From positions 1 through 56,843 of the forward strand of contig CANQGE010000009.1 in assembly GCA_947601495.1 (NCBI GenBank): DNA of 56,843 bases, given 5' to 3'. This DNA is from an uncultured Clostridia bacterium (GTDB lineage Bacteria > Bacillota > Clostridia > TANB77 > CAG-508). This document shows positions 1-56,843 of the stretch, piece by piece. How positions within the stretch are numbered: position 1 is the stretch's first letter; every line of letters begins with the position of its first letter. The position numbers were made by a program, and so were the translations under genes. A model generated the notes under the pieces. It was given only the letters and a program-made list of their open reading frames with translations. It was not told the DNA's origin and made no database searches.

Positions 1-107
1 GAATCGTTATTAGCGATATAAGGTACTCAAACTATATATTTTTCAAAAAAGTGTGACATATGATTGACTAACCTACAACTTTTTATGTTACATAATTTGC
101 CTAAAAC

Positions 108-136
108 TTGCTATTTTGCTTAATTTATGATATAAT
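108..136 (+). promoter_or_regulatory. Promoter for the first operon
   Basis: TTGCTA at 108-113 and a perfect TATAAT at 131-136 are separated by 17 bp. They lie 33 bp before the first start codon, which has its own Shine-Dalgarno (GAAAGGAAG). This fits a vegetative sigma-A promoter for the first two genes. Bases 1-107 show no other feature. Confidence 0.65.
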
Positions 137-169
137 GATAAATGATGTTATGTTTTTGAAAGGAAGAAT

Positions 170-970
170 ATGGAAAACACAGTCTTATTACAAGAAGAAT
201 ATAATAAATTCTTAAATTTACTAGAAACAGAAATTCAAAAAAATACGTTTAAAGATTTGTTAAAAAAAGCGGAAACAGTAGATTTAAATCACTACACAAA
301 AGTAGTCTCACTAGAGCAATTAAAAAAAATAATTAGTATGTATAAAAACAAAAATATTAATCCGAATTCTATAAAGAAAATTCAAACAATTTTACCTGGA
401 AAACCAGAAATTGTTTTTTGTTTATTAATAGAAGTATTTAGAAATAATATTGATATGTTAATAAACATTGAAGATTTCTGTGTGGCACAGAATATGGTTT
501 TGGTAGAGACTGTAAAAGATATCTTTTCAAGAATTAGATTTAAAAGAAAAGTAGAATTGAAAAATCAAGTAAGTTTTAAAGAAATAATAGATGTTTCTCA
601 AAATATAGATAAAACAATTTGCATAGGAAATAGTAATGATTATCAAGTGTTAAAAGAGAAAATTCAAAATTTATCATTATATCCTTATGGAATTTATGAA
701 ATATTTTGTGATTCAGAAGAAATGTATGAACTAAAAGAAATAATTTGTGAATATGCTTTTCAAAATGAGTATGAAATAGATATATATGATGATTTAAACA
801 TTGAAGATGCAATTAGATTAATAAATAGAGATGGATATAAATTTTGTTCAGTAATTTTATCTAAAGATAAAGAAAAAATAAATAAATTTAAAAAAGAAAT
901 TTTATCAAAAAATGTTATTGCAAATGAAAATCCATTTAACAAAATTGAATTTGAATTAAAAATAGACTAA
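170..970 (+). CDS. Hypothetical protein, 266 aa
   Basis: No confident family. The protein is soluble and Lys/Glu/Ile-rich, with no signal peptide or membrane segment. It starts at ATG after a good ribosome binding site, close behind a consensus promoter. The C-terminal half (about residues 150-260: a strand ending in TICIGNSND, then DLNIEDAIRLINRDGY, CSVILSKD and NVIANENPF) vaguely recalls the end of glutamate-semialdehyde/aldehyde dehydrogenases, where the order is 'eAIe.iN..G...aivt.d......f......vyvN.s'. No catalytic cysteine motif is present, so any such link would be to a degenerate, non-catalytic relative; this is a guess. It lies 13 bp upstream of the next large gene and is probably co-transcribed with it. 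Confidence 0.75.
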   Translation: MENTVLLQEEYNKFLNLLETEIQKNTFKDLLKKAETVDLNHYTKVVSLEQLKKIISMYKNKNINPNSIKKIQTILPGKPEIVFCLLIEVFRNNIDMLINIEDFCVAQNMVLVETVKDIFSRIRFKRKVELKNQVSFKEIIDVSQNIDKTICIGNSNDYQVLKEKIQNLSLYPYGIYEIFCDSEEMYELKEIICEYAFQNEYEIDIYDDLNIEDAIRLINRDGYKFCSVILSKDKEKINKFKKEILSKNVIANENPFNKIEFELKID

Positions 971-983
971 TGGAGGAAAAAAT

Positions 984-3779
984 ATGCCAAGAAAAAAAGA
1001 TTCTAGATTAGAAAAAATTTTATTAAAACCAGTATGGGAAGGAAAAATGATCTCTCCTATGTGGACCGGTATGATAAGGGCAGATGATGTTGACGAATTT
1101 TTAATAAGAGATCCTGAAAAAAGAGCAGAACTTTATAATTTAGTAAAAGAATATGAAGAACTTGTTCTTAAATATAGAAAAATTCATAATGATCTTACAG
1201 ATCAAACAAAAAACACTATAAGTATTGATGCAGATGAACTCGAAGAATATGCAAGAGCAGTAAGCGAAGATAGAGCTGAACGTATTTGGCAAGTAGCAAA
1301 ACAAATAGCCACAGTCCTAAAAGATGGCGAAGAGTATGGCTTTGATTTGAATTTGTTTTTAATAAGAATTTGCCAACGCTATGAAGAAATATTAGAAAAA
1401 AATCCACATGAATTTGATAGAGCAGATGAAACTTTAAAGCAAGAACTTAAAAGGTTAAAAAAAGAAGTAGATGATAAATATACTTCTTCTATTGTAACTT
1501 TTGATTCAGATAAAGAAAGATATATTTTAAAACCTGTTTTATCTGCAAAACAAAGAGCAATTTTTTCTGCTAGAGAAAGCAAAAATATAGAAAAATTAAA
1601 AGAAGCTTTACAATCAATTACAGGAAAATCAGAGATATCGTTAGAGAATGACGAAACATTAAGATACATATCTCAATTTTTAAATATTAATGATTTATAT
1701 AAAATTTATTGTAACGAAGATTTTAGCACAAAGGCAAATATTGCAACGATTAAAAATACATTACTACAAGTAGGCTTTTCTAGAGAACAAATTGAAGAAT
1801 ATGATTTAGAAGAATTAGCAAATCAATATAGATACATAGAAGAACGTTTTGAATTACCAAGAGAACATGGATATGTTTTTGCTAATACAATGATAGATAA
1901 TTTAGATTCAATAGATGTTGAAAAATATTTATTGTTATCAATGGAAAAAATGTTAGAATCATTTGAAGAAGATTTAACAGACCGTGAGATTGGATTAATA
2001 TTTGATGAAAGTGAAAAAAATTCATCCGGAGATAAACCAGTAACTGATTCATTAAAATATAAAGTAACTACTGAAAGAATGAAAAAAGTTGAACAAATAA
2101 TAAGAAGCATTTTAGCTTCAAAAGTTGTAAATCCATCAACAAGGATTGATTTAGAAAAAGATGGAAAACATCAAAATATTACAATAGGCAGAATCGAAAA
2201 ATTGATGGAAAAATATTGTGACGGAATTTATCTTAGCGATAATATGAAAGCAACATTATTAAATAGAAGCTTGAAAAATCCTGATGAAATGTCAACATGG
2301 AGCGATGAACTAGTAAAAAGACTAGATTATGAACCAGCATTTTTACTTTATGCTTCATTACTAAGTACAGATAACTTACAAAGATTATATTCATTAGGAA
2401 AACTTTCTAAAGAAGATATTAGTGAAATTTTAAAAATAACAAAATCAGAAGAATTCGAAGGAAAAGTAAAATCAACTTCTGACAGTAGTTATGAAACAAG
2501 CATAGATTCAATTTTAAAAAATTCAAAAGATTTTTTAAATAATTTATATAAATTAAAGATTTTTACAGCAGAAGACTTAAAAAAACATTTTGATGAAGAA
2601 AAAATATCTTTTGAAGAGATAAAACAAATATTAGATTCTTTAAATGAAGAAGAAAAAGCTAGTTTTATAGAAGATATGAAAACTGGTTTTGGATATCAAA
2701 CTTTATTGGAAAAATATAAAGACTTTGTAGAAAAAGATTTGCATTACAGAAAAATAAAAGAACTTTGTCCAGACCATGAAGAAGAACTTGCAGAATTTAA
2801 AAGAAGAGCAGATGAAGCAGAAAAAGAGAAAAATAAATATCTTAAAGTATTTAAACTATTTGGAAGTAGTATGTCAAAAGAAGAAATAGACAAAATGCTT
2901 GAAACATACTATTTAGACATGGGAGTACAAAAAGAGGATCTTTTACAAGAAAGTTTACTTAGAATGTATGAAGACAAAGCAATACAATTAGAAAACATAT
3001 TAACTGTTGATCCTGAATACATAATACCAATGCTTGATAAGTTAACTTTGCAAGATGCAAAAGAAATTAGAAAACTTATTTCAATGGAACAATTAGAAAA
3101 AATGTTAGATACAGTATTTTTAGATGATAACTGTAAATATAAATTTTCAGATCAAAGAAAGTTTATTATTGCAATGAACTTGTTAAATGAAGAAACAGAA
3201 GAAGATAAAGACTTAAGAGAATTATATTTAAGCACATTACCATTTAATAAAGAAGAAAGATCAAGAAGCAGTTCTTCAAGAAGGAATAAAACAAATAATA
3301 CATCAAGTGACTCTAATAAATACATTTATCCAGACAGTGTAAAATGGAAATTTTTCCAAGCTTTAGATCCAAATATGGTAGTAAAAATGCACACAAATGG
3401 TTATGTTGAATTTTCTTCACCAAAATTAGATTGCAGAATAATTGAAAAATATTATGAAGAAGGCAAAAAAGTATATGGACATGCAACATTCTTAGTACCA
3501 AATGACATATATGAGAGAAATAAAGGAAAATTAATAACTGAAGTCCCAGGAAATGAAAGTACAATAATAGAGCCTAGCGTATTAAGAGATATAACTCCAC
3601 AAGGAAATAAAGTTATTCATAGAACTCAAAGCAAAGATAGAACTTGGATGGATGATATAATAAAACACTTAAATATTGATTTTGAAAGAGAAGATGATAG
3701 CAGATATTCTCCTGAAGAGCTTAAAACTATACAAAAAGAAATAGAATCTTTAAAAAGAAAATATGAAAGATTAGATTAG
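984..3779 (+). CDS. Large hypothetical protein, 931 aa
   Basis: Unrecognised. Starts at ATG with Shine-Dalgarno TGGAGGAAAA. The sequence is strongly charged and predicted largely helical, with many Glu/Lys heptad-like stretches (for example about residues 560-640) and no membrane segment or secretion signal. A low-complexity Ser/Arg/Asn linker (RSRSSSSRRNKTNNTSS, about residue 755) separates the helical body from a compact C-terminal domain of about 150 residues, which contains VKWKFFQALDPNMVVKMHTN and YGHATFLVPNDIYERNKGK. A final short coiled coil ends the protein. It forms an apparent two-gene operon with the 266-aa protein just upstream. A cytoplasmic scaffold or structural role is possible but unsupported. 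Confidence 0.8.
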   Translation: MPRKKDSRLEKILLKPVWEGKMISPMWTGMIRADDVDEFLIRDPEKRAELYNLVKEYEELVLKYRKIHNDLTDQTKNTISIDADELEEYARAVSEDRAERIWQVAKQIATVLKDGEEYGFDLNLFLIRICQRYEEILEKNPHEFDRADETLKQELKRLKKEVDDKYTSSIVTFDSDKERYILKPVLSAKQRAIFSARESKNIEKLKEALQSITGKSEISLENDETLRYISQFLNINDLYKIYCNEDFSTKANIATIKNTLLQVGFSREQIEEYDLEELANQYRYIEERFELPREHGYVFANTMIDNLDSIDVEKYLLLSMEKMLESFEEDLTDREIGLIFDESEKNSSGDKPVTDSLKYKVTTERMKKVEQIIRSILASKVVNPSTRIDLEKDGKHQNITIGRIEKLMEKYCDGIYLSDNMKATLLNRSLKNPDEMSTWSDELVKRLDYEPAFLLYASLLSTDNLQRLYSLGKLSKEDISEILKITKSEEFEGKVKSTSDSSYETSIDSILKNSKDFLNNLYKLKIFTAEDLKKHFDEEKISFEEIKQILDSLNEEEKASFIEDMKTGFGYQTLLEKYKDFVEKDLHYRKIKELCPDHEEELAEFKRRADEAEKEKNKYLKVFKLFGSSMSKEEIDKMLETYYLDMGVQKEDLLQESLLRMYEDKAIQLENILTVDPEYIIPMLDKLTLQDAKEIRKLISMEQLEKMLDTVFLDDNCKYKFSDQRKFIIAMNLLNEETEEDKDLRELYLSTLPFNKEERSRSSSSRRNKTNNTSSDSNKYIYPDSVKWKFFQALDPNMVVKMHTNGYVEFSSPKLDCRIIEKYYEEGKKVYGHATFLVPNDIYERNKGKLITEVPGNESTIIEPSVLRDITPQGNKVIHRTQSKDRTWMDDIIKHLNIDFEREDDSRYSPEELKTIQKEIESLKRKYERLD

Positions 3780-3906
3780 TGAGTTTTAGAATAAAAATAA
3801 GTTAGCAGAAATTTTTTATAAAATTTGTTAAAGTGGTTGATTTTTAAGTTAGCTTATGTTAAACTATAATAGTTAATAGACGGAAGAAAAATGGAGGTTT
3901 TTATAG

Positions 3907-4155
3907 ATGAAAATAGCAAAATATATTGTAACAGGAATATATGTAGTAATATGCTTAGCATTAATCATATTAGTATTAAAACAAAACACAGATGAAAGTG
4001 GAGCTTCAGGAACAATAGTTGGTGCTTCTGCAAATAATTTTTATGAGAAAAATAAAGGAAAAACTACTGAAGGAAAAATGAAAAGAGCAACAATAATTTT
4101 AATGATTGTTTTTGCTATTTTAACAGTAGCATTAGGAATTTTATATGTAGTTTAG
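3907..4155 (+). CDS. secG: SecG, preprotein translocase subunit
   Basis: Small 82-aa membrane protein with the SecG layout: an N-terminal membrane helix (residues 5-24), a polar loop containing the conserved-type segment SGASGTIVGASANNFYEKNK, and a second membrane helix (about 61-81). SecG joins SecY and SecE in the membrane channel and assists SecA-driven protein export. It is preceded by Shine-Dalgarno ATGGAGG and a TATAAT-like box at 3865-3870, and followed by a rho-independent terminator. The neighbour rnr is the common Firmicutes partner; smpB and ssrA, often next in line, are not here. Confidence 0.93.
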   Translation: MKIAKYIVTGIYVVICLALIILVLKQNTDESGASGTIVGASANNFYEKNKGKTTEGKMKRATIILMIVFAILTVALGILYVV

Positions 4156-4173
4156 AATTTTATATAAAATTAT

Positions 4174-4207
4174 GGGCAGTATTATTATTAATACTGCTCT
4201 TTTTATT
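4174..4207 (+). terminator. Rho-independent terminator after secG
   Basis: Stem GCAGTATTA (4176-4184) pairs with TAATACTGC (4189-4197) around a short loop, followed by TCTTTTTATTT. It separates secG from rnr. Confidence 0.8.
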
Positions 4208-4294
4208 TAATAGAAAATACAAGCTTTCTATTAATTTATTGGCTTGCGCAAATAAAATTAAAGCAGTTATAAAATTGAAACAGAAAGGAAAATA

Positions 4295-6289
4295 ATGAGT
4301 AAAAAGAAAAAACAAAAATTAGAAGGAACTTTTAAAGGAAATCAAAGAGGCTATGGTTTTGTTCAAATAGAAAATTTAGAAGAAGAAATATTCATTCCAA
4401 AAGGAAGTACAAATGGAGCATTAGATGGAGATATTGTACAAATAGTTATTTATAAGCAAAAAGAAGGAACAAAAAAAGCTGAGGCAAAAGTTGTAAAAAT
4501 AGTAAAAAGAGAAAAAGAAACAGTAGTTGGAATTTTTCAAAAATCTAAAAACTTCGGATTTGTTGTTCCAGATGATAAAAAATTTTCAACAGATATTTTT
4601 ATTTCTAAAAATAAATGCAAAGAAGCTAAAAATAATGATAAAGTTATAGCTAAAATATTAAAATTTCCAGAGCACGGAAAAAATGCAGAAGGAGAAATTG
4701 TTGAAATTTTAGGAAATGTCAATGAGGCAGGAGTTGACCTTCTTAGTGTTGTTAGAGAATTTGACCTTCCAAATGAATTTCCAAGCTTTGTGGTAGAAGA
4801 AGCTAAAAAAATACCTCAAAACATTGATGAAACACAAATAAATAGCAGAAAAGATTTAAGAAATGAAACAGTTTTTACTATAGATGGCGAAGATGCAAAA
4901 GACTTAGATGATGCTGTGAGTGTATCTAAAAATAGTGAAGGAAACTACATTTTAAATGTGCACATTGCAGACGTTAGTTTTTATGTTAAAGAAAATAGCA
5001 AATTAGATAAAGAAGCTATAAAAAGAGGTACAAGTGTTTATATGTTTGATAGAGTAATACCAATGTTACCTGTTGAGCTTTCAAATGGAATTTGTAGTTT
5101 AAATGCTGGAAAAGATAGATTTGCTTTATCTTGCACAATGGAAATTGATAATAAAGGAACAGTAATTTCTTCTGATGTTTATAAATCTGTAATAAACGTA
5201 ACAGAAAGAATGACATATACAAATGTTAATAAAATAATAAATAATCTAGATGAAGAAGTTTTAAAGAGGTATAATAAATATATAGAAGAATTTAAGCTAA
5301 TGGAAGAATTAGCAATTATATTAAAAAATAGAAGAATAAATCAAGGATATATAAACTTAGATATTCCAGAAACTAAGATAACTTTAGATGAAAATGGTAG
5401 AGCGATAGATGTAAGAAAATATGAAACAACATTTGCAAATGAAATAATAGAGCAATTTATGCTAACAGCAAATGAAACAATAGCCGAAAAATTTTATTGG
5501 CTAGAAGCACCATTTATTTATAGGGTGCACGAAGAACCAGATTATGATAAAATACAAGAAACAAATAAATTTTTATTTAATATAGGCGAAAAAATAAAAG
5601 TTAATAAAGACAATATTAAATCAAAGGCATTTGCAAATGTTTTAGAAAAATTAAAGGGTACAGAATATGAAAAAGTAATATCCACTTTAATTTTAAGAAC
5701 TTTAAAACTTGCAAAATATGAGAGTGAAAATAAAGGACATTTTGGAATTGCTAGTAAATATTATTGTCATTTTACATCACCAATAAGAAGATATCCAGAT
5801 TTATTTATTCACAGAGTAATTTCAGAATATTTAGAAAAAGATTATAATATATCTGAGGAAAGAAAAGAAGAATTAAATGCAAAAGCTAAAAAATATGCAG
5901 AAACTTCTTCTGAATGTGAGAAAATAGCAACTAAAGCAGAAAGAGATGCTGAAGATATTAAAAAAGCTGAATTTATGGAAAATAAAATTGGAGAAGAATA
6001 TGTTGGAATTGTATCTTCAATAACTGCATTTGGAATGTTTGTTGAACTTGAAAGTACAGTTGAAGGTTTAATAAGATTTGAAAATATGGGCAATGAATAT
6101 TTTATATATGACGAGAATAGAAAATGCTTAATTGGAGAAAGAACAAATAGAGTTTTTAAAATTGGTGATGAAGTTAAAATAAGAGTTATAGAGGCAAATA
6201 AAACTTTAAGAAAAGTGGCTTTTGAACTTGTAGATAGCAAAGCAAAATCACAATATAATTTATATTTTAAAGAAGATGAAGAAGAATAA
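4295..6289 (+). CDS. rnr: Ribonuclease R
   Basis: 3'-5' exoribonuclease of the RNB (RNase II/R) family, degrading structured RNA in mRNA turnover and rRNA quality control. Domain order in the 664 residues: N-terminal cold-shock OB domains (GYGFVQIENLEEEIFIPKG, then GFVVPDD), the RNB catalytic domain with the acidic cluster DGEDAKDLDDAVSV (about residue 200) and TSPIRRYPDLFIHR (about 495), and a C-terminal S1 domain (VGIVSSITAFGMFVEL). The length is slightly short of the usual 700-800 because the basic C-terminal tail is reduced. ATG start with Shine-Dalgarno AGAAAGGAAA. It follows secG after a terminator. Confidence 0.95.
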   Translation: MSKKKKQKLEGTFKGNQRGYGFVQIENLEEEIFIPKGSTNGALDGDIVQIVIYKQKEGTKKAEAKVVKIVKREKETVVGIFQKSKNFGFVVPDDKKFSTDIFISKNKCKEAKNNDKVIAKILKFPEHGKNAEGEIVEILGNVNEAGVDLLSVVREFDLPNEFPSFVVEEAKKIPQNIDETQINSRKDLRNETVFTIDGEDAKDLDDAVSVSKNSEGNYILNVHIADVSFYVKENSKLDKEAIKRGTSVYMFDRVIPMLPVELSNGICSLNAGKDRFALSCTMEIDNKGTVISSDVYKSVINVTERMTYTNVNKIINNLDEEVLKRYNKYIEEFKLMEELAIILKNRRINQGYINLDIPETKITLDENGRAIDVRKYETTFANEIIEQFMLTANETIAEKFYWLEAPFIYRVHEEPDYDKIQETNKFLFNIGEKIKVNKDNIKSKAFANVLEKLKGTEYEKVISTLILRTLKLAKYESENKGHFGIASKYYCHFTSPIRRYPDLFIHRVISEYLEKDYNISEERKEELNAKAKKYAETSSECEKIATKAERDAEDIKKAEFMENKIGEEYVGIVSSITAFGMFVELESTVEGLIRFENMGNEYFIYDENRKCLIGERTNRVFKIGDEVKIRVIEANKTLRKVAFELVDSKAKSQYNLYFKEDEEE

Positions 6290-6333
6290 CTGATATGTTT
6301 AACTTGTATGTTAAGAAAGGGATGTAGCAAGTA

Positions 6334-6795
6334 ATGAACAAAAAAGTTGATGAAAATCTAATACAAAAATTATTAAATAAAATGAAAAGAAAGAAAAACA
6401 ATGAAGAAATTGTAAGACTAGAAAGAATAAAAGAAAAAGTAAAAAATGTTAGAACCGTAGAAGAATTGGAAGCAATTGAACCAGAATTAGAAGAAATAGG
6501 TGTATTAGATAAGGAAAAATTAGAAAAATTAAAAAAGAAAAAGAAAAAACAATTAGAAAGACAAAATCAAAGCTTTGCTGAAAGAATTAGATGTGACATA
6601 GAAACTATAAATAGAATTATTGCAGTTGGACGAGCATATAAGAGAAAAGAGGAACAAGAAGAAAAGAAAATTGAATTAAAAGCAAGAGAAGAAAGAGATA
6701 AAAATGGCGGAGCAAAGCAGAAAGATAAAGACAAAGATGAAATAGTAAGAAGCGGTGGCGGAAAATCAAAAGAAAGAGATAGAGGAAGCAGATAA
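6334..6795 (+). CDS. Hypothetical highly charged protein, 153 aa
   Basis: No recognised family. Very rich in Lys, Glu and Arg, with long predicted helices or coiled coil (residues 1-110, including a run of nine Lys or Leu-Lys around residue 65) and a disordered tail rich in Lys, Asp, Gly and Arg. No membrane segment. It lies 44 bp after rnr and 65 bp before the methyltransferase, probably in the same transcript. The composition suggests an RNA- or ribosome-associated protein, but that is inference only. Confidence 0.7.
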   Translation: MNKKVDENLIQKLLNKMKRKKNNEEIVRLERIKEKVKNVRTVEELEAIEPELEEIGVLDKEKLEKLKKKKKKQLERQNQSFAERIRCDIETINRIIAVGRAYKRKEEQEEKKIELKAREERDKNGGAKQKDKDKDEIVRSGGGKSKERDRGSR

Positions 6796-6860
6796 TTTTG
6801 TAAATATATATCAAAACAAGAAGTAACAAATGCAATTTTTGATTAAGAAGAGGTAATATT

Positions 6861-8216
6861 TTGAATAAAAATGAAGAATTTATTGTAGATATAATAGATA
6901 GTGGATTTACTGGAGAAGGAATAGCTAAAAGAGATGGAATGACAGTTTTTATTCCAAATGCAATTAAAGGAGAAAAAGTAAAAATAAAAATACTAAAAGT
7001 AACTACATCACACGCTTTTGGAAAAATTTTAGAAATTCTAAAACAATCAGAAAACAGAAAAAATCCAGATTGTGAAACTTATGCCAAATGCGGTGGATGC
7101 TCTATGCGCCATATAGACTATTTAAAAACATTAGAAATAAAGAAAAACTCTGTTATTTCTACTCTAAAAAAGGCACTTGGAAAAGCGATAGAAATTAATG
7201 AAGTTATAGGAATGGATAATCCATATAATTACAGAAATAAATTGCAATACCCAATAGGAATAGATGAAAAAGAAAAACCTACTATGGGAGTTTTTGCAGA
7301 AAGAACACACAGAATTATTTCAACTCAAAATTGTAAAATTCAAGATTTATTAAGCCAAAAAATAGCAAATTCAATATTTCAATTTATTTTAGACAATAAT
7401 ATTTCTGTATATAATGAAAAAAATTTATCTGGAGCATTAAGACACATAATAATTAGAATAGGAAAAAAGACAAACGAAGTTATGATTACTCTTGTTACAA
7501 ATGAAAAGAACTTTGAAAAAGAACAAGAATTAGTAAATAATATTATAAGCAATTTTTCAGAAGTAAAAACAATTGTTAAAAATATAAACAATAAAAATAC
7601 AAATGTTATCTTAGGAAAAGAAAATGTAATTTTATATGGAAATGGATTTATATATGATTATTTAGATGATTTCAAATTTAAAATTTCTCCAATGTCTTTT
7701 TATCAAGTAAATCCTGTTCAAACAGAAAAACTATATGGCAAGGCAGTAGAATTTGCTAATCTTACAGGAAAAGAAACAGTTTTTGATTTATATTGCGGAA
7801 TAGGAACAATTGGCATTTTTGCATCAAAAAAAATAAAAAAATTGTATGGAATTGAAACTGTGCCAGAGGCAATAAAAGATGCAAAAGAAAATGCTAAAAT
7901 AAATAATGTTCAAAATGCTGAATTTTTTGCAGATAATGTTGAAAAATTTCTTCCAAAATTTATTAATCAAAACAATATAAAACCAGATGTAATTTTTATT
8001 GATCCACCAAGAAAGGGATGCGATAAAATAGCTTTAGAAACATTATTAAAAATAGAAGCATCTAAAATAGTTTATGTAAGCTGTAATCCTGCCACATTAG
8101 GAAGAGATTTAAAAATACTAGAAAAAAAATATAATATGGAAAAAATTGCTATTTGCGATATGTTTCCATTTACTTCGCATATTGAGTGTGTTTGCTTATT
8201 ATCATTAAAAAAATAA
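6861..8216 (+). CDS. rlmD: 23S rRNA (uracil-5-)-methyltransferase, RlmD/TrmA family
   Basis: SAM-dependent RNA m5U methyltransferase of 451 aa. The N-terminal TRAM domain (residues 1-60) is followed by the [4Fe-4S] cluster ligands in CETYAKCGGC plus a later Cys in STQNCKIQ. The C-terminal Rossmann domain has the SAM motif FDLYCGIGTIGIF, the FIDPPRKGC motif and the catalytic-cysteine motif YVSCNPATLGRDL. The iron-sulfur ligands place it with RlmD/RlmCD rather than TrmA; which uridines it modifies cannot be told. The start is TTG, chosen from the Shine-Dalgarno AGAAGAGGT. It lies 21 bp upstream of ispD and is likely co-transcribed. Confidence 0.92.
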   Translation: MNKNEEFIVDIIDSGFTGEGIAKRDGMTVFIPNAIKGEKVKIKILKVTTSHAFGKILEILKQSENRKNPDCETYAKCGGCSMRHIDYLKTLEIKKNSVISTLKKALGKAIEINEVIGMDNPYNYRNKLQYPIGIDEKEKPTMGVFAERTHRIISTQNCKIQDLLSQKIANSIFQFILDNNISVYNEKNLSGALRHIIIRIGKKTNEVMITLVTNEKNFEKEQELVNNIISNFSEVKTIVKNINNKNTNVILGKENVILYGNGFIYDYLDDFKFKISPMSFYQVNPVQTEKLYGKAVEFANLTGKETVFDLYCGIGTIGIFASKKIKKLYGIETVPEAIKDAKENAKINNVQNAEFFADNVEKFLPKFINQNNIKPDVIFIDPPRKGCDKIALETLLKIEASKIVYVSCNPATLGRDLKILEKKYNMEKIAICDMFPFTSHIECVCLLSLKK

Positions 8217-8237
8217 TTCAAAAAGGAGAAAAGAATT

Positions 8238-8924
8238 TTGTTAGATGCAAAAACAGTCATAGCAATAATATTAGTAGCAGGTAATAGTACAAGATTTGGA
8301 CAAAACAGAAATAAAAATTTTGAAAAAATCAATGAAAAAGCTGTATTATATTATAGCTTAAAAGCATTTGATGAAAACAAATATATAGATAACATAGTAA
8401 TAGCAACTAAAAAAGAAGAAATTTCAAAGGTAAAAGCTATTATAGAACAAGAAAATATTGCAAAAAATGTAAAAACGGTAATTGGTGGAAGTTCTAGAAA
8501 ACAATCTGTATATAATTGCATAAAAGATATAAATTCAGATATTGTAATTATTCATGATGGAGCAAGACCAATTATAAAACAAGAATATATAAATAAATGT
8601 ATTGAAAATATGGGCAACTTTGAGGGCGTAGCAGTTGGAGTAAGATCAAAAGATACAATAAAAATAACAGATGAAAACAATATTGTTATAAATACAACTA
8701 AAAGAGCTAATACTTGGATAATTCAAACGCCACAATGTTTTGATAGAAAAGTTTTATTAAATATGCATAATAAATATAAAAATGAAGATGTAACAGATGA
8801 TTGCGAATTACTGGAAATTGATAATCATAAAGTTAAAATCATAGAAGGAGATTATACAAATATAAAAATTACAACTTATGAAGATCTTGATATTGCTAAA
8901 GAATTTCTAAAATATAATTATTAA
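8238..8924 (+). CDS. ispD: 2-C-methyl-D-erythritol 4-phosphate cytidylyltransferase
   Basis: MEP-pathway enzyme that transfers CMP from CTP to methylerythritol phosphate on the way to isoprenoids. The 228-aa length is standard. Motifs: the nucleotide-binding loop AIILVAGNSTRFG (usual form AAGxGxRMG, so slightly divergent), IVIIHDGARPII, WIIQTPQCF, VTDDCELLE, and a final ITTYEDLDIAKEFL. The canonical PKQ after the loop is NKN here, keeping the lysine. TTG start with Shine-Dalgarno AAAAGGAG. It is followed by a terminator. Confidence 0.9.
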   Translation: MLDAKTVIAIILVAGNSTRFGQNRNKNFEKINEKAVLYYSLKAFDENKYIDNIVIATKKEEISKVKAIIEQENIAKNVKTVIGGSSRKQSVYNCIKDINSDIVIIHDGARPIIKQEYINKCIENMGNFEGVAVGVRSKDTIKITDENNIVINTTKRANTWIIQTPQCFDRKVLLNMHNKYKNEDVTDDCELLEIDNHKVKIIEGDYTNIKITTYEDLDIAKEFLKYNY

Positions 8925-8997
8925 GCAAGAAATTGATGAATTAAAAACTATTAGCAATTCTAAATAAAAGAATAATATATTTTAAATATGGAAAAAT

Positions 8998-9028
8998 AAG
9001 GATGATGATAAGTCATCTTTATTTTTTT
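8998..9028 (+). terminator. Rho-independent terminator after ispD
   Basis: AAGGATGA (8998-9005) pairs with TCATCTTT (9013-9020), including one G-T pair, followed by ATTTTTTT. Confidence 0.65.
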
Positions 9029-9110
9029 GCTTTAGAACGATTGGTCAATAAATTGAAAAAGTTTTTAATAAGTGATAATCTAGTATTGAAAACTAGGTAA
9101 GGAGAAAAAT

Positions 9111-10160
9111 ATGGAAGGTATAACAATAGGAAATAAAAAATCCAAATATCCAATTATTCAAGGAGGAATGGGTGTTGGAGTATCACTTCATAATCTTGCT
9201 GGAACAGTAAGTAGAGAAGGTGGAATAGGAATTATTTCAACAGCAGATATTGGATTCAAAGAAGATGATTTTAATATAAATCCTATAGGAGCTAATTTAA
9301 GAGCAATAGGAAAAGAAATAAATTTAGCAAGAAAAATAGCAGGAGATGATAAAATTCTTGGAGTTAATATTATGGTTGCTATGAATCACTATAAAGAAAT
9401 AGTCGAAGAATGTGTTAAGCAAAAAATAGATTTAATTATTTCTGGTGCAGGAATACCAAAAGAATTACCAGAATATGTTATAGGAACAAATACAAAAATT
9501 GCACCAATTGTTTCATCTCTAAGATGTTGTGAGCTAATAACAAAATATTGGATAAAAAAATACAATTATGTGCCAGATATGATAGTTATTGAAGGACCAG
9601 AAGCAGGAGGACATTTAGGATTTAAGAAGGAAGAACTGGCTAAAAACAAACCAAAACTTGAAGATATAACAAAAGAAGTTGTAAATTATATTAAAGAAAT
9701 AGAAAAAGAATTTAATAAGAAAATTCCTGTAATTTCAGCAGGTGGAATTTGGGATAGAAATGATATAAATAAATTTTTAAATTTAGGAGCTACAGGAGTT
9801 CAAATGGCTACTCGATTTGTAGCAACAAATGAATGTGATGCTTCAAAAGAATTTAAAGAAGCATATGTTAATGCAAAAGAAAAAGATATAAAAATAATTG
9901 AAAGTCCTGTTGGAATGCCGGGAAGAGCTTTAAATAATGAATTTATAACAAAAGTTTATAATGAAAAATGCAAAGTTGAAAAATGCTATAATTGTATAAA
10001 AACTTGTAATGTAAATACTACGCCATACTGCATTACAAATGCTTTAATAAATTCAGTTAAAGGAAATGTAGAAAATGGATTAATTTTTTGTGGAAGTAAT
10101 GTAAGTAAAATAGATAAAATTGTGTCTGTGCATGAGTTAATGCAAGAGTTATTTAATTAA
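9111..10160 (+). CDS. Nitronate monooxygenase / FabK-like flavoprotein
   Basis: 349-aa FMN-dependent TIM-barrel protein of the 2-nitropropane dioxygenase family. Motifs: YPIIQGGMGVGVS near the N-terminus, IVIEGPEAGGHLGF (about residue 160), and the phosphate-binding VISAGGIWD...NLGATGVQMATRFVAT (about 205-245). The C-terminal extension is Cys-rich (KCYNCIKTC, TPYCIT, IFCGSN), which could hold a metal or iron-sulfur cluster. The family includes nitronate monooxygenases and the enoyl-ACP reductase FabK. With no fatty-acid genes nearby, oxidation of nitronates or a related NAD(P)H:flavin role is equally likely. ATG start with Shine-Dalgarno AAGGAG. Confidence 0.85.
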   Translation: MEGITIGNKKSKYPIIQGGMGVGVSLHNLAGTVSREGGIGIISTADIGFKEDDFNINPIGANLRAIGKEINLARKIAGDDKILGVNIMVAMNHYKEIVEECVKQKIDLIISGAGIPKELPEYVIGTNTKIAPIVSSLRCCELITKYWIKKYNYVPDMIVIEGPEAGGHLGFKKEELAKNKPKLEDITKEVVNYIKEIEKEFNKKIPVISAGGIWDRNDINKFLNLGATGVQMATRFVATNECDASKEFKEAYVNAKEKDIKIIESPVGMPGRALNNEFITKVYNEKCKVEKCYNCIKTCNVNTTPYCITNALINSVKGNVENGLIFCGSNVSKIDKIVSVHELMQELFN

Positions 10161-10329
10161 CTAAATCTCTTATGAGTTATATATATAATTTTATAACGTG
10201 ACTTGGTGTCGCAATCTCCTTTTTTTAAAAACAAAAGGAAGATTGCTCCAATCGCCCTTCGCTTACGCTTCGGTTGGTCGCTTACGCGTCACTCATAAAA
10301 TTATATATATAGCTCATAAGAGATTAGAT
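10161..10329. repeat. Palindromic MITE-like repeat, copy 1
   Basis: Terminal arms of about 36-40 bp are near-perfect inverted copies: left from 10166 (TCTCTTATGAGTTATATATA...) and right ending about 10325 (...TATATATAGCTCATAAGAGA). Between them is a GC-richer core (GTCGCAATC...GATTGCTCCAATCGCC...CGGTTGGTCGC) that is also found at 28.5 and 36.5 kb. In this copy the core hairpin loop is enlarged by an A/T-rich stretch at about 10217-10240. No protein is encoded. The element fills most of the gap between the flavoprotein and patatin genes. Confidence 0.85.
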
Positions 10330-10390
10330 AAATTAAAAAGTATTGACTGCTGATCAAAATAAATATACAAATTTAAGACAATATTACTTA

Positions 10391-10419
10391 TTTACTTAAA
10401 TAAATTTATTTGCTATAAT
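10391..10419 (+). promoter_or_regulatory. Promoter for the patatin-like gene
   Basis: TTTACT (10391-10396), a 17-bp spacer and TATAAT (10414-10419) lie 30 bp before the start codon. Confidence 0.65.
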
Positions 10420-10448
10420 ATTCAAAAATGTAGAAAAGAAGTGAAATT

Positions 10449-11291
10449 ATGAAAGTAGGATTAGTACTAGAAGGCGGAGCAATGCGAGGAATGTATACAG
10501 CAGGAGTAATTGATGTTTTTTTAGATAATAATATTGAAATAGATGGTATAGTTGGAGTATCTGCTGGAATTTTATTTGGAATTAATTATATTTCAAAACA
10601 AAGAGGAAGAGTTATTAGATATAACAAAAAATATATTAAAGATAAAAGATATATGGGAATAAGTTCTTTAATAAAAACAGGAAATGTAATAAATAAAGAT
10701 TTTGCATATTATGAATTACCTTTTAAATTAGATGTATTTGATGAAGAAACTTTTGAAAAATCTAAAACAGAAATATTTGCTGGTGTAACAAATGTAGAAA
10801 CTGGAAAACCAGAATTTATAAAAATATATGATTGCTTTAAACAAATGGAAGTAATGAGAGCAACTTCTGCAATGCCTTTTGTATCTAAAATAGTAGAAAT
10901 TGATGGAAAAAAATATCTAGATGGTGGAACTTCTAACAGCATTCCAGTTGATGAATGTAAAAAAATGGGATATGAAAAAATTATAGTAGTTCTTACAAGA
11001 CCTATAGAATATAGAAAAAAACCAACAAATAAGTTAATTACAAAATTAAAATATAGGAAATATCCTAAATTTATTGAGTGTGTAAATAATAGATATAAAA
11101 TGTATAATGAAACAGTAGAAAAAATTATAGATATGGAAAATAAAAAAGAAATATTTGTAATAAGACCTAGTAAAACTATAAAAATAAAAAGAATAGAAAA
11201 AAATCCAGATAAATTACAGGAAATGTATGATTTAGGAATAAATGATGCAAATGCAAGTTTAAAAAATTTAAAAGAATTTTTAGAAAATTAA
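10449..11291 (+). CDS. Patatin-like phospholipase
   Basis: 280-aa patatin-family acyl hydrolase. The N-terminal oxyanion-hole motif LVLEGGAMRGMYTAGV, the nucleophile elbow GVSAG (Ser about residue 39, GxSxG) and the catalytic-dyad motif DGGTSNSIPV (Asp about 158) are all present, so it should be active on lipid acyl esters. The architecture matches the YjjU/RssA-type bacterial patatins. No signal peptide, so it is cytoplasmic or peripheral. It has its own promoter and a strong following terminator, so it appears monocistronic. Confidence 0.92.
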   Translation: MKVGLVLEGGAMRGMYTAGVIDVFLDNNIEIDGIVGVSAGILFGINYISKQRGRVIRYNKKYIKDKRYMGISSLIKTGNVINKDFAYYELPFKLDVFDEETFEKSKTEIFAGVTNVETGKPEFIKIYDCFKQMEVMRATSAMPFVSKIVEIDGKKYLDGGTSNSIPVDECKKMGYEKIIVVLTRPIEYRKKPTNKLITKLKYRKYPKFIECVNNRYKMYNETVEKIIDMENKKEIFVIRPSKTIKIKRIEKNPDKLQEMYDLGINDANASLKNLKEFLEN

Positions 11292-11300
11292 ATAAAAAGT

Positions 11301-11349
11301 AAAGTGAACTCAAAACTATAAAAGCTTAATTTGAGTTCACTTTGTTTTT
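11301..11349. terminator. Bidirectional terminator between patatin and coat genes
   Basis: A perfect 14-bp stem AAAGTGAACTCAAA (11301-11314) / TTTGAGTTCACTTT (11330-11343) has T-rich sequence on the + side and A-rich sequence before it. It can serve both converging transcripts. Confidence 0.8.
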
Positions 11350-11363
11350 AAGAAGAAAATATT

Positions 11364-11612
11364 TTAATTGTTAGTCATAAATTTTTGTTTTGTCTGATTA
11401 ATTTTTTCTTGATCTGCATTTTGAGTAGTATACCATCCATTATCTTTCATTAAATTATAAATTTTATTTTGAATGTCTAAACTTTCATTTAAAGCACATT
11501 TAAAAGCTTCGTGTACTTCTGCTGTAGTGGATTCAATTGCTCCATGAAGATATAAATCACAAACTCCTTTAACAAGTAGAAGTTCGTTTTCCATTAAATT
11601 TCTATCTTCCAT
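11364..11612 (-). CDS. CotF-like spore coat protein, 82 aa
   Basis: Short helical protein resembling the Coat F (CotF) domain: a helix-turn-helix pair with ELLLVKGVCDLYLHGAIEST, then SLDIQNKIYNLMKDNGWYTT followed by the typical QNADQEKINQTKQKF ending. CotF-type proteins are small spore coat or spore-surface components in Bacilli and Clostridia. A strong Shine-Dalgarno (AGGAGG) precedes the ATG. It is the second gene of a two-gene - strand operon, 9 bp after its paralogue. Expression during sporulation is expected but not shown by the sequence. Confidence 0.82.
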   Translation of the reverse strand: MEDRNLMENELLLVKGVCDLYLHGAIESTTAEVHEAFKCALNESLDIQNKIYNLMKDNGWYTTQNADQEKINQTKQKFMTNN

Positions 11613-11621
11613 AAATACCTC

Positions 11622-11795
11622 CTATAATAAATTCAAAAATTTGTTGAAAATTTCATCATGCTTTTTGCAAAGATCCCTCACATAAGTAGAAAGAGTAGGA
11701 TCTTTTAATTCAGCAGATGTTTTACCAGAACATGATTTCATAAATTTTTCATGTCCTAAAGCATCTTCAACATATAAAAGTTCTTTTTCTGTCAA
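11622..11795 (-). CDS. CotF-like spore coat protein, 57 aa
   Basis: Very small coat-type protein starting LTEKELLYVEDALGHEKF, a sequence style typical of short CotF relatives that pair with the longer one downstream. The TTG at 11795 is chosen because AGAGGTG lies 6 bp upstream. A longer reading exists but would begin before the ribosome site and lacks one of its own. It probably associates with the neighbouring 82-aa protein in the coat. Together they are the only sporulation markers in the window. Confidence 0.75.
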   Translation of the reverse strand: MTEKELLYVEDALGHEKFMKSCSGKTSAELKDPTLSTYVRDLCKKHDEIFNKFLNLL

Positions 11796-11942
11796 ATTTA
11801 TCACCTCTTTAAAAAAAGTATTTCCAAAAATATAAAATATATGCAAAATATCTAGTAATAAAAAATGATATAAATAATAAAATTAAGTGATATAGTATTT
11901 TCATAAAATGTATTATTAGAGGTCTATACAATTATGTAAATC

Positions 11943-11971
11943 TTGAAAAAAAGGCTTAATTATTATATAAT
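11943..11971 (+). promoter_or_regulatory. Promoter in front of GC-rich island 1
   Basis: TTGAAA (11943-11948), a 17-bp spacer and a perfect TATAAT (11966-11971) sit in AT-rich host-like DNA about 35 bp before the composition changes. Transcription would begin near 11978 and give a leader of about 180 nt before the ATG at 12156. Confidence 0.7.
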
Positions 11972-11977
11972 TAATGT

Positions 11978-12155
11978 AGTGCTATTTTTAAATAGTGCTT
12001 AGAATAAATCTCGGAACAGGACTTGAGAGGAGATGATCTGTTTTTCAACCATTAGCAAGCACGACCGACTAGAAAAGAGAAACGGAGGGGTTAGTAGTAA
12101 AAAAACTTGGTTAAGATTACGTACTCGAACTAGCAAGAAGGGAGAAAGTGACAAA
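11978..12155 (+). other. Long leader of GC-rich island 1
   Basis: About 178 nt between the inferred transcription start and the start codon. It changes from host-like A/T to GC-richer sequence near 12009. It contains the 11-nt motif GCACGACCGAC at 12059-12069, which recurs only in the leader at 55498. An ATG at 12033 (GAGAGGAG just before it) is in frame with the downstream gene and could give an N-terminal extension of 41 residues. No known riboswitch was recognised. Confidence 0.5.
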
Positions 12156-12515
12156 ATGAGCACGGAAGTGATTGTAGCAATAGCTGTTGTCATAACGGCA
12201 ATGGTTACCATGCTGATAACCAAGTGGTACTGCCGGAGGGAATACGAGTATGAGCTGGAAGAGAAGCTCTACTGCGTAAACCATAGGCACAAGATGGAAA
12301 AGGACAAGATGACCTTCGAAAATGGCCTGCTTAAGGATACGATTGAATACCGTACCCAAAAACTGAGCGACAACCTTAATAAAGCGATGCGAAGAAATGG
12401 CACGCTTGCTGAAGAGAATAGAAGGCTAAGGGCAGAACTCGAAGTAATCCAAACGAACCATCCAGAGATTGATGTTAAAGCCGAAGTCTACGACATAGAG
12501 CATCCGCACCTGTAA
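12156..12515 (+). CDS. Small membrane-anchored coiled-coil protein in a GC-rich island
   Basis: 119-aa protein of unknown function. An N-terminal membrane helix (about residues 4-22, VIVAIAVVITAMVTMLI) is followed by a short basic/Cys segment (KWYCRREYEYE) and a long predicted coiled coil (about 30-100), then a short acidic tail. The codons (CTG, ACC, GCC, CGG, AAG) are quite unlike the surrounding genes, which use almost only A/T-ending codons, so the gene looks acquired. The start at 12156 is chosen from GAAGGGAG upstream; 12033 is an alternative. It is flanked by a strong promoter and its own terminator, so it is a self-contained cassette. Confidence 0.75.
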   Translation: MSTEVIVAIAVVITAMVTMLITKWYCRREYEYELEEKLYCVNHRHKMEKDKMTFENGLLKDTIEYRTQKLSDNLNKAMRRNGTLAEENRRLRAELEVIQTNHPEIDVKAEVYDIEHPHL

Positions 12516-12539
12516 GGCTTATTTACGACCTACCCCAAA

Positions 12540-12587
12540 AAACAGATTTCAGGAAACATGAGTTGTTGACTGAAACCTGTTTTTTTG
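12540..12587 (+). terminator. Terminator closing GC-rich island 1
   Basis: AAACAGATTTCAG (12540-12552) pairs with CTGAAACCTGTTT (12570-12582) with one mismatch, followed by a T run. Beyond it the sequence is AT-rich again up to the next gene. Confidence 0.8.
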
Positions 12588-12701
12588 ATATAAATAAATT
12601 GTATAAAAAGTGTTCACAAAAAATTTACAAATATTTAATAATAATTTAATAATTCATATATAATATAAAGGTGCAAATAAAATATAAGAAAGGATGAGTG
12701 A

Positions 12702-13439
12702 ATGAATAAATTAGAAGAAAACTATCCCGCAGATATTGAGCAACATCTTGTGAATGATGAATTAATAGATATAACCAGTGAAACATTTAAAAAAATAATT
12801 TTTCTATATACATCTGCTCTTAAACAGATGAAAACAAAAATAGAAATAATACAAGATGAATTAAAACTTTTTTCAGAATATGAACCTATCGAATATGTGT
12901 CAACAAGAATAAAAAAACCTGAAAATATTATTGAAAAACTAAAAAGAAAAGATTGTGACTTAACATATCAAAACTTATTTGAAAAAGTAAATGACATTGC
13001 TGGAATAAGAATAGTGTGTAATTTTAAAAGCGATGTTTATAAAATTGTGCAAATAATTGAAGATTTTCAAGATATAAGAGTTATAAATAAAAAAGATTAC
13101 ATGAAAAAACCTAAAAAATCTGGTTATATGAGCTATCATTTAATAGTTGAAGTTCCAGTACATCTTTCTTCAAGAATAATGTTCGTAAAAGTAGAAATTC
13201 AAATAAGAACATTAGGAATGGATTTTTGGGCAAGTTTAGAACATAAACTAAAATATAAAAATGCAGATATTTCAAAAAACGAAACTAAAAATTTAATAAA
13301 GTATGCAAAAGTAATTAATAACATAGATGATAATATGCTTACTATTGCGAACGAAATAGAAAAGAGAAATAGTAATATAATATTAGAGTCTGCTGAAAAT
13401 AAAGATGATAAACTAAAAAAACAAAAATTTAATTTATAA
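12702..13439 (+). CDS. relQ: Small alarmone synthetase, RelQ/YjbM type
   Basis: GTP pyrophosphokinase of the RelA/SpoT nucleotidyltransferase superfamily, making (p)ppGpp from ATP and GDP/GTP. At 245 aa it has only the synthetase domain, as in small alarmone synthetases. Motifs: EYVSTRIKKPENIIEKLKRK, NDIAGIRIVCNF (substrate-binding region), KKSGYMSYHLIVEVP, VEIQIRTLGMDFWASLEHKL. The IQIRT.gMDfWASLEHKl block is the hallmark of RelQ. Start is ATG with Shine-Dalgarno GAAAGGATG. It has its own terminator. Its neighbour is a nucleotide-metabolising ADA fusion. Confidence 0.92.
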   Translation: MNKLEENYPADIEQHLVNDELIDITSETFKKIIFLYTSALKQMKTKIEIIQDELKLFSEYEPIEYVSTRIKKPENIIEKLKRKDCDLTYQNLFEKVNDIAGIRIVCNFKSDVYKIVQIIEDFQDIRVINKKDYMKKPKKSGYMSYHLIVEVPVHLSSRIMFVKVEIQIRTLGMDFWASLEHKLKYKNADISKNETKNLIKYAKVINNIDDNMLTIANEIEKRNSNIILESAENKDDKLKKQKFNL

Positions 13440-13440
13440 A

Positions 13441-13470
13441 AAAATCTAGTGCTAAAACTAGATTTTTATT
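13441..13470 (+). terminator. Terminator after relQ
   Basis: AAAATCTAGT (13441-13450) pairs perfectly with ACTAGATTTT (13457-13466), followed by TATT. Confidence 0.75.
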
Positions 13471-13539
13471 CTATTTAAATTTAATTTGAATAAAATAAAT
13501 AAAAATTGCAAAACAGTTTACATAATTTTACAAAAAGTA

Positions 13540-13568
13540 TTGAAATTTACCTACTTATTTGGTATAAT
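13540..13568 (+). promoter_or_regulatory. Promoter for the ADA-SLOG-like gene
   Basis: TTGAAA (13540-13545), a 17-bp spacer and TATAAT (13563-13568) lie 45 bp before the start codon. Confidence 0.75.
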
Positions 13569-13612
13569 ATAGAATTAACTAGGAAATTAAAGAAAGGAGT
13601 TATTATAATAAC

Positions 13613-16132
13613 ATGAAAAACTTAGAATATTTTAATAAATTCTATATAGATAAAGAAAAAGACATTGTAGTTGAATTATATAAAGACAAAAAACAAGATG
13701 AATTAGAATATATTATAAGAACTCCAAATCATAAAAGTGGTAATTTAATAAATAATTTAGCAAAGCTTTGTAATTTAGAGGTTTCAGAAGATGAAAATGG
13801 TTTAAAAATTATAAAAGATAGAATACCAGCATCCATAAATGGAGATAATGAAGATGTTTACATATTTAGACTAGCTGGAATGAAAATAGCAAATATATAT
13901 GAAAATGAAATTGAAGTAAAAGCAAAAATGCCAGCAATAATAAAAACTTTAATGTCACAAACAAAAGACTATAAATTAGATATTAGTAAAACAATTGTAA
14001 AATCATACATATTAAAAAAATCTAAATTTAAAACAGATTTACACACACATATGAATGCTAATTTAACACCTGATGTATTAATTTCTTTAGGAATTGTTCA
14101 TCAAATTAAATATCCACTATATTATATTAAAAAAATAGGTTTGAAATTAACAGAAAAGCAAGAAAAGATTATATTAGAAGAAAGAAAAATTGTTGAAAAA
14201 GAATTTGAAAATTGCGAATTAACTGGTAAATATTTAACTAGAAAAATAGATGATAATACTTTTATTAATTTTGCAGATTTAATTTTAAACAATCTAGAAA
14301 ATGCAGAGAAAAACATATTAAAAATAAGAAACAGTTTAGGTTTATTAAAAGATGGTCAATCAGTTTTCACAAACTTAGAAAAAGTATACTTATATAGATA
14401 TGTATTTTGCAAGCCTAAATTCTCAGAACATAAAATAAAATTAAATTTAAAAACAATTGAAAAAATACCAGAAAAAGATATAGTAAATTATATAAAAAGA
14501 ATATTAGAAGATAAAAAAGAAGGAAGTCCATATAAAAACAATACTTTAAGACAAGACAAATATTTATGGATAGCAAGAGAATATAAAAAACAAAGTATTA
14601 ATTATGCAGAAATTACAGACACAGACTTAGTAAAAGTTGGAGAACCTGCAATAAAATTGCTAGAAGAAGTTCATGAAGTAATGCCTAAAATAGAAAAAGA
14701 AACTGGTGTTGCAATTAGATTATTAGCAGGAATTAGAAGAATACCTCTAACAATTGTAAAAGATCAAAAAACTAATAGTACATATTTAAGAGAAAACTTA
14801 GATGTTTTAAAAGCTATTGCTAAAAGTCCTTATGTTGTTGGAAGTGATTTTATTGGTGAAGAAATTAACGATATAACAGAATTAAAACCAGTAATAAACG
14901 AGCTAGTTCAATATGCTGTAAATGAAGATAAAGGATTTACTATTAGAATACATGCAGGAGAAAATGATTGCTTAAGAGATAATGTAGCAAAATCAATACA
15001 ATGTATTAAAGAATCTTTGAAAAAAGGTCAAAAAATGCCTAAATTTAGATTAGGACATGGGTTATATACAGCAGACTTAAACTCTGAAGAAGGCAAAGAA
15101 TTAATGAAAGAAATGAAAGAAACAGGAGCTGTTCTAGAATTTCAATTAACATCAAATGTTAGATTAAATAATTTAAGCATTTTAGATAGACATCCATTAA
15201 AACAATATCTAGAAAATGGCGTAAAATGTGTTCAAGGAACAGATGGATGTGGAATGTATGGAACAGATACCATAAACGAACAACTTGCACTTCATAATAT
15301 TTTAGGACTTACAGATGACGACTTTCTAAAAATGAGAAAAGTAGAAGATGAAATAATAGAAAATAGTAAAAAATATTTTGCACAAAAATCTAAAAAATTC
15401 AAAGAATTCTTAGCTGGAAGAACTTTAAGAGAAGCAATTCTAGATTTAGAAAATAAAAATCTTGAACAAAGCAAAAACAATTTAATAGATATGAGAATTA
15501 CAAATGATTTAGACTCAGAAACTGAATTAAAAGAAAAAATTAAAAAATTACCTGAAGATAAAATTCCAATTGTAATTGCTGGTGGAAGCTTTAATGCTAA
15601 AAATAGAGAAACTAAAATTGATGAGGCTGGAAGAAAAATAATTGAAAATTTAATCAAAAATTTGAATAATGAAAAAGTATATTTTGTTGTTGGACATAAA
15701 ATGAATGGCTATGAAAAAGCAATAATTGATTATTCAAAAGAATTAAATAAAAAATTTGAAGTTAATGCTATAATTCCTAAAGCTGTTTCAAAAGAAGTAA
15801 AAGATGGATTGCTAAGTGATGACTTAAACGGAGTTTGCATATCAACAGAAAGAGAAGAAATGGGAATATATAAAAGCTTTAATTATGAAATTTTTGAAAG
15901 AAGAAATTCAATAGTTGTTGCATTTGATGGAAATTCACCTGTATCTAATTTAGTTCAAGAAGCTAAAAACGGAAAAGGAAAAGCTAAAATATATGTTAAT
16001 TCAGAAGTTGAAGCCTTAAAAGATAAAGCAAATTCTTTAGGTGGATATGTTAAAGAATTTAAAATAAATGATAATTTAGTTCAAAAAATACTAGAAGACT
16101 ATCCGGAAATTGGAACTAATAAATTAGCATAA
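13613..16132 (+). CDS. Adenosine-deaminase-like protein with C-terminal SLOG-like domain
   Basis: 839-aa protein. An unassigned N-terminal region (1-140) precedes a metal-dependent deaminase TIM barrel with the ADA signatures: the zinc ligands HTH (H144, H146) in TDLHTHMNA, HAGE (H447, E450) in IRIHAGEND, the catalytic His in RLGHGLYT (H482), and an Asp in GTDG (D544). The classic ADA motif is TDD, so the second Asp is Gly here. Long insertions separate the first two motifs. Residues about 650-835 form a Rossmann-like unit (IPIVIAGGSFNAKNRE, KVYFVVGHKMNGYEKA, RRNSIVVAFDGNSP) resembling the SLOG/DprA-LOG superfamily, which binds nucleotides or nucleotide-derived signals. Deamination of an adenine nucleoside or nucleotide is expected from the motifs; the SLOG assignment and any signalling role are inference. 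It has its own promoter and terminator. Confidence 0.82.
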   Translation: MKNLEYFNKFYIDKEKDIVVELYKDKKQDELEYIIRTPNHKSGNLINNLAKLCNLEVSEDENGLKIIKDRIPASINGDNEDVYIFRLAGMKIANIYENEIEVKAKMPAIIKTLMSQTKDYKLDISKTIVKSYILKKSKFKTDLHTHMNANLTPDVLISLGIVHQIKYPLYYIKKIGLKLTEKQEKIILEERKIVEKEFENCELTGKYLTRKIDDNTFINFADLILNNLENAEKNILKIRNSLGLLKDGQSVFTNLEKVYLYRYVFCKPKFSEHKIKLNLKTIEKIPEKDIVNYIKRILEDKKEGSPYKNNTLRQDKYLWIAREYKKQSINYAEITDTDLVKVGEPAIKLLEEVHEVMPKIEKETGVAIRLLAGIRRIPLTIVKDQKTNSTYLRENLDVLKAIAKSPYVVGSDFIGEEINDITELKPVINELVQYAVNEDKGFTIRIHAGENDCLRDNVAKSIQCIKESLKKGQKMPKFRLGHGLYTADLNSEEGKELMKEMKETGAVLEFQLTSNVRLNNLSILDRHPLKQYLENGVKCVQGTDGCGMYGTDTINEQLALHNILGLTDDDFLKMRKVEDEIIENSKKYFAQKSKKFKEFLAGRTLREAILDLENKNLEQSKNNLIDMRITNDLDSETELKEKIKKLPEDKIPIVIAGGSFNAKNRETKIDEAGRKIIENLIKNLNNEKVYFVVGHKMNGYEKAIIDYSKELNKKFEVNAIIPKAVSKEVKDGLLSDDLNGVCISTEREEMGIYKSFNYEIFERRNSIVVAFDGNSPVSNLVQEAKNGKGKAKIYVNSEVEALKDKANSLGGYVKEFKINDNLVQKILEDYPEIGTNKLA

Positions 16133-16154
16133 AAAATAAAATAAAAATATTTTT

Positions 16155-16194
16155 AAGAAAGATTTTTACAAATATGTTAAAATCTTTCTTTTTT
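16155..16194 (+). terminator. Terminator after the ADA-SLOG-like gene
   Basis: AAGAAAGATTTT (16155-16166) pairs perfectly with AAAATCTTTCTT (16179-16190), followed by TTTT. Confidence 0.8.
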
Positions 16195-16273
16195 GTTGAA
16201 TTATTTTTTTATTATTGATAAAATATAAAAAACAAATGAGGTAAAATTTTTATATTTTAAGAAAGGACACAAA

Positions 16274-16945
16274 ATGAGAATAGTTAGAAAGTGTTCAAGT
16301 GAAAATAGTGAAAATAGAAAGAAACTTGAAGAAACATCTAATTATAAAAAAACACTAGAAACTTTAGAAGAAAAAGAAAAAAGAAATTTCTATATTAAAG
16401 CTCAAAATGCTATTAAAAACGCCAAAATTCAAAAATATATGAATGATAGAGAAATAGTAGCAAAAGAGCCTATAAGTTTTTGGGGAGTAATTACTGGAAA
16501 AAATAGTTTGCAACTTCAAAGAATAGAAAATATAAAATTGAAAATTGAGCTTTTAGAAACTCAAAAAATAAAAGAAAAAGCAGAATATGATCCAAAAGAT
16601 ATTTTAGCAGATTTATATTCTTGTGCAATATCAGAACTAAATGGAAAATTTACTAATGAAATGAAAAATATTTATGACGAAGTAAATGAAAAATATTGTG
16701 ATAATTCTGTTTCAGAAGAAAATATTTATAAATTAATTTCAGAAAAAGTGGATAATTCGCAAACATATTTGCCTGTAATTCATAAAGAAACAAAAGGAAT
16801 TTTTGGAGACATAAAGGTTCAAATAGACTTCTTTAAACTAGAAAACAAAAAATTGCAAGACCAAATAATTTTTGAAAGAGGTAAAAGCCAACTTGAAACT
16901 TTTAAACCTAAAATCATACCAGTAACAAAAGTAGTAGCAAATTAA
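16274..16945 (+). CDS. Hypothetical protein, 223 aa
   Basis: No family recognised. Predicted helical and charged, with coiled-coil-like stretches at about residues 20-60 and 85-110, no membrane segment or signal peptide, and few cysteines. A short conserved-looking hydrophobic patch PISFWGVITGKNSLQLQ lies near residue 65. Shine-Dalgarno AAGAAAGGA before ATG. It lies between the ADA fusion terminator and the rpmF promoter, so it is probably transcribed alone. Confidence 0.7.
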   Translation: MRIVRKCSSENSENRKKLEETSNYKKTLETLEEKEKRNFYIKAQNAIKNAKIQKYMNDREIVAKEPISFWGVITGKNSLQLQRIENIKLKIELLETQKIKEKAEYDPKDILADLYSCAISELNGKFTNEMKNIYDEVNEKYCDNSVSEENIYKLISEKVDNSQTYLPVIHKETKGIFGDIKVQIDFFKLENKKLQDQIIFERGKSQLETFKPKIIPVTKVVAN

Positions 16946-16976
16946 CAAAAACTAAATGTTAGAGAGTAAAAAATGC

Positions 16977-17005
16977 TTGACAAATGCTATAATTGGTTGT
17001 ATACT
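16977..17005 (+). promoter_or_regulatory. Strong promoter for rpmF
   Basis: Perfect TTGACA (16977-16982), a 17-bp spacer and TATACT (17000-17005). This is one of the closest matches to the consensus in the window, as expected for a ribosomal protein gene. The leader to the ATG is about 65 nt. Confidence 0.85.
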
Positions 17006-17075
17006 ATTTAGGTAACTGTAACGAATAAGTTTTATTTTGACATAGATATAAAGTCGCTAAAGGAGGGATTTTAAA

Positions 17076-17258
17076 ATGGCACAACCAAAAAGAAGATGGT
17101 CAAAAGCTAGAACAGGTTTAAAAAGATCAACATGGAAAATAGAAGCTGAAAATTTATCTACTTGCTCACATTGCCACCAACCAGTTAGACCTCACACAGT
17201 ATGTTCTAACTGCGGTTATTATGATGGAAAAGAAGTAATAGCAAAAAAAGCTGAATAA
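17076..17258 (+). CDS. rpmF: 50S ribosomal protein bL32
   Basis: 60-aa large-subunit protein. The N-terminus MAQPKRRWSKARTGLKRS is typical of L32, and the zinc ribbon is intact with CSHC and CSNC pairs. A strong AAAGGAGGG ribosome site precedes ATG. The DUF177 (YceD) gene that normally precedes rpmF in Firmicutes is not adjacent; instead an unknown 223-aa gene and a dedicated promoter lie upstream. It is followed by a perfect terminator. Confidence 0.97.
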   Translation: MAQPKRRWSKARTGLKRSTWKIEAENLSTCSHCHQPVRPHTVCSNCGYYDGKEVIAKKAE

Positions 17259-17267
17259 TTATAATTT

Positions 17268-17299
17268 ATAAAAAAAGACATAGCAATATGTCTTTTTTT
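17268..17299 (+). terminator. Terminator after rpmF
   Basis: AAAAAAGACATA (17271-17282), loop GCAA, then TATGTCTTTTTTT (17287-17299): a compact perfect hairpin with a GNRA-like loop. Confidence 0.88.
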
Positions 17300-17300
17300 G

Positions 17301-17329
17301 TTGATAATAAAAAGTTAAAATGATATAAT
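17301..17329 (+). promoter_or_regulatory. Promoter for the dCMP deaminase operon
   Basis: TTGATA (17301-17306), a 17-bp spacer and TATAAT (17324-17329), directly after the rpmF terminator and 21 bp before the start codon. Confidence 0.7.
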
Positions 17330-17349
17330 CCGTAAAAGGAGATAAGTAT

Positions 17350-17844
17350 ATGGAAGAAAGAATTGATAAACAAAACTACTATTTAGATATAGCAGAAACA
17401 GTTGCATCAAGATCTACTTGTTTAAGAAAAAAATATGGAACAGTAATTGTAAATCAAGATCAAATAATATCAACAGGTTATTCTGGAGCTCCAAGAGGTA
17501 GAATAAATTGTTCTGATTTAGGATACTGTACAAAAAAGAAATTGTTACCAGATCAAAGACATGGAGGATATGATGCTTGCAGATCTGTTCATAGTGAACA
17601 AAATGCAATTATAAGTGCATCAAGAGAGCAAATGATAGGTTCAACTTTATATTTAGCTGGTTATAGAACTGAAAATCATGAATATGAAGAAGGTGCAGCT
17701 CCTTGTTTGATGTGCAGAAAATTAATTATTAATGCTGGAATTGAGAAAGTAATAGTTCGTGAAAATAAAACAAACTACAAAGTTTATGATGTAAAAGAAT
17801 GGATTGAAAACGATGAATTTTTAAATGGACAATTAAGCTATTAG
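17350..17844 (+). CDS. dCMP deaminase (ComEB family)
   Basis: 164-aa zinc-dependent cytidine/deoxycytidylate deaminase, converting dCMP to dUMP for thymidylate synthesis. Zinc and catalytic motifs: VHSEQNAI (usual HAE; here HSE, with catalytic Glu) and APCLMCRKLIINAG (PCxxC). The upstream segment RSTCLRKKYGTVIV and GYSGAPRG match the dCMP deaminase layout, and extra Cys residues (NCSDLGYC, YDACRS) are typical of the second metal or structural site in this family. Starts at ATG after AAAGGAG. It lies 22 bp upstream of the next membrane protein. Confidence 0.9.
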   Translation: MEERIDKQNYYLDIAETVASRSTCLRKKYGTVIVNQDQIISTGYSGAPRGRINCSDLGYCTKKKLLPDQRHGGYDACRSVHSEQNAIISASREQMIGSTLYLAGYRTENHEYEEGAAPCLMCRKLIINAGIEKVIVRENKTNYKVYDVKEWIENDEFLNGQLSY

Positions 17845-17866
17845 TGAGTAAAGAGGTATTTATAAA

Positions 17867-19534
17867 TTGAAAGAGAAAATTTTGAAAAATAGAAAATTAA
17901 TCGATACAGCTATTATTTTTTTAGTAGCGTGTATTTTATCTATAATATTATTAAAACCAAATTTAGATGTATATTATGATGATGGAGTTCAACATATTGG
18001 AAGAGCTTTTGGTACACTTGCAAGTATAAAACAAAATGGACTTTTTCCAAATGTTATTTCAAATTTTGCAAACAATTTTGGATATTCATGGAATTTATTT
18101 TATGGACCATTATCTGCATATGGTGTAATTGTTTGTGCTTTAATTTTTAGAAATTTTATAACAGGTTATAAAATATTTTGTTTTATATGCTTAATTTTAT
18201 CTGGAATATTTATGTATAAATTTGCTTCTAAATTAATAAACAATAATAATGCAGCACTTTTAGCATCAATAATTTATCTTACATTTCCATACCATTTAAC
18301 AGATTTATACACTAGAAATGCTTTAGGCGAATTTGTTTCATTTGTTTTTATACCATTAGTATTTTTAGGATTATATAATTTATTTTATACTGAAGATAAC
18401 CATTATTATATTTCTATTGGAGCAATAGGATTAATTCTTACACATAATATATCAACACTTCTAGTTGCAATTTTTTCATTGTTCTATGTAATTTTTAATT
18501 TAGAAAAAATAAAAGAAAGTAGAATAAAGAAAGGACTAATTATAAATATTGTTTTTATTATATTAGTTACTAGTTTCTTCTGGGTTCCTTTATTAGAAAC
18601 AAAGCTATATGCAAACTATCGAGTATATGAAAATGAAGCTATGTCTACTTCAGAAGAAGCAGCTTCACATGGCTTAAAATTGAAACAACTATTTGTAACA
18701 CAAAAAGATGGCTCATATATATTTGAACTAGGACCACACATAATAATATTATTAGCTTTCTCAGTAATGACAATTAGACAAATAAGCTCTGAACTAAGAG
18801 AAAATTATATTATATTTTTATTTTGTTCTTTAATTACATTATGGATGTCTACAAAATATTTTCCTTGGAAATTTTTACCTGATGGAATGAGCATAATACA
18901 ATTTCCTTGGAGAATGCTTATGTTTTCATCATTTTTCTTAAGCTTAGTTTGTGCAATTAACGTATACACTATAGTTAAAAAGTTTAATTATAAGGATGTT
19001 TTAGTTATTTCAATAATAGCTATAGGATATACATTAGCAATATTTATGTCTTATGTTCCAACAAGCGAAAATATTGCAAATATTGACCAAATAAATTTAG
19101 GAAATTTTTCTGGTAAAGAACATGAAACTGTTGCAGGTGCTGGAAAGGGAGAATACCTTCCATCAAATGCTTATAAAGATAGATTTTATGTGGCAACTAA
19201 AGAAGATGTAACAACTGTATTAGAAGGAAAAGCAATAATAGAAAATGAAACAAAAGATGGTTCAAACTTAAAAGCAAATGTTAAAACATTAGATGCAGAA
19301 TATACAATATTTGAATTACCATATTTGTATTATCCTGGATATGAAGTAAGACTAGATGGAATGATTGCTGAAACTTTTGAAACGAAAAATGGTTTTCTAG
19401 GATTCGCAATGGGACCAGAAGATAATATTGAACTTTCAGTTAAATATACAGGTACTTCAAGTATGAAATACTCATTATTAGCTTCAGTAGTTTCTTGCAT
19501 TGCTTTAGGAATTTATATTTGGAAAAAGCACTAA
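17867..19534 (+). CDS. Polytopic membrane protein, GT-C-like
   Basis: 555-aa integral membrane protein with about 10-12 predicted helices and a C-terminal extracytoplasmic domain of about 120 residues (from about 400) before a last membrane helix. After the first helix, the loop VYYDDGVQHIGRAFG carries a DD pair in the position of the catalytic acid in GT-C glycosyltransferases. The overall sequence resembles the membrane proteins annotated as 6-pyruvoyl-tetrahydropterin-synthase-related or YfhO-like. A role in transfer of sugars from lipid carriers to surface polymers is inferred. TTG start, chosen from Shine-Dalgarno AAGAGGT. Confidence 0.75.
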   Translation: MKEKILKNRKLIDTAIIFLVACILSIILLKPNLDVYYDDGVQHIGRAFGTLASIKQNGLFPNVISNFANNFGYSWNLFYGPLSAYGVIVCALIFRNFITGYKIFCFICLILSGIFMYKFASKLINNNNAALLASIIYLTFPYHLTDLYTRNALGEFVSFVFIPLVFLGLYNLFYTEDNHYYISIGAIGLILTHNISTLLVAIFSLFYVIFNLEKIKESRIKKGLIINIVFIILVTSFFWVPLLETKLYANYRVYENEAMSTSEEAASHGLKLKQLFVTQKDGSYIFELGPHIIILLAFSVMTIRQISSELRENYIIFLFCSLITLWMSTKYFPWKFLPDGMSIIQFPWRMLMFSSFFLSLVCAINVYTIVKKFNYKDVLVISIIAIGYTLAIFMSYVPTSENIANIDQINLGNFSGKEHETVAGAGKGEYLPSNAYKDRFYVATKEDVTTVLEGKAIIENETKDGSNLKANVKTLDAEYTIFELPYLYYPGYEVRLDGMIAETFETKNGFLGFAMGPEDNIELSVKYTGTSSMKYSLLASVVSCIALGIYIWKKH

Positions 19535-19569
19535 AGATTTTGAATAATAGATAAATATGGAGGATTAAG

Positions 19570-20895
19570 ATGTCTAAACCAATTGTGGCAATAATAGGAA
19601 AACCAAATGTAGGAAAATCAAAATTCTTTAATTATATAGTAGGACAAAGAATTTCTATTGTAGAAGATACACCAGGAGTAACTAGAGATAGGGTATATGC
19701 AGACGCATCATGGAGAGATAGAGAATTTACTTTAATAGATACAGCAGGAATAGAGCCAGAATCAGAAGATGTAATAATTTCTCAAATGAGAGAGCAAGCA
19801 AATATTGCTATTAGTGTTGCAGATGTAATTCTATTTATGACAGATATAAAACAAGGCGTAACTGCAAGTGATGTGGAAATTGGGGCAATGTTAAGAAAAT
19901 CAAATAAACCTATAATTTTAGTTTGCAACAAGGCAGATAATTATGGAGAGCCACCAAGTGAAATTTATGAATTTTATAATTTAGGAATAGGTGATCCACA
20001 TCCTATATCTGCTGCAAATGCTATAGGAATAGGAGATTTGCTAGATGAAATATATAATAAATTACCACCTAAGCAAGATGATGAAGAAAATGATGAGAGA
20101 ATTAAAGTAGCAATAATAGGAAAACCAAATGTTGGTAAATCTTCTTTACTAAATAGAATTTTAGGAGAAGAAAGAAGCATTGTAAGTGATGTTGCAGGAA
20201 CAACTAGAGATGCAATTGACTCAGAATTTGAAAATCAATATGGAAAATATACTTTTATTGATACTGCTGGTATTAGAAAAAAGTCAAAAGTAAATGAATC
20301 AATTGAAAAATTTAGTGTTATGAGAACATTATTTGCAATTGAAAGAGCAGATGTATGCTTAGTTTTAATTGATGCAGAAGAAGGCGTAACAGACCAAGAT
20401 GTAAAAGTACTTGGTGAAGCCCATGAAGCTGGAAAAGGAATTATAATAGTTATAAATAAATGGGATAAAATAGATAAAGAAACAGGAACATTAGAAAAAT
20501 ACAAAAAGCAAGTATATGAAAAAATTTCATATGCTTCTTATGCACCAATTATATTTATTTCAGCTAAAACTGGACAAAGAGTAGATAAAATCTTTGAAAT
20601 GATAAATAATGTAAATTCAGAAAACTCAAAAAGAGTATCTACAGCAGTTATAAATGAAGTAATAAATGAAGCAATAGCTGTTGTACAACCACCAACAGAT
20701 AAAGGAAAAAGATTAAAAATACTATATGGAACACAGGCAAGCACTAAACCACCAACTTTTGTAATATTTGTAAATAATAAAGAATTATTTCATTTCTCTT
20801 ATCAAAGATATTTAATAAATTGCTTTAGAGATAATTTCGGATTAGAAGGAACGCCTGTAAGACTTATTATAAGAGAAAAAAACAGTGAAGAATAA
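19570..20895 (+). CDS. der: GTPase Der (EngA), ribosome assembly
   Basis: 441-aa double-GTPase required for 50S subunit maturation. The first G domain has the P-loop GKPNVGKSKFFN, DTAGIE and NKAD. The second (from about residue 178) has GKPNVGKSSLLN, DTAGIRKKS and NKWDK. The C-terminal KH-like domain ends in TPVRLIIREKN, typical of Der. In the first P-loop the residue after GKS is Lys where Thr or Ser is usual; the essential GK[ST] is kept. ATG start with ATGGAGGA ribosome site. Confidence 0.96.
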   Translation: MSKPIVAIIGKPNVGKSKFFNYIVGQRISIVEDTPGVTRDRVYADASWRDREFTLIDTAGIEPESEDVIISQMREQANIAISVADVILFMTDIKQGVTASDVEIGAMLRKSNKPIILVCNKADNYGEPPSEIYEFYNLGIGDPHPISAANAIGIGDLLDEIYNKLPPKQDDEENDERIKVAIIGKPNVGKSSLLNRILGEERSIVSDVAGTTRDAIDSEFENQYGKYTFIDTAGIRKKSKVNESIEKFSVMRTLFAIERADVCLVLIDAEEGVTDQDVKVLGEAHEAGKGIIIVINKWDKIDKETGTLEKYKKQVYEKISYASYAPIIFISAKTGQRVDKIFEMINNVNSENSKRVSTAVINEVINEAIAVVQPPTDKGKRLKILYGTQASTKPPTFVIFVNNKELFHFSYQRYLINCFRDNFGLEGTPVRLIIREKNSEE

Positions 20896-20909
20896 GGACT
20901 AATTTTAAC

Positions 20910-22619
20910 ATGATAAATAACATATTAGAAAAAATAAAAAACAAAAGAAATTTAATAATTTTCATTTTAGCAATTGTAGCTTTGGCTATAATAAAACAAC
21001 TATTACTAAATAATTATCCAATTATGGCTTATGCAGGAGCAAAATCAGATGATGTTTTAATGGTAGAACTTGCAAATAATATATTATCTGGAAAATGGCT
21101 TGGAGAATACAATTATAATACTTTAATGAAAGGTCCAGTTTTCCCAATGATACTAGCTTTCATAAAGTATATGAATTGGTCTTACATAGAATTCGTAACT
21201 TTGCTTTACACAATTTCTTGTATAGCATTTATAATTTCTATAAGTAAAAAAATAAAAAATAAAATATTTTTAATTTTAATATACATAGCATTATTATTTA
21301 ATCCAATAATGTATGCAAAAGAAATTCTTCAAAGAGTATATAGAAATTCGTTAATACCCGCACTATCTTTATTTATTATAAGTTCTTATATAGCAATATT
21401 CTTAAGAAGAGATGAAAAAATAAGATTCCTAATACCTTGGATAATTTTAGAATCAATTTCTTTAAGTGCATTTTACTATACAAGAGAAGATTCTATTTGG
21501 ATAGTACCGTTTTTAATATTTATTATCTTAAGTACTATAATTGCTAAAATATTAAAAAACAAGAAAATAAATTTTGAAATAATTTCAAAAGCTATAATTC
21601 TATTTATTCCAATTATTTGCTTAAGTATATTCGGAAATTGGATAGCAAATCAAAATTTGAAATATTATGGTGTTAAAACAAAAAATGTTTTAACAGACAG
21701 CAGTTTTTCAGATGCAATGAGAGCAATATATAAAGTAAAACCAGAAAAATATATTGACGCTGTTTCAGTTCCTATGGAAAAAATAGATAGAATGGCAAAT
21801 GCTTCTCTAAGTTTTAATGCAATAACACCTAAACTAAAAGAATATTCCAAAAACTATGGAGCAATAGATAGAATTCCTGGAGATGGAGAAATAGAAGACG
21901 GATGGATTTTATGGGCATTAAGATCAGCTGTTTATGACAGTGGATGCAATACTTTGGAAAAAGAAGAAGAAGGATATAAAAAAATTGCAACAGAATTAAA
22001 TACAGCAATGGAAAATGGAGTGCTTGAAACACAATTTACTATGCCTTCTGCAATGATGTCACCATTTAGAACGTCATATATTCCTACTTTAATAAAGTCT
22101 TTTATTAAATGTGCTTTATATGTTTCTACATATGATGAAATCGAAATAACAAGTGATGAGCCTTCTGAAACAGATCCTAAGTATTTTGAAACAATAAAAG
22201 AATTTGAATATATAACAAACAATAAAGCTATATATCCGAATAATATAGATGGTCAGCAAGAATATATAAATTCAACCAAATTTCAAACTAGTATTTTAAA
22301 AGTTTTACAAAAAATATATTCTTACACAGGACTTCCTGTAATAATTCTTGGAATAATTTCTTATATATTTATTACAGTAATAAACATAAAAAATATGTTA
22401 AGAAAAAATTATGAGGGATTAGAAACTTGGATTATAATTTCAGGAATTTTAGGTGCAGGATTTACTTTACTGTTTGGTATAGCATATAATCACGTAGCAA
22501 CGGTATATTCAATTGTTCAATTATATTTAGCAGGAGCATATCCTATAAGTCTTGCTTTTTCATTTATTAGCATATATAATATGTTTGAAAATATTAAAAA
22601 AAGAAAGGAAAAAGTATAA
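20910..22619 (+). CDS. Polytopic membrane protein, GT-C-like
   Basis: 569-aa membrane protein with an N-terminal helix, a first outside loop holding GAKSDDVLMVELANN (a DD pair where GT-C enzymes have their catalytic acid), several helices, a long extracytoplasmic segment (about residues 255-455) and final helices. This is consistent with a lipid-linked-sugar-using transferase or related surface-polymer protein; the exact substrate is unknown. The ribosome site is weak (AAGGAC). Its stop codon overlaps the plsY start by one base (TAATG), indicating translational coupling. Confidence 0.72.
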   Translation: MINNILEKIKNKRNLIIFILAIVALAIIKQLLLNNYPIMAYAGAKSDDVLMVELANNILSGKWLGEYNYNTLMKGPVFPMILAFIKYMNWSYIEFVTLLYTISCIAFIISISKKIKNKIFLILIYIALLFNPIMYAKEILQRVYRNSLIPALSLFIISSYIAIFLRRDEKIRFLIPWIILESISLSAFYYTREDSIWIVPFLIFIILSTIIAKILKNKKINFEIISKAIILFIPIICLSIFGNWIANQNLKYYGVKTKNVLTDSSFSDAMRAIYKVKPEKYIDAVSVPMEKIDRMANASLSFNAITPKLKEYSKNYGAIDRIPGDGEIEDGWILWALRSAVYDSGCNTLEKEEEGYKKIATELNTAMENGVLETQFTMPSAMMSPFRTSYIPTLIKSFIKCALYVSTYDEIEITSDEPSETDPKYFETIKEFEYITNNKAIYPNNIDGQQEYINSTKFQTSILKVLQKIYSYTGLPVIILGIISYIFITVINIKNMLRKNYEGLETWIIISGILGAGFTLLFGIAYNHVATVYSIVQLYLAGAYPISLAFSFISIYNMFENIKKRKEKV

Positions 22620-23326
22620 TGTTATTATATGTAATTATGGCAATAATTGCTTATTTAATAGGAAGTGTTAATTTTTCAGTATTAATAAGCAAAAAAATGG
22701 CAGGTTTTGATGTTAGAGAAAAGGGAAGTGGAAATGCAGGAAGCACAAATGTTTTAAGAACTGTTGGAAAAAAAGCTGCTGCTTTAACATTAATATGCGA
22801 TATTTTAAAAGGAGTTGTATCTGTATTAATTGCATTTATTATTGGAAAAATAGCTAAAAATGCTAGTCCAGCAATATTAGTAGAATTAGCTGCTATATTT
22901 GTTGTTGTAGGACATACTTTCCCAATATTTTTTGGATTTAGAGGTGGAAAAGGTGTTGCTACTGGTTTAGGAATAATTCTTTTAATAAATTGGAAAATAG
23001 GATTAATATGCTTAGTATTTGCACTTTTATTAATGGCACTTACTAGAATGGTTTCACTTGGTTCAATTTCTGCAGCAGTATTATTTGCAGTATTAACAAT
23101 ATTTATCAGAGATTCATACATAGTAGAATTTGAAAATAATTTCATTATTTTTGGATTTTTGCTAGCTGGTTTTGTTGTATTTAATCATAGAGCTAATTTA
23201 CAAAGAATATTAGCAGGAACTGAAAATAAATTAAGTTTTAAAAAGAAAGAAGAAAATGCTTCATCAGAAAGCTCAGAAGAAAGTGTAGCTAAAAGTGATG
23301 AAAAAACTGAAGAGGCAAAAAAATAA
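22619..23326 (+). CDS. plsY: Glycerol-3-phosphate acyltransferase PlsY
   Basis: Membrane enzyme that transfers an acyl group from acyl-phosphate to glycerol-3-phosphate, the first step of phospholipid synthesis. The 235-aa protein has five predicted helices and the three PlsY motifs: GSGNAGSTNVLRT, VVVGHTFPIFFGFRGGKGVA and the later NHRANLQRI region. A Ser/Glu/Lys-rich cytoplasmic tail of about 30 residues is longer than in most homologues. The start overlaps the upstream stop codon. gpsA, which makes glycerol-3-phosphate, follows 28 bp later, a classic functional pairing. Confidence 0.95.
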   Translation: MLLYVIMAIIAYLIGSVNFSVLISKKMAGFDVREKGSGNAGSTNVLRTVGKKAAALTLICDILKGVVSVLIAFIIGKIAKNASPAILVELAAIFVVVGHTFPIFFGFRGGKGVATGLGIILLINWKIGLICLVFALLLMALTRMVSLGSISAAVLFAVLTIFIRDSYIVEFENNFIIFGFLLAGFVVFNHRANLQRILAGTENKLSFKKKEENASSESSEESVAKSDEKTEEAKK

Positions 23327-23354
23327 TTTTATACTATTATAAAGGAGAATATTA

Positions 23355-24341
23355 ATGAAGAAAATCGCAATAATAGGAAGTGGAAGCTGGGGTTCTGCTT
23401 TAGGAATTTATCTTGCACAAAATGGTAATGAGGTAAAAATATGGTCTTTTAGCGATGAAGAAAAAGATTTAATAAACAATCAAAAAAAATGTATGTTTTT
23501 GCCAAAAGCAACAATACCTGAAGGAGTAGTTTGTTCATCAGACTTTGCAGAAGTTTTAGAAGATGCAAAACTTATACTTCATGTTACACCATCTAAATTT
23601 GTAAGAGATACAATAAAAAAATATAAGCATCTAGTAAAAGAAAATCAAATTCTTGTAATGTGCTCAAAAGGATTTGAGCCAGGAAGCAATTTAACTTTAG
23701 ATGAAGTAATAAAAGAAGAACTTCCAAATGTTAAATATGGAATTTTATCTGGACCTAGCCATGCAGAAGAGGTATCTTTAAATATTGAAACTGCTCTAGT
23801 AATTGCATCAGAAAGTGAAGAAGTAAAAGAAAAAGTTATAGAAGCTATTAAAAGTCCAACAATTAGAATGTATAAATCAAGTGACGTTAAAGGAGTTGAA
23901 CTAGGTGGAGCTCTAAAAAATATTATTGCATTTTGTGCTGGAATTGCAGTAGGACTAAACTTAGGAGATAATGCTTTTGCTGCATTAGCTACTAGAGGAT
24001 TAGTTGAAATAGCAAGACTTGGAACTGCAATGGGTGGAAAAGAAAAAACTTTTTATGGATTAACAGGTTTAGGAGATTTAATAGTAACTTGTGGAAGTGA
24101 ACATAGTAGAAATAGAAAAGCAGGAAAACTTATTGGTCAAGGATTAACTATAGAAGAAACGAGAAAAGAAGTAGGAATGACAATTGAAAGTATAGATAAT
24201 ATTGATGTGGCATATGAACTTGCAAAAAAATATAATGTAGAAATGCCAATAGTTAATACTGTTTATGATGTTTTATATAATAAATTAAATCCTAGAGAAG
24301 CTGTTGAAAATTTAATGACAAGAGCTGTAAAAGAAGAATAA
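23355..24341 (+). CDS. gpsA: Glycerol-3-phosphate dehydrogenase [NAD(P)+]
   Basis: 328-aa enzyme reducing dihydroxyacetone phosphate to sn-glycerol-3-phosphate for PlsY. N-terminal Rossmann motif IIGSGSWGSALGIYLAQNG, then GPSHAEEV, the catalytic Lys region GVELGGALKNIIA, and GLTGLGDLIVTC followed by the SRNRKAG segment. Length is standard. Shine-Dalgarno AAAGGAG before ATG. It is in the same operon as plsY. Confidence 0.97.
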   Translation: MKKIAIIGSGSWGSALGIYLAQNGNEVKIWSFSDEEKDLINNQKKCMFLPKATIPEGVVCSSDFAEVLEDAKLILHVTPSKFVRDTIKKYKHLVKENQILVMCSKGFEPGSNLTLDEVIKEELPNVKYGILSGPSHAEEVSLNIETALVIASESEEVKEKVIEAIKSPTIRMYKSSDVKGVELGGALKNIIAFCAGIAVGLNLGDNAFAALATRGLVEIARLGTAMGGKEKTFYGLTGLGDLIVTCGSEHSRNRKAGKLIGQGLTIEETRKEVGMTIESIDNIDVAYELAKKYNVEMPIVNTVYDVLYNKLNPREAVENLMTRAVKEE

Positions 24342-24406
24342 AAATTTAAAATAGTTTAAAAATATATTAAAATATATAAAAAAATATAATAAATGGGGGT
24401 ATTAAA

Positions 24407-24883
24407 ATGGAATTTTTTAACAAGTTAGGAAAAAAAGCAAGTGAGGCTTACCAAGCAACAAAGGAAAAAGCAAGCGATATTTCAGAGGAGATAAAAATTA
24501 AAAACAAAATTAACAATTTAGAAGAAAAAGTATATGAAATATATGCTGAAATTGGTGAAAAAGTTTATAATGAAATAAAAGACGGAAAAGATGTTTCAAA
24601 AGAAGAAATATCAGGAAAATGTGAAGAAATTTCTAGTAAAAAAGATGAAATGTCAAGATTACATGCACAACTATTAACATTGAAAAAAATGAAAAAATGC
24701 GTTAATTGTGGAGAGAAACTAGATATTGATGCAGAATTTTGTTCTAAATGTGGAACTAAACAACCTAAAACTGAAAATGTTGAAGTTCAAGAAAATCCAG
24801 AAGAAGGAACAAAAGACGCTGAAGTTATTGAAATAAATGATGTTGAAGAAAATAAAAAAGATAGTAACGAGGAAAATAAGTAA
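24407..24883 (+). CDS. Zinc-ribbon protein with coiled coil, 158 aa
   Basis: A helical, charged N-terminal region (1-98) containing a predicted coiled coil is followed by a short zinc ribbon (CVNCGEKLDIDAEFCSKCG, about 103-121) and an acidic disordered tail. Such proteins are common and functionally undefined in Firmicutes; structural metal binding is the only solid inference. ATG start with GGGGGTATTAAA upstream. It is separated from dtd by only 3 bp, so likely co-expressed. Confidence 0.8.
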   Translation: MEFFNKLGKKASEAYQATKEKASDISEEIKIKNKINNLEEKVYEIYAEIGEKVYNEIKDGKDVSKEEISGKCEEISSKKDEMSRLHAQLLTLKKMKKCVNCGEKLDIDAEFCSKCGTKQPKTENVEVQENPEEGTKDAEVIEINDVEENKKDSNEENK

Positions 24884-24886
24884 TAA

Positions 24887-25327
24887 ATGAAACTAGTAGT
24901 ACAAAGAGCTTTAGAATCTAAAGTAGAAGTAGATGGAAAAGTTGTAGGAAAAATTAATAAAGGTTTTGTTGTTTTGTGTGGAATTACTCATGCAGATACA
25001 GAAAAAGAAGCAGATTTGCTAGCTAAAAAATTATGTAATCTTAGAGTATTTGAAGATGAAAACGAAAAAATGAATTTATCTATAAAAGATGTAGGAGGAG
25101 AACTTTTAATTATTTCTCAATTTACATTATATGCAGATAGTATGAGTAGTGGCAATAGACCAAGTTTTATAAATGCAGCACGACCTGAAAAAGCAGAACC
25201 TTTATATGAATATTTTATTAAAAAATGTGAAGAATATGATGTTCCCGTTCAAAAAGGAATTTTTGGAGCAGATATGAAAGTATCAATAACAAATGATGGA
25301 CCAGTTACCATTATTTTAGAAAAATAG
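24887..25327 (+). CDS. dtd: D-aminoacyl-tRNA deacylase
   Basis: 146-aa proofreading enzyme that hydrolyses D-aminoacyl-tRNA (and glycyl-tRNA-Ala) to recycle tRNA. Both signature motifs are present: SQFTLYAD...SGNRPSF (about residues 77-95) and the cross-dimer motif [11 protein letters not shown] at the C-terminus (usual NxGPVT). Length and N-terminus ([17 protein letters not shown]) are typical. It follows the zinc-ribbon gene by 3 bp and ends 1 bp from a converging gene. Confidence 0.95.
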
Positions 25328-25328
25328 T

Positions 25329-25610
25329 TTAATAAGGATATCTTTCATATATATATTTTATTAAAGTGTTTATATTACTATTTGTAACACAAATATAAAC
25401 ATCTTTATCTAAGCTTATCCATAAAGTCATATTAAACTTATCGCTATTATCTATATAGCAACTTATTATATCTATCATATCAACAGGATTATCAAATTCT
25501 TTATGAAAAGCTAAATTATTTTCTAAATTTAAATTCTTAGAATAATATTGTTCTAAGAATTTTTTTATTTCACCATCTATTTCACTATAAAAATTGATTG
25601 TTGCTTTCAT
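25329..25610 (-). CDS. Hypothetical protein, 93 aa
   Basis: Small soluble protein, unrecognised. It begins MKATINFYSEIDGEIKKFL and has alternating strands and helices (FNMTLWISLDKDVYICVTNS in the centre), suggesting a compact alpha/beta fold. A ribosome site (AAAGAAAGAGAAAC) is weak but present. It converges with dtd with a 1-bp gap and no terminator hairpin between them. Confidence 0.7.
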   Translation of the reverse strand: MKATINFYSEIDGEIKKFLEQYYSKNLNLENNLAFHKEFDNPVDMIDIISCYIDNSDKFNMTLWISLDKDVYICVTNSNINTLIKYIYERYPY

Positions 25611-25725
25611 ATGTTTCTCTTTCTTTAAATTTTATATTAGTATTTGTATTAAAAAATATTTTTATTCTAATTTTAAGTATAAATTACTTTTTTTATTGCA
25701 ATAATATTTATATGTGGAGGAAAAT

Positions 25726-26412
25726 ATGATTAAAAACATAGGAAAATATATAATAATATTTTTATTGCTTATTATATTAACAGGCTGTTCATTTAACCAA
25801 GAAGGTAAAACTATAGAAGATAAAACAATAGAAGAAATAAACTATGTTGAAGAAAATATTTTACTTTTAGTAAATAGATATGCAAAAGAAGAATATATAA
25901 TAGACGGCTCTTTAGATTGGAAAACTATAAAAGAAGATGCAGAAAATATAAATAATTCAATAGATACAATTATTTTAGATTTAACAGAAATAAAAATATC
26001 AAATGAAGATTTAATAAATTTTAGAAATGAAATAAATAATTTAAATATTGCAATAGCAAATGAAAATGAAAGAGAATTTTTAGAAAGATGTAGTTATTTG
26101 TATTCGTTTGTACCTACAATGCTAGAAGAAGTTTCTCAAAACAAGAATGAAGTTAATATTAAAAAATTAAAGTCCTTAGTATTATCTAGCTTTGTTCAGT
26201 CTAACTTTTTAGATTGGGAAAGAGCAAAAGAGAGCATAAGTCTAGCAGATTCAAAATATAGAGAGATGATGGATGACGTAGACTATATGAAAGAATATGA
26301 TTACAATTTAAATAAAGTTTATGTTTTGCTAGAAGAATTAAAAAATGTTATAGACTCAGAGGAGCCAAGTTTGGCTAGAATAAAATATATAAATTTTATA
26401 GATAAAATATAA
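25726..26412 (+). CDS. Putative lipoprotein, 228 aa
   Basis: N-terminal signal with a hydrophobic stretch (YIIIFLLLIILTGC) and a clear lipobox LTGC, so the mature protein should be lipid-anchored at the outer face of the membrane. The rest is helical and acidic, with no recognised domain. The ATG at 25726 is chosen over the GTG 12 bp upstream because that GTG overlaps the Shine-Dalgarno GTGGAGG. It converges on asd across a shared terminator. Confidence 0.78.
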   Translation: MIKNIGKYIIIFLLLIILTGCSFNQEGKTIEDKTIEEINYVEENILLLVNRYAKEEYIIDGSLDWKTIKEDAENINNSIDTIILDLTEIKISNEDLINFRNEINNLNIAIANENEREFLERCSYLYSFVPTMLEEVSQNKNEVNIKKLKSLVLSSFVQSNFLDWERAKESISLADSKYREMMDDVDYMKEYDYNLNKVYVLLEELKNVIDSEEPSLARIKYINFIDKI

Positions 26413-26446
26413 TTTGTGTTGAAAAGAATATCATTTTAAGAAAAAT

Positions 26447-26482
26447 AAAGGCTTAGAATTGAAACTAATTCTAAGCCTTTAA
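26447..26482. terminator. Bidirectional terminator between lipoprotein and asd
   Basis: Perfect 14-bp stem AAAGGCTTAGAATT (26447-26460) / AATTCTAAGCCTTT (26467-26480) with a 6-nt loop and A/T tracts on both sides. Confidence 0.85.
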
Positions 26483-26484
26483 CA

Positions 26485-27483
26485 TTATTTATTATCATTT
26501 TCAATTAGTTTTTTTACTATTTGAACAGCATTAGAAGCTGCGCCTTTTCTAACATTATCAGAAACACACCAAAAATTTATTCCAGATTCAACACTAAAGT
26601 CTCTTCTAATTCTACCAACAAAAGATTCATCATGACCAGTTGCTTTGGTAGCTAAAGGATATATATTATTTTCAATATCGTCTTCTAAAATAACACCTTT
26701 AGTATTTTTTAGCACATTTTTTAAATCATTTAAACTAAATTTGTTTTCAAATTCTACATTTATAGATTCACTATGAGAATTAATAACAGGAACTCTAACT
26801 GCTGTTGCTGTTATTTTTAAATCAGGTCTTTTTAAAATTTTTCTTGTTTCATTTATCATTTTTTCTTCTTCTTTGGTATATCCATTATCTAAGAAAGTAT
26901 CTATATGTGGAATGCAATTATTAACTATAGGATATGGAAATTTTTTAGGTTCTTCGCCTTGAAGACCATTTTCTAAATCATTAATACCTTCTTGACCCGC
27001 ACCGGAAACAGCTTGATAAGTAGAATAAACAATTCTTTTTATTTTATAATGAGTATCTAAAGCTTTTAAAGGTATAACAGCTTGAATAGTTGAACAATTT
27101 GGATTTGCTATAATTCCTTTATTATTAGGTAATTCCTCAGGATTAACTTCTGGAACTACTAGTGGTACATCTGGCTCCATCCTAAATGCACTACTGTTAT
27201 CAACAACAATACAACCTTTTTTTGTAGCTATAGGAGCATAAGTTTTGGCTACTTCTGATCCAGCTGAGAAAATTGCAAAGTCAAAACCTGAATCAAAAGA
27301 ATCTTTGGTTAACTCTTGAACCAAGCATCTTTCTCCATTAAAGAAAAAATCGGTGCCAGCAGATTTTCTAGTAGCAAAAAGAGCACACTCAGAAATTGGC
27401 AAGTTATATTCTTGCAATATTTCTAGAACTTTTCTTCCTACTAAACCTGTAGCACCAACAACAGCTATTTTGTATTCTTTCAT
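26485..27483 (-). CDS. asd: Aspartate-semialdehyde dehydrogenase
   Basis: 332-aa NADPH-dependent enzyme making aspartate semialdehyde for lysine/diaminopimelate, threonine and methionine synthesis. N-terminal Rossmann motif VAVVGATGLVGRK-like (IAVVGATGLVGRKVLEIL), the active-site Cys in ANPNCSTIQAV, STYQAVSGAGQEG, and the catalytic His region VRVPVINSHSESI. Length and motifs fit the usual bacterial enzyme. Strong Shine-Dalgarno AAAAGGAGG. It is monocistronic on the - strand, ending in a bidirectional terminator. Confidence 0.97.
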   Translation of the reverse strand: MKEYKIAVVGATGLVGRKVLEILQEYNLPISECALFATRKSAGTDFFFNGERCLVQELTKDSFDSGFDFAIFSAGSEVAKTYAPIATKKGCIVVDNSSAFRMEPDVPLVVPEVNPEELPNNKGIIANPNCSTIQAVIPLKALDTHYKIKRIVYSTYQAVSGAGQEGINDLENGLQGEEPKKFPYPIVNNCIPHIDTFLDNGYTKEEEKMINETRKILKRPDLKITATAVRVPVINSHSESINVEFENKFSLNDLKNVLKNTKGVILEDDIENNIYPLATKATGHDESFVGRIRRDFSVESGINFWCVSDNVRKGAASNAVQIVKKLIENDNK

Positions 27484-27557
27484 AAAAACCTCCTTTTATG
27501 AATAAAACATAGTCTATAAAATATAATATTCTTTTCTTATAAAAAATGTACATAAAC

Positions 27558-28322
27558 TTAATTACTATAATATTTATAATAAAAATATTTTGAAAGTGCT
27601 TCTCTAAATTCATCATAAGAATCATATGCATCAGAATAATATTCTTCATATATTTCTTTAAGGTTTTCTTCTGGTATGTATTGATTTATATCAAAGCTAT
27701 TTTTATTGTTAGAGCTATTAGTATAATCTGAATTTGATGGATTATTATATGTTGTATTAGAATGTGGAGAACTTTTAGTTGTATTTAATGATGTAGAATT
27801 TCCACCATTTAGAAAAGAAGAAAGTTGCCAAAAATTTAATAAGAAGAATATCAAATAAATACATAAAATAATGCCAATAAGCATTAAAACTTTCTTAGCT
27901 GGCAATTTATTTACAGATCTAAAAAGATTGTCAGAAAACTGATCATACAAATTATTTTTATATGTATAATTAGAATTTGGAACTTTTGAGCGATGATAAT
28001 CTGCATATCTTTTATAACTTTCAAAATCGCTATTATTTCTATAATAATTTTGATATTTATAAGACTCAGGATTATAGTATTTAGGTGGAGTATAGTTATA
28101 TTCTACTGGAGGAGGATTAATTTCCTCATCGTAAGCTTTTTTTAACTCTTCATTAGACAAAACATCATAAGCAGAATTTATTTCTTGAGTTTTTCTTTCA
28201 GCAAAAGATTTATCGCCCTTATAAACATCAGGGTGATATTTCTTTACCAATTTCTTATAGGCTTCTTTAATTTCCTTTTTTGAAGCATTTTTATTTATTC
28301 CTAAAGTATCGTAATGAGTCAT
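27558..28322 (-). CDS. J-domain membrane protein
   Basis: 254-aa protein with an N-terminal J domain (residues 1-65; DTLGINKNASKKEIKEAYKK and the essential HPD in KYHPDVYKG), a Tyr/Asn/Pro-rich linker, one membrane helix (about 152-175, VLMLIGIILCIYLIFFLL), a Ser/Asn/Thr-rich low-complexity segment and a short acidic C-terminal domain. It would recruit and stimulate DnaK at the membrane. The zinc and client-binding domains of DnaJ itself are absent. The ATG at 28322 is preferred because GGAG sits 6-7 bp upstream; another ATG lies 12 bp earlier. Confidence 0.85.
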   Translation of the reverse strand: MTHYDTLGINKNASKKEIKEAYKKLVKKYHPDVYKGDKSFAERKTQEINSAYDVLSNEELKKAYDEEINPPPVEYNYTPPKYYNPESYKYQNYYRNNSDFESYKRYADYHRSKVPNSNYTYKNNLYDQFSDNLFRSVNKLPAKKVLMLIGIILCIYLIFFLLNFWQLSSFLNGGNSTSLNTTKSSPHSNTTYNNPSNSDYTNSSNNKNSFDINQYIPEENLKEIYEEYYSDAYDSYDEFREALSKYFYYKYYSN

Positions 28323-28495
28323 ATATATCTCCAAAATTTTATCTTATATTTATTATAAATGTAATTTAGAAAAAATACAATCTTTAAATTAAACTTATAG
28401 TATCTTTAAGTTTTGTTTTTTAAAATTTGAGAGGTGACTAATTTAAAAAGGATATTCTGAAAATTACTTTATCTTTTAAATTTTTTATCAAAAAT

Positions 28496-28864
28496 ATTCT
28501 CTTAATGTATTATATATCTTTTTAAAATGACGCGCAGCGACCAACTGAAGCGAAGCGAAAGGCGATTGGAGCAATCTTTGATTGCGACAGCAAGTCATTT
28601 ATAAAAGATATATAATACATTATGAGAATTTTTAATTTTAAAATTATGCACAGTAACCCAACTGAAGCGAAGCGAAAGGCGATTGGAGCAATCTTTGATT
28701 GCGACAGTAAGTCATTTATAAAAGATATATAATACATTATGAGAATTTTTAATTTTAAAATTATGCACAGTAACCCAACCGAAGCGTAAGCGAAGGGCGA
28801 TTGGAGCAATCTTTGATTGCGACAGCAAGTCATTTATAAAAGATATATAATACATTAAGAGAAT
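28496..28864. repeat. MITE-like palindromic repeat, copy 2 (three tandem core units)
   Basis: Outer inverted repeats ATTCTCTTAATGTATTATAT... (from 28496) and ...ATATAATACATTAAGAGAAT (to 28864) enclose three core units repeated at a period of 117 bp (starts of AAC(T/C)GAAGCG at 28543, 28660 and 28777). Each core holds the palindrome GCAATCTTTGATTGC and GCGACCAACTGAAGCG-type sequence. Short open frames inside are by-products of the repeat. The sequences on either side (28323-28495 and 28865-28964) are AT-rich with no recognisable feature beyond a weak promoter-like TTGAAA/TATAAA pair at 28911-28937. Confidence 0.9.
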
Positions 28865-28964
28865 AAATAATAAAATAATATAATATAAATGCAAACATTG
28901 CACGCAAATCTTGAAAAAAAGGAAAAAATGTTATAAAATATTAAAATATTGGAGGAATAAAAAA

Positions 28965-30326
28965 TTGCAAGAAAATTATATAGAATTAGTAAAAAAAATA
29001 AATAACGGAAAATTATTAACATATTCTATTCTTACTTTTGGATGTCAATTAAATGAAAACGATTCTGAAAAAATTGCAGGCATGCTTGAAGAAATGGGAT
29101 ATATAAAAATAGATGACTATAAAAGTGCAGATTTAGTAGTTTTTAATACTTGTTGTGTTAGAGAAAATGCAGAAGAAAAGCTTTTTGGAAAAATTGGAGA
29201 AATTAAAAAAATAAAAGAAAATAGAGAAGTTTTGCTAGCAATAGGTGGATGCATGATGCAAGAAGAAAAGATGCTTAAAAAAATAAAAACAAGCTATCCA
29301 TTTGTTAATGTAATTTTTGGTACACATACACTTCAAAATTTGCCTGAAGACATTTATAAAGCAGTTTCAAAAAATCAAAAAGTAAAAGATGTTATAGATA
29401 TTGATGGAGAAATTTATGAAGATTTACCAATAAAAAGAGAGAGCAATTTTAAAGCTTCTGTTACTATAATGTATGGATGTAATAACTTTTGCTCATATTG
29501 CATAGTTCCATATGTAAGAGGAAGAGAAAGAAGTAGAAAGCCAGAAAAAATTCTAGAAGAAATTAAAGATTTAGCTAAAAAAGGCTATAAAGAAATAACT
29601 CTTTTAGGTCAAAATGTAAATTCTTATAAAGGAAATGAAAAAATTAAAAATTTTGCAGATCTTTTAGATGAAGTTTGCAAAATAGATGGAATTGAAAAAG
29701 TAGATTTTATATCTCCACATCCAAAAGACTTTACAGATGATGTAATAGATGTAATTGCAAAAAACGAAAAAATATCTAGAATTATTCATTTACCACTTCA
29801 ATCTGGAAATACAAAAGTTTTAAAGGAAATGAATAGAAAGTATACTAAAGAACAATTTTTAGAACTAGCACAAAAAATGAAATCAAAAATAAACGGATTA
29901 GTACTATCTACAGATATAATTGTTGGTTTTCCTGGAGAAACAGATGAAGAATTTGAAGATACGTTAGATGTTGTAAGAAAAATTAACTTTGAACAAATTT
30001 TTATGTTTATATATTCAAAAAGAGACGGAACAGTAGCAGCAAAAAGAGATGACCAAGTTCCAGAAGAAATCAAACATAAAAGATTTGATAAACTAAAAGA
30101 ACTTTATGAATCTAAAGTAGATGAAAATAATGAAAGATACATAGGCACAATACAAAAAGTACTAATAGAAGGAGAAAGCAAAAATAACGAAAATACATAT
30201 ACTGCAAGAACTAACACAAATAAGGTAGTTATATTTGATAAGACTCAAAAACATAATATAGGAGATATAGTTGATTTAAAAATAACTGAATCTCATAAAT
30301 GGTATTTAAAAGGAGAAATATTATAA
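28965..30326 (+). CDS. miaB: tRNA-2-methylthio-N6-dimethylallyladenosine synthase MiaB
   Basis: 453-aa radical-SAM methylthiotransferase acting on i6A37 of tRNA. N-terminal UPF0004 domain with three cluster cysteines (TFGCQLNEND, NTCCVRENAEEK, GGCMMQEE), a radical SAM motif YGCNNFCSYCIVPYVRG, and a C-terminal TRAM domain (about 385-450). The TTG at 28965 is chosen because GGAGGAA lies 8 bp upstream; an in-frame upstream reading has no ribosome site. It is followed after 1 bp by a broken gene and then mutS, an arrangement like the common miaB-mutS neighbourhood. Confidence 0.95.
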   Translation: MQENYIELVKKINNGKLLTYSILTFGCQLNENDSEKIAGMLEEMGYIKIDDYKSADLVVFNTCCVRENAEEKLFGKIGEIKKIKENREVLLAIGGCMMQEEKMLKKIKTSYPFVNVIFGTHTLQNLPEDIYKAVSKNQKVKDVIDIDGEIYEDLPIKRESNFKASVTIMYGCNNFCSYCIVPYVRGRERSRKPEKILEEIKDLAKKGYKEITLLGQNVNSYKGNEKIKNFADLLDEVCKIDGIEKVDFISPHPKDFTDDVIDVIAKNEKISRIIHLPLQSGNTKVLKEMNRKYTKEQFLELAQKMKSKINGLVLSTDIIVGFPGETDEEFEDTLDVVRKINFEQIFMFIYSKRDGTVAAKRDDQVPEEIKHKRFDKLKELYESKVDENNERYIGTIQKVLIEGESKNNENTYTARTNTNKVVIFDKTQKHNIGDIVDLKITESHKWYLKGEIL

Positions 30327-30327
30327 T

Positions 30328-31398
30328 ATGGTCAAATCAAAAAAAGAAGGTTTTACACCTACTGAATTAAGAATTGTAGACCTTTTTTTAAAAGAAGGAT
30401 ATACAATAACATAAATTGCAGAACAGATTCAAGGATATGGAAAAACTAGAGTTAAAAATGTTATACTGGAATATTCAAAAACTAGTAAGGAAGCAGAAAG
30501 AGAAGTAAGATTAAGATTATATAATTTAAAAAATCACAGAAATTATGAATCCTTAGATGAAATAGAAAATATAGAACTTTCAGAAGAGCAAATTAAAGAA
30601 GCACATAAACTAATTATGATAGAAGGAAAATCTTTAAGAAGTTTATCTAAAAAATATGGAGTAAATAGAGAAACACTAAGAAGAGCAATTTTAGATTATC
30701 TTGATGATGAGAATGATGAAAAAGAATTTTTAGAGGCATTAGAACAAAATAGAAATAGATCATCTGGAACATCAAAAAAATCTTTTTTACAACTTTCAGA
30801 TGAGGAAAAGAAAAAAGAAATTTTTGAAAAAGTTAATCAAATTAATTTAAGCCAAGGAAGAAAAGAATATAGTGAAGACTTTTTAAAAAAAGGCTTTGAT
30901 AGAATATTTAACTACTTTTATACTGAAAGAAATGAAAATATTAAAGACGAAAAAGCTAAACTTTCTAAAGATGACATTTATGAAATGATGTATGATTTTC
31001 CCAAAATGATAGTAATGAGTTTAGAGAACAAAGTAAAACCAATGGTTGAAACTTTAGAACAACAGTTAGACCCAACAAGTGCTAGTATAATATTAAGAGA
31101 AAATCCAGCAATGTTAGGAACAGCACTTTCAAGATTGAAGTTACAAATGAAAATTTTAAAAGCTTCTGGGACATTAAAGCACGTTCTAAAGAAACCAAGA
31201 ATATTAAGAACATCTCCAGAACTTATGTATGCTTTAATAAAGAGAAATGAAATGGAAAACAGTGGAAACAGCAGTCAAACAAATCCTTTTATGAGTAGAG
31301 TAAAACTTTTAGAAAGATATCAAACAACACCAGAGCAAATAATGAAAAAATATGATATAAAAACTAAATATGGAAACGATGAATATTTTAGGAGATAA
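30328..31398 (+). pseudogene. HTH plus mTERF-like helical-repeat protein, broken by an in-frame stop
   Basis: An ATG 1 bp after miaB opens a frame that continues to 31398 but is cut by TAA at 30412-30414 (codon 29; ...GYTIT-stop-IAEQIQGYGK). The amino acid context on both sides is clearly one protein, so a CAA-to-TAA nonsense change is the simplest reading. Without the stop it would be 356 aa: an N-terminal helix-turn-helix (TELRIVDLF...IAEQIQGYGKTRVKNVI), a second one (KSLRSLSKKYGVNRETLRRAI, about residue 105), then helical repeats of about 32-34 residues with Pro-phi-phi cores (DFPKMIVMS, RENPAMLGTAL, KKPRILRTSPE), like mTERF repeats. A shorter product from ATG 30616 is possible but lacks a ribosome site. 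Confidence 0.7.
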
Positions 31399-31400
31399 AA

Positions 31401-31940
31401 ATGGAAGAAAATGATTATTTAAAGAAAATTGGATTTAGCGATTATGAAATAGAAAATTTAATGTCACAAATACAAAACCAAATAGACATTAAAGTATTAC
31501 ATGAAAAAATAAAATATTTAATTTCAGCTGGATTAGATGCAAGACAAATAAGAATTATATTAGAAGAAAATCCTTTATTTATAACAGAAGACGTTGAAAA
31601 TATTGTAAAAAATATGTGTGTGCTTTTAGAATATATTCCTAAAAGCCGTATACCAGAATGCTTAGAAATTACACCAGAAATTATTACTCTTGATGAAGAC
31701 AATTTAAAGAAAGATATTGAACTTTTAGAAAAATATGTTAATAAAAATGAATTAAAATTATTACTTATTGATAGAGGCGAAATATTTACTTTTGTGCCTA
31801 AATTTTTGAAAGAAAGAATAGAATACATTAAAAATATAAATAAAAATATAAGCATTTTTGATTTAATCATTAATAATATAGAGATTTTTGAACTAGAAGA
31901 AGATGAAATAGATATTAATGAAATAAAAAATATGCCATAG
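31401..31940 (+). CDS. mTERF-like helical-repeat protein, 179 aa
   Basis: All-helical protein built from about three repeats of 33-35 residues: IILEENPLFITEDVENI..., CLEITPEIITLDEDNLK... and LLIDRGEIFTFVPKFLK... Each begins with phi-phi-x-x-x-P/G-x-phi-phi, as in mitochondrial transcription termination factor (mTERF) repeats, whose helical superhelix binds nucleic acid. The protein is acidic, which argues against tight non-specific DNA binding. It lies 2 bp after the broken repeat gene (ribosome site AGGAG inside that gene) and 41 bp before mutS. The family link is inferred from the repeat pattern only; it could equally be another alpha-solenoid. Confidence 0.7.
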   Translation: MEENDYLKKIGFSDYEIENLMSQIQNQIDIKVLHEKIKYLISAGLDARQIRIILEENPLFITEDVENIVKNMCVLLEYIPKSRIPECLEITPEIITLDEDNLKKDIELLEKYVNKNELKLLLIDRGEIFTFVPKFLKERIEYIKNINKNISIFDLIINNIEIFELEEDEIDINEIKNMP

Positions 31941-31981
31941 CAAAATAAAGCAAAAAATAATAATGTAAGGAAGGTAAAAAA

Positions 31982-34588
31982 ATGGCAGAAGAATTTTCTC
32001 CAATGATGCAGAAATATCTTGAAACAAAAGAACAATATAAAGATTGCATGCTTTTTTATAGATTAGGCGATTTTTATGAAATGTTTTTTGATGATGCAAT
32101 AGTAGCTTCAAGAGAACTAGAAATAACACTAACTTCTAGAGCTTGTGGATTAGAAGAAAAAGCTCCGATGTGTGGAGTACCATATCATGCAGTTGATATA
32201 TATATTTCAAGACTAATATCAAAAGGATATAAAGTTGCAATATGTGAACAACTAGAAGATCCTAAAAAGGCAAAAGGAATTGTAAAAAGAGATGTAATTA
32301 GAGTTGTAACACCAGGAACTGTTATAGAATCTAATATGCTTGAAGAAAAGAAAAATAATTACATTATGACAATAGTAAAAAAAGGATTATATTATGGACT
32401 TGCAATTTGCGATATTAGTACAGGAGATTTTTATGCAACACAAATCAAATTAGAAGAAAATAATTTTGAAAAGCTATTAGATGAGTATGCTAGATTTTTG
32501 CCAGCAGAAATTGTTGTAAATACTGCAATGGGAAATTCTGAAAAAGAATTAAATATTTTAAAAGATAGAGCAAATACATTTGTTACTGTAAGAGATGACA
32601 AAAACTTTAGCGAAAGTGATGAACTTATAGTAAATTTATATACAATAATAGATAACTTTGGAAAGCCAAAAGAATCTTTAGAAAACGAAGATTTAGTTGT
32701 TTCTGCAATAAATGGATTACTAAATTATTTTACCGAAACACAAAAAGTTAAATTAGACCACATAAACAAAATTCAAATTTATGAAGTAAAAAAATATATG
32801 TCTTTAGACATTAATGCAAGAAGAAGTTTAGAGCTTACAGAAAGGATGAGAGATAAATCTAAAAAAGGTACATTAATTTGGGTATTAGATAAAACATCTA
32901 CTTCTATGGGTGGAAGACTTTTAAGACGTTGGATTAATGACCCATTATTAGATATAAAAGAAATAAATGAAAGATTAGAAGCCGTAAAAGAATTTAAAGA
33001 TAATGTAATGCTAAGAGGAGATGTAGTAGAAACTCTTAAAAAAGTATATGATATTGAAAGATTAGCTGGAAAAATAGCTTATGGAAATGTAAATGCTAGA
33101 GAATTAATATCTTTAAAAAATTCATTAAGCAATCTTCCTACTTTAAAAAGAGTATTATCTATGGCTACATCAGATATGCTTAAATCTTTATATGAAAAAT
33201 TAGATGTTTTAGAAGATATATATTCTTTAATAGATAGAGCAATTGAAGAAGACCCACCAATTTCTATAAAAGAAGGTGGAATTATAAAAAAAGGATTCAA
33301 TAAAGAAATTGATGAATATAGAGAAGCATCTACTGAAGGAAAAAATTGGATAATATCATTAGAAGCAAAGGAAAAACAAAGAACAGGTATTAAAAATTTA
33401 AAAGTAGGATATACAAAAGTTTTTGGATATTATATAGAAATAACAAAGTCTTTCCTAAAACAAGTTCCGGATAACTACATTAGAAAACAAACATTAACTG
33501 GTGGAGAAAGATTTATTACAGAAGAGTTAAAAGAAATTGAAGATAAAATATTAGGCTCTGAAGAAAAAGTAATTAACTTAGAATATGAAGAATTTACAAA
33601 AATAAGAGATGAAATTGCAAGAAACATTGAAAGATTACAAATATCTGCAACTGTTGTTTCAAATGTTGATGTTTTATCAAATTTTGCAATAGTAGCAGAA
33701 GACAATAATTATGTTTGTCCAATAATTAATGATGGAGATGTTATAAGCATTAAAAATGGACGTCATCCAGTTATAGAAAAAATGGTTCAAGATGGAATTT
33801 TTGTTGAAAATGATACATATTTAGATTGCAATGAAAACAGAGTTGCAATTATTACTGGACCTAATATGGCTGGTAAATCTACATATATGAGACAAGTTGC
33901 AATAATTACTTTAATGGCACAAATTGGATGTTTTGTTCCAGCAGAAGAGGCAACAATTGGAATTGTAGATAAAATATTTACAAGAGTTGGTGCATCAGAC
34001 GATTTAAGCAGTGGACAAAGTACATTTATGGTTGAAATGAATGAAGTTGCAAACATATTAAAAAATGCTACTCCAAAGAGCTTAGTTGTTTTAGATGAAA
34101 TTGGTAGAGGAACATCTACTTATGATGGATTATCTATTGCTTGGGCAGTTGCAGAACATATAGCAGATAAGGAAAAAATAGGTTGCAAAACTTTATTTGC
34201 CACACATTATCATGAGCTACTAGGACTAGAAGAAAAAGTAGAAGGAATAAAAAATTATCATGTTGCTGTTAAAGAAAAAGGCGAAGATGTTATTTTCTTA
34301 AGGAAAATACTAGAAGGCGGAACAGATGAAAGCTATGGAATTCACGTTGCAAAACTTGCAGGAGTTCCTAAAAATGTTGTTACTAAAGCAAATAAAATTT
34401 TACATTCACTTGAAAAAGGTGGAGTAAAAATCAAAGAGGAAAATAAAAAACAAGTTGAAGGACAATTTGATTTATTTAATTTAAAACTTGCTGATATTTC
34501 GCATGAGTTAGATAAAATAAATGTAAACGAACTTACACCAATTGATGCCTTAAACACATTAGTAAAACTAAAAGAAATGTTAAAATAA
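31982..34588 (+). CDS. mutS: DNA mismatch repair protein MutS
   Basis: 868-aa mismatch-recognition ATPase. The N-terminal mismatch-binding domain carries the Phe-x-Glu motif in RLGDFYEMFFDDA; connector, core and clamp domains follow; the ATPase domain has Walker A GPNMAGKSTYMRQ (about residue 625), the ABC-type DDLSSGQSTFMVEM, Walker B VLDEIGRGTSTYDG and the H-loop ATHYHEL. The C-terminus ends in a short dimerisation region. ATG start with Shine-Dalgarno AAGGAAGG. mutL, the usual next gene in Clostridia, is absent here and asnB follows instead. Confidence 0.97.
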   Translation: MAEEFSPMMQKYLETKEQYKDCMLFYRLGDFYEMFFDDAIVASRELEITLTSRACGLEEKAPMCGVPYHAVDIYISRLISKGYKVAICEQLEDPKKAKGIVKRDVIRVVTPGTVIESNMLEEKKNNYIMTIVKKGLYYGLAICDISTGDFYATQIKLEENNFEKLLDEYARFLPAEIVVNTAMGNSEKELNILKDRANTFVTVRDDKNFSESDELIVNLYTIIDNFGKPKESLENEDLVVSAINGLLNYFTETQKVKLDHINKIQIYEVKKYMSLDINARRSLELTERMRDKSKKGTLIWVLDKTSTSMGGRLLRRWINDPLLDIKEINERLEAVKEFKDNVMLRGDVVETLKKVYDIERLAGKIAYGNVNARELISLKNSLSNLPTLKRVLSMATSDMLKSLYEKLDVLEDIYSLIDRAIEEDPPISIKEGGIIKKGFNKEIDEYREASTEGKNWIISLEAKEKQRTGIKNLKVGYTKVFGYYIEITKSFLKQVPDNYIRKQTLTGGERFITEELKEIEDKILGSEEKVINLEYEEFTKIRDEIARNIERLQISATVVSNVDVLSNFAIVAEDNNYVCPIINDGDVISIKNGRHPVIEKMVQDGIFVENDTYLDCNENRVAIITGPNMAGKSTYMRQVAIITLMAQIGCFVPAEEATIGIVDKIFTRVGASDDLSSGQSTFMVEMNEVANILKNATPKSLVVLDEIGRGTSTYDGLSIAWAVAEHIADKEKIGCKTLFATHYHELLGLEEKVEGIKNYHVAVKEKGEDVIFLRKILEGGTDESYGIHVAKLAGVPKNVVTKANKILHSLEKGGVKIKEENKKQVEGQFDLFNLKLADISHELDKINVNELTPIDALNTLVKLKEMLK

Positions 34589-34607
34589 ACAAGCACATAA
34601 AAAATAG

Positions 34608-34649
34608 CTTCTTACATAAAATAAATTATAAATTATTTTATGTAAGGAG
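34608..34649 (+). promoter_or_regulatory. Hairpin sequestering the asnB ribosome binding site
   Basis: CTTCTTACATAAAATAA (34608-34624) pairs over all 17 positions (one G-T pair) with TTATTTTATGTAAGGAG (34633-34649) around an 8-nt A/T loop. The 3' arm contains the Shine-Dalgarno AAGGAG, 8 bp before the asnB ATG at 34658. A run of T (TTATTTTT) follows, so the same stem could also act as an intrinsic terminator of the mutS transcript. Which role dominates cannot be told from sequence. Confidence 0.7.
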
Positions 34650-34657
34650 TTATTTTT

Positions 34658-36505
34658 ATGTGTGGAATTGCAGGTGTTGTAAACTGTAAAAAAGATATAT
34701 CAAATGATTATTATATTATTAGAAATATGACAAAAACTTTGTCTAGAAGAGGTCCAGATGATGATGGACTATATTTTTCAAAACATGCCAACTTAGGACA
34801 TAGAAGATTAAGCATTATAGATTTGGAAAACGGGAAGCAACCAATGAGTTATAGAGTAGATGAAGTTACATACACAATAGTATATAATGGGCAATTATAT
34901 AATGCAGAAGAAATAAGAGAAGTTTTGAAAGAAAATGGTTTTAAATTTAAAGGACATTCAGATACAGAAGTTTTGTTAAAAGCTTTTGTGTTTTATGGGA
35001 AAGATGTTTGTAAATATTTAAATGGAATTTTTGGATTTGCTATTTGGAATGATAAAAAAAGTGAAGCTTTTATTGCTAGAGACCATTTTGGAATAAAACC
35101 ATTATATTACACAATAATAGATGATAATTTTATTTTTGCTTCAGAAGTGAAAGCAATTTTAGAACATCCTCTTGTTAAAACAGTAGTTGATAAAACAGGA
35201 ATAGCAGAGCTTTTTGGAATGGGCCCTAGCCATACTCCAGGAATTAGTCCTTTTAAAAATATTAAAGAACTAGAACCAGCACATTTTTTAATTTTTAATA
35301 ATGATGGACTAAAAAAAGAAGAATATTGGAAACTAGAAACTAAGGAACATACAGATGATTTAAAAACTACTTGTGAAAAAATAAGATTTTTACTTAAAGA
35401 TTCAACAGAAAGACAATTAGTTTCAGATGTACCAATAGGAACACTTTTATCTGGTGGCTTAGATTCTAGTATAATTTCAAAATATGCTAGTGACTATTAT
35501 AAAGAAAAATATGGAAAAAAATTAGAAACTTTCTCTGTTGATTATGTAGATCAAGATAAAAATTTTATAAAAAATGATTTTCAGCCTAATACAGACAATT
35601 ACTATATTGATTTAATGGTAAATTATTTAGAAACAAATCATCACAAAATAATTTTAGATACACCAGAGCTTATAAAAGGATTAGAAGATGCAATGATAGC
35701 AAGAGATTTTCCAGGAATGGCAGATGTTGATTCATCATATTTGCTATTTTTTAAAGAGGTGAAAAAAGATATAACAGTGGCTCTTTCTGGAGAGTGTTCA
35801 GATGAAATTTTTGGAGGATATCCTTGGTATTTTAGAGAAGATGCTTTAAATAGCAACACATTTCCATGGTCTATAGCTTTAGATGAAAGACAAAAACTAT
35901 TAAATCCAGATATTTCAAAAGAAATTTCTATAAAAGACTATGTTAAAGAAAAATATGAAAAAGAATTATCTAAAGTGGAATATTTACAAAGTGATAGTGA
36001 AAATAATAAATTGCATAGAAAGTTAATTTATTTAACTTCTAATTTATTTATGCAAACATTACTCGACAGAACAGATAGAATGTGTATGTATAATGGATTT
36101 GAAGTTAGAGTTCCATTTTGCGATTATAGAATAGTAGAATATGCATGGAATATTCCATGGGAGATGAAAGCATATCAGGGTAGAGAAAAAGGATTATTAC
36201 GATATGCATTAGAAGGGCTTCTTCCAGAAGAAATTATATATAGAAAGAAAAGCCCATATCCAAAAACACATAACCCAAATTATTTACAAATAGTAAAAAA
36301 TAAATTAAGCAAAATTATGGAAGAAAAAGATGCACCAATAAACAAGTTATTAAATAGAGATTATATTTTAGAAATTATTAAAACAGACGGTAAAGCTTTT
36401 ACAAGACCATGGTTTGGTCAGCTTATGACAGGTCCGCAACTTATGGCATATCTTTGCCAAGTAAATATGTGGCTTGAAAGATATGAGCCTAAAATTGAGA
36501 TATAA
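34658..36505 (+). CDS. asnB: Asparagine synthase (glutamine-hydrolysing)
   Basis: 615-aa enzyme making asparagine from aspartate with glutamine as nitrogen donor. Class II amidotransferase domain with catalytic Cys2 (MCGIAGVVN) and RRGPDDDG, GHRRLSIID, NGQLYN; synthetase domain with the PP-loop SGGLDSSI (about residue 268) and SGECSDEIFGGYPWY. The C-terminal part is complete. Read from ATG directly downstream of a hairpin that covers its Shine-Dalgarno. The long-form length matches B. subtilis-type AsnB/AsnO. No tRNA-dependent or peptide-synthesis genes are nearby. Confidence 0.95.
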   Translation: MCGIAGVVNCKKDISNDYYIIRNMTKTLSRRGPDDDGLYFSKHANLGHRRLSIIDLENGKQPMSYRVDEVTYTIVYNGQLYNAEEIREVLKENGFKFKGHSDTEVLLKAFVFYGKDVCKYLNGIFGFAIWNDKKSEAFIARDHFGIKPLYYTIIDDNFIFASEVKAILEHPLVKTVVDKTGIAELFGMGPSHTPGISPFKNIKELEPAHFLIFNNDGLKKEEYWKLETKEHTDDLKTTCEKIRFLLKDSTERQLVSDVPIGTLLSGGLDSSIISKYASDYYKEKYGKKLETFSVDYVDQDKNFIKNDFQPNTDNYYIDLMVNYLETNHHKIILDTPELIKGLEDAMIARDFPGMADVDSSYLLFFKEVKKDITVALSGECSDEIFGGYPWYFREDALNSNTFPWSIALDERQKLLNPDISKEISIKDYVKEKYEKELSKVEYLQSDSENNKLHRKLIYLTSNLFMQTLLDRTDRMCMYNGFEVRVPFCDYRIVEYAWNIPWEMKAYQGREKGLLRYALEGLLPEEIIYRKKSPYPKTHNPNYLQIVKNKLSKIMEEKDAPINKLLNRDYILEIIKTDGKAFTRPWFGQLMTGPQLMAYLCQVNMWLERYEPKIEI

Positions 36506-36519
36506 TTTTCTTATTAAAA

Positions 36520-36768
36520 ATTCTCTTAACGTATTATATATCTTTTATAAATGACTTGCTGTCGCAATCAAAGATTGCTCCAATCGCCTTTCGCTTCGCT
36601 CCAGTTGGTCGCTGCGTGCTATTTTATTAAAAAATTTCTCTTAACGTATTATATATCTTTTATAAATGACTTGCTGTCGCAATCAAAGATTGCTCCAATC
36701 GCCTTTCGCTTCGCTACAGTTGGTCGCTGCGCGTCATTTTAAAAAGATATATAATACATTAAGAGAAT
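36520..36768. repeat. MITE-like palindromic repeat, copy 3 (two tandem core units)
   Basis: The same element as at 28.5 kb in the opposite orientation: ATTCTCTTAACGTATTATAT (from 36520) and ATATAATACATTAAGAGAAT (to 36768) as terminal inverted repeats, with two core units at a period of 115 bp. The cores read GACTTGCTGTCGCAATC-AAA-GATTGCTCCAATCGCC..., then a GTTGGTCGCTGCG block. No transposase or other protein is encoded. It occupies most of the 394-bp gap after asnB; the rest (36769-36899) is AT-rich and holds the next promoter. Confidence 0.9.
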
Positions 36769-36841
36769 AAATTAATAAATAAATTATGCAAAATGTATTT
36801 TTTCTTTAAAAAAATAATATCTAATAAAACATATAAAACCG

Positions 36842-36870
36842 TTGAAAAATAAGCAAAAATGTAATATAAT
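36842..36870 (+). promoter_or_regulatory. Promoter for the HipA-like gene
   Basis: TTGAAA (36842-36847), a 17-bp spacer and TATAAT (36865-36870) lie 30 bp before the start codon. Confidence 0.75.
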
Positions 36871-36899
36871 AAAGCTCCATAATTATTATTGGAGGATGT

Positions 36900-37850
36900 A
36901 TGAAATATTTAGGGAGAGACATCGATTTATCAAAATATAGATGGTATGATGAATTTAGAAAAGGAATAGATGAATATAGGGCAATATCCCCTGAAAATGA
37001 GAATAGTAGCAATAACCATAATAGATTTTTCTTAAAGAGAACAATTTGGACAGAAGATACACATATTGGAGAATTTTTAGGATATCTAATAGCTAAAAAG
37101 AATGGACTTAGAGTTTGCGACGCAGAGCTTTATAAGGGAAAATCTGAGTCACCAAATAAAAGCCCAATTTATGGTGTAATAAGTTATGTAAGTGAAAGTA
37201 AAGATGAAGAAATTTTATCATCAGAAATATTAATAACTAAATATATGAAAATGAAAGAACCACTTATTAGTTTAAGAGGCTCAATAGATCCAGATACAGT
37301 TTTTGAAGTTGTTTTTGCTCTTATGAATAAAGAAAAAAGACCATATCAAGAATTTTTAGATTTTAAACAAGACTTTATTAATATGGCAGTTTGGGATATT
37401 AAAAATTTAAATACAGATAGAAGAATGGAAAATTGGTATTTAAGAAGAAATAGGAGAACTGGAAAAATAGATTTATATCCAATGTTTGATAATGAAATGA
37501 TATTAGGATTTGATGATAGAATTGGAGAAAGAGAATTTTCAGAAGATGAACTAGATAAAGCAGATAAAGCAAGAAAATCTTCAATTTTAATACCAGAAGA
37601 TATGCATAAAGATAAATATTATTCAGACTACGAAGCAGTTATGAATTTCTTATTATCAAAATATCCAGTTCAAACAAAAAAAGCACTAGAAATGGTTTCT
37701 AATTTTACAGAAGAAGACTTGCAAGATGCTTTAGATAGTATTGAAGGAATAGATGATATAAGAAAAAGAAAAGTTATGCAATTATTTAAAAAAAGAAAAG
37801 AAGAATTAGATAGAATATACGCAAAAAGCCAAGAAAAACAAAGAGAATAA
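36900..37850 (+). CDS. HipA-like kinase-fold protein
   Basis: 316-aa protein resembling the HipA/CtkA serine-threonine kinase fold. The probable ATP-binding Lys lies in RFFLKRTIW; HIGEFLGYLIAKKNGLRV matches the helix with conserved Glu. The catalytic-loop motif is NTDRRMENWYLRR (Asp173, Asn178; HipA has N.DRH..N). The metal-binding motif is YPMFDNEMILGFDD (Asp197; HipA has aPlFDngsslG). The N-terminal HipA dimerisation domain and a HipB-type DNA-binding partner are missing. The C-terminus ends in a basic coiled coil. The substrate is unknown; it may be an orphan protein kinase rather than a toxin. It has its own promoter. Confidence 0.7.
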   Translation: MKYLGRDIDLSKYRWYDEFRKGIDEYRAISPENENSSNNHNRFFLKRTIWTEDTHIGEFLGYLIAKKNGLRVCDAELYKGKSESPNKSPIYGVISYVSESKDEEILSSEILITKYMKMKEPLISLRGSIDPDTVFEVVFALMNKEKRPYQEFLDFKQDFINMAVWDIKNLNTDRRMENWYLRRNRRTGKIDLYPMFDNEMILGFDDRIGEREFSEDELDKADKARKSSILIPEDMHKDKYYSDYEAVMNFLLSKYPVQTKKALEMVSNFTEEDLQDALDSIEGIDDIRKRKVMQLFKKRKEELDRIYAKSQEKQRE

Positions 37851-37875
37851 AAAGAAGATAAAGCCACAAAAAGTA

Positions 37876-37904
37876 TTGATTTTTTGAGGCTTTAATGATA
37901 TAAA
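37876..37904 (+). promoter_or_regulatory. Promoter for ftsY
   Basis: TTGATT (37876-37881), a 17-bp spacer and TATAAA (37899-37904), 27 bp before the ftsY start. Confidence 0.65.
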
Positions 37905-37931
37905 ATAAGAATAAGTATTATAGGGGGAATT

Positions 37932-38837
37932 ATGGGATTTTTTGATAAATTAAAGCAAGGTTTAGGAAAAACAAAAAGTTCTATTGATGAAAAAATAAAT
38001 AACGTATTTAGTGCTTTTAGAAAAGTAGATGAAGAATTGCTAGAAGAATTAGAAGAAGTTTTAGTTATGTCAGATATTGGAGTTGAAACTTCTGTAAAAA
38101 TAATAGATGAATTAAGAACTAAAATAAAAAAAGAGAAAATAGAAGATGAAGAAAGCGTAAAAAAAGCATTAAAAGAAATAATGAAAAATATTTTAGAAGT
38201 AGCAAGTCCAGAGCTTAATCTTGAAACAAAGCCATCAATAATATTAGTTGTTGGTGTAAATGGTGTTGGAAAAACTACTTCAATTGGTAAGATAGCAAAT
38301 AATTTAGTAAAACAAGGCAAGAAAGTAGTTATAGCTGCTGCCGATACTTTTAGAGCAGCTGCTGTTGAACAACTTGAAATTTGGGCTGAAAGATCAAAAA
38401 GTATATTAGTAAAAAAAGAGGAAGGCTCAGATCCAGCATCAGTTGTTTTTGAAGCAATTCAAAAAACAAGAGAATTAAATGCAGATGTGCTAATTGTAGA
38501 TACAGCTGGAAGATTACACAATAAAAAATACTTAATGGACGAGCTTTTAAAAATAAGAAAAGTTATAGAAAAAGAAATGCAGAATAGCAGCAAAGAAACA
38601 CTTTTAGTTTTAGATGCAGAAACAGGACAAAATGCAATTTCACAAGTAAAAGCTTTTAAAGAAACAACAGATATAACAGGACTTGTATTAACAAAACTAG
38701 ATGGCACAGCAAAAGGTGGAGTAGTAGTTGGAATTGTTTCAGAAAATCAAATACCAATTAAATTTATTGGTGTTGGTGAACAAATAGATGATATGCAAGT
38801 TTTTAATGCAGAAGACTTTTTAAATGCTATTATATAG
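37932..38837 (+). CDS. ftsY: Signal recognition particle receptor FtsY
   Basis: 301-aa SRP GTPase receptor that docks ribosome-SRP complexes at the SecYEG channel. A four-helix N domain (1-95) is followed by the NG GTPase domain: P-loop GVNGVGKTTSIGK, AADTFRAAAVEQLEIW, VDTAGRLHNKKYLMDEL, and LTKLDGTAKGGVVVGI. It lacks the acidic A domain of E. coli FtsY, as is normal in Firmicutes. ATG start with AGGGGG ribosome site. The next gene follows after 13 bp. Confidence 0.97.
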   Translation: MGFFDKLKQGLGKTKSSIDEKINNVFSAFRKVDEELLEELEEVLVMSDIGVETSVKIIDELRTKIKKEKIEDEESVKKALKEIMKNILEVASPELNLETKPSIILVVGVNGVGKTTSIGKIANNLVKQGKKVVIAAADTFRAAAVEQLEIWAERSKSILVKKEEGSDPASVVFEAIQKTRELNADVLIVDTAGRLHNKKYLMDELLKIRKVIEKEMQNSSKETLLVLDAETGQNAISQVKAFKETTDITGLVLTKLDGTAKGGVVVGIVSENQIPIKFIGVGEQIDDMQVFNAEDFLNAII

Positions 38838-38850
38838 AAAGGATATAAAA

Positions 38851-41745
38851 TTGGTTATGGAAGAAGAGAAAAAGCCAGAGTTAAAAGATCAAACAAAAGA
38901 ACCAAAAAAGAAATTTGCTATAAGAACAATTATTGTATTATTAGTATTAGCATTTTTTGCTTTTATTACAATAGTTTATTTTAGAGCAAATTATTTAAAT
39001 ACAATAGAGATAAATCCTAAATATGAAAGTGTATTTAATCAAAAAGTACAAAATAGATGCAAAGTTTTTGGAATATCTGCAATTTCAATATATCTATTCA
39101 CATATATATTAAATAAATTCACAAAAAAAGGCTTAAAAAAGTTTTTTGATGATGAAAAAAAGCCTATGCCTAAACTACCAAATAAAAGCTTATGCATAAT
39201 ACTTGGAATAGTTGAAGGGTTAATTGCATGCAATATGCTTGCAGATAAGTTTTTAGTATTTGCAAATGCAGCAGTATTTGGACAAACAGATCCAATATTT
39301 AATGCGGATATTGGATATTATATGTTTTCACTTCCATTTATACAAAATTTATTAATATTCATAATAGAAGTTCTAGTTGCTGAAATAATTTATGTAGCTC
39401 TATATTATATTATTGCTTTAAACGTTTATTTCGATGGAGTTGATGGAGAAATCTTAAAGAAAAATATTTTCATAAAACAAGAACTAGCTATAGTAATATT
39501 AATAACGATAGCATTTTGTACTTACATTTTTATAAATGCACAAAACATTTTAACTGGAACGATGGTTACAATAGGAGATGAAATTAAAACAGAAATTACA
39601 GGAGCTGGAAAAATTGATGTAACAATAAAACTATGGGGATATAGAATATTAGCATTTATCATAGCTATTGCTGTTCTGAGATTATTAAAATATATTAAGA
39701 AAAATAACTTTAATCAAGGAATGATATCTGTATTAATAGTGCCAGCATATTTAATTTGTATGTTTGTTGTTATACTTTATTTTCAAACATTCCACATTGG
39801 AAATAACGAATTAGATAATGAGAAAAACTATATAGGTTATAACATAAAAAATACTAAAGAAGCTTATGGAATAGATATTTCACAACAAAACATAACTTCA
39901 TATAATTCAATAACTTCTGAACAAGTAGCAAATAACCAAGATGTTATAAAAAATGTTCCAATAATTACAGAAGATGTTACTTTAAACGCTATAGCCGAAC
40001 ATCAAGAAAATAGTGTTTACTATAACTATGAAAATACATTTTTAGCAATATATAAAGTAAATAATTCAGATAAATTAGTATATATAACACCACGTGAAAT
40101 TTTGAATGATTCTACAATTAGCTATAATAATAGAACTTTCAAATATACACATGGATATTCAGCAGTTGTTAGTGCTGCAACAGACTCAGACTTTGATGGA
40201 TATGCAGAATATATTTTATCAGACTTTACAAGTGAAGCAGACTTAAATATTAAACAGCCAAGAATATACTTTGGATTAGAAACAAATAGCCCAATTATGG
40301 TGAATACAGATTTTGGTAAAGAATATGATTATCCTATAACTGCAACAACTAATGAAGAAAACGTATATGATGGAAAAGCAGGATTAAATTTAGGATTTTT
40401 AGATAGAGTAGTTCTAGCTTTAAATGAGAGAAATTTAAAATTAGCATTATCTTCAAATATAAAACAAGAAACAAAAATTTTAACAAATAGAAATATTATT
40501 GAAAGAGCTAAAAAAATATTACCAGATGTTTTGTATGATGAAAATCCTTATTTAGTAATAACAGACGAAGGAAAACTAGTATGGGTGCTAGATGCTTATA
40601 CTAGATCAAATGCATATCCTTATTCTCAAGAAACAGTAATAAACATAAAGGGATATAAGGAAAGAATAAACTATATAAGAAATTCTGTAAAAGTATTAAT
40701 AGATGCTTATGACGGAACAACAACATTTTATATTACAGATAAATCAGATCCAATAATTATGACATATAGAAACATATATCCAGATTTATTTGTAGAAGAT
40801 GAGTTGCCACAAGATATACAAAAACATATTATATATCCAGAATTTTTATATTCAATTCAAGCAAGTATGATTAATATTTATCATGATATTAGTGAAGATA
40901 CATTATATAGAGCAGATGATATATGGCAAATAACAACAAAAGCATCTTCTTCAAAATCAACAGTAGCAGGTGAAGAAATGAAGCCATATTATACAATGCT
41001 TAAAACAGTTGATAATGATAAACCAGAATTTGGATTAGTTCTAACATTCAATAAATATGGAAAACAAAATATTTTATCTTATCTAGTAGGAACTGTAAAA
41101 TCTGGAAAACCAACATTATCTTTATATAAATTTAATTCTGAAAGTAATGTTGTAGGCATAATGCAACTTAATAATCAAATCGAACAAGATGCAACAATAT
41201 CAAAAGAATTATCAGAATTAAATACTAGTGGAACAAAACTTATAAAAGATATGATAATAGTTCCAATAGATAATTCACTTTTGTATATAGAACCAGTATA
41301 CCAAGTAATGCTTAATGAAAGCGAAATACCAGTTCTTAAAAAAGTTATAGTAGCATCAGGAAATACAGTAACAATTGGAGACAACTTAAATAGTGCAATA
41401 TCAAACTTATTTAATGATGATTATGCTGTTGATTTAGAAATAGTAAATACAGAAGATATTGAAGCTTTAGTAGATTCTGTAATTAAAGCAAACAATAACT
41501 TAAAGGATTCTTTAACAGCAAATAATTTTGAAATGATAGGAAAAGATATTACAAGTTTGCAAGCTATAATTAATCAATTAGAAACAGCAAGAGCAAATGA
41601 ACTAGCAGAAGAACAAAAAAGGTTAGAAGAAGAACAGAAAATGCTAGAAGAAACTGCACAAGAAGGCAATACAACAAATGAAACAAATACTATGGTAAAT
41701 GAAACTGAAAATATAGCTCAAAACATTTTAGAAAATAATGTTTAA
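38851..41745 (+). CDS. UPF0182 family membrane protein
   Basis: 964-aa integral membrane protein: about seven membrane helices in the first 330 residues, then a large extracytoplasmic domain. The segment FGQTDPIFNADIGYYMFSLP matches the UPF0182 family, which is widespread but of unknown function. The C-terminus is a Glu/Lys coiled coil followed by a Thr/Asn/Glu tail. The TTG at 38851 is preferred (GAAAGG 8 bp upstream); an ATG two codons later is the alternative. Likely co-transcribed with ftsY and pgsA. Confidence 0.85.
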   Translation: MVMEEEKKPELKDQTKEPKKKFAIRTIIVLLVLAFFAFITIVYFRANYLNTIEINPKYESVFNQKVQNRCKVFGISAISIYLFTYILNKFTKKGLKKFFDDEKKPMPKLPNKSLCIILGIVEGLIACNMLADKFLVFANAAVFGQTDPIFNADIGYYMFSLPFIQNLLIFIIEVLVAEIIYVALYYIIALNVYFDGVDGEILKKNIFIKQELAIVILITIAFCTYIFINAQNILTGTMVTIGDEIKTEITGAGKIDVTIKLWGYRILAFIIAIAVLRLLKYIKKNNFNQGMISVLIVPAYLICMFVVILYFQTFHIGNNELDNEKNYIGYNIKNTKEAYGIDISQQNITSYNSITSEQVANNQDVIKNVPIITEDVTLNAIAEHQENSVYYNYENTFLAIYKVNNSDKLVYITPREILNDSTISYNNRTFKYTHGYSAVVSAATDSDFDGYAEYILSDFTSEADLNIKQPRIYFGLETNSPIMVNTDFGKEYDYPITATTNEENVYDGKAGLNLGFLDRVVLALNERNLKLALSSNIKQETKILTNRNIIERAKKILPDVLYDENPYLVITDEGKLVWVLDAYTRSNAYPYSQETVINIKGYKERINYIRNSVKVLIDAYDGTTTFYITDKSDPIIMTYRNIYPDLFVEDELPQDIQKHIIYPEFLYSIQASMINIYHDISEDTLYRADDIWQITTKASSSKSTVAGEEMKPYYTMLKTVDNDKPEFGLVLTFNKYGKQNILSYLVGTVKSGKPTLSLYKFNSESNVVGIMQLNNQIEQDATISKELSELNTSGTKLIKDMIIVPIDNSLLYIEPVYQVMLNESEIPVLKKVIVASGNTVTIGDNLNSAISNLFNDDYAVDLEIVNTEDIEALVDSVIKANNNLKDSLTANNFEMIGKDITSLQAIINQLETARANELAEEQKRLEEEQKMLEETAQEGNTTNETNTMVNETENIAQNILENNV

Positions 41746-41802
41746 AAAATAAAAATTAAAAGATAAAATATAGAAAAATATAAAATAAGGGGTTTAAAAA
41801 TA

Positions 41803-42453
41803 ATGAATTTAGCAAATAAGTTAACTATTTTTAGAATGATATTAGTTCCAATATTTGTAATTGTGGGATACTTAGGAAACTTAGGAATAATTTCTGGAAA
41901 ATGGCTAGGAATTTCAATTACATTTATAATAATGGATATTATTTTTATAATAGCTTCAATAACAGATAAATTAGATGGATATATTGCTCGTTCAAGAAAT
42001 CAAGTTACTACATTTGGAAAATTTTTAGACCCTCTTGCAGATAAAATTTTGGTTTTATCTGCACTAGTTATGCTAGTTGAATATGGAAAAATTCCAGCTT
42101 GGATACCAGTAGTAGTTTTAGCAAGAGAATTTTTAGTGTCTGGATATAGATTAGTAGCAGTTGAAAAAGGCGGACAAGTAATTGCAGCATCAATATGGGG
42201 AAAATTAAAAACTGTTACTCAAATGATTGCTATTATTTTAATTTTTATTGATAAATTCAGTTTCTGCAATTTCATAATAGGTACAACAAATTATAATGAA
42301 AGTATTTCTAGTTCACTTAAAATATATATGACTCAAGGAGAATTCATATTTAATATTATAACATCAGCTTTAATTCTAGTTTCTGTAATAGCAACAATTT
42401 TTTCTGGATATGATTATTTAAAAAACGGAAAAGATTTATTTAAAGAAAACTAG
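41803..42453 (+). CDS. pgsA: CDP-diacylglycerol-glycerol-3-phosphate 3-phosphatidyltransferase
   Basis: 216-aa membrane enzyme making phosphatidylglycerol phosphate. The CDP-alcohol phosphotransferase motif is complete (DKLDGYIARSRN then GKFLDPLADK, the D..DG..AR...G...D...D pattern, about residues 56-83). Starts MNLANKLTIFRMILVP, typical of PgsA. About 20 extra residues near 160-180 sit between the last helices. Shine-Dalgarno AAGGGG. It lies 57 bp after the UPF0182 gene and 49 bp before ligA. Confidence 0.95.
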   Translation: MNLANKLTIFRMILVPIFVIVGYLGNLGIISGKWLGISITFIIMDIIFIIASITDKLDGYIARSRNQVTTFGKFLDPLADKILVLSALVMLVEYGKIPAWIPVVVLAREFLVSGYRLVAVEKGGQVIAASIWGKLKTVTQMIAIILIFIDKFSFCNFIIGTTNYNESISSSLKIYMTQGEFIFNIITSALILVSVIATIFSGYDYLKNGKDLFKEN

Positions 42454-42481
42454 TAGAACTTGAGTATATGATTTAAGCTAG

Positions 42482-44566
<2,085 letters not shown>

Positions 44567-44591
44567 TTATATATACAAAGGAGAGATTAAA

Positions 44592-45284
44592 ATGGAAGAA
44601 AAAACAAAAGGAAAATTTTTATTTCATGATACAGTTATTTCATGGGCTTGTATCATTTGGGCAGTTTGCTCAATAGGTTTAATGATTTATTTTTCAGGAC
44701 TTAATCAAGTAACATTTACATTAATGACTTTTGGACAACTATTTGTTATACTAGGAATTATTTTAATATGCAGAAAGCAAACAGCTGGAATTGCTACACT
44801 AATAACAGGAATTGGATGCATAATTTTACCTGCTATTAGCGAATGGGGATATTTATTTAATATTAATTTCGCACAAAACAATATTTTTCAAATATTCCTT
44901 CCAACTGCAATTAGTGTGCTTGGACTTGCTATGCTAATAGGACCAGGAGTATTAGATGATATTGCAGAGAGAAAATGTAAAGTAACTGTACAAGCTGAGC
45001 TTTTCGATTATAAAACATCAAAAGTAAATAATGATGAAACAGCGTATGCACCTGTTTATAAATATAAATTTTTAGATACAGAATATGAAAAATGTACAGA
45101 AAAATATAGAACAAACAAAGTAGATGAAATAGGAAAGAAAATAAACATAAAGATTAACGAGAAAAATCCAGAAGAAGTATTTATTGAAACATCTAAATCT
45201 TCTAAAATGATTATATATATTTTTGGAATTAGTTTCTTAATGGCGGGATTAGGAATGCTAATTACAGTTTTAGGAGAAATCTAA
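44592..45284 (+). CDS. DUF3592-like membrane protein, 230 aa
   Basis: Four predicted membrane helices: three in residues 15-120, a soluble domain of about 80 residues, and a final helix (about 205-227). The soluble part (AELFDYKTSKVNNDETAYAP, VYKYKFLDTEYE, KINIKINEKNPEEVF) has the look of the DUF3592 domain, of unknown function. ATG start with AAAGGAGAG. It lies 25 bp after ligA and 23 bp before the next membrane protein. Confidence 0.7.
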   Translation: MEEKTKGKFLFHDTVISWACIIWAVCSIGLMIYFSGLNQVTFTLMTFGQLFVILGIILICRKQTAGIATLITGIGCIILPAISEWGYLFNINFAQNNIFQIFLPTAISVLGLAMLIGPGVLDDIAERKCKVTVQAELFDYKTSKVNNDETAYAPVYKYKFLDTEYEKCTEKYRTNKVDEIGKKINIKINEKNPEEVFIETSKSSKMIIYIFGISFLMAGLGMLITVLGEI

Positions 45285-45307
45285 AACATATTTAAAAGGG
45301 GAATTTT

Positions 45308-46954
45308 ATGACACAAAAATTAAAACAAAATCGTTGGTTCATATTGTTTTTCTTAAGTTTATTAATTTTAAATATTTTATTAGTACCAATATTAAATTAT
45401 GATAGCGTAGTAAAAATTGATTGGTATAATAAGCAAGTTGAAGCAAATCAAGAACCAGATTTAGATTATGCTTTAATGCTAGATAACAAATTAAAAGTAG
45501 ATAATTACAATACATATAGAAATGATTCAATGAAATTACTTATAATTCCATCTATAATTTTTTGTATATTATTTATGTTTTTAAATTTTGATAAAATAAA
45601 AAAAGAATATATATTTTTAATTGTGTGGATTCCAATAGCTTTATTATATGTTTTTATAATGCCTATTGGAGGTATACCAGACGAAAATGCTCATTGGCTT
45701 AGATCTTATGAGATTTCTTTAGGAAAATTAATAGCACAAAAAGATGAAAATGGTATTGGAGGAGATATATTACCTTCAAATGTACCATCTGTTTTAAGTA
45801 AAGAAGTTAGAACAGATGGAATGGTTGATCCAACAGAAGATAGTTATGTGGATTGGAAAGCTAGATATGCAGAAGGCAAAAATAAAGAAGGTGAAGAATT
45901 CACAAAATTTCCTAATACTTCAATATATCCAGCTGTTTGTTATTTTCCACAAGCAATTGGTATAGTTGTAACAAGATTATTTACAAAATCTTTAATGGCA
46001 CAAGCATATGGAGCTAGATTAGCAAATTTAGCTTTATATAGTTTTATAATGTGGTATGCAATAAGAAAAATACCATTTAAAAAAGTGGCAATGATATTAA
46101 TAGCATTTTTACCAATTGCACTTCAGGAGTCTGTATCAATGTCAATTGATGGAACTTTAACTGCATTTATTACTTTAATAATATCATATACATTATATTT
46201 AACTTATGATAAAAGCAAAGAAAAATTAGATATAAAAGATTATATTATTTTAATTACTTCATCAATATTTACAGCAATAACAAAAATAGTATATTTACCT
46301 ATAGTGCTATTTTTATTCCTAATTCCAAAAGAAAAATTTGGAAGTATGAAGAAAAAATACTTAATTATAACATTAATATTTGTTTTAGCAACAGTATTAG
46401 ATTTTGGATGTGTTTTATTTTCTTTAGGATATAAAAATACAATTGCAGCAAAAGATGCAAGTATGATAGGACAATTAAAACATATATTGCTTCATCCTAC
46501 TTTGTTTTTAATGACAATTTTATCAACAATTAGGGTAGAAGGAATGCAACATATTTTACAAATGTTTGGACAAAGTCTTTCTTGGAATGATATAGATATT
46601 TCACCAATATATGTAATGAGTTTATTATTAATTACAGTTTATTATATCTTTGCTGAAAATAGAGAGAAGGAAAATATAAATATTCACACAAAAATTTTAG
46701 GAGGACTTATAGCATTTGTAACAGTACTTGCAATTATAGTAACAGAGTATTTAACAATAACTGCTGTAGGAAGCTTTTATATAATTGGAATTATGGGAAG
46801 ATATTACATACCAATATTAATACTTTTATGTTTAGCATTCTCAAATAATTATATTATAAGAAAAAATAAAGATATTCCAATAAAATATTTACTTTCATTT
46901 TTAATATTAGCAAATTTGCACACTTTAACTTGTTTTGTATATAAGTATTTATAA
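45308..46954 (+). CDS. DUF2142-type GT-C membrane protein
   Basis: 548-aa polytopic membrane protein (about 11-12 helices). After the second helix, the loop GGIPDENAHWLRSYEISLGK carries the PDE..H..R motif of the DUF2142 family, whose members resemble GT-C glycosyltransferases and often lie in cell-surface polysaccharide regions. The acidic pair in that loop is the likely catalytic site. The acceptor and sugar are unknown. ATG start with AAAGGGG. Confidence 0.82.
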   Translation: MTQKLKQNRWFILFFLSLLILNILLVPILNYDSVVKIDWYNKQVEANQEPDLDYALMLDNKLKVDNYNTYRNDSMKLLIIPSIIFCILFMFLNFDKIKKEYIFLIVWIPIALLYVFIMPIGGIPDENAHWLRSYEISLGKLIAQKDENGIGGDILPSNVPSVLSKEVRTDGMVDPTEDSYVDWKARYAEGKNKEGEEFTKFPNTSIYPAVCYFPQAIGIVVTRLFTKSLMAQAYGARLANLALYSFIMWYAIRKIPFKKVAMILIAFLPIALQESVSMSIDGTLTAFITLIISYTLYLTYDKSKEKLDIKDYIILITSSIFTAITKIVYLPIVLFLFLIPKEKFGSMKKKYLIITLIFVLATVLDFGCVLFSLGYKNTIAAKDASMIGQLKHILLHPTLFLMTILSTIRVEGMQHILQMFGQSLSWNDIDISPIYVMSLLLITVYYIFAENREKENINIHTKILGGLIAFVTVLAIIVTEYLTITAVGSFYIIGIMGRYYIPILILLCLAFSNNYIIRKNKDIPIKYLLSFLILANLHTLTCFVYKYL

Positions 46955-46966
46955 GGAGAAAATAAA

Positions 46967-47218
46967 TTGGATAGTAACTACACTTTTGAAATGTTTTGGG
47001 AAGATCTTGATAATGGTTATAAAATATATTACACATATATGAATTGTAGATATTTAATGTATAAATTAAATAAAAATTGCTACAAAAATGAACTAGTAAA
47101 TGCACCAGAGAAATGTCCTCATCAAAAAAATGCAATATATACATTAAAAAGAGTAAAAGAATTATATCCTTTTATGGAAAATTTAGAATATGATACAGGA
47201 TTAAATAACATTATTTAA
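46967..47218 (+). CDS. Hypothetical protein, 83 aa
   Basis: Small soluble protein starting at TTG after ATAAGGAG, 12 bp after the DUF2142 gene and 16 bp before ruvB. Aromatic-rich ([20 protein letters not shown]) with a Cys/His segment [15 protein letters not shown]. No family recognised. The tight spacing and ribosome site support it as a real gene. Confidence 0.65.
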
Positions 47219-47234
47219 ATATAATGGAGGTAAA

Positions 47235-48233
47235 ATGGAGGAAAATATACTAAATCCTAATTTAATAGAAGATGAAGATTATTCAGAAGTTTCCTTAAGA
47301 CCTAAGAAATTAAGTGAATATATAGGGCAAACAAAAGTAAAAGAAAGCATGAAAATATATATAGAGGCTGCTAAAAAAAGAAAAGAATCTTTAGACCATG
47401 TTCTTTTATATGGCCCACCAGGACTTGGAAAAACCACACTTTCTAATATTATAGCAAATGAATTAGGAAGTAATATAAAAATAACATCAGGACCTGCAAT
47501 AGAAAGACCGGGAGATTTAGCTGCACTTCTTACAAATCTTTCAGAAAATGATGTTTTATTTATAGATGAAATACATAGACTAAATAAAAATATTGAGGAA
47601 ATTCTATATCCAGCATTAGAAGACTTTTGCTTGGACATTATTATTGGAAAAGGACCAACAGCAAAATCTATAAGATTAGACTTACCAAAATTTACTTTAA
47701 TAGGAGCAACAACAAGAGTAGGGTCACTTTCTGCTCCATTAAGAGACAGATTCGGAATTGTTGAAAAATTAGAATTATATTCTGTAAAAGATTTAACAAC
47801 AATAATTGAAAGATCTAGTAACATATTAGAAATAAAAATAGAAAAAGATGCAGCAAAAGAATTAGCAAAACGTTCTAGAGGAACTCCAAGAATTGCAAAT
47901 AGATTATTAAAACGTATTAGAGATTATGCTATGGTTTTAGGAGATGGAACATTAACACTAAATGTTACTAAAATGGCTTTAGAAAAGCTAGATATAGACG
48001 ATTTAGGACTAGATAATGTAGATAGAAAAATTCTAGAAACTATAATATATAAATATTCAGGAAAGCCTGTTGGAATAGAAACATTAGCTGCAACATTAAA
48101 TGAAGAAGTAACAACTATAGAAGATGTATATGAACCATATTTAATGCAAATAGGCTTTTTGGCAAGAACTCCAAAAGGAAGAGTTGTAACAGCATCTGGA
48201 TATGAGCATTTAGGATTAGACTACTTAAAATAA
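47235..48233 (+). CDS. ruvB: Holliday junction branch-migration ATPase RuvB
   Basis: 332-aa AAA+ motor that drives branch migration with RuvA. Walker [18 protein letters not shown], Walker [11 protein letters not shown], sensor [19 protein letters not shown], and the C-terminal winged helix ([16 protein letters not shown]...[13 protein letters not shown]). The N-terminal [12 protein letters not shown] is typical. ruvA, usually adjacent, is not in the window. Shine-Dalgarno AATGGAGG. Confidence 0.97.
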
Positions 48234-48322
48234 TTTTTATTAGTGGCTTATAGATAGCCTCACAAAAATCTAAATATATCATACAAGGAGTAGGTTAGTT
48301 AAAATAAACTAGCAAAGAAAAA

Positions 48323-49894
48323 ATGAAAAAGGTAATAATAATTGGTGCTGGACCTGCAGGACTAACAGCAGGTTACGAACTTTTAAAAAACAAAGATGAA
48401 TATGATGTTACAATTTTAGAAGAGTCACAAGATATAGGTGGAATTTCTAAAACTGTAAAATATAATGGAAACAGAATGGATATAGGAGGGCATAGATTTT
48501 TTTCTAAAGATTCTAGAGTTATGGATTTTTGGAAAGAATTAATGCCTATTCAAGGAGAAAATTCTTTTGATGATGAAAAATTAGGAAGAGAAAAACCATT
48601 AGAAAAAGGTGGACCAAATCCAGAAAAAGAAGATACTGTTATGCTTGTAAGAACTAGAGTATCAAGAATTTATTATCTTAAGAAATTTTTTGATTACCCT
48701 ATTAGCTTAAAATTACAAACTTTTACTAATATGGGATTAATAAGAACAATAAAAGCAGGCTTTAGCTATTTAAAAACAATATTTGTTAAAAAGAAGGAAG
48801 ATTCTCTAGAAAATTTTTACATAAATCGTTTTGGAAAAGTTTTATATAGTATGTTTTTTGAAAAATATACAGAAAAATTATGGGGAAGACATCCAAGCGA
48901 AATTTCAGCAGACTGGGGAGCTCAGAGAGTTAAAGGGTTATCTATAAAAGCAGTTATAAAAGACGCTTTTTCAAAAGTATTTGGTGGAAATAAAAATAAA
49001 AAAGATGTTGAAACATCTTTAATAGAACAATTTTGGTATCCTAAATATGGACCAGGACAACTTTGGGAAACATTAGCAAGTAAAATAGAAGAAAACGGTG
49101 GAAAAATAAAAAAAGGATATTCTGTTAAAAATATAAACATTAAAAATAATTCTGTAAAATCAGTTGAATGTTTAGTAAATGGAAAAACAGAAACTATTAA
49201 AGGAGATATTTTTATTTCTTCAATGCCAGTTAAAGATTTAGTAGTAGGCTTTAAAAATGAAAAAGTACCTGAAGACATTTTAAATATTGCAAAAGGACTT
49301 CCTTATGTAGATTTTCAAACTGTTGGTGTATTAGTTAATAAATTAAAATTGAAAAATAAAACAAAAATGAAAACTTTAGGAAACATTGTTCCAGACTGCT
49401 GGATTTACGTTCAAGAACCAGAAGTAAAAATGTTAAGACTTCAAATTTTCAATAACTGGTCACCTTACTTAGTTAAAGATGCAGAAAATACAGTATGGAT
49501 TGGTTTGGAATATACTTGTGAAGAAGGCGACAAATACTGGAATATGGAAGATAAAGAATTTTCAGAGTTTGCAATTAGTGAACTTGCAAGTATAGGAATA
49601 ATAGATAAAGAAGATGTTTTAGATTTTCATAGAGAAAAAATTAAAAAAGCTTATCCAGCTTATTTTGATACCTATGAACACATCGATAAACTTATAGAGT
49701 ATTTAAACAAATTTAATAATTTATACTGTGTAGGTAGAAACGGACAACACAGATATAATAATATGGACCATTCTATGGCAACTTCTTTTGAAGCAGTAAA
49801 AAATATAAAAGAAAATATTATGTCAAAAGATAATATATGGAATGTAAACACAGATAAAGAATATCATGAAGTTAAAACAGAAAGTAATGCTTAG
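48323..49894 (+). CDS. FAD-dependent oxidoreductase, UDP-galactopyranose-mutase/amine-oxidase-like
   Basis: 523-aa flavoprotein: N-terminal FAD-binding [18 protein letters not shown] followed by [22 protein letters not shown], the pattern of protoporphyrinogen-oxidase-like and Glf-like proteins found in surface polysaccharide loci. Conserved [20 protein letters not shown] lies near residue 190, and a C-terminal FAD segment ([18 protein letters not shown]) resembles the UDP-galactopyranose mutase end. Substrate not provable from sequence. It starts a group with the following membrane proteins. ATG is inferred from AAAGAAAAA upstream; the ribosome site is weak. Confidence 0.85.
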
Positions 49895-49938
49895 CATTTA
49901 AAATGCTTATCACAAAATAAATATAAAAGGAATCACTT

Positions 49939-51958
49939 ATGAAAAAGTATTCAAAAATTTTAATAATATTAATTATAGCCTTATTTTTAGAAGTAATTGT
50001 TTTTAACATTACTTCTTATCGTTTATTATTCGGAAAATATGAAGAAAAAACTTTTGTAAATCCAGAATTTGTAAATTATAGGAATGAAAAAGCAATTTTA
50101 AAAATAAAAAATTTGAATCAAAAAATAGGAACTGTAAAATTAGAATTAAAAAATTTTGATGAAACAACAGAATATCAAGTGTCTTATTCAGATGAAACAA
50201 GCGATGATTTTAGAAGTGTAAATTCAAAATTTTATGTTCAAAATTATGAAAAATCAAAATATGTTCCGCTATATTTATCTGGAAATACAAAAGAAATTAT
50301 GATTTCAGTAGATAAAAGCATTTATGATGAAAATAAAATAGATAAAGTTATAATAAATTCTAAAATACCATTTGAATTTAACATAGTTAGGTTTATATCA
50401 GTTTTTCTATTTATGTTATTTATATATTCTGCAAAAAATGAAAAACTATTTAGTGAACCTTATTCAAAAAAGAATTTTAAGCATGAGATAATTCTATTAG
50501 CAATATTATTAATTTTTATGATACTTTTATCTGAAATAAATTCATATTCTACTGAAGAATATGATTTAGAAGGGGATACAAGCTTTGCAAAATTTTTAAA
50601 TACAGAAGGTGGAATCTATAATAAAGACTTTGTAGAATCTGTAAAGGAAGGAAAATTTTATCTTTTAAATGGTCCAGATGAAAAACTACTAAACTTAGAA
50701 AATCCTTATGACAATATAACAAGGGATAAAACAGTTACAAGAGACGTAGATTATAATTGGGATACAGCTTTTTATAAAGGTCATGAATATATTTATTTTG
50801 GAATATTACCATTATTATTAACATTTCTACCATATAATTTAATATTTCATAAATACTTAAAAATTTCGATAGTTGTGTTTATTTTCTCAATTTTTATATT
50901 TATTTTACTAAAAGAAATACTTTTAAAAATACTTTCAAAGTATTTTGATAATATTCCTTTTAAAATTGTAGCCTATGCTTTAATCGCATTTTGCTCAGGA
51001 ACGCTAATTCTTTATGCAAATGGTATGTCTAGAGTTTATGAACTTGTTATAATTGTGCGGATTATACTTTGTTTTACAAGGAATTTATTTTATTTTAAAA
51101 TCAGCAGAAAGTGATAATAGAAAATATTTTAACATATTTTTAGGCTCACTTTTCTTAGCACTATCTGTTGCATGTAGACCTACAGACCTACTTGCATCAC
51201 TATTAATTGTTCCATATCTTACAAAATTATTAATAGAAAATATTAAAGAATTTAAACAAAATAAAACAAAATTATTTAAGCTAATTTTTGCTGTAGGATT
51301 ACCTTATATAACAGTTGGAATTTTGCTTATGTATTATAACTATATAAGATTTGAAAATCCATTCGATTTTGGAGCAAAATATCAACTTACTATAACAAAT
51401 CTTTATAATCTAAAAGGTAGATTTTATGTTATACCAGTGGGATTAATTACTAATTTATTTGGAATACCAAACTTTACATTAGATTTTCCATTTATGGTTA
51501 ATAATGGAAACATCCCAGTATTTTATGGATATTACTATGTAGAAGCTATGCTTGGAGGATTATTTATTCTAGCACCAATATGCTTTTTAACATTTTTTAT
51601 AGGAAAAGCAAATAAAAAATGTGAGAAAAAGGAATTAAAAATAATAATTAATTCTCTTATAATTGTAGGGCTAATAATAACAATTATAAGTATAATGATG
51701 GCTGGAAGTAATGAAAGATACTTAATAGATTATGCTTGGATGTTTATTTTAGCAGGAATTTTAATTTTCTGCATTATATATAATAGCTTGAAATCAGAAG
51801 AAGCAAAAAAAATTTTGCAATATATTTTTACGGTTACTGCAATTTATATGTTCTTTATTTCAATTATAACCGGAATTGTTTCAGAAAAAAGCTATTTAAA
51901 AGAGCATTCACCAGATACATATTATAAAACAAAATACACAGTATGTTTCTGGGAATAA
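49939..51958 (+). pseudogene. Polytopic membrane protein (GT-C-like) with a single-base frameshift
   Basis: The first frame (49939-51114) gives an N-terminal helix, an extracytoplasmic beta-rich domain (about 30-135) and several membrane helices. It then reads ...ELVIIVRIILCFTRN and soon stops. A +1 frame overlapping from about 51053 continues naturally (CGLYFVLQGIYFILKSAE) with the remaining helices up to 51958. The join needs one base to be skipped near 51045-51056. Joined, it is one protein of about 670 aa, close in style to the neighbouring sugar-transfer membrane proteins. Either a true disruption or a sequence error; no slippery motif typical of programmed shifts is evident. Confidence 0.75.
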
Positions 51959-51972
51959 GGAAGGAAATGAAA

Positions 51973-52542
51973 ATGAAATTATTAATGCATACTTGTTGCG
52001 CACCATGTAGTGTATATTGCATAGATTCTTTAAGAAAAGAAGAAATTGAACCAACATTATATTGGTTTAATCCAAATATACATCCATACATAGAATATAA
52101 AACAAGAAGAGACACTTTAATAGAATATTCAAAAATGATAAATGCAAAACTTATTATAAATGAAAATTATGGTTTAAAAGACTTTTGTAAAAATGTAGTA
52201 GATGATTTAGAAAATAGATGTGTAAATTATTGCTATAAAGTCCGTTTAGAAGAAACTGCAAAATATGCAAAAGAAAATGGCTTTGATACATTTACTACAA
52301 CTCTTTTAGTAAGTCCATATCAAAAACATGATGAAATAAAATCATTATGTGAAAATTTAGCTAAAAAATATGAGATTGAATTTTTATATAGGGACTTTAG
52401 AGTAGGCTTTAGAGAAGGACAAGCAAAAGCAAGAGAAATAGGCTTATATATGCAAAAATATTGTGGTTGTATTTTTTCTGAGGAAGATAGATACCAAAAG
52501 CAAATTGAGAAAGATAACTTAAAGACGATCAGTACACAATAA
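51973..52542 (+). CDS. queH: Epoxyqueuosine reductase QueH
   Basis: 189-aa DUF208 family enzyme performing the last step of queuosine synthesis in tRNA. Conserved cysteines bind the iron-sulfur and metal centre: HTCCAPCS at the N-terminus, CVNYCYKVRLEETA, and YCGCIFSEEDRY near the end. These and FNPNIHPYIEY and TTLLVSPYQKHD are characteristic. Of three nearby ATGs, 51973 has the best spacing to AAGGAAGG. Unrelated in function to the surrounding surface genes. Confidence 0.94.
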   Translation: MKLLMHTCCAPCSVYCIDSLRKEEIEPTLYWFNPNIHPYIEYKTRRDTLIEYSKMINAKLIINENYGLKDFCKNVVDDLENRCVNYCYKVRLEETAKYAKENGFDTFTTTLLVSPYQKHDEIKSLCENLAKKYEIEFLYRDFRVGFREGQAKAREIGLYMQKYCGCIFSEEDRYQKQIEKDNLKTISTQ

Positions 52543-52567
52543 AAATGGGGGTAATTAGGTTATTAAA

Positions 52568-53938
52568 ATGGCTTATGTAAAAAAATATTGGTGGAAAATA
52601 TTAATAATAATTGTATTTACAATGTTATTATTACTTTTGGCAAATAACCATGAACATTGGAGTGATGAAGCGCAATCTTTCCTTATAGCAAGAGATAACA
52701 GCTTTCAAGAAATTATGTATTGGATAAAATATGAAGGAACTCCACCACTATGGGTACTTATAATAAAATGTTTTTTAATATTAGGTGGAACATATGAAAC
52801 TTTTTATTTATTACCTATAATATTTTCTGCTATAGGAGTATTAATTTTAGAACTTAAAATAAAAGCGCCGTGGTATATAAAACTACTATTTCCATTTTCA
52901 TATTTTATTTTTTATCAATATAGTATTATAGCCAGAAGTTATAGCTTAGTATTTCCATTGCTTATGCTTATATTAGTTATATATGATAAAAGACTGAACA
53001 ATTCTTTTTTATATGCGATAATTTTGTTTTTCTTTATGAATATAAGTTTACATACTTTAATTATTGCAGGTTCATTATATCTATTATTTTTAATAGATGT
53101 ATACAAGGATAATGAATTTAAAAATAAGAGAAATTTAATTGCTTGTATTTTGATTTTTTTCGAATTTTTAATAACAGTGATTTTAACATTACCAAATCCA
53201 GACTGTGTATTTATGAAAAATGGTGGCAGTACACTATTTCACATAATTTCAGAAGCAACAGTAGGAGATGATTCCAACATAATCTTAGAAATTATAATAA
53301 CGTTTTTTATGATTGGAATAATTATCTTTAAAAATAAAGAAAATAAAATAAACAATTTAATAAGACTTCTAATATTATTTTTACCAGTACTTATGGTATA
53401 TTTGTTTATTACATATCAAGTATGGCATGTAGGAATAATATTCATTTTGATATTTTTCTATTTTACTGTTGATGATAGTATAAATACGAATAAGTTAGTA
53501 AAAATTGTTTTTAGTGTTATTTTGATAGTACAAATTTATTGGTCATTTTGTTCTTTATGCTTTGATTATCTATATAAATATTCGGCATCAAAAGATGTAG
53601 CAGAGTTTTTAATTGAAAACAATTATGATGATAGACCAATATGTGGAATGGGATATAGCATAACAGCAATACAGCCATATTTTAATAAAAACATATTTGC
53701 AAATCGAAATTCAGATAAGTCTTTCTATTTTTGGAAAGAAAATAATGGATATGACATTACTATGAAAACAGATTATGATATATATATAATATCTAACTTT
53801 TACAGCTGTAACTATGAAGAAGAAATTAAGTGGTTAGAAGAAAATAATTATGTAAAAATAGATTTTAATGGATATACATATAAAAAGAATAAAATTTATG
53901 AACCAGAAGGATATTACATGTATATTAGAAAAAAATAA
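52568..53938 (+). CDS. GT-C-type membrane glycosyltransferase-like protein
   Basis: 456-aa polytopic membrane protein (about 9-10 helices). After the first helix the loop NNHEHWSDEAQSFLIARDNS and YEGTPPLWVLII form a motif seen in many dolichyl/undecaprenyl-phosphate-sugar-using transferases; the DE pair is the likely catalytic acid. A periplasmic-type C-terminal domain (about 350-456) follows the last helix. Acceptor unknown. ATG preceded by a poor ribosome site (GGGGGTAATTAGG further upstream). Confidence 0.8.
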   Translation: MAYVKKYWWKILIIIVFTMLLLLLANNHEHWSDEAQSFLIARDNSFQEIMYWIKYEGTPPLWVLIIKCFLILGGTYETFYLLPIIFSAIGVLILELKIKAPWYIKLLFPFSYFIFYQYSIIARSYSLVFPLLMLILVIYDKRLNNSFLYAIILFFFMNISLHTLIIAGSLYLLFLIDVYKDNEFKNKRNLIACILIFFEFLITVILTLPNPDCVFMKNGGSTLFHIISEATVGDDSNIILEIIITFFMIGIIIFKNKENKINNLIRLLILFLPVLMVYLFITYQVWHVGIIFILIFFYFTVDDSINTNKLVKIVFSVILIVQIYWSFCSLCFDYLYKYSASKDVAEFLIENNYDDRPICGMGYSITAIQPYFNKNIFANRNSDKSFYFWKENNGYDITMKTDYDIYIISNFYSCNYEEEIKWLEENNYVKIDFNGYTYKKNKIYEPEGYYMYIRKK

Positions 53939-53953
53939 TAGGTGGAGAATATT

Positions 53954-55000
53954 ATGAATGAAGAAGAAAACGAAAGATTAGAAAATTTAAAAAAATTTTT
54001 TGATAGTGATGAGCTAATAAAACAAACTCTTATAGACATAGATCCTAGTGAAAAGGACGACTATAATTCCGAAAGTAGAATTAGCTATATGGATAGAATG
54101 TTTAAAGAATTAAAAAGCATGGAATTTGAATTTCTATCTATGTGCAGAAATTTTGGAATAAATCCTGACTTAATAAAAGAAAAATTTGCTCAAATAACTG
54201 AAAAATTGACAAATTTTAATTATTCTATTGGTGGTATTAGAAAATTATATAAAGAAAATTTTACAGATTTGGATCCTCAATTGTTTGATAGAGTCGAAAG
54301 AAATTTCTTTACAGATAAAGAATCCCTGGATGAAGCAGATTTAAGGGGATTAACTCAACAATCTAAAACTATAAATGAGCTGTTGCATGTTTTTCATTCT
54401 TATGTAACTTATAATAAAGAAAATCTAAGATCTTTGCCAGTTATAGATAAAAAAGAGCATGGACCAAACGCTTCTATAACACTGTATGGAGAAGAAACTG
54501 AACTTGCAAAAAAGATATTTGAAAGCTTTCCTGAAGAGTTACTTACAGGTAATACAGAAATATTTGGAATAAGAAATAAAGTAATAATGGTGATAAAAGG
54601 CAGAGGAAAAGAACTTTTATTAGATGTAAGTAAATTTAATGATTTTTATGCTACTAAATATTTCTTTCCTGGATTAGATGGTATAGTAAGTGCATCTCAA
54701 ATACGTGAATTTGGTAAATTTGATGGAAATGGTATTACTGGAGTATTTGATTCTAATGAAGAACAAGTTGTTCAAGATTTATTTAAATTTATAGAAAGGG
54801 TACCATTAGATAGAGAACTTGTGCCAGAAAGTAAAAAAGGTAAAAAGTTTTCTGCTGGGGAATTAGAAAGCGATATTGTAAGAAAAAAAGGAAAAGAAGG
54901 AAGAAAAGCATCTGGAATAATTAAAATGTTGGAATTAGTGAGAGCTGTTAATAAAAAGCATGATAAAACACAAGTAGATGAAAAAGATCCTGAAAAATAA
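53954..55000 (+). CDS. Hypothetical protein, 348 aa
   Basis: Unrecognised, soluble and acidic. Residues 1-145 are helical (possible coiled coil); the middle has alternating strands and helices (ASITLYGEETELAKKIFESF, NKVIMVIKGRGKELLLDV, ATKYFFPGLDGIVSASQIRE), suggesting an alpha/beta domain; the C-terminus is Lys-rich. The ATG at 53954 follows GGTGGAG; the GTG 12 bp upstream overlaps that site. It precedes a 102-aa gene by 13 bp, forming a pair. Confidence 0.75.
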   Translation: MNEEENERLENLKKFFDSDELIKQTLIDIDPSEKDDYNSESRISYMDRMFKELKSMEFEFLSMCRNFGINPDLIKEKFAQITEKLTNFNYSIGGIRKLYKENFTDLDPQLFDRVERNFFTDKESLDEADLRGLTQQSKTINELLHVFHSYVTYNKENLRSLPVIDKKEHGPNASITLYGEETELAKKIFESFPEELLTGNTEIFGIRNKVIMVIKGRGKELLLDVSKFNDFYATKYFFPGLDGIVSASQIREFGKFDGNGITGVFDSNEEQVVQDLFKFIERVPLDRELVPESKKGKKFSAGELESDIVRKKGKEGRKASGIIKMLELVRAVNKKHDKTQVDEKDPEK

Positions 55001-55013
55001 AGGAGAAAAAAAG

Positions 55014-55322
55014 ATGAAAAATAAGATAGATGTAAGTAATATAGCAAAAGAAACTATTGAAGTATTAAATTATTTTGACGAAGAATTTATTTCTAAAATA
55101 TCAAAAAATTTTTTAAATAATTTATATGAACTTTCTAAAAATTCAAACATAAGTGTAACTATAGATGAAAATAAAAATCTTAAAGATCAAAATATTTCAG
55201 AGGAATGTAAAGATCTGTTGTCTGTACTATATTATAGATATATTGCAACGGAGACAGAAAAAATGGACATTATAGAAATTTGGAAAAGCAATGATATTTT
55301 ATATAAAAATGCTGACGAATAA
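55014..55322 (+). CDS. Hypothetical protein, 102 aa
   Basis: Small acidic helical protein (MKNKIDVSNIAKETIEVLN; SEECKDLLSVLYYRYIATET). No family recognised. The ATG at 55014 is chosen from AAAGGAG upstream; an in-frame earlier ATG lies inside the preceding gene. Pairs with the 348-aa gene and ends before a strong hairpin terminator. Confidence 0.7.
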   Translation: MKNKIDVSNIAKETIEVLNYFDEEFISKISKNFLNNLYELSKNSNISVTIDENKNLKDQNISEECKDLLSVLYYRYIATETEKMDIIEIWKSNDILYKNADE

Positions 55323-55350
55323 TTATAAAAATAGTAAAAATAATGTGTAG

Positions 55351-55399
55351 AAAAGTGTCAATTTTTAAGTAATATTAACGAATTGACACTTTTTAATTT
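55351..55399 (+). terminator. Terminator after the hypothetical pair
   Basis: AAAAGTGTCAATT (55351-55363) pairs perfectly with AATTGACACTTTT (55381-55393) and is followed by TAATTTTT. The 3' arm also supplies the -35 box of the next promoter. Confidence 0.8.
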
Positions 55400-55411
55400 T
55401 TATTGTATACT
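55383..55411 (+). promoter_or_regulatory. Promoter in front of GC-rich island 2
   Basis: Perfect TTGACA (55383-55388), a 17-bp spacer and TATACT (55406-55411). The -35 box lies in the 3' arm of the preceding terminator. Transcription would begin near 55418. Confidence 0.75.
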
Positions 55412-55417
55412 TGTTTA

Positions 55418-55544
55418 TGTAAAGCCTTGCTTTACATTACTACTAATGCACAAACTAGTGCAATGGAAAGGGGGTTAATTTTGTTACTTTAAGGTATGCA
55501 CGACCGACGGAAAACAAGTTGTTTAGATTAGGGAGGAACTCAAG
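55418..55544 (+). other. Leader of GC-rich island 2
   Basis: About 127 nt. Two small hairpins (GTAAAG-CCTTG-CTTTAC, then TGCAC-AAACTA-GTGCA) come first, then AAAGGGGG, then the 11-nt motif GCACGACCGAC at 55498-55508, also present in the leader at 12059. The composition turns GC-rich from about 55490. A GGGAGGA ribosome site closes the leader. No known riboswitch recognised. Confidence 0.5.
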
Positions 55545-56843
55545 ATGAACAGACAGCGTACGACGAAGACCTGTGACTACATCATCGTAGGAGCAGGACC
55601 TGCTGGAGTGTTTGCGGCAATGGAACTTTTGAAACTCCATCCCGAGAGGAAGGTCCTTGTGATCGAACGCGGGAAGAGAGTGGAAAACAGGTTCTGCCCG
55701 GCCAGCAAGGCAGGCAAATGCATCGGTTGCAAGCCGTATTGCAACATCATGAACGGCTTTTCGGGTGCCGGAGCTTTTTCCGATGGGAAGTTGTCTCTCT
55801 TCAATCCGGAGGATGACGACATCTATGTCGGAGGCAATCTCCACAAGTACTCGGGAGTCAACGTGGCCAAACGGCTGATTACCGAAACCGACAAAGTGTA
55901 CCTGAGGTTCGGAGCCGACGTGACACTGCAAGGTGTCGACAATCCGGGAGAAATTTCGAAAATCCGGAAAACCGCGGAAATCGCGGGACTCGACCTCGTG
56001 AACATTCCTATCCGCCATCTTGGCACGGATAGGGCACATCTCATCTATCAGAAAATCGAGGAATACCTCGAGGAACTGGGAGCTGAGATTCTGTTCGAAA
56101 CGGAAGTGAAAGATCTTCTGATTGAGGACGGAAAGATTCAAGGGGTCGTCTACAAGACGAAGAGCGGAGAAGAAAGTGAGGCTCTCGCTGAAACGGTCAT
56201 CCTGGCTGTTGGACGCGTGGGGGCAAACTGGCTTCTCAACATCTGCGGCAGACATGGCATCAAGACCGAACCCGGTGTTTTGGACGTGGGAATTAGGTAC
56301 GAATTGCCCGATAAGGTGATGCAAAGGATCAACGATCTGCTCTATGAGGGCAAGTTTATCGGAAAGCCTGCACCCTACAATGACAAGGTTAGGACCTTCT
56401 GTCAGAATCCCAGTGGCTTCGTTACCACGGAGGTATATGACGAGGGAATCATCCTTGTTAATGGGCACTCGCTCAAAGACACCAAGAGCCAAAACACCAA
56501 TCTAGCCATCTTGGTTTCGATGAGCCTGAGCGGTATGCCGAATCCCATGGAATACTCGCGCAACATTGCCAGAAACATGAATGCCCTGGCCGGCGGAAAT
56601 GTGATTGTCCAGAGGCTGGGAGATATCATGATTGGCAAGCGAACCTGGCCGGATGAACTGAGCCACAACTCTGTCGTGCCCACACTCAAATCTGCCGCCG
56701 CTGGCGACTTGAGCTTGGCAATGCCGTATCGCGAACTCATGGACATCCTTGGTTTCATCGAGATGATGGACAAGGTTGCCCCTGGTTTTGCCAATGCGGA
56801 CAACCTGCTCTACGGACCGGAGATGAAGTTCTACAGCAACAAG
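55545..56843 (+). CDS. FAD-dependent dehydrogenase, COG2509 type (partial, runs off the window)
   Basis: 433 codons are open to the last base, without a stop, so the C-terminus is missing. FAD-binding motif YIIVGAGPAGVFAAMELL at residues 12-29. The segment CIGCKPYCNIMNGFSGAGAF and later GRVGANWLL and LDVGIRYELP are in the style of the COG2509 uncharacterised FAD-dependent dehydrogenases. Codons are GC-rich (CTG, GCC, ATC, CGG, ACC) and unlike every neighbour except the gene at 12156, so acquisition from a different genome is likely. ATG start with Shine-Dalgarno GGGAGGA 7 bp upstream. Substrate unknown. Confidence 0.88.
   Translation, partial: MNRQRTTKTCDYIIVGAGPAGVFAAMELLKLHPERKVLVIERGKRVENRFCPASKAGKCIGCKPYCNIMNGFSGAGAFSDGKLSLFNPEDDDIYVGGNLHKYSGVNVAKRLITETDKVYLRFGADVTLQGVDNPGEISKIRKTAEIAGLDLVNIPIRHLGTDRAHLIYQKIEEYLEELGAEILFETEVKDLLIEDGKIQGVVYKTKSGEESEALAETVILAVGRVGANWLLNICGRHGIKTEPGVLDVGIRYELPDKVMQRINDLLYEGKFIGKPAPYNDKVRTFCQNPSGFVTTEVYDEGIILVNGHSLKDTKSQNTNLAILVSMSLSGMPNPMEYSRNIARNMNALAGGNVIVQRLGDIMIGKRTWPDELSHNSVVPTLKSAAAGDLSLAMPYRELMDILGFIEMMDKVAPGFANADNLLYGPEMKFYSNK

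Follow-up and report, generated by a model that had tools for sequence, protein, structure and literature searches.

Two genes in the window, by which we mean the whole analysed stretch of 56,843 nucleotides, are part of a class of GC-rich transcription units spread over the genome of an uncultured gut Clostridia bacterium, whose draft genome (G000, 72.7% complete) is 25% GC. These units carry promoters and 5' hairpins, their GC rises and falls at the predicted transcript ends, UpA is avoided at their codon junctions, and those that can be compared between species persist in place. Deviating GC is routinely taken to mean foreign DNA; in this genome about 2% of the ORFs deviate strongly, and the comparable ones look resident. 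The GC richness appears to span the predicted RNA copy and to be retained across species, pointing to selection on the mRNA more than to recent foreign capture. We tentatively favor the reading that both genes fall into a discrete class whose GC is maintained by selection on RNA, and we infer selection as the cause and RNA stability as its object.

Layout and composition of the GC-rich units

The original prediction named two GC-rich genes in the window, each behind a near-consensus promoter with a 17-bp spacer and each with the same 11-mer in its leader, 93 and 92 bases downstream of the start of the -10 box. All of this was confirmed: each promoter matches at 11/12, the 11-mer lies at 12059-12069 and 55498-55508, and the window's clearly GC-rich genes are those spanning 12156-12515 and running from 55545 to the end of the contig. 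One additional island, at 36541-36750 (GC 0.39), holds just a 63-aa ORF and was taken as mechanical. The features of the two loci are:

11943..11971, + strand: gene 1 promoter, TTGAAA (11943-11948) and TATAAT (11966-11971), 11/12, 17-bp spacer, score 11.5
11978..11999, + strand: predicted 5'-terminal hairpin of the gene 1 RNA (by folding, from an inferred start site); similar hairpin in G016
12059..12069, + strand: first copy of GCACGACCGAC, gene 1 leader; identical in the orthologous G016 leader
12156..12515, + strand: gene 1, 119-aa protein with a hydrophobic N-terminus, GC3 0.56
12540..12587, + strand: putative intrinsic terminator of gene 1, an inverted repeat followed by a T-run; similar in G016
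55383..55411, + strand: FAD gene promoter, TTGACA (55383-55388) and TATACT (55406-55411), 11/12, 17-bp spacer, score 12.5
55418..55466, + strand: FAD leader, two hairpins predicted by folding at its 5' end; similar in G016, G066 and G019
55498..55508, + strand: second copy of GCACGACCGAC, FAD leader; GCACGACCAAC in G016
55545..56843, + strand: gene for an FAD-dependent oxidoreductase, truncated by the contig end, GC 0.52, GC3 0.65

G016 is the genome of a sister species; G066 and G019 served as outgroups in the FAD comparisons. The gene 1 protein matched no Pfam family, and among the matches listed for the FAD gene in NCBIfam every one fell below the cut-off. The gene 1 terminator passes a rule that looks for a hairpin before a T-run, and is missed by a stricter scan because its loop is too long. 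No Rfam 15 family matched the window at gathering score.

Among 644 G000 ORFs of at least 100 aa the median GC3 is 0.126, the 95th percentile 0.182, the 98th 0.45 and the maximum 0.82; the class, with GC3 of 0.40-0.82, makes up about 2% of them. A survey of 857 kb of 1.67 Mb yielded 16 GC-rich units. In most class units a strong promoter and a 5' hairpin are predicted, the hairpins with a median MFE of -6.3 (23/25 units) against -1.2 for 396 background candidates (p 5e-11; shuffle-z p 3e-4). Mean GC is 0.13-0.26 in the 140 bases upstream of the predicted start and 0.38-0.48 downstream of it, and is back to 0.14-0.16 from 80 bases beyond the stop codon (23 and 24 units); the step is placed by predicted transcript ends, with the start set after the AT-rich -10 box, which sharpens it. 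A terminator-like hairpin is found in 19 of 24 units, the other 5 having none by the same rule. A strong promoter alone was rejected as the cause of the GC, since 33 background genes with promoter scores of at least 12 stay at GC 0.25-0.32.

Within the coding sequences, TA at codon junctions occurs at 0.62 of the synonymous-shuffle expectation in the class and at 0.91 in the background; several other junction dinucleotides also differ between class and host, as they might in foreign DNA. Coding RNA is more structured than its synonymous shuffles, with a mean z of -1.57 for 25 class genes and -0.75 for 40 background genes. A search for avoided words as the sign of a sequence-specific RNase gave no clear candidate other than words of AU type (TATA, TTAA). 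The class is fast-evolving, a trait that would fit relaxed constraint or replacement as well.

Persistence between species and the case for foreign genes

The strongest alternative, which we consider doubtful, is that these are ordinary foreign genes: single genes from GC-richer donors, equipped with strong local promoters, slowly ameliorating toward AT and perhaps repeatedly replaced by new alleles. The class uses CTC, CTG, CGG and other codons that are nearly absent from the host, its dinucleotide signature is unlike the host's, and many of its proteins are orphans without a Pfam match. Seven of 10 class proteins match PHROGs phage families with an E of at most 0.01, PurA and HNH doing so strongly, although such families are also cellular; among 9 class proteins searched with defence models only HNH matched, and weakly. 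Gene 1 occurs in just 2 of the 53 genus genomes examined, its own and G016. Its slot in G019 and G066 lacks it and holds another, AT-rich gene; gene 1 has therefore been gained or lost. The four-fold FAD differences between G000 and G016 run 44 versus 11, the G016 copy being the more AT-rich.

Against a foreign origin stands persistence in place. Both flanks of 8 of the 16 G000 units could be aligned in the G016 stretches examined, and all 8 slots are GC-rich in both species; one hydrolase is retained in place across four species. GC at four-fold sites is retained above background, both between G000 and G016 (157/244 versus 317/777) and with G066 (48/93 versus 3/22) and G019 (29/90 versus 5/37), the outgroup background counts being small. 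Neither P0001, searched against viral and plasmid collections, nor the orphan with GC3 0.82, searched against viral and phage collections, had relatives there. Avoidance of GATC is common to class (44 versus 73 expected) and host (448 versus 929).

The FAD gene retains GC above background, and its level in G000 is hard to reach by decay. Under simple decay its ancestor would need a GC4 of 2.0 (1.4-4.7) by the pooled outgroup clock and of 1.03 (0.98-1.08) by the G016 clock, although with the latter the ancestral value is at most 1 in 12% of draws, so pure decay could still account for it. For the G016 and G019 copies decay fits; for that of G066 it is borderline. On the G000 branch W>S changes exceed S>W changes by 16 to 9 with outgroup G066, 24 to 4 with G019 and 7 to 3 where both agree; on the G016 branch S>W and W>S changes number 19 versus 11 and 16 versus 15 with single outgroups, and 8 versus 9 with both. 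The eight highest FAD GC3 values are all confined to one clade of genus sequences, which is a further point against foreign genes. FAD GC3 tracks promoter score and 5' folding (17/26 loci scored), in a correlation that ignores relatedness. A species-wide GC factor was rejected because levels are mixed inside G018, G022 and G065: the FAD gene has GC3 0.15 in G018 and 0.12 in G065, but the G018 hydrolase has 0.48 and the G065 PurA 0.45.

The suggestion that the shared 11-mer marks a capture or insertion site fares poorly against the 8 persistent slots and the presence of the FAD gene in 29/53 genus genomes. An integron-like or cassette system, also proposed, is not supported: no integron integrase (TIGR02249) reached the curated cut-off in either G000 (72.7% complete) or G016, and these two have sub-cut-off matches alone, like 14/14 control genomes. 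Repeated replacement by foreign alleles may nevertheless have played a part.

A sense-strand motif in some units

Within the window GCACGACCGAC has no other match with up to one mismatch, and none of 100 dinucleotide shuffles of the window contained two or more matches (mean 0.00). The genome-wide search called for in the original prediction found no third exact copy in the draft (72.7% complete), but it did find four copies of the core CGACCGAC beyond the two window leaders, all in GC-rich genes. All 6 core copies in G000 are in sense orientation within GC-rich units, one of which (C3:83 kb, minus strand) was judged by eye, as do all 3 in G016. Over 26 units from the two species there are 9 sense copies against 0.18 expected from shuffles, and 0 antisense against 0.15. 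In both species CGACCGAC is enriched on the sense strand of some units. The sites of the motif vary, comprising leaders at differing distances, coding sequence and a 3' UTR; the 92/93 spacing is therefore not general. The proposed association with GC-rich genes is supported for the core. Orthologous leaders and one 3' UTR retain the core between G000 and G016, the FAD leader keeping 10/11 positions of the longer motif; in G066 and G019 the motif is absent, FAD leaders included.

GC-biased gene conversion would make the units recombination hotspots, perhaps marked by CGACCGAC, in which GC and substitution rate climb together. Such conversion is already proposed for bacteria (PMC4450053), with a GC rise accompanying fast evolution much as here. 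We consider it unlikely: GC steps near the predicted transcript ends with no spill into the flanks, so that the bounds match transcripts and not recombination tracts; the motif is carried by 6/16 G000 units and missing from both outgroups; and avoidance of UpA is not predicted. We give equally little credence to a regulon in which an RNA-binding protein or trans-acting RNA recognises CGACCGAC and controls these transcripts. The sense-strand excess and the retention in orthologous leaders and a 3' UTR would suit it, but not the variable position or the restriction to 6/16 units. As for the leader RNA element that the original prediction also suggested, predicted unpaired probabilities of 0.32-0.81 across six leaders led us to reject a constantly exposed loop, and the draft genome contains no perfect complement of the motif outside the units. 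Simple coincidence in two leaders is very improbable, as originally argued, for while the exact 11-mer has only two genome copies and many 11-mers could draw a reader's eye, it is kept in G016 and the 4 extra G000 core copies are all sense and in class units.

Proposed selection on RNA and known systems

Selection on RNA, the reading we favor, would work as follows. A typical unit comprises its own strong promoter, an RNA 5' hairpin, a body whose GC richness extends to the untranslated regions, and a hairpin resembling a terminator, and its GC would be held up by selection acting on the RNA, with resistance to decay as the likeliest benefit. GC-rich, UpA-poor bodies would offer fewer AU-rich endonuclease sites, and 5' hairpins impede 5'-end-dependent decay. 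A bolder version, which we regard as rather improbable, is a privileged set of mRNAs kept apart by composition (whole transcripts GC-rich, hairpin-capped and UpA-poor in the face of strong AT mutation), with a decay or translation pathway that sorts RNAs by composition. Such a class of GC-rich transcripts was not reported among the matches listed in the open-licence literature. If confirmed, it would counsel caution when transfer is called from composition in AT-rich genomes, and would provide a natural test of the force by which genes of bacteria keep their GC.

Phage morons and single-gene genomic islets are single genes of deviant composition with their own promoter and terminator. The units described here share these traits; unlike morons and islets, the comparable ones occupy the same chromosomal slots in the sister species, and no prophage context was shown. 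PMC4478552 reports, for a GC-rich species, selection that raises G+C in bacterial genes regardless of codon usage. There too GC is favored against AT mutation, but here it concerns about 2% of the ORFs of a 25% GC genome and is bounded near predicted transcript ends. The aprE leader-type mRNA stabiliser of Bacillus subtilis (5' stem-loop plus ribosome binding) and STAB-SD, as described in work cited by PMC3997798 and PMC7509114, resemble these units, which combine a strong promoter with a hairpin close to the predicted 5' end of the RNA. A 5'-terminal stem-loop of this type is predicted in both window leaders, though not every class unit folds strongly. An upstream Shine-Dalgarno stabiliser was considered, but Shine-Dalgarno-like 6-mers in the two window leaders were no better than shuffles. 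Set against the aprE type, the Shine-Dalgarno-like part is not significant here, the whole transcript is GC-rich, and roughly 30 unrelated genes would be involved, by extrapolation from the 16 surveyed units.

A class of GC-rich transcription units

The finding proper is a class of GC-rich, separately promoted transcription units in the very AT-rich draft genome that holds the window (G000) and in its sister species (G016). The window carries two such genes, each with a copy of the shared 11-mer in its leader:

12059, plus strand: GCACGACCGAC, upstream of gene 1
12156-12515, plus strand: gene 1, encoding 119 aa with a hydrophobic N-terminus; present in 2 of 53 genus genomes (G000 and G016)
55498, plus strand: GCACGACCGAC, upstream of the FAD gene
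55545 to contig end, plus strand: FAD-dependent oxidoreductase gene, truncated; present in 29 of 53 genus genomes, G000 counted

The assembly break lies within a GC-rich gene (55545-56843). The survey spanned 856,843 bases in G000 and 437,565 in G016. GC at third codon positions (GC3) of G000 ORFs of at least 100 aa had a median of 0.126, with 95th and 98th percentiles of 0.182 and 0.45 and a maximum of 0.821 (644 ORFs); the values for G016 were similar (0.118, 0.171, 0.456 and 0.66; 362 ORFs). Cut-offs of GC3 ≥0.40 and GC ≥0.36 returned 33 ORFs. Eight were removed by eye as mechanical (antisense or largely AT-rich), among which G016 C3:12924 may hold a real gene; the class then comprised 15 ORFs from G000 and 10 from G016. 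One more locus contributes a cell-wall hydrolase of SleB-like type plus two products lacking Pfam matches. The class uses codons, including CTC, CTG and CGG, that are nearly missing from the remaining (background) genes. Its products include the FAD oxidoreductase, adenylosuccinate synthetase, and GNAT and HNH proteins; a Pfam search of the orphans returned no match for gene 1 or for any of 10 others. The synthetase (G000 C2:151863-153215) and its relatives form a GC-rich subfamily of about 450 aa, and some genus genomes (e.g. G023, G067 and G070) have a second copy of canonical type. Other species of the genus also have GC3 outliers: G066, five ORFs in 120 kb (of which L174:19068 seems mechanical); G028, six in 80 kb; G061, one in 80 kb; and G019, one in 100 kb, the FAD gene. 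The sequence sampled from G026 was mainly N.

Candidate promoters scoring at least 9 were identified for 23 of the 25 class ORFs, 20 of them with a 17-bp spacer, a length to which the scoring itself adds 0.5. The median score was 12.5, compared with 10 for 396 background candidates. Predicted folding of the first 36 nt had a median of -6.3 kcal/mol in the class versus -1.2 in the background (p 5e-11; p 3e-4 when measured against shuffles). By our own rule, a hairpin followed by a T-run lies 3' of 19 of the 24 ORFs uncut by a contig end; a stricter terminator scan found none 3' of gene 1. Mean GC is 0.13-0.26 in the 140 bases upstream of the predicted start and 0.38 in the first 20 bases past it, rising to as much as 0.48; beyond the stop codon it is 0.39-0.47 over 60 bases and 0.14 at 80 bases. 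The GC-rich tract therefore roughly matches the predicted RNA, UTRs included. For 33 background genes with promoter scores of at least 12, GC after the start was 0.25-0.32.

The shared 11-mer and its core

The original prediction, that both GC-rich genes share a promoter-to-motif geometry, was borne out, both for the near-consensus promoters with 17-bp spacers and for the distances of 93 and 92 bases. No further site with up to one mismatch occurs in the window (mean in shuffles, 0.00). The genome-wide search that it proposed gave two one-mismatch sites and no third exact copy in G000, counts that refer to a draft of 1.67 Mb in 32 contigs, 72.7% complete. The core, CGACCGAC, has six copies in G000 and three in G016, all nine on the sense strand inside class units, one of which (C3:83 kb, minus strand) was recognised by eye. 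Over 26 units of the two species, 0.18 sense and 0.15 antisense copies were expected; nine and none were observed. Without the two window copies, which prompted the core, the counts are four for G000 and three for G016, where the gene 1 ortholog has one. The location of the core varies (leader, coding region or 3' UTR), and a 3' UTR copy, belonging to a 60-aa gene, is conserved between the orthologs. A search of the genus found the core in 20 of 53 genomes, G066 and G019 not among them; its setting was examined in G000 and G016, and in these two genomes the motif is truly linked with a promoter and a GC-rich gene.

By eye, G000 has no stop codon in the frame of gene 1 upstream of the gene and across the motif (12033-12158), and the G016 leader has a 13-codon frame with a stop directly after the motif. 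Scans of the window for Rfam families and tRNAs gave no matches.

Resident or foreign genes

For 8 of 16 G000 units, both flanks align to the G016 stretches compared. All eight slots are GC-rich in both species, and part of their contents can no longer be aligned. In a further slot, orthologs of one hydrolase occur in four species, and the neighbors are only partly shared:

G000 C6, 66.2-68.8 kb: hydrolase slot, GC3 of hydrolase 0.60
G016 C7, 75.3-78.3 kb: hydrolase slot, GC3 0.54
G066 C1, 27-29 kb: hydrolase slot, GC3 0.37
G019 C2, 28.7-30.5 kb: hydrolase slot, GC3 0.29

This slot of the SleB-like hydrolase adjoins a MutS2-like gene (named by eye); three of the species also carry a VPFSNGE-repeat protein of variable repeat number, and the contents differ in degree of GC richness. 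At another matching position (G000 C6, 39.8-40.0 kb; G016 C7, 48.3-48.8 kb), minus-strand GC-rich genes are wholly unlike but have similar-looking terminators. A 159-aa class orphan (G000 C6 9792-10271; G016 C7 22826-23305) shows 100% protein identity, far above the remaining class pairs.

Identity at four-fold sites between G000 and G016 is 89.6% for background and 65.9% for class genes. G000 four-fold G/C bases are still G/C in G016 at 317/777 background and 157/244 class sites; the corresponding background and FAD counts are 3/22 and 48/93 in G066, and 5/37 and 29/90 in G019. Were the G000 FAD gene only decaying at the background rate, its ancestral four-fold GC would need to be 2.0 (1.4-4.7) by a pooled-outgroup clock and 1.03 (0.98-1.08) by the G016 clock, under which 12% of draws fall at or below 1. 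Decay could account for the copies in G016 and G019; that in G066 is a borderline case. Polarised synonymous third-position changes, many sites giving no direction, numbered 16 AT-to-GC versus 9 GC-to-AT on the G000 branch with outgroup G066, 24 versus 4 with G019, and 7 versus 3 where both agree; on the G016 branch they were, in the same order, 11 versus 19, 15 versus 16, and 9 versus 8. In a midpoint-rooted FAD tree of 27 genus sequences (one distant) and Sedimentibacter, one clade of 11 (GC3 0.21-0.65) holds the eight top GC3 values, its two halves being supported at 0.89 and 0.91; the maximum outside it is 0.26.

An origin of the class as foreign genes seems to us unlikely. It gains weight, and RNA-level selection loses some, because decay is possible under the G016 clock, because gene 1 is missing from its slot in G066 and G019, which have an AT-rich, NUDIX-like gene (by eye) there, and because several class proteins match phage families (7 of 10 in PHROGs, PurA and HNH most strongly). 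In G031 the slot holds a different, moderately GC-rich gene. A capture system, one of the possible meanings that the original prediction listed for the motif, found no support.

Proposed RNA-level selection

The best reading, with a likelihood slightly below one half, is selection at the RNA level, perhaps for stability. TA at codon junctions stands at 0.62 of synonymous-shuffle expectation in the class (30 sequences) versus 0.91 in 300 background genes; other class junctions deviate too, so a foreign signature remains compatible. Coding RNA of the class is further from synonymous shuffles, on the more structured side, than that of background genes (mean z -1.57, n=25, versus -0.75, n=40). In the 17 of 26 FAD loci scored, GC3 tracks the promoter score (rho 0.64) and the folding of the 5' end (rho -0.58), kinship ignored and the promoter calls in G061 and G031 probably misplaced. 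GATC is avoided in background (448 versus 929 expected, 400 genes) and class (44 versus 73; G000 and G016), which suggests restriction pressure.

RNase Y is reported to cut at R/W close to AU-rich regions (PMC7509114), and RNA structure and 5' stem-loops are reported as stabilizing features (PMC7509114; titles cited in PMC3997798).
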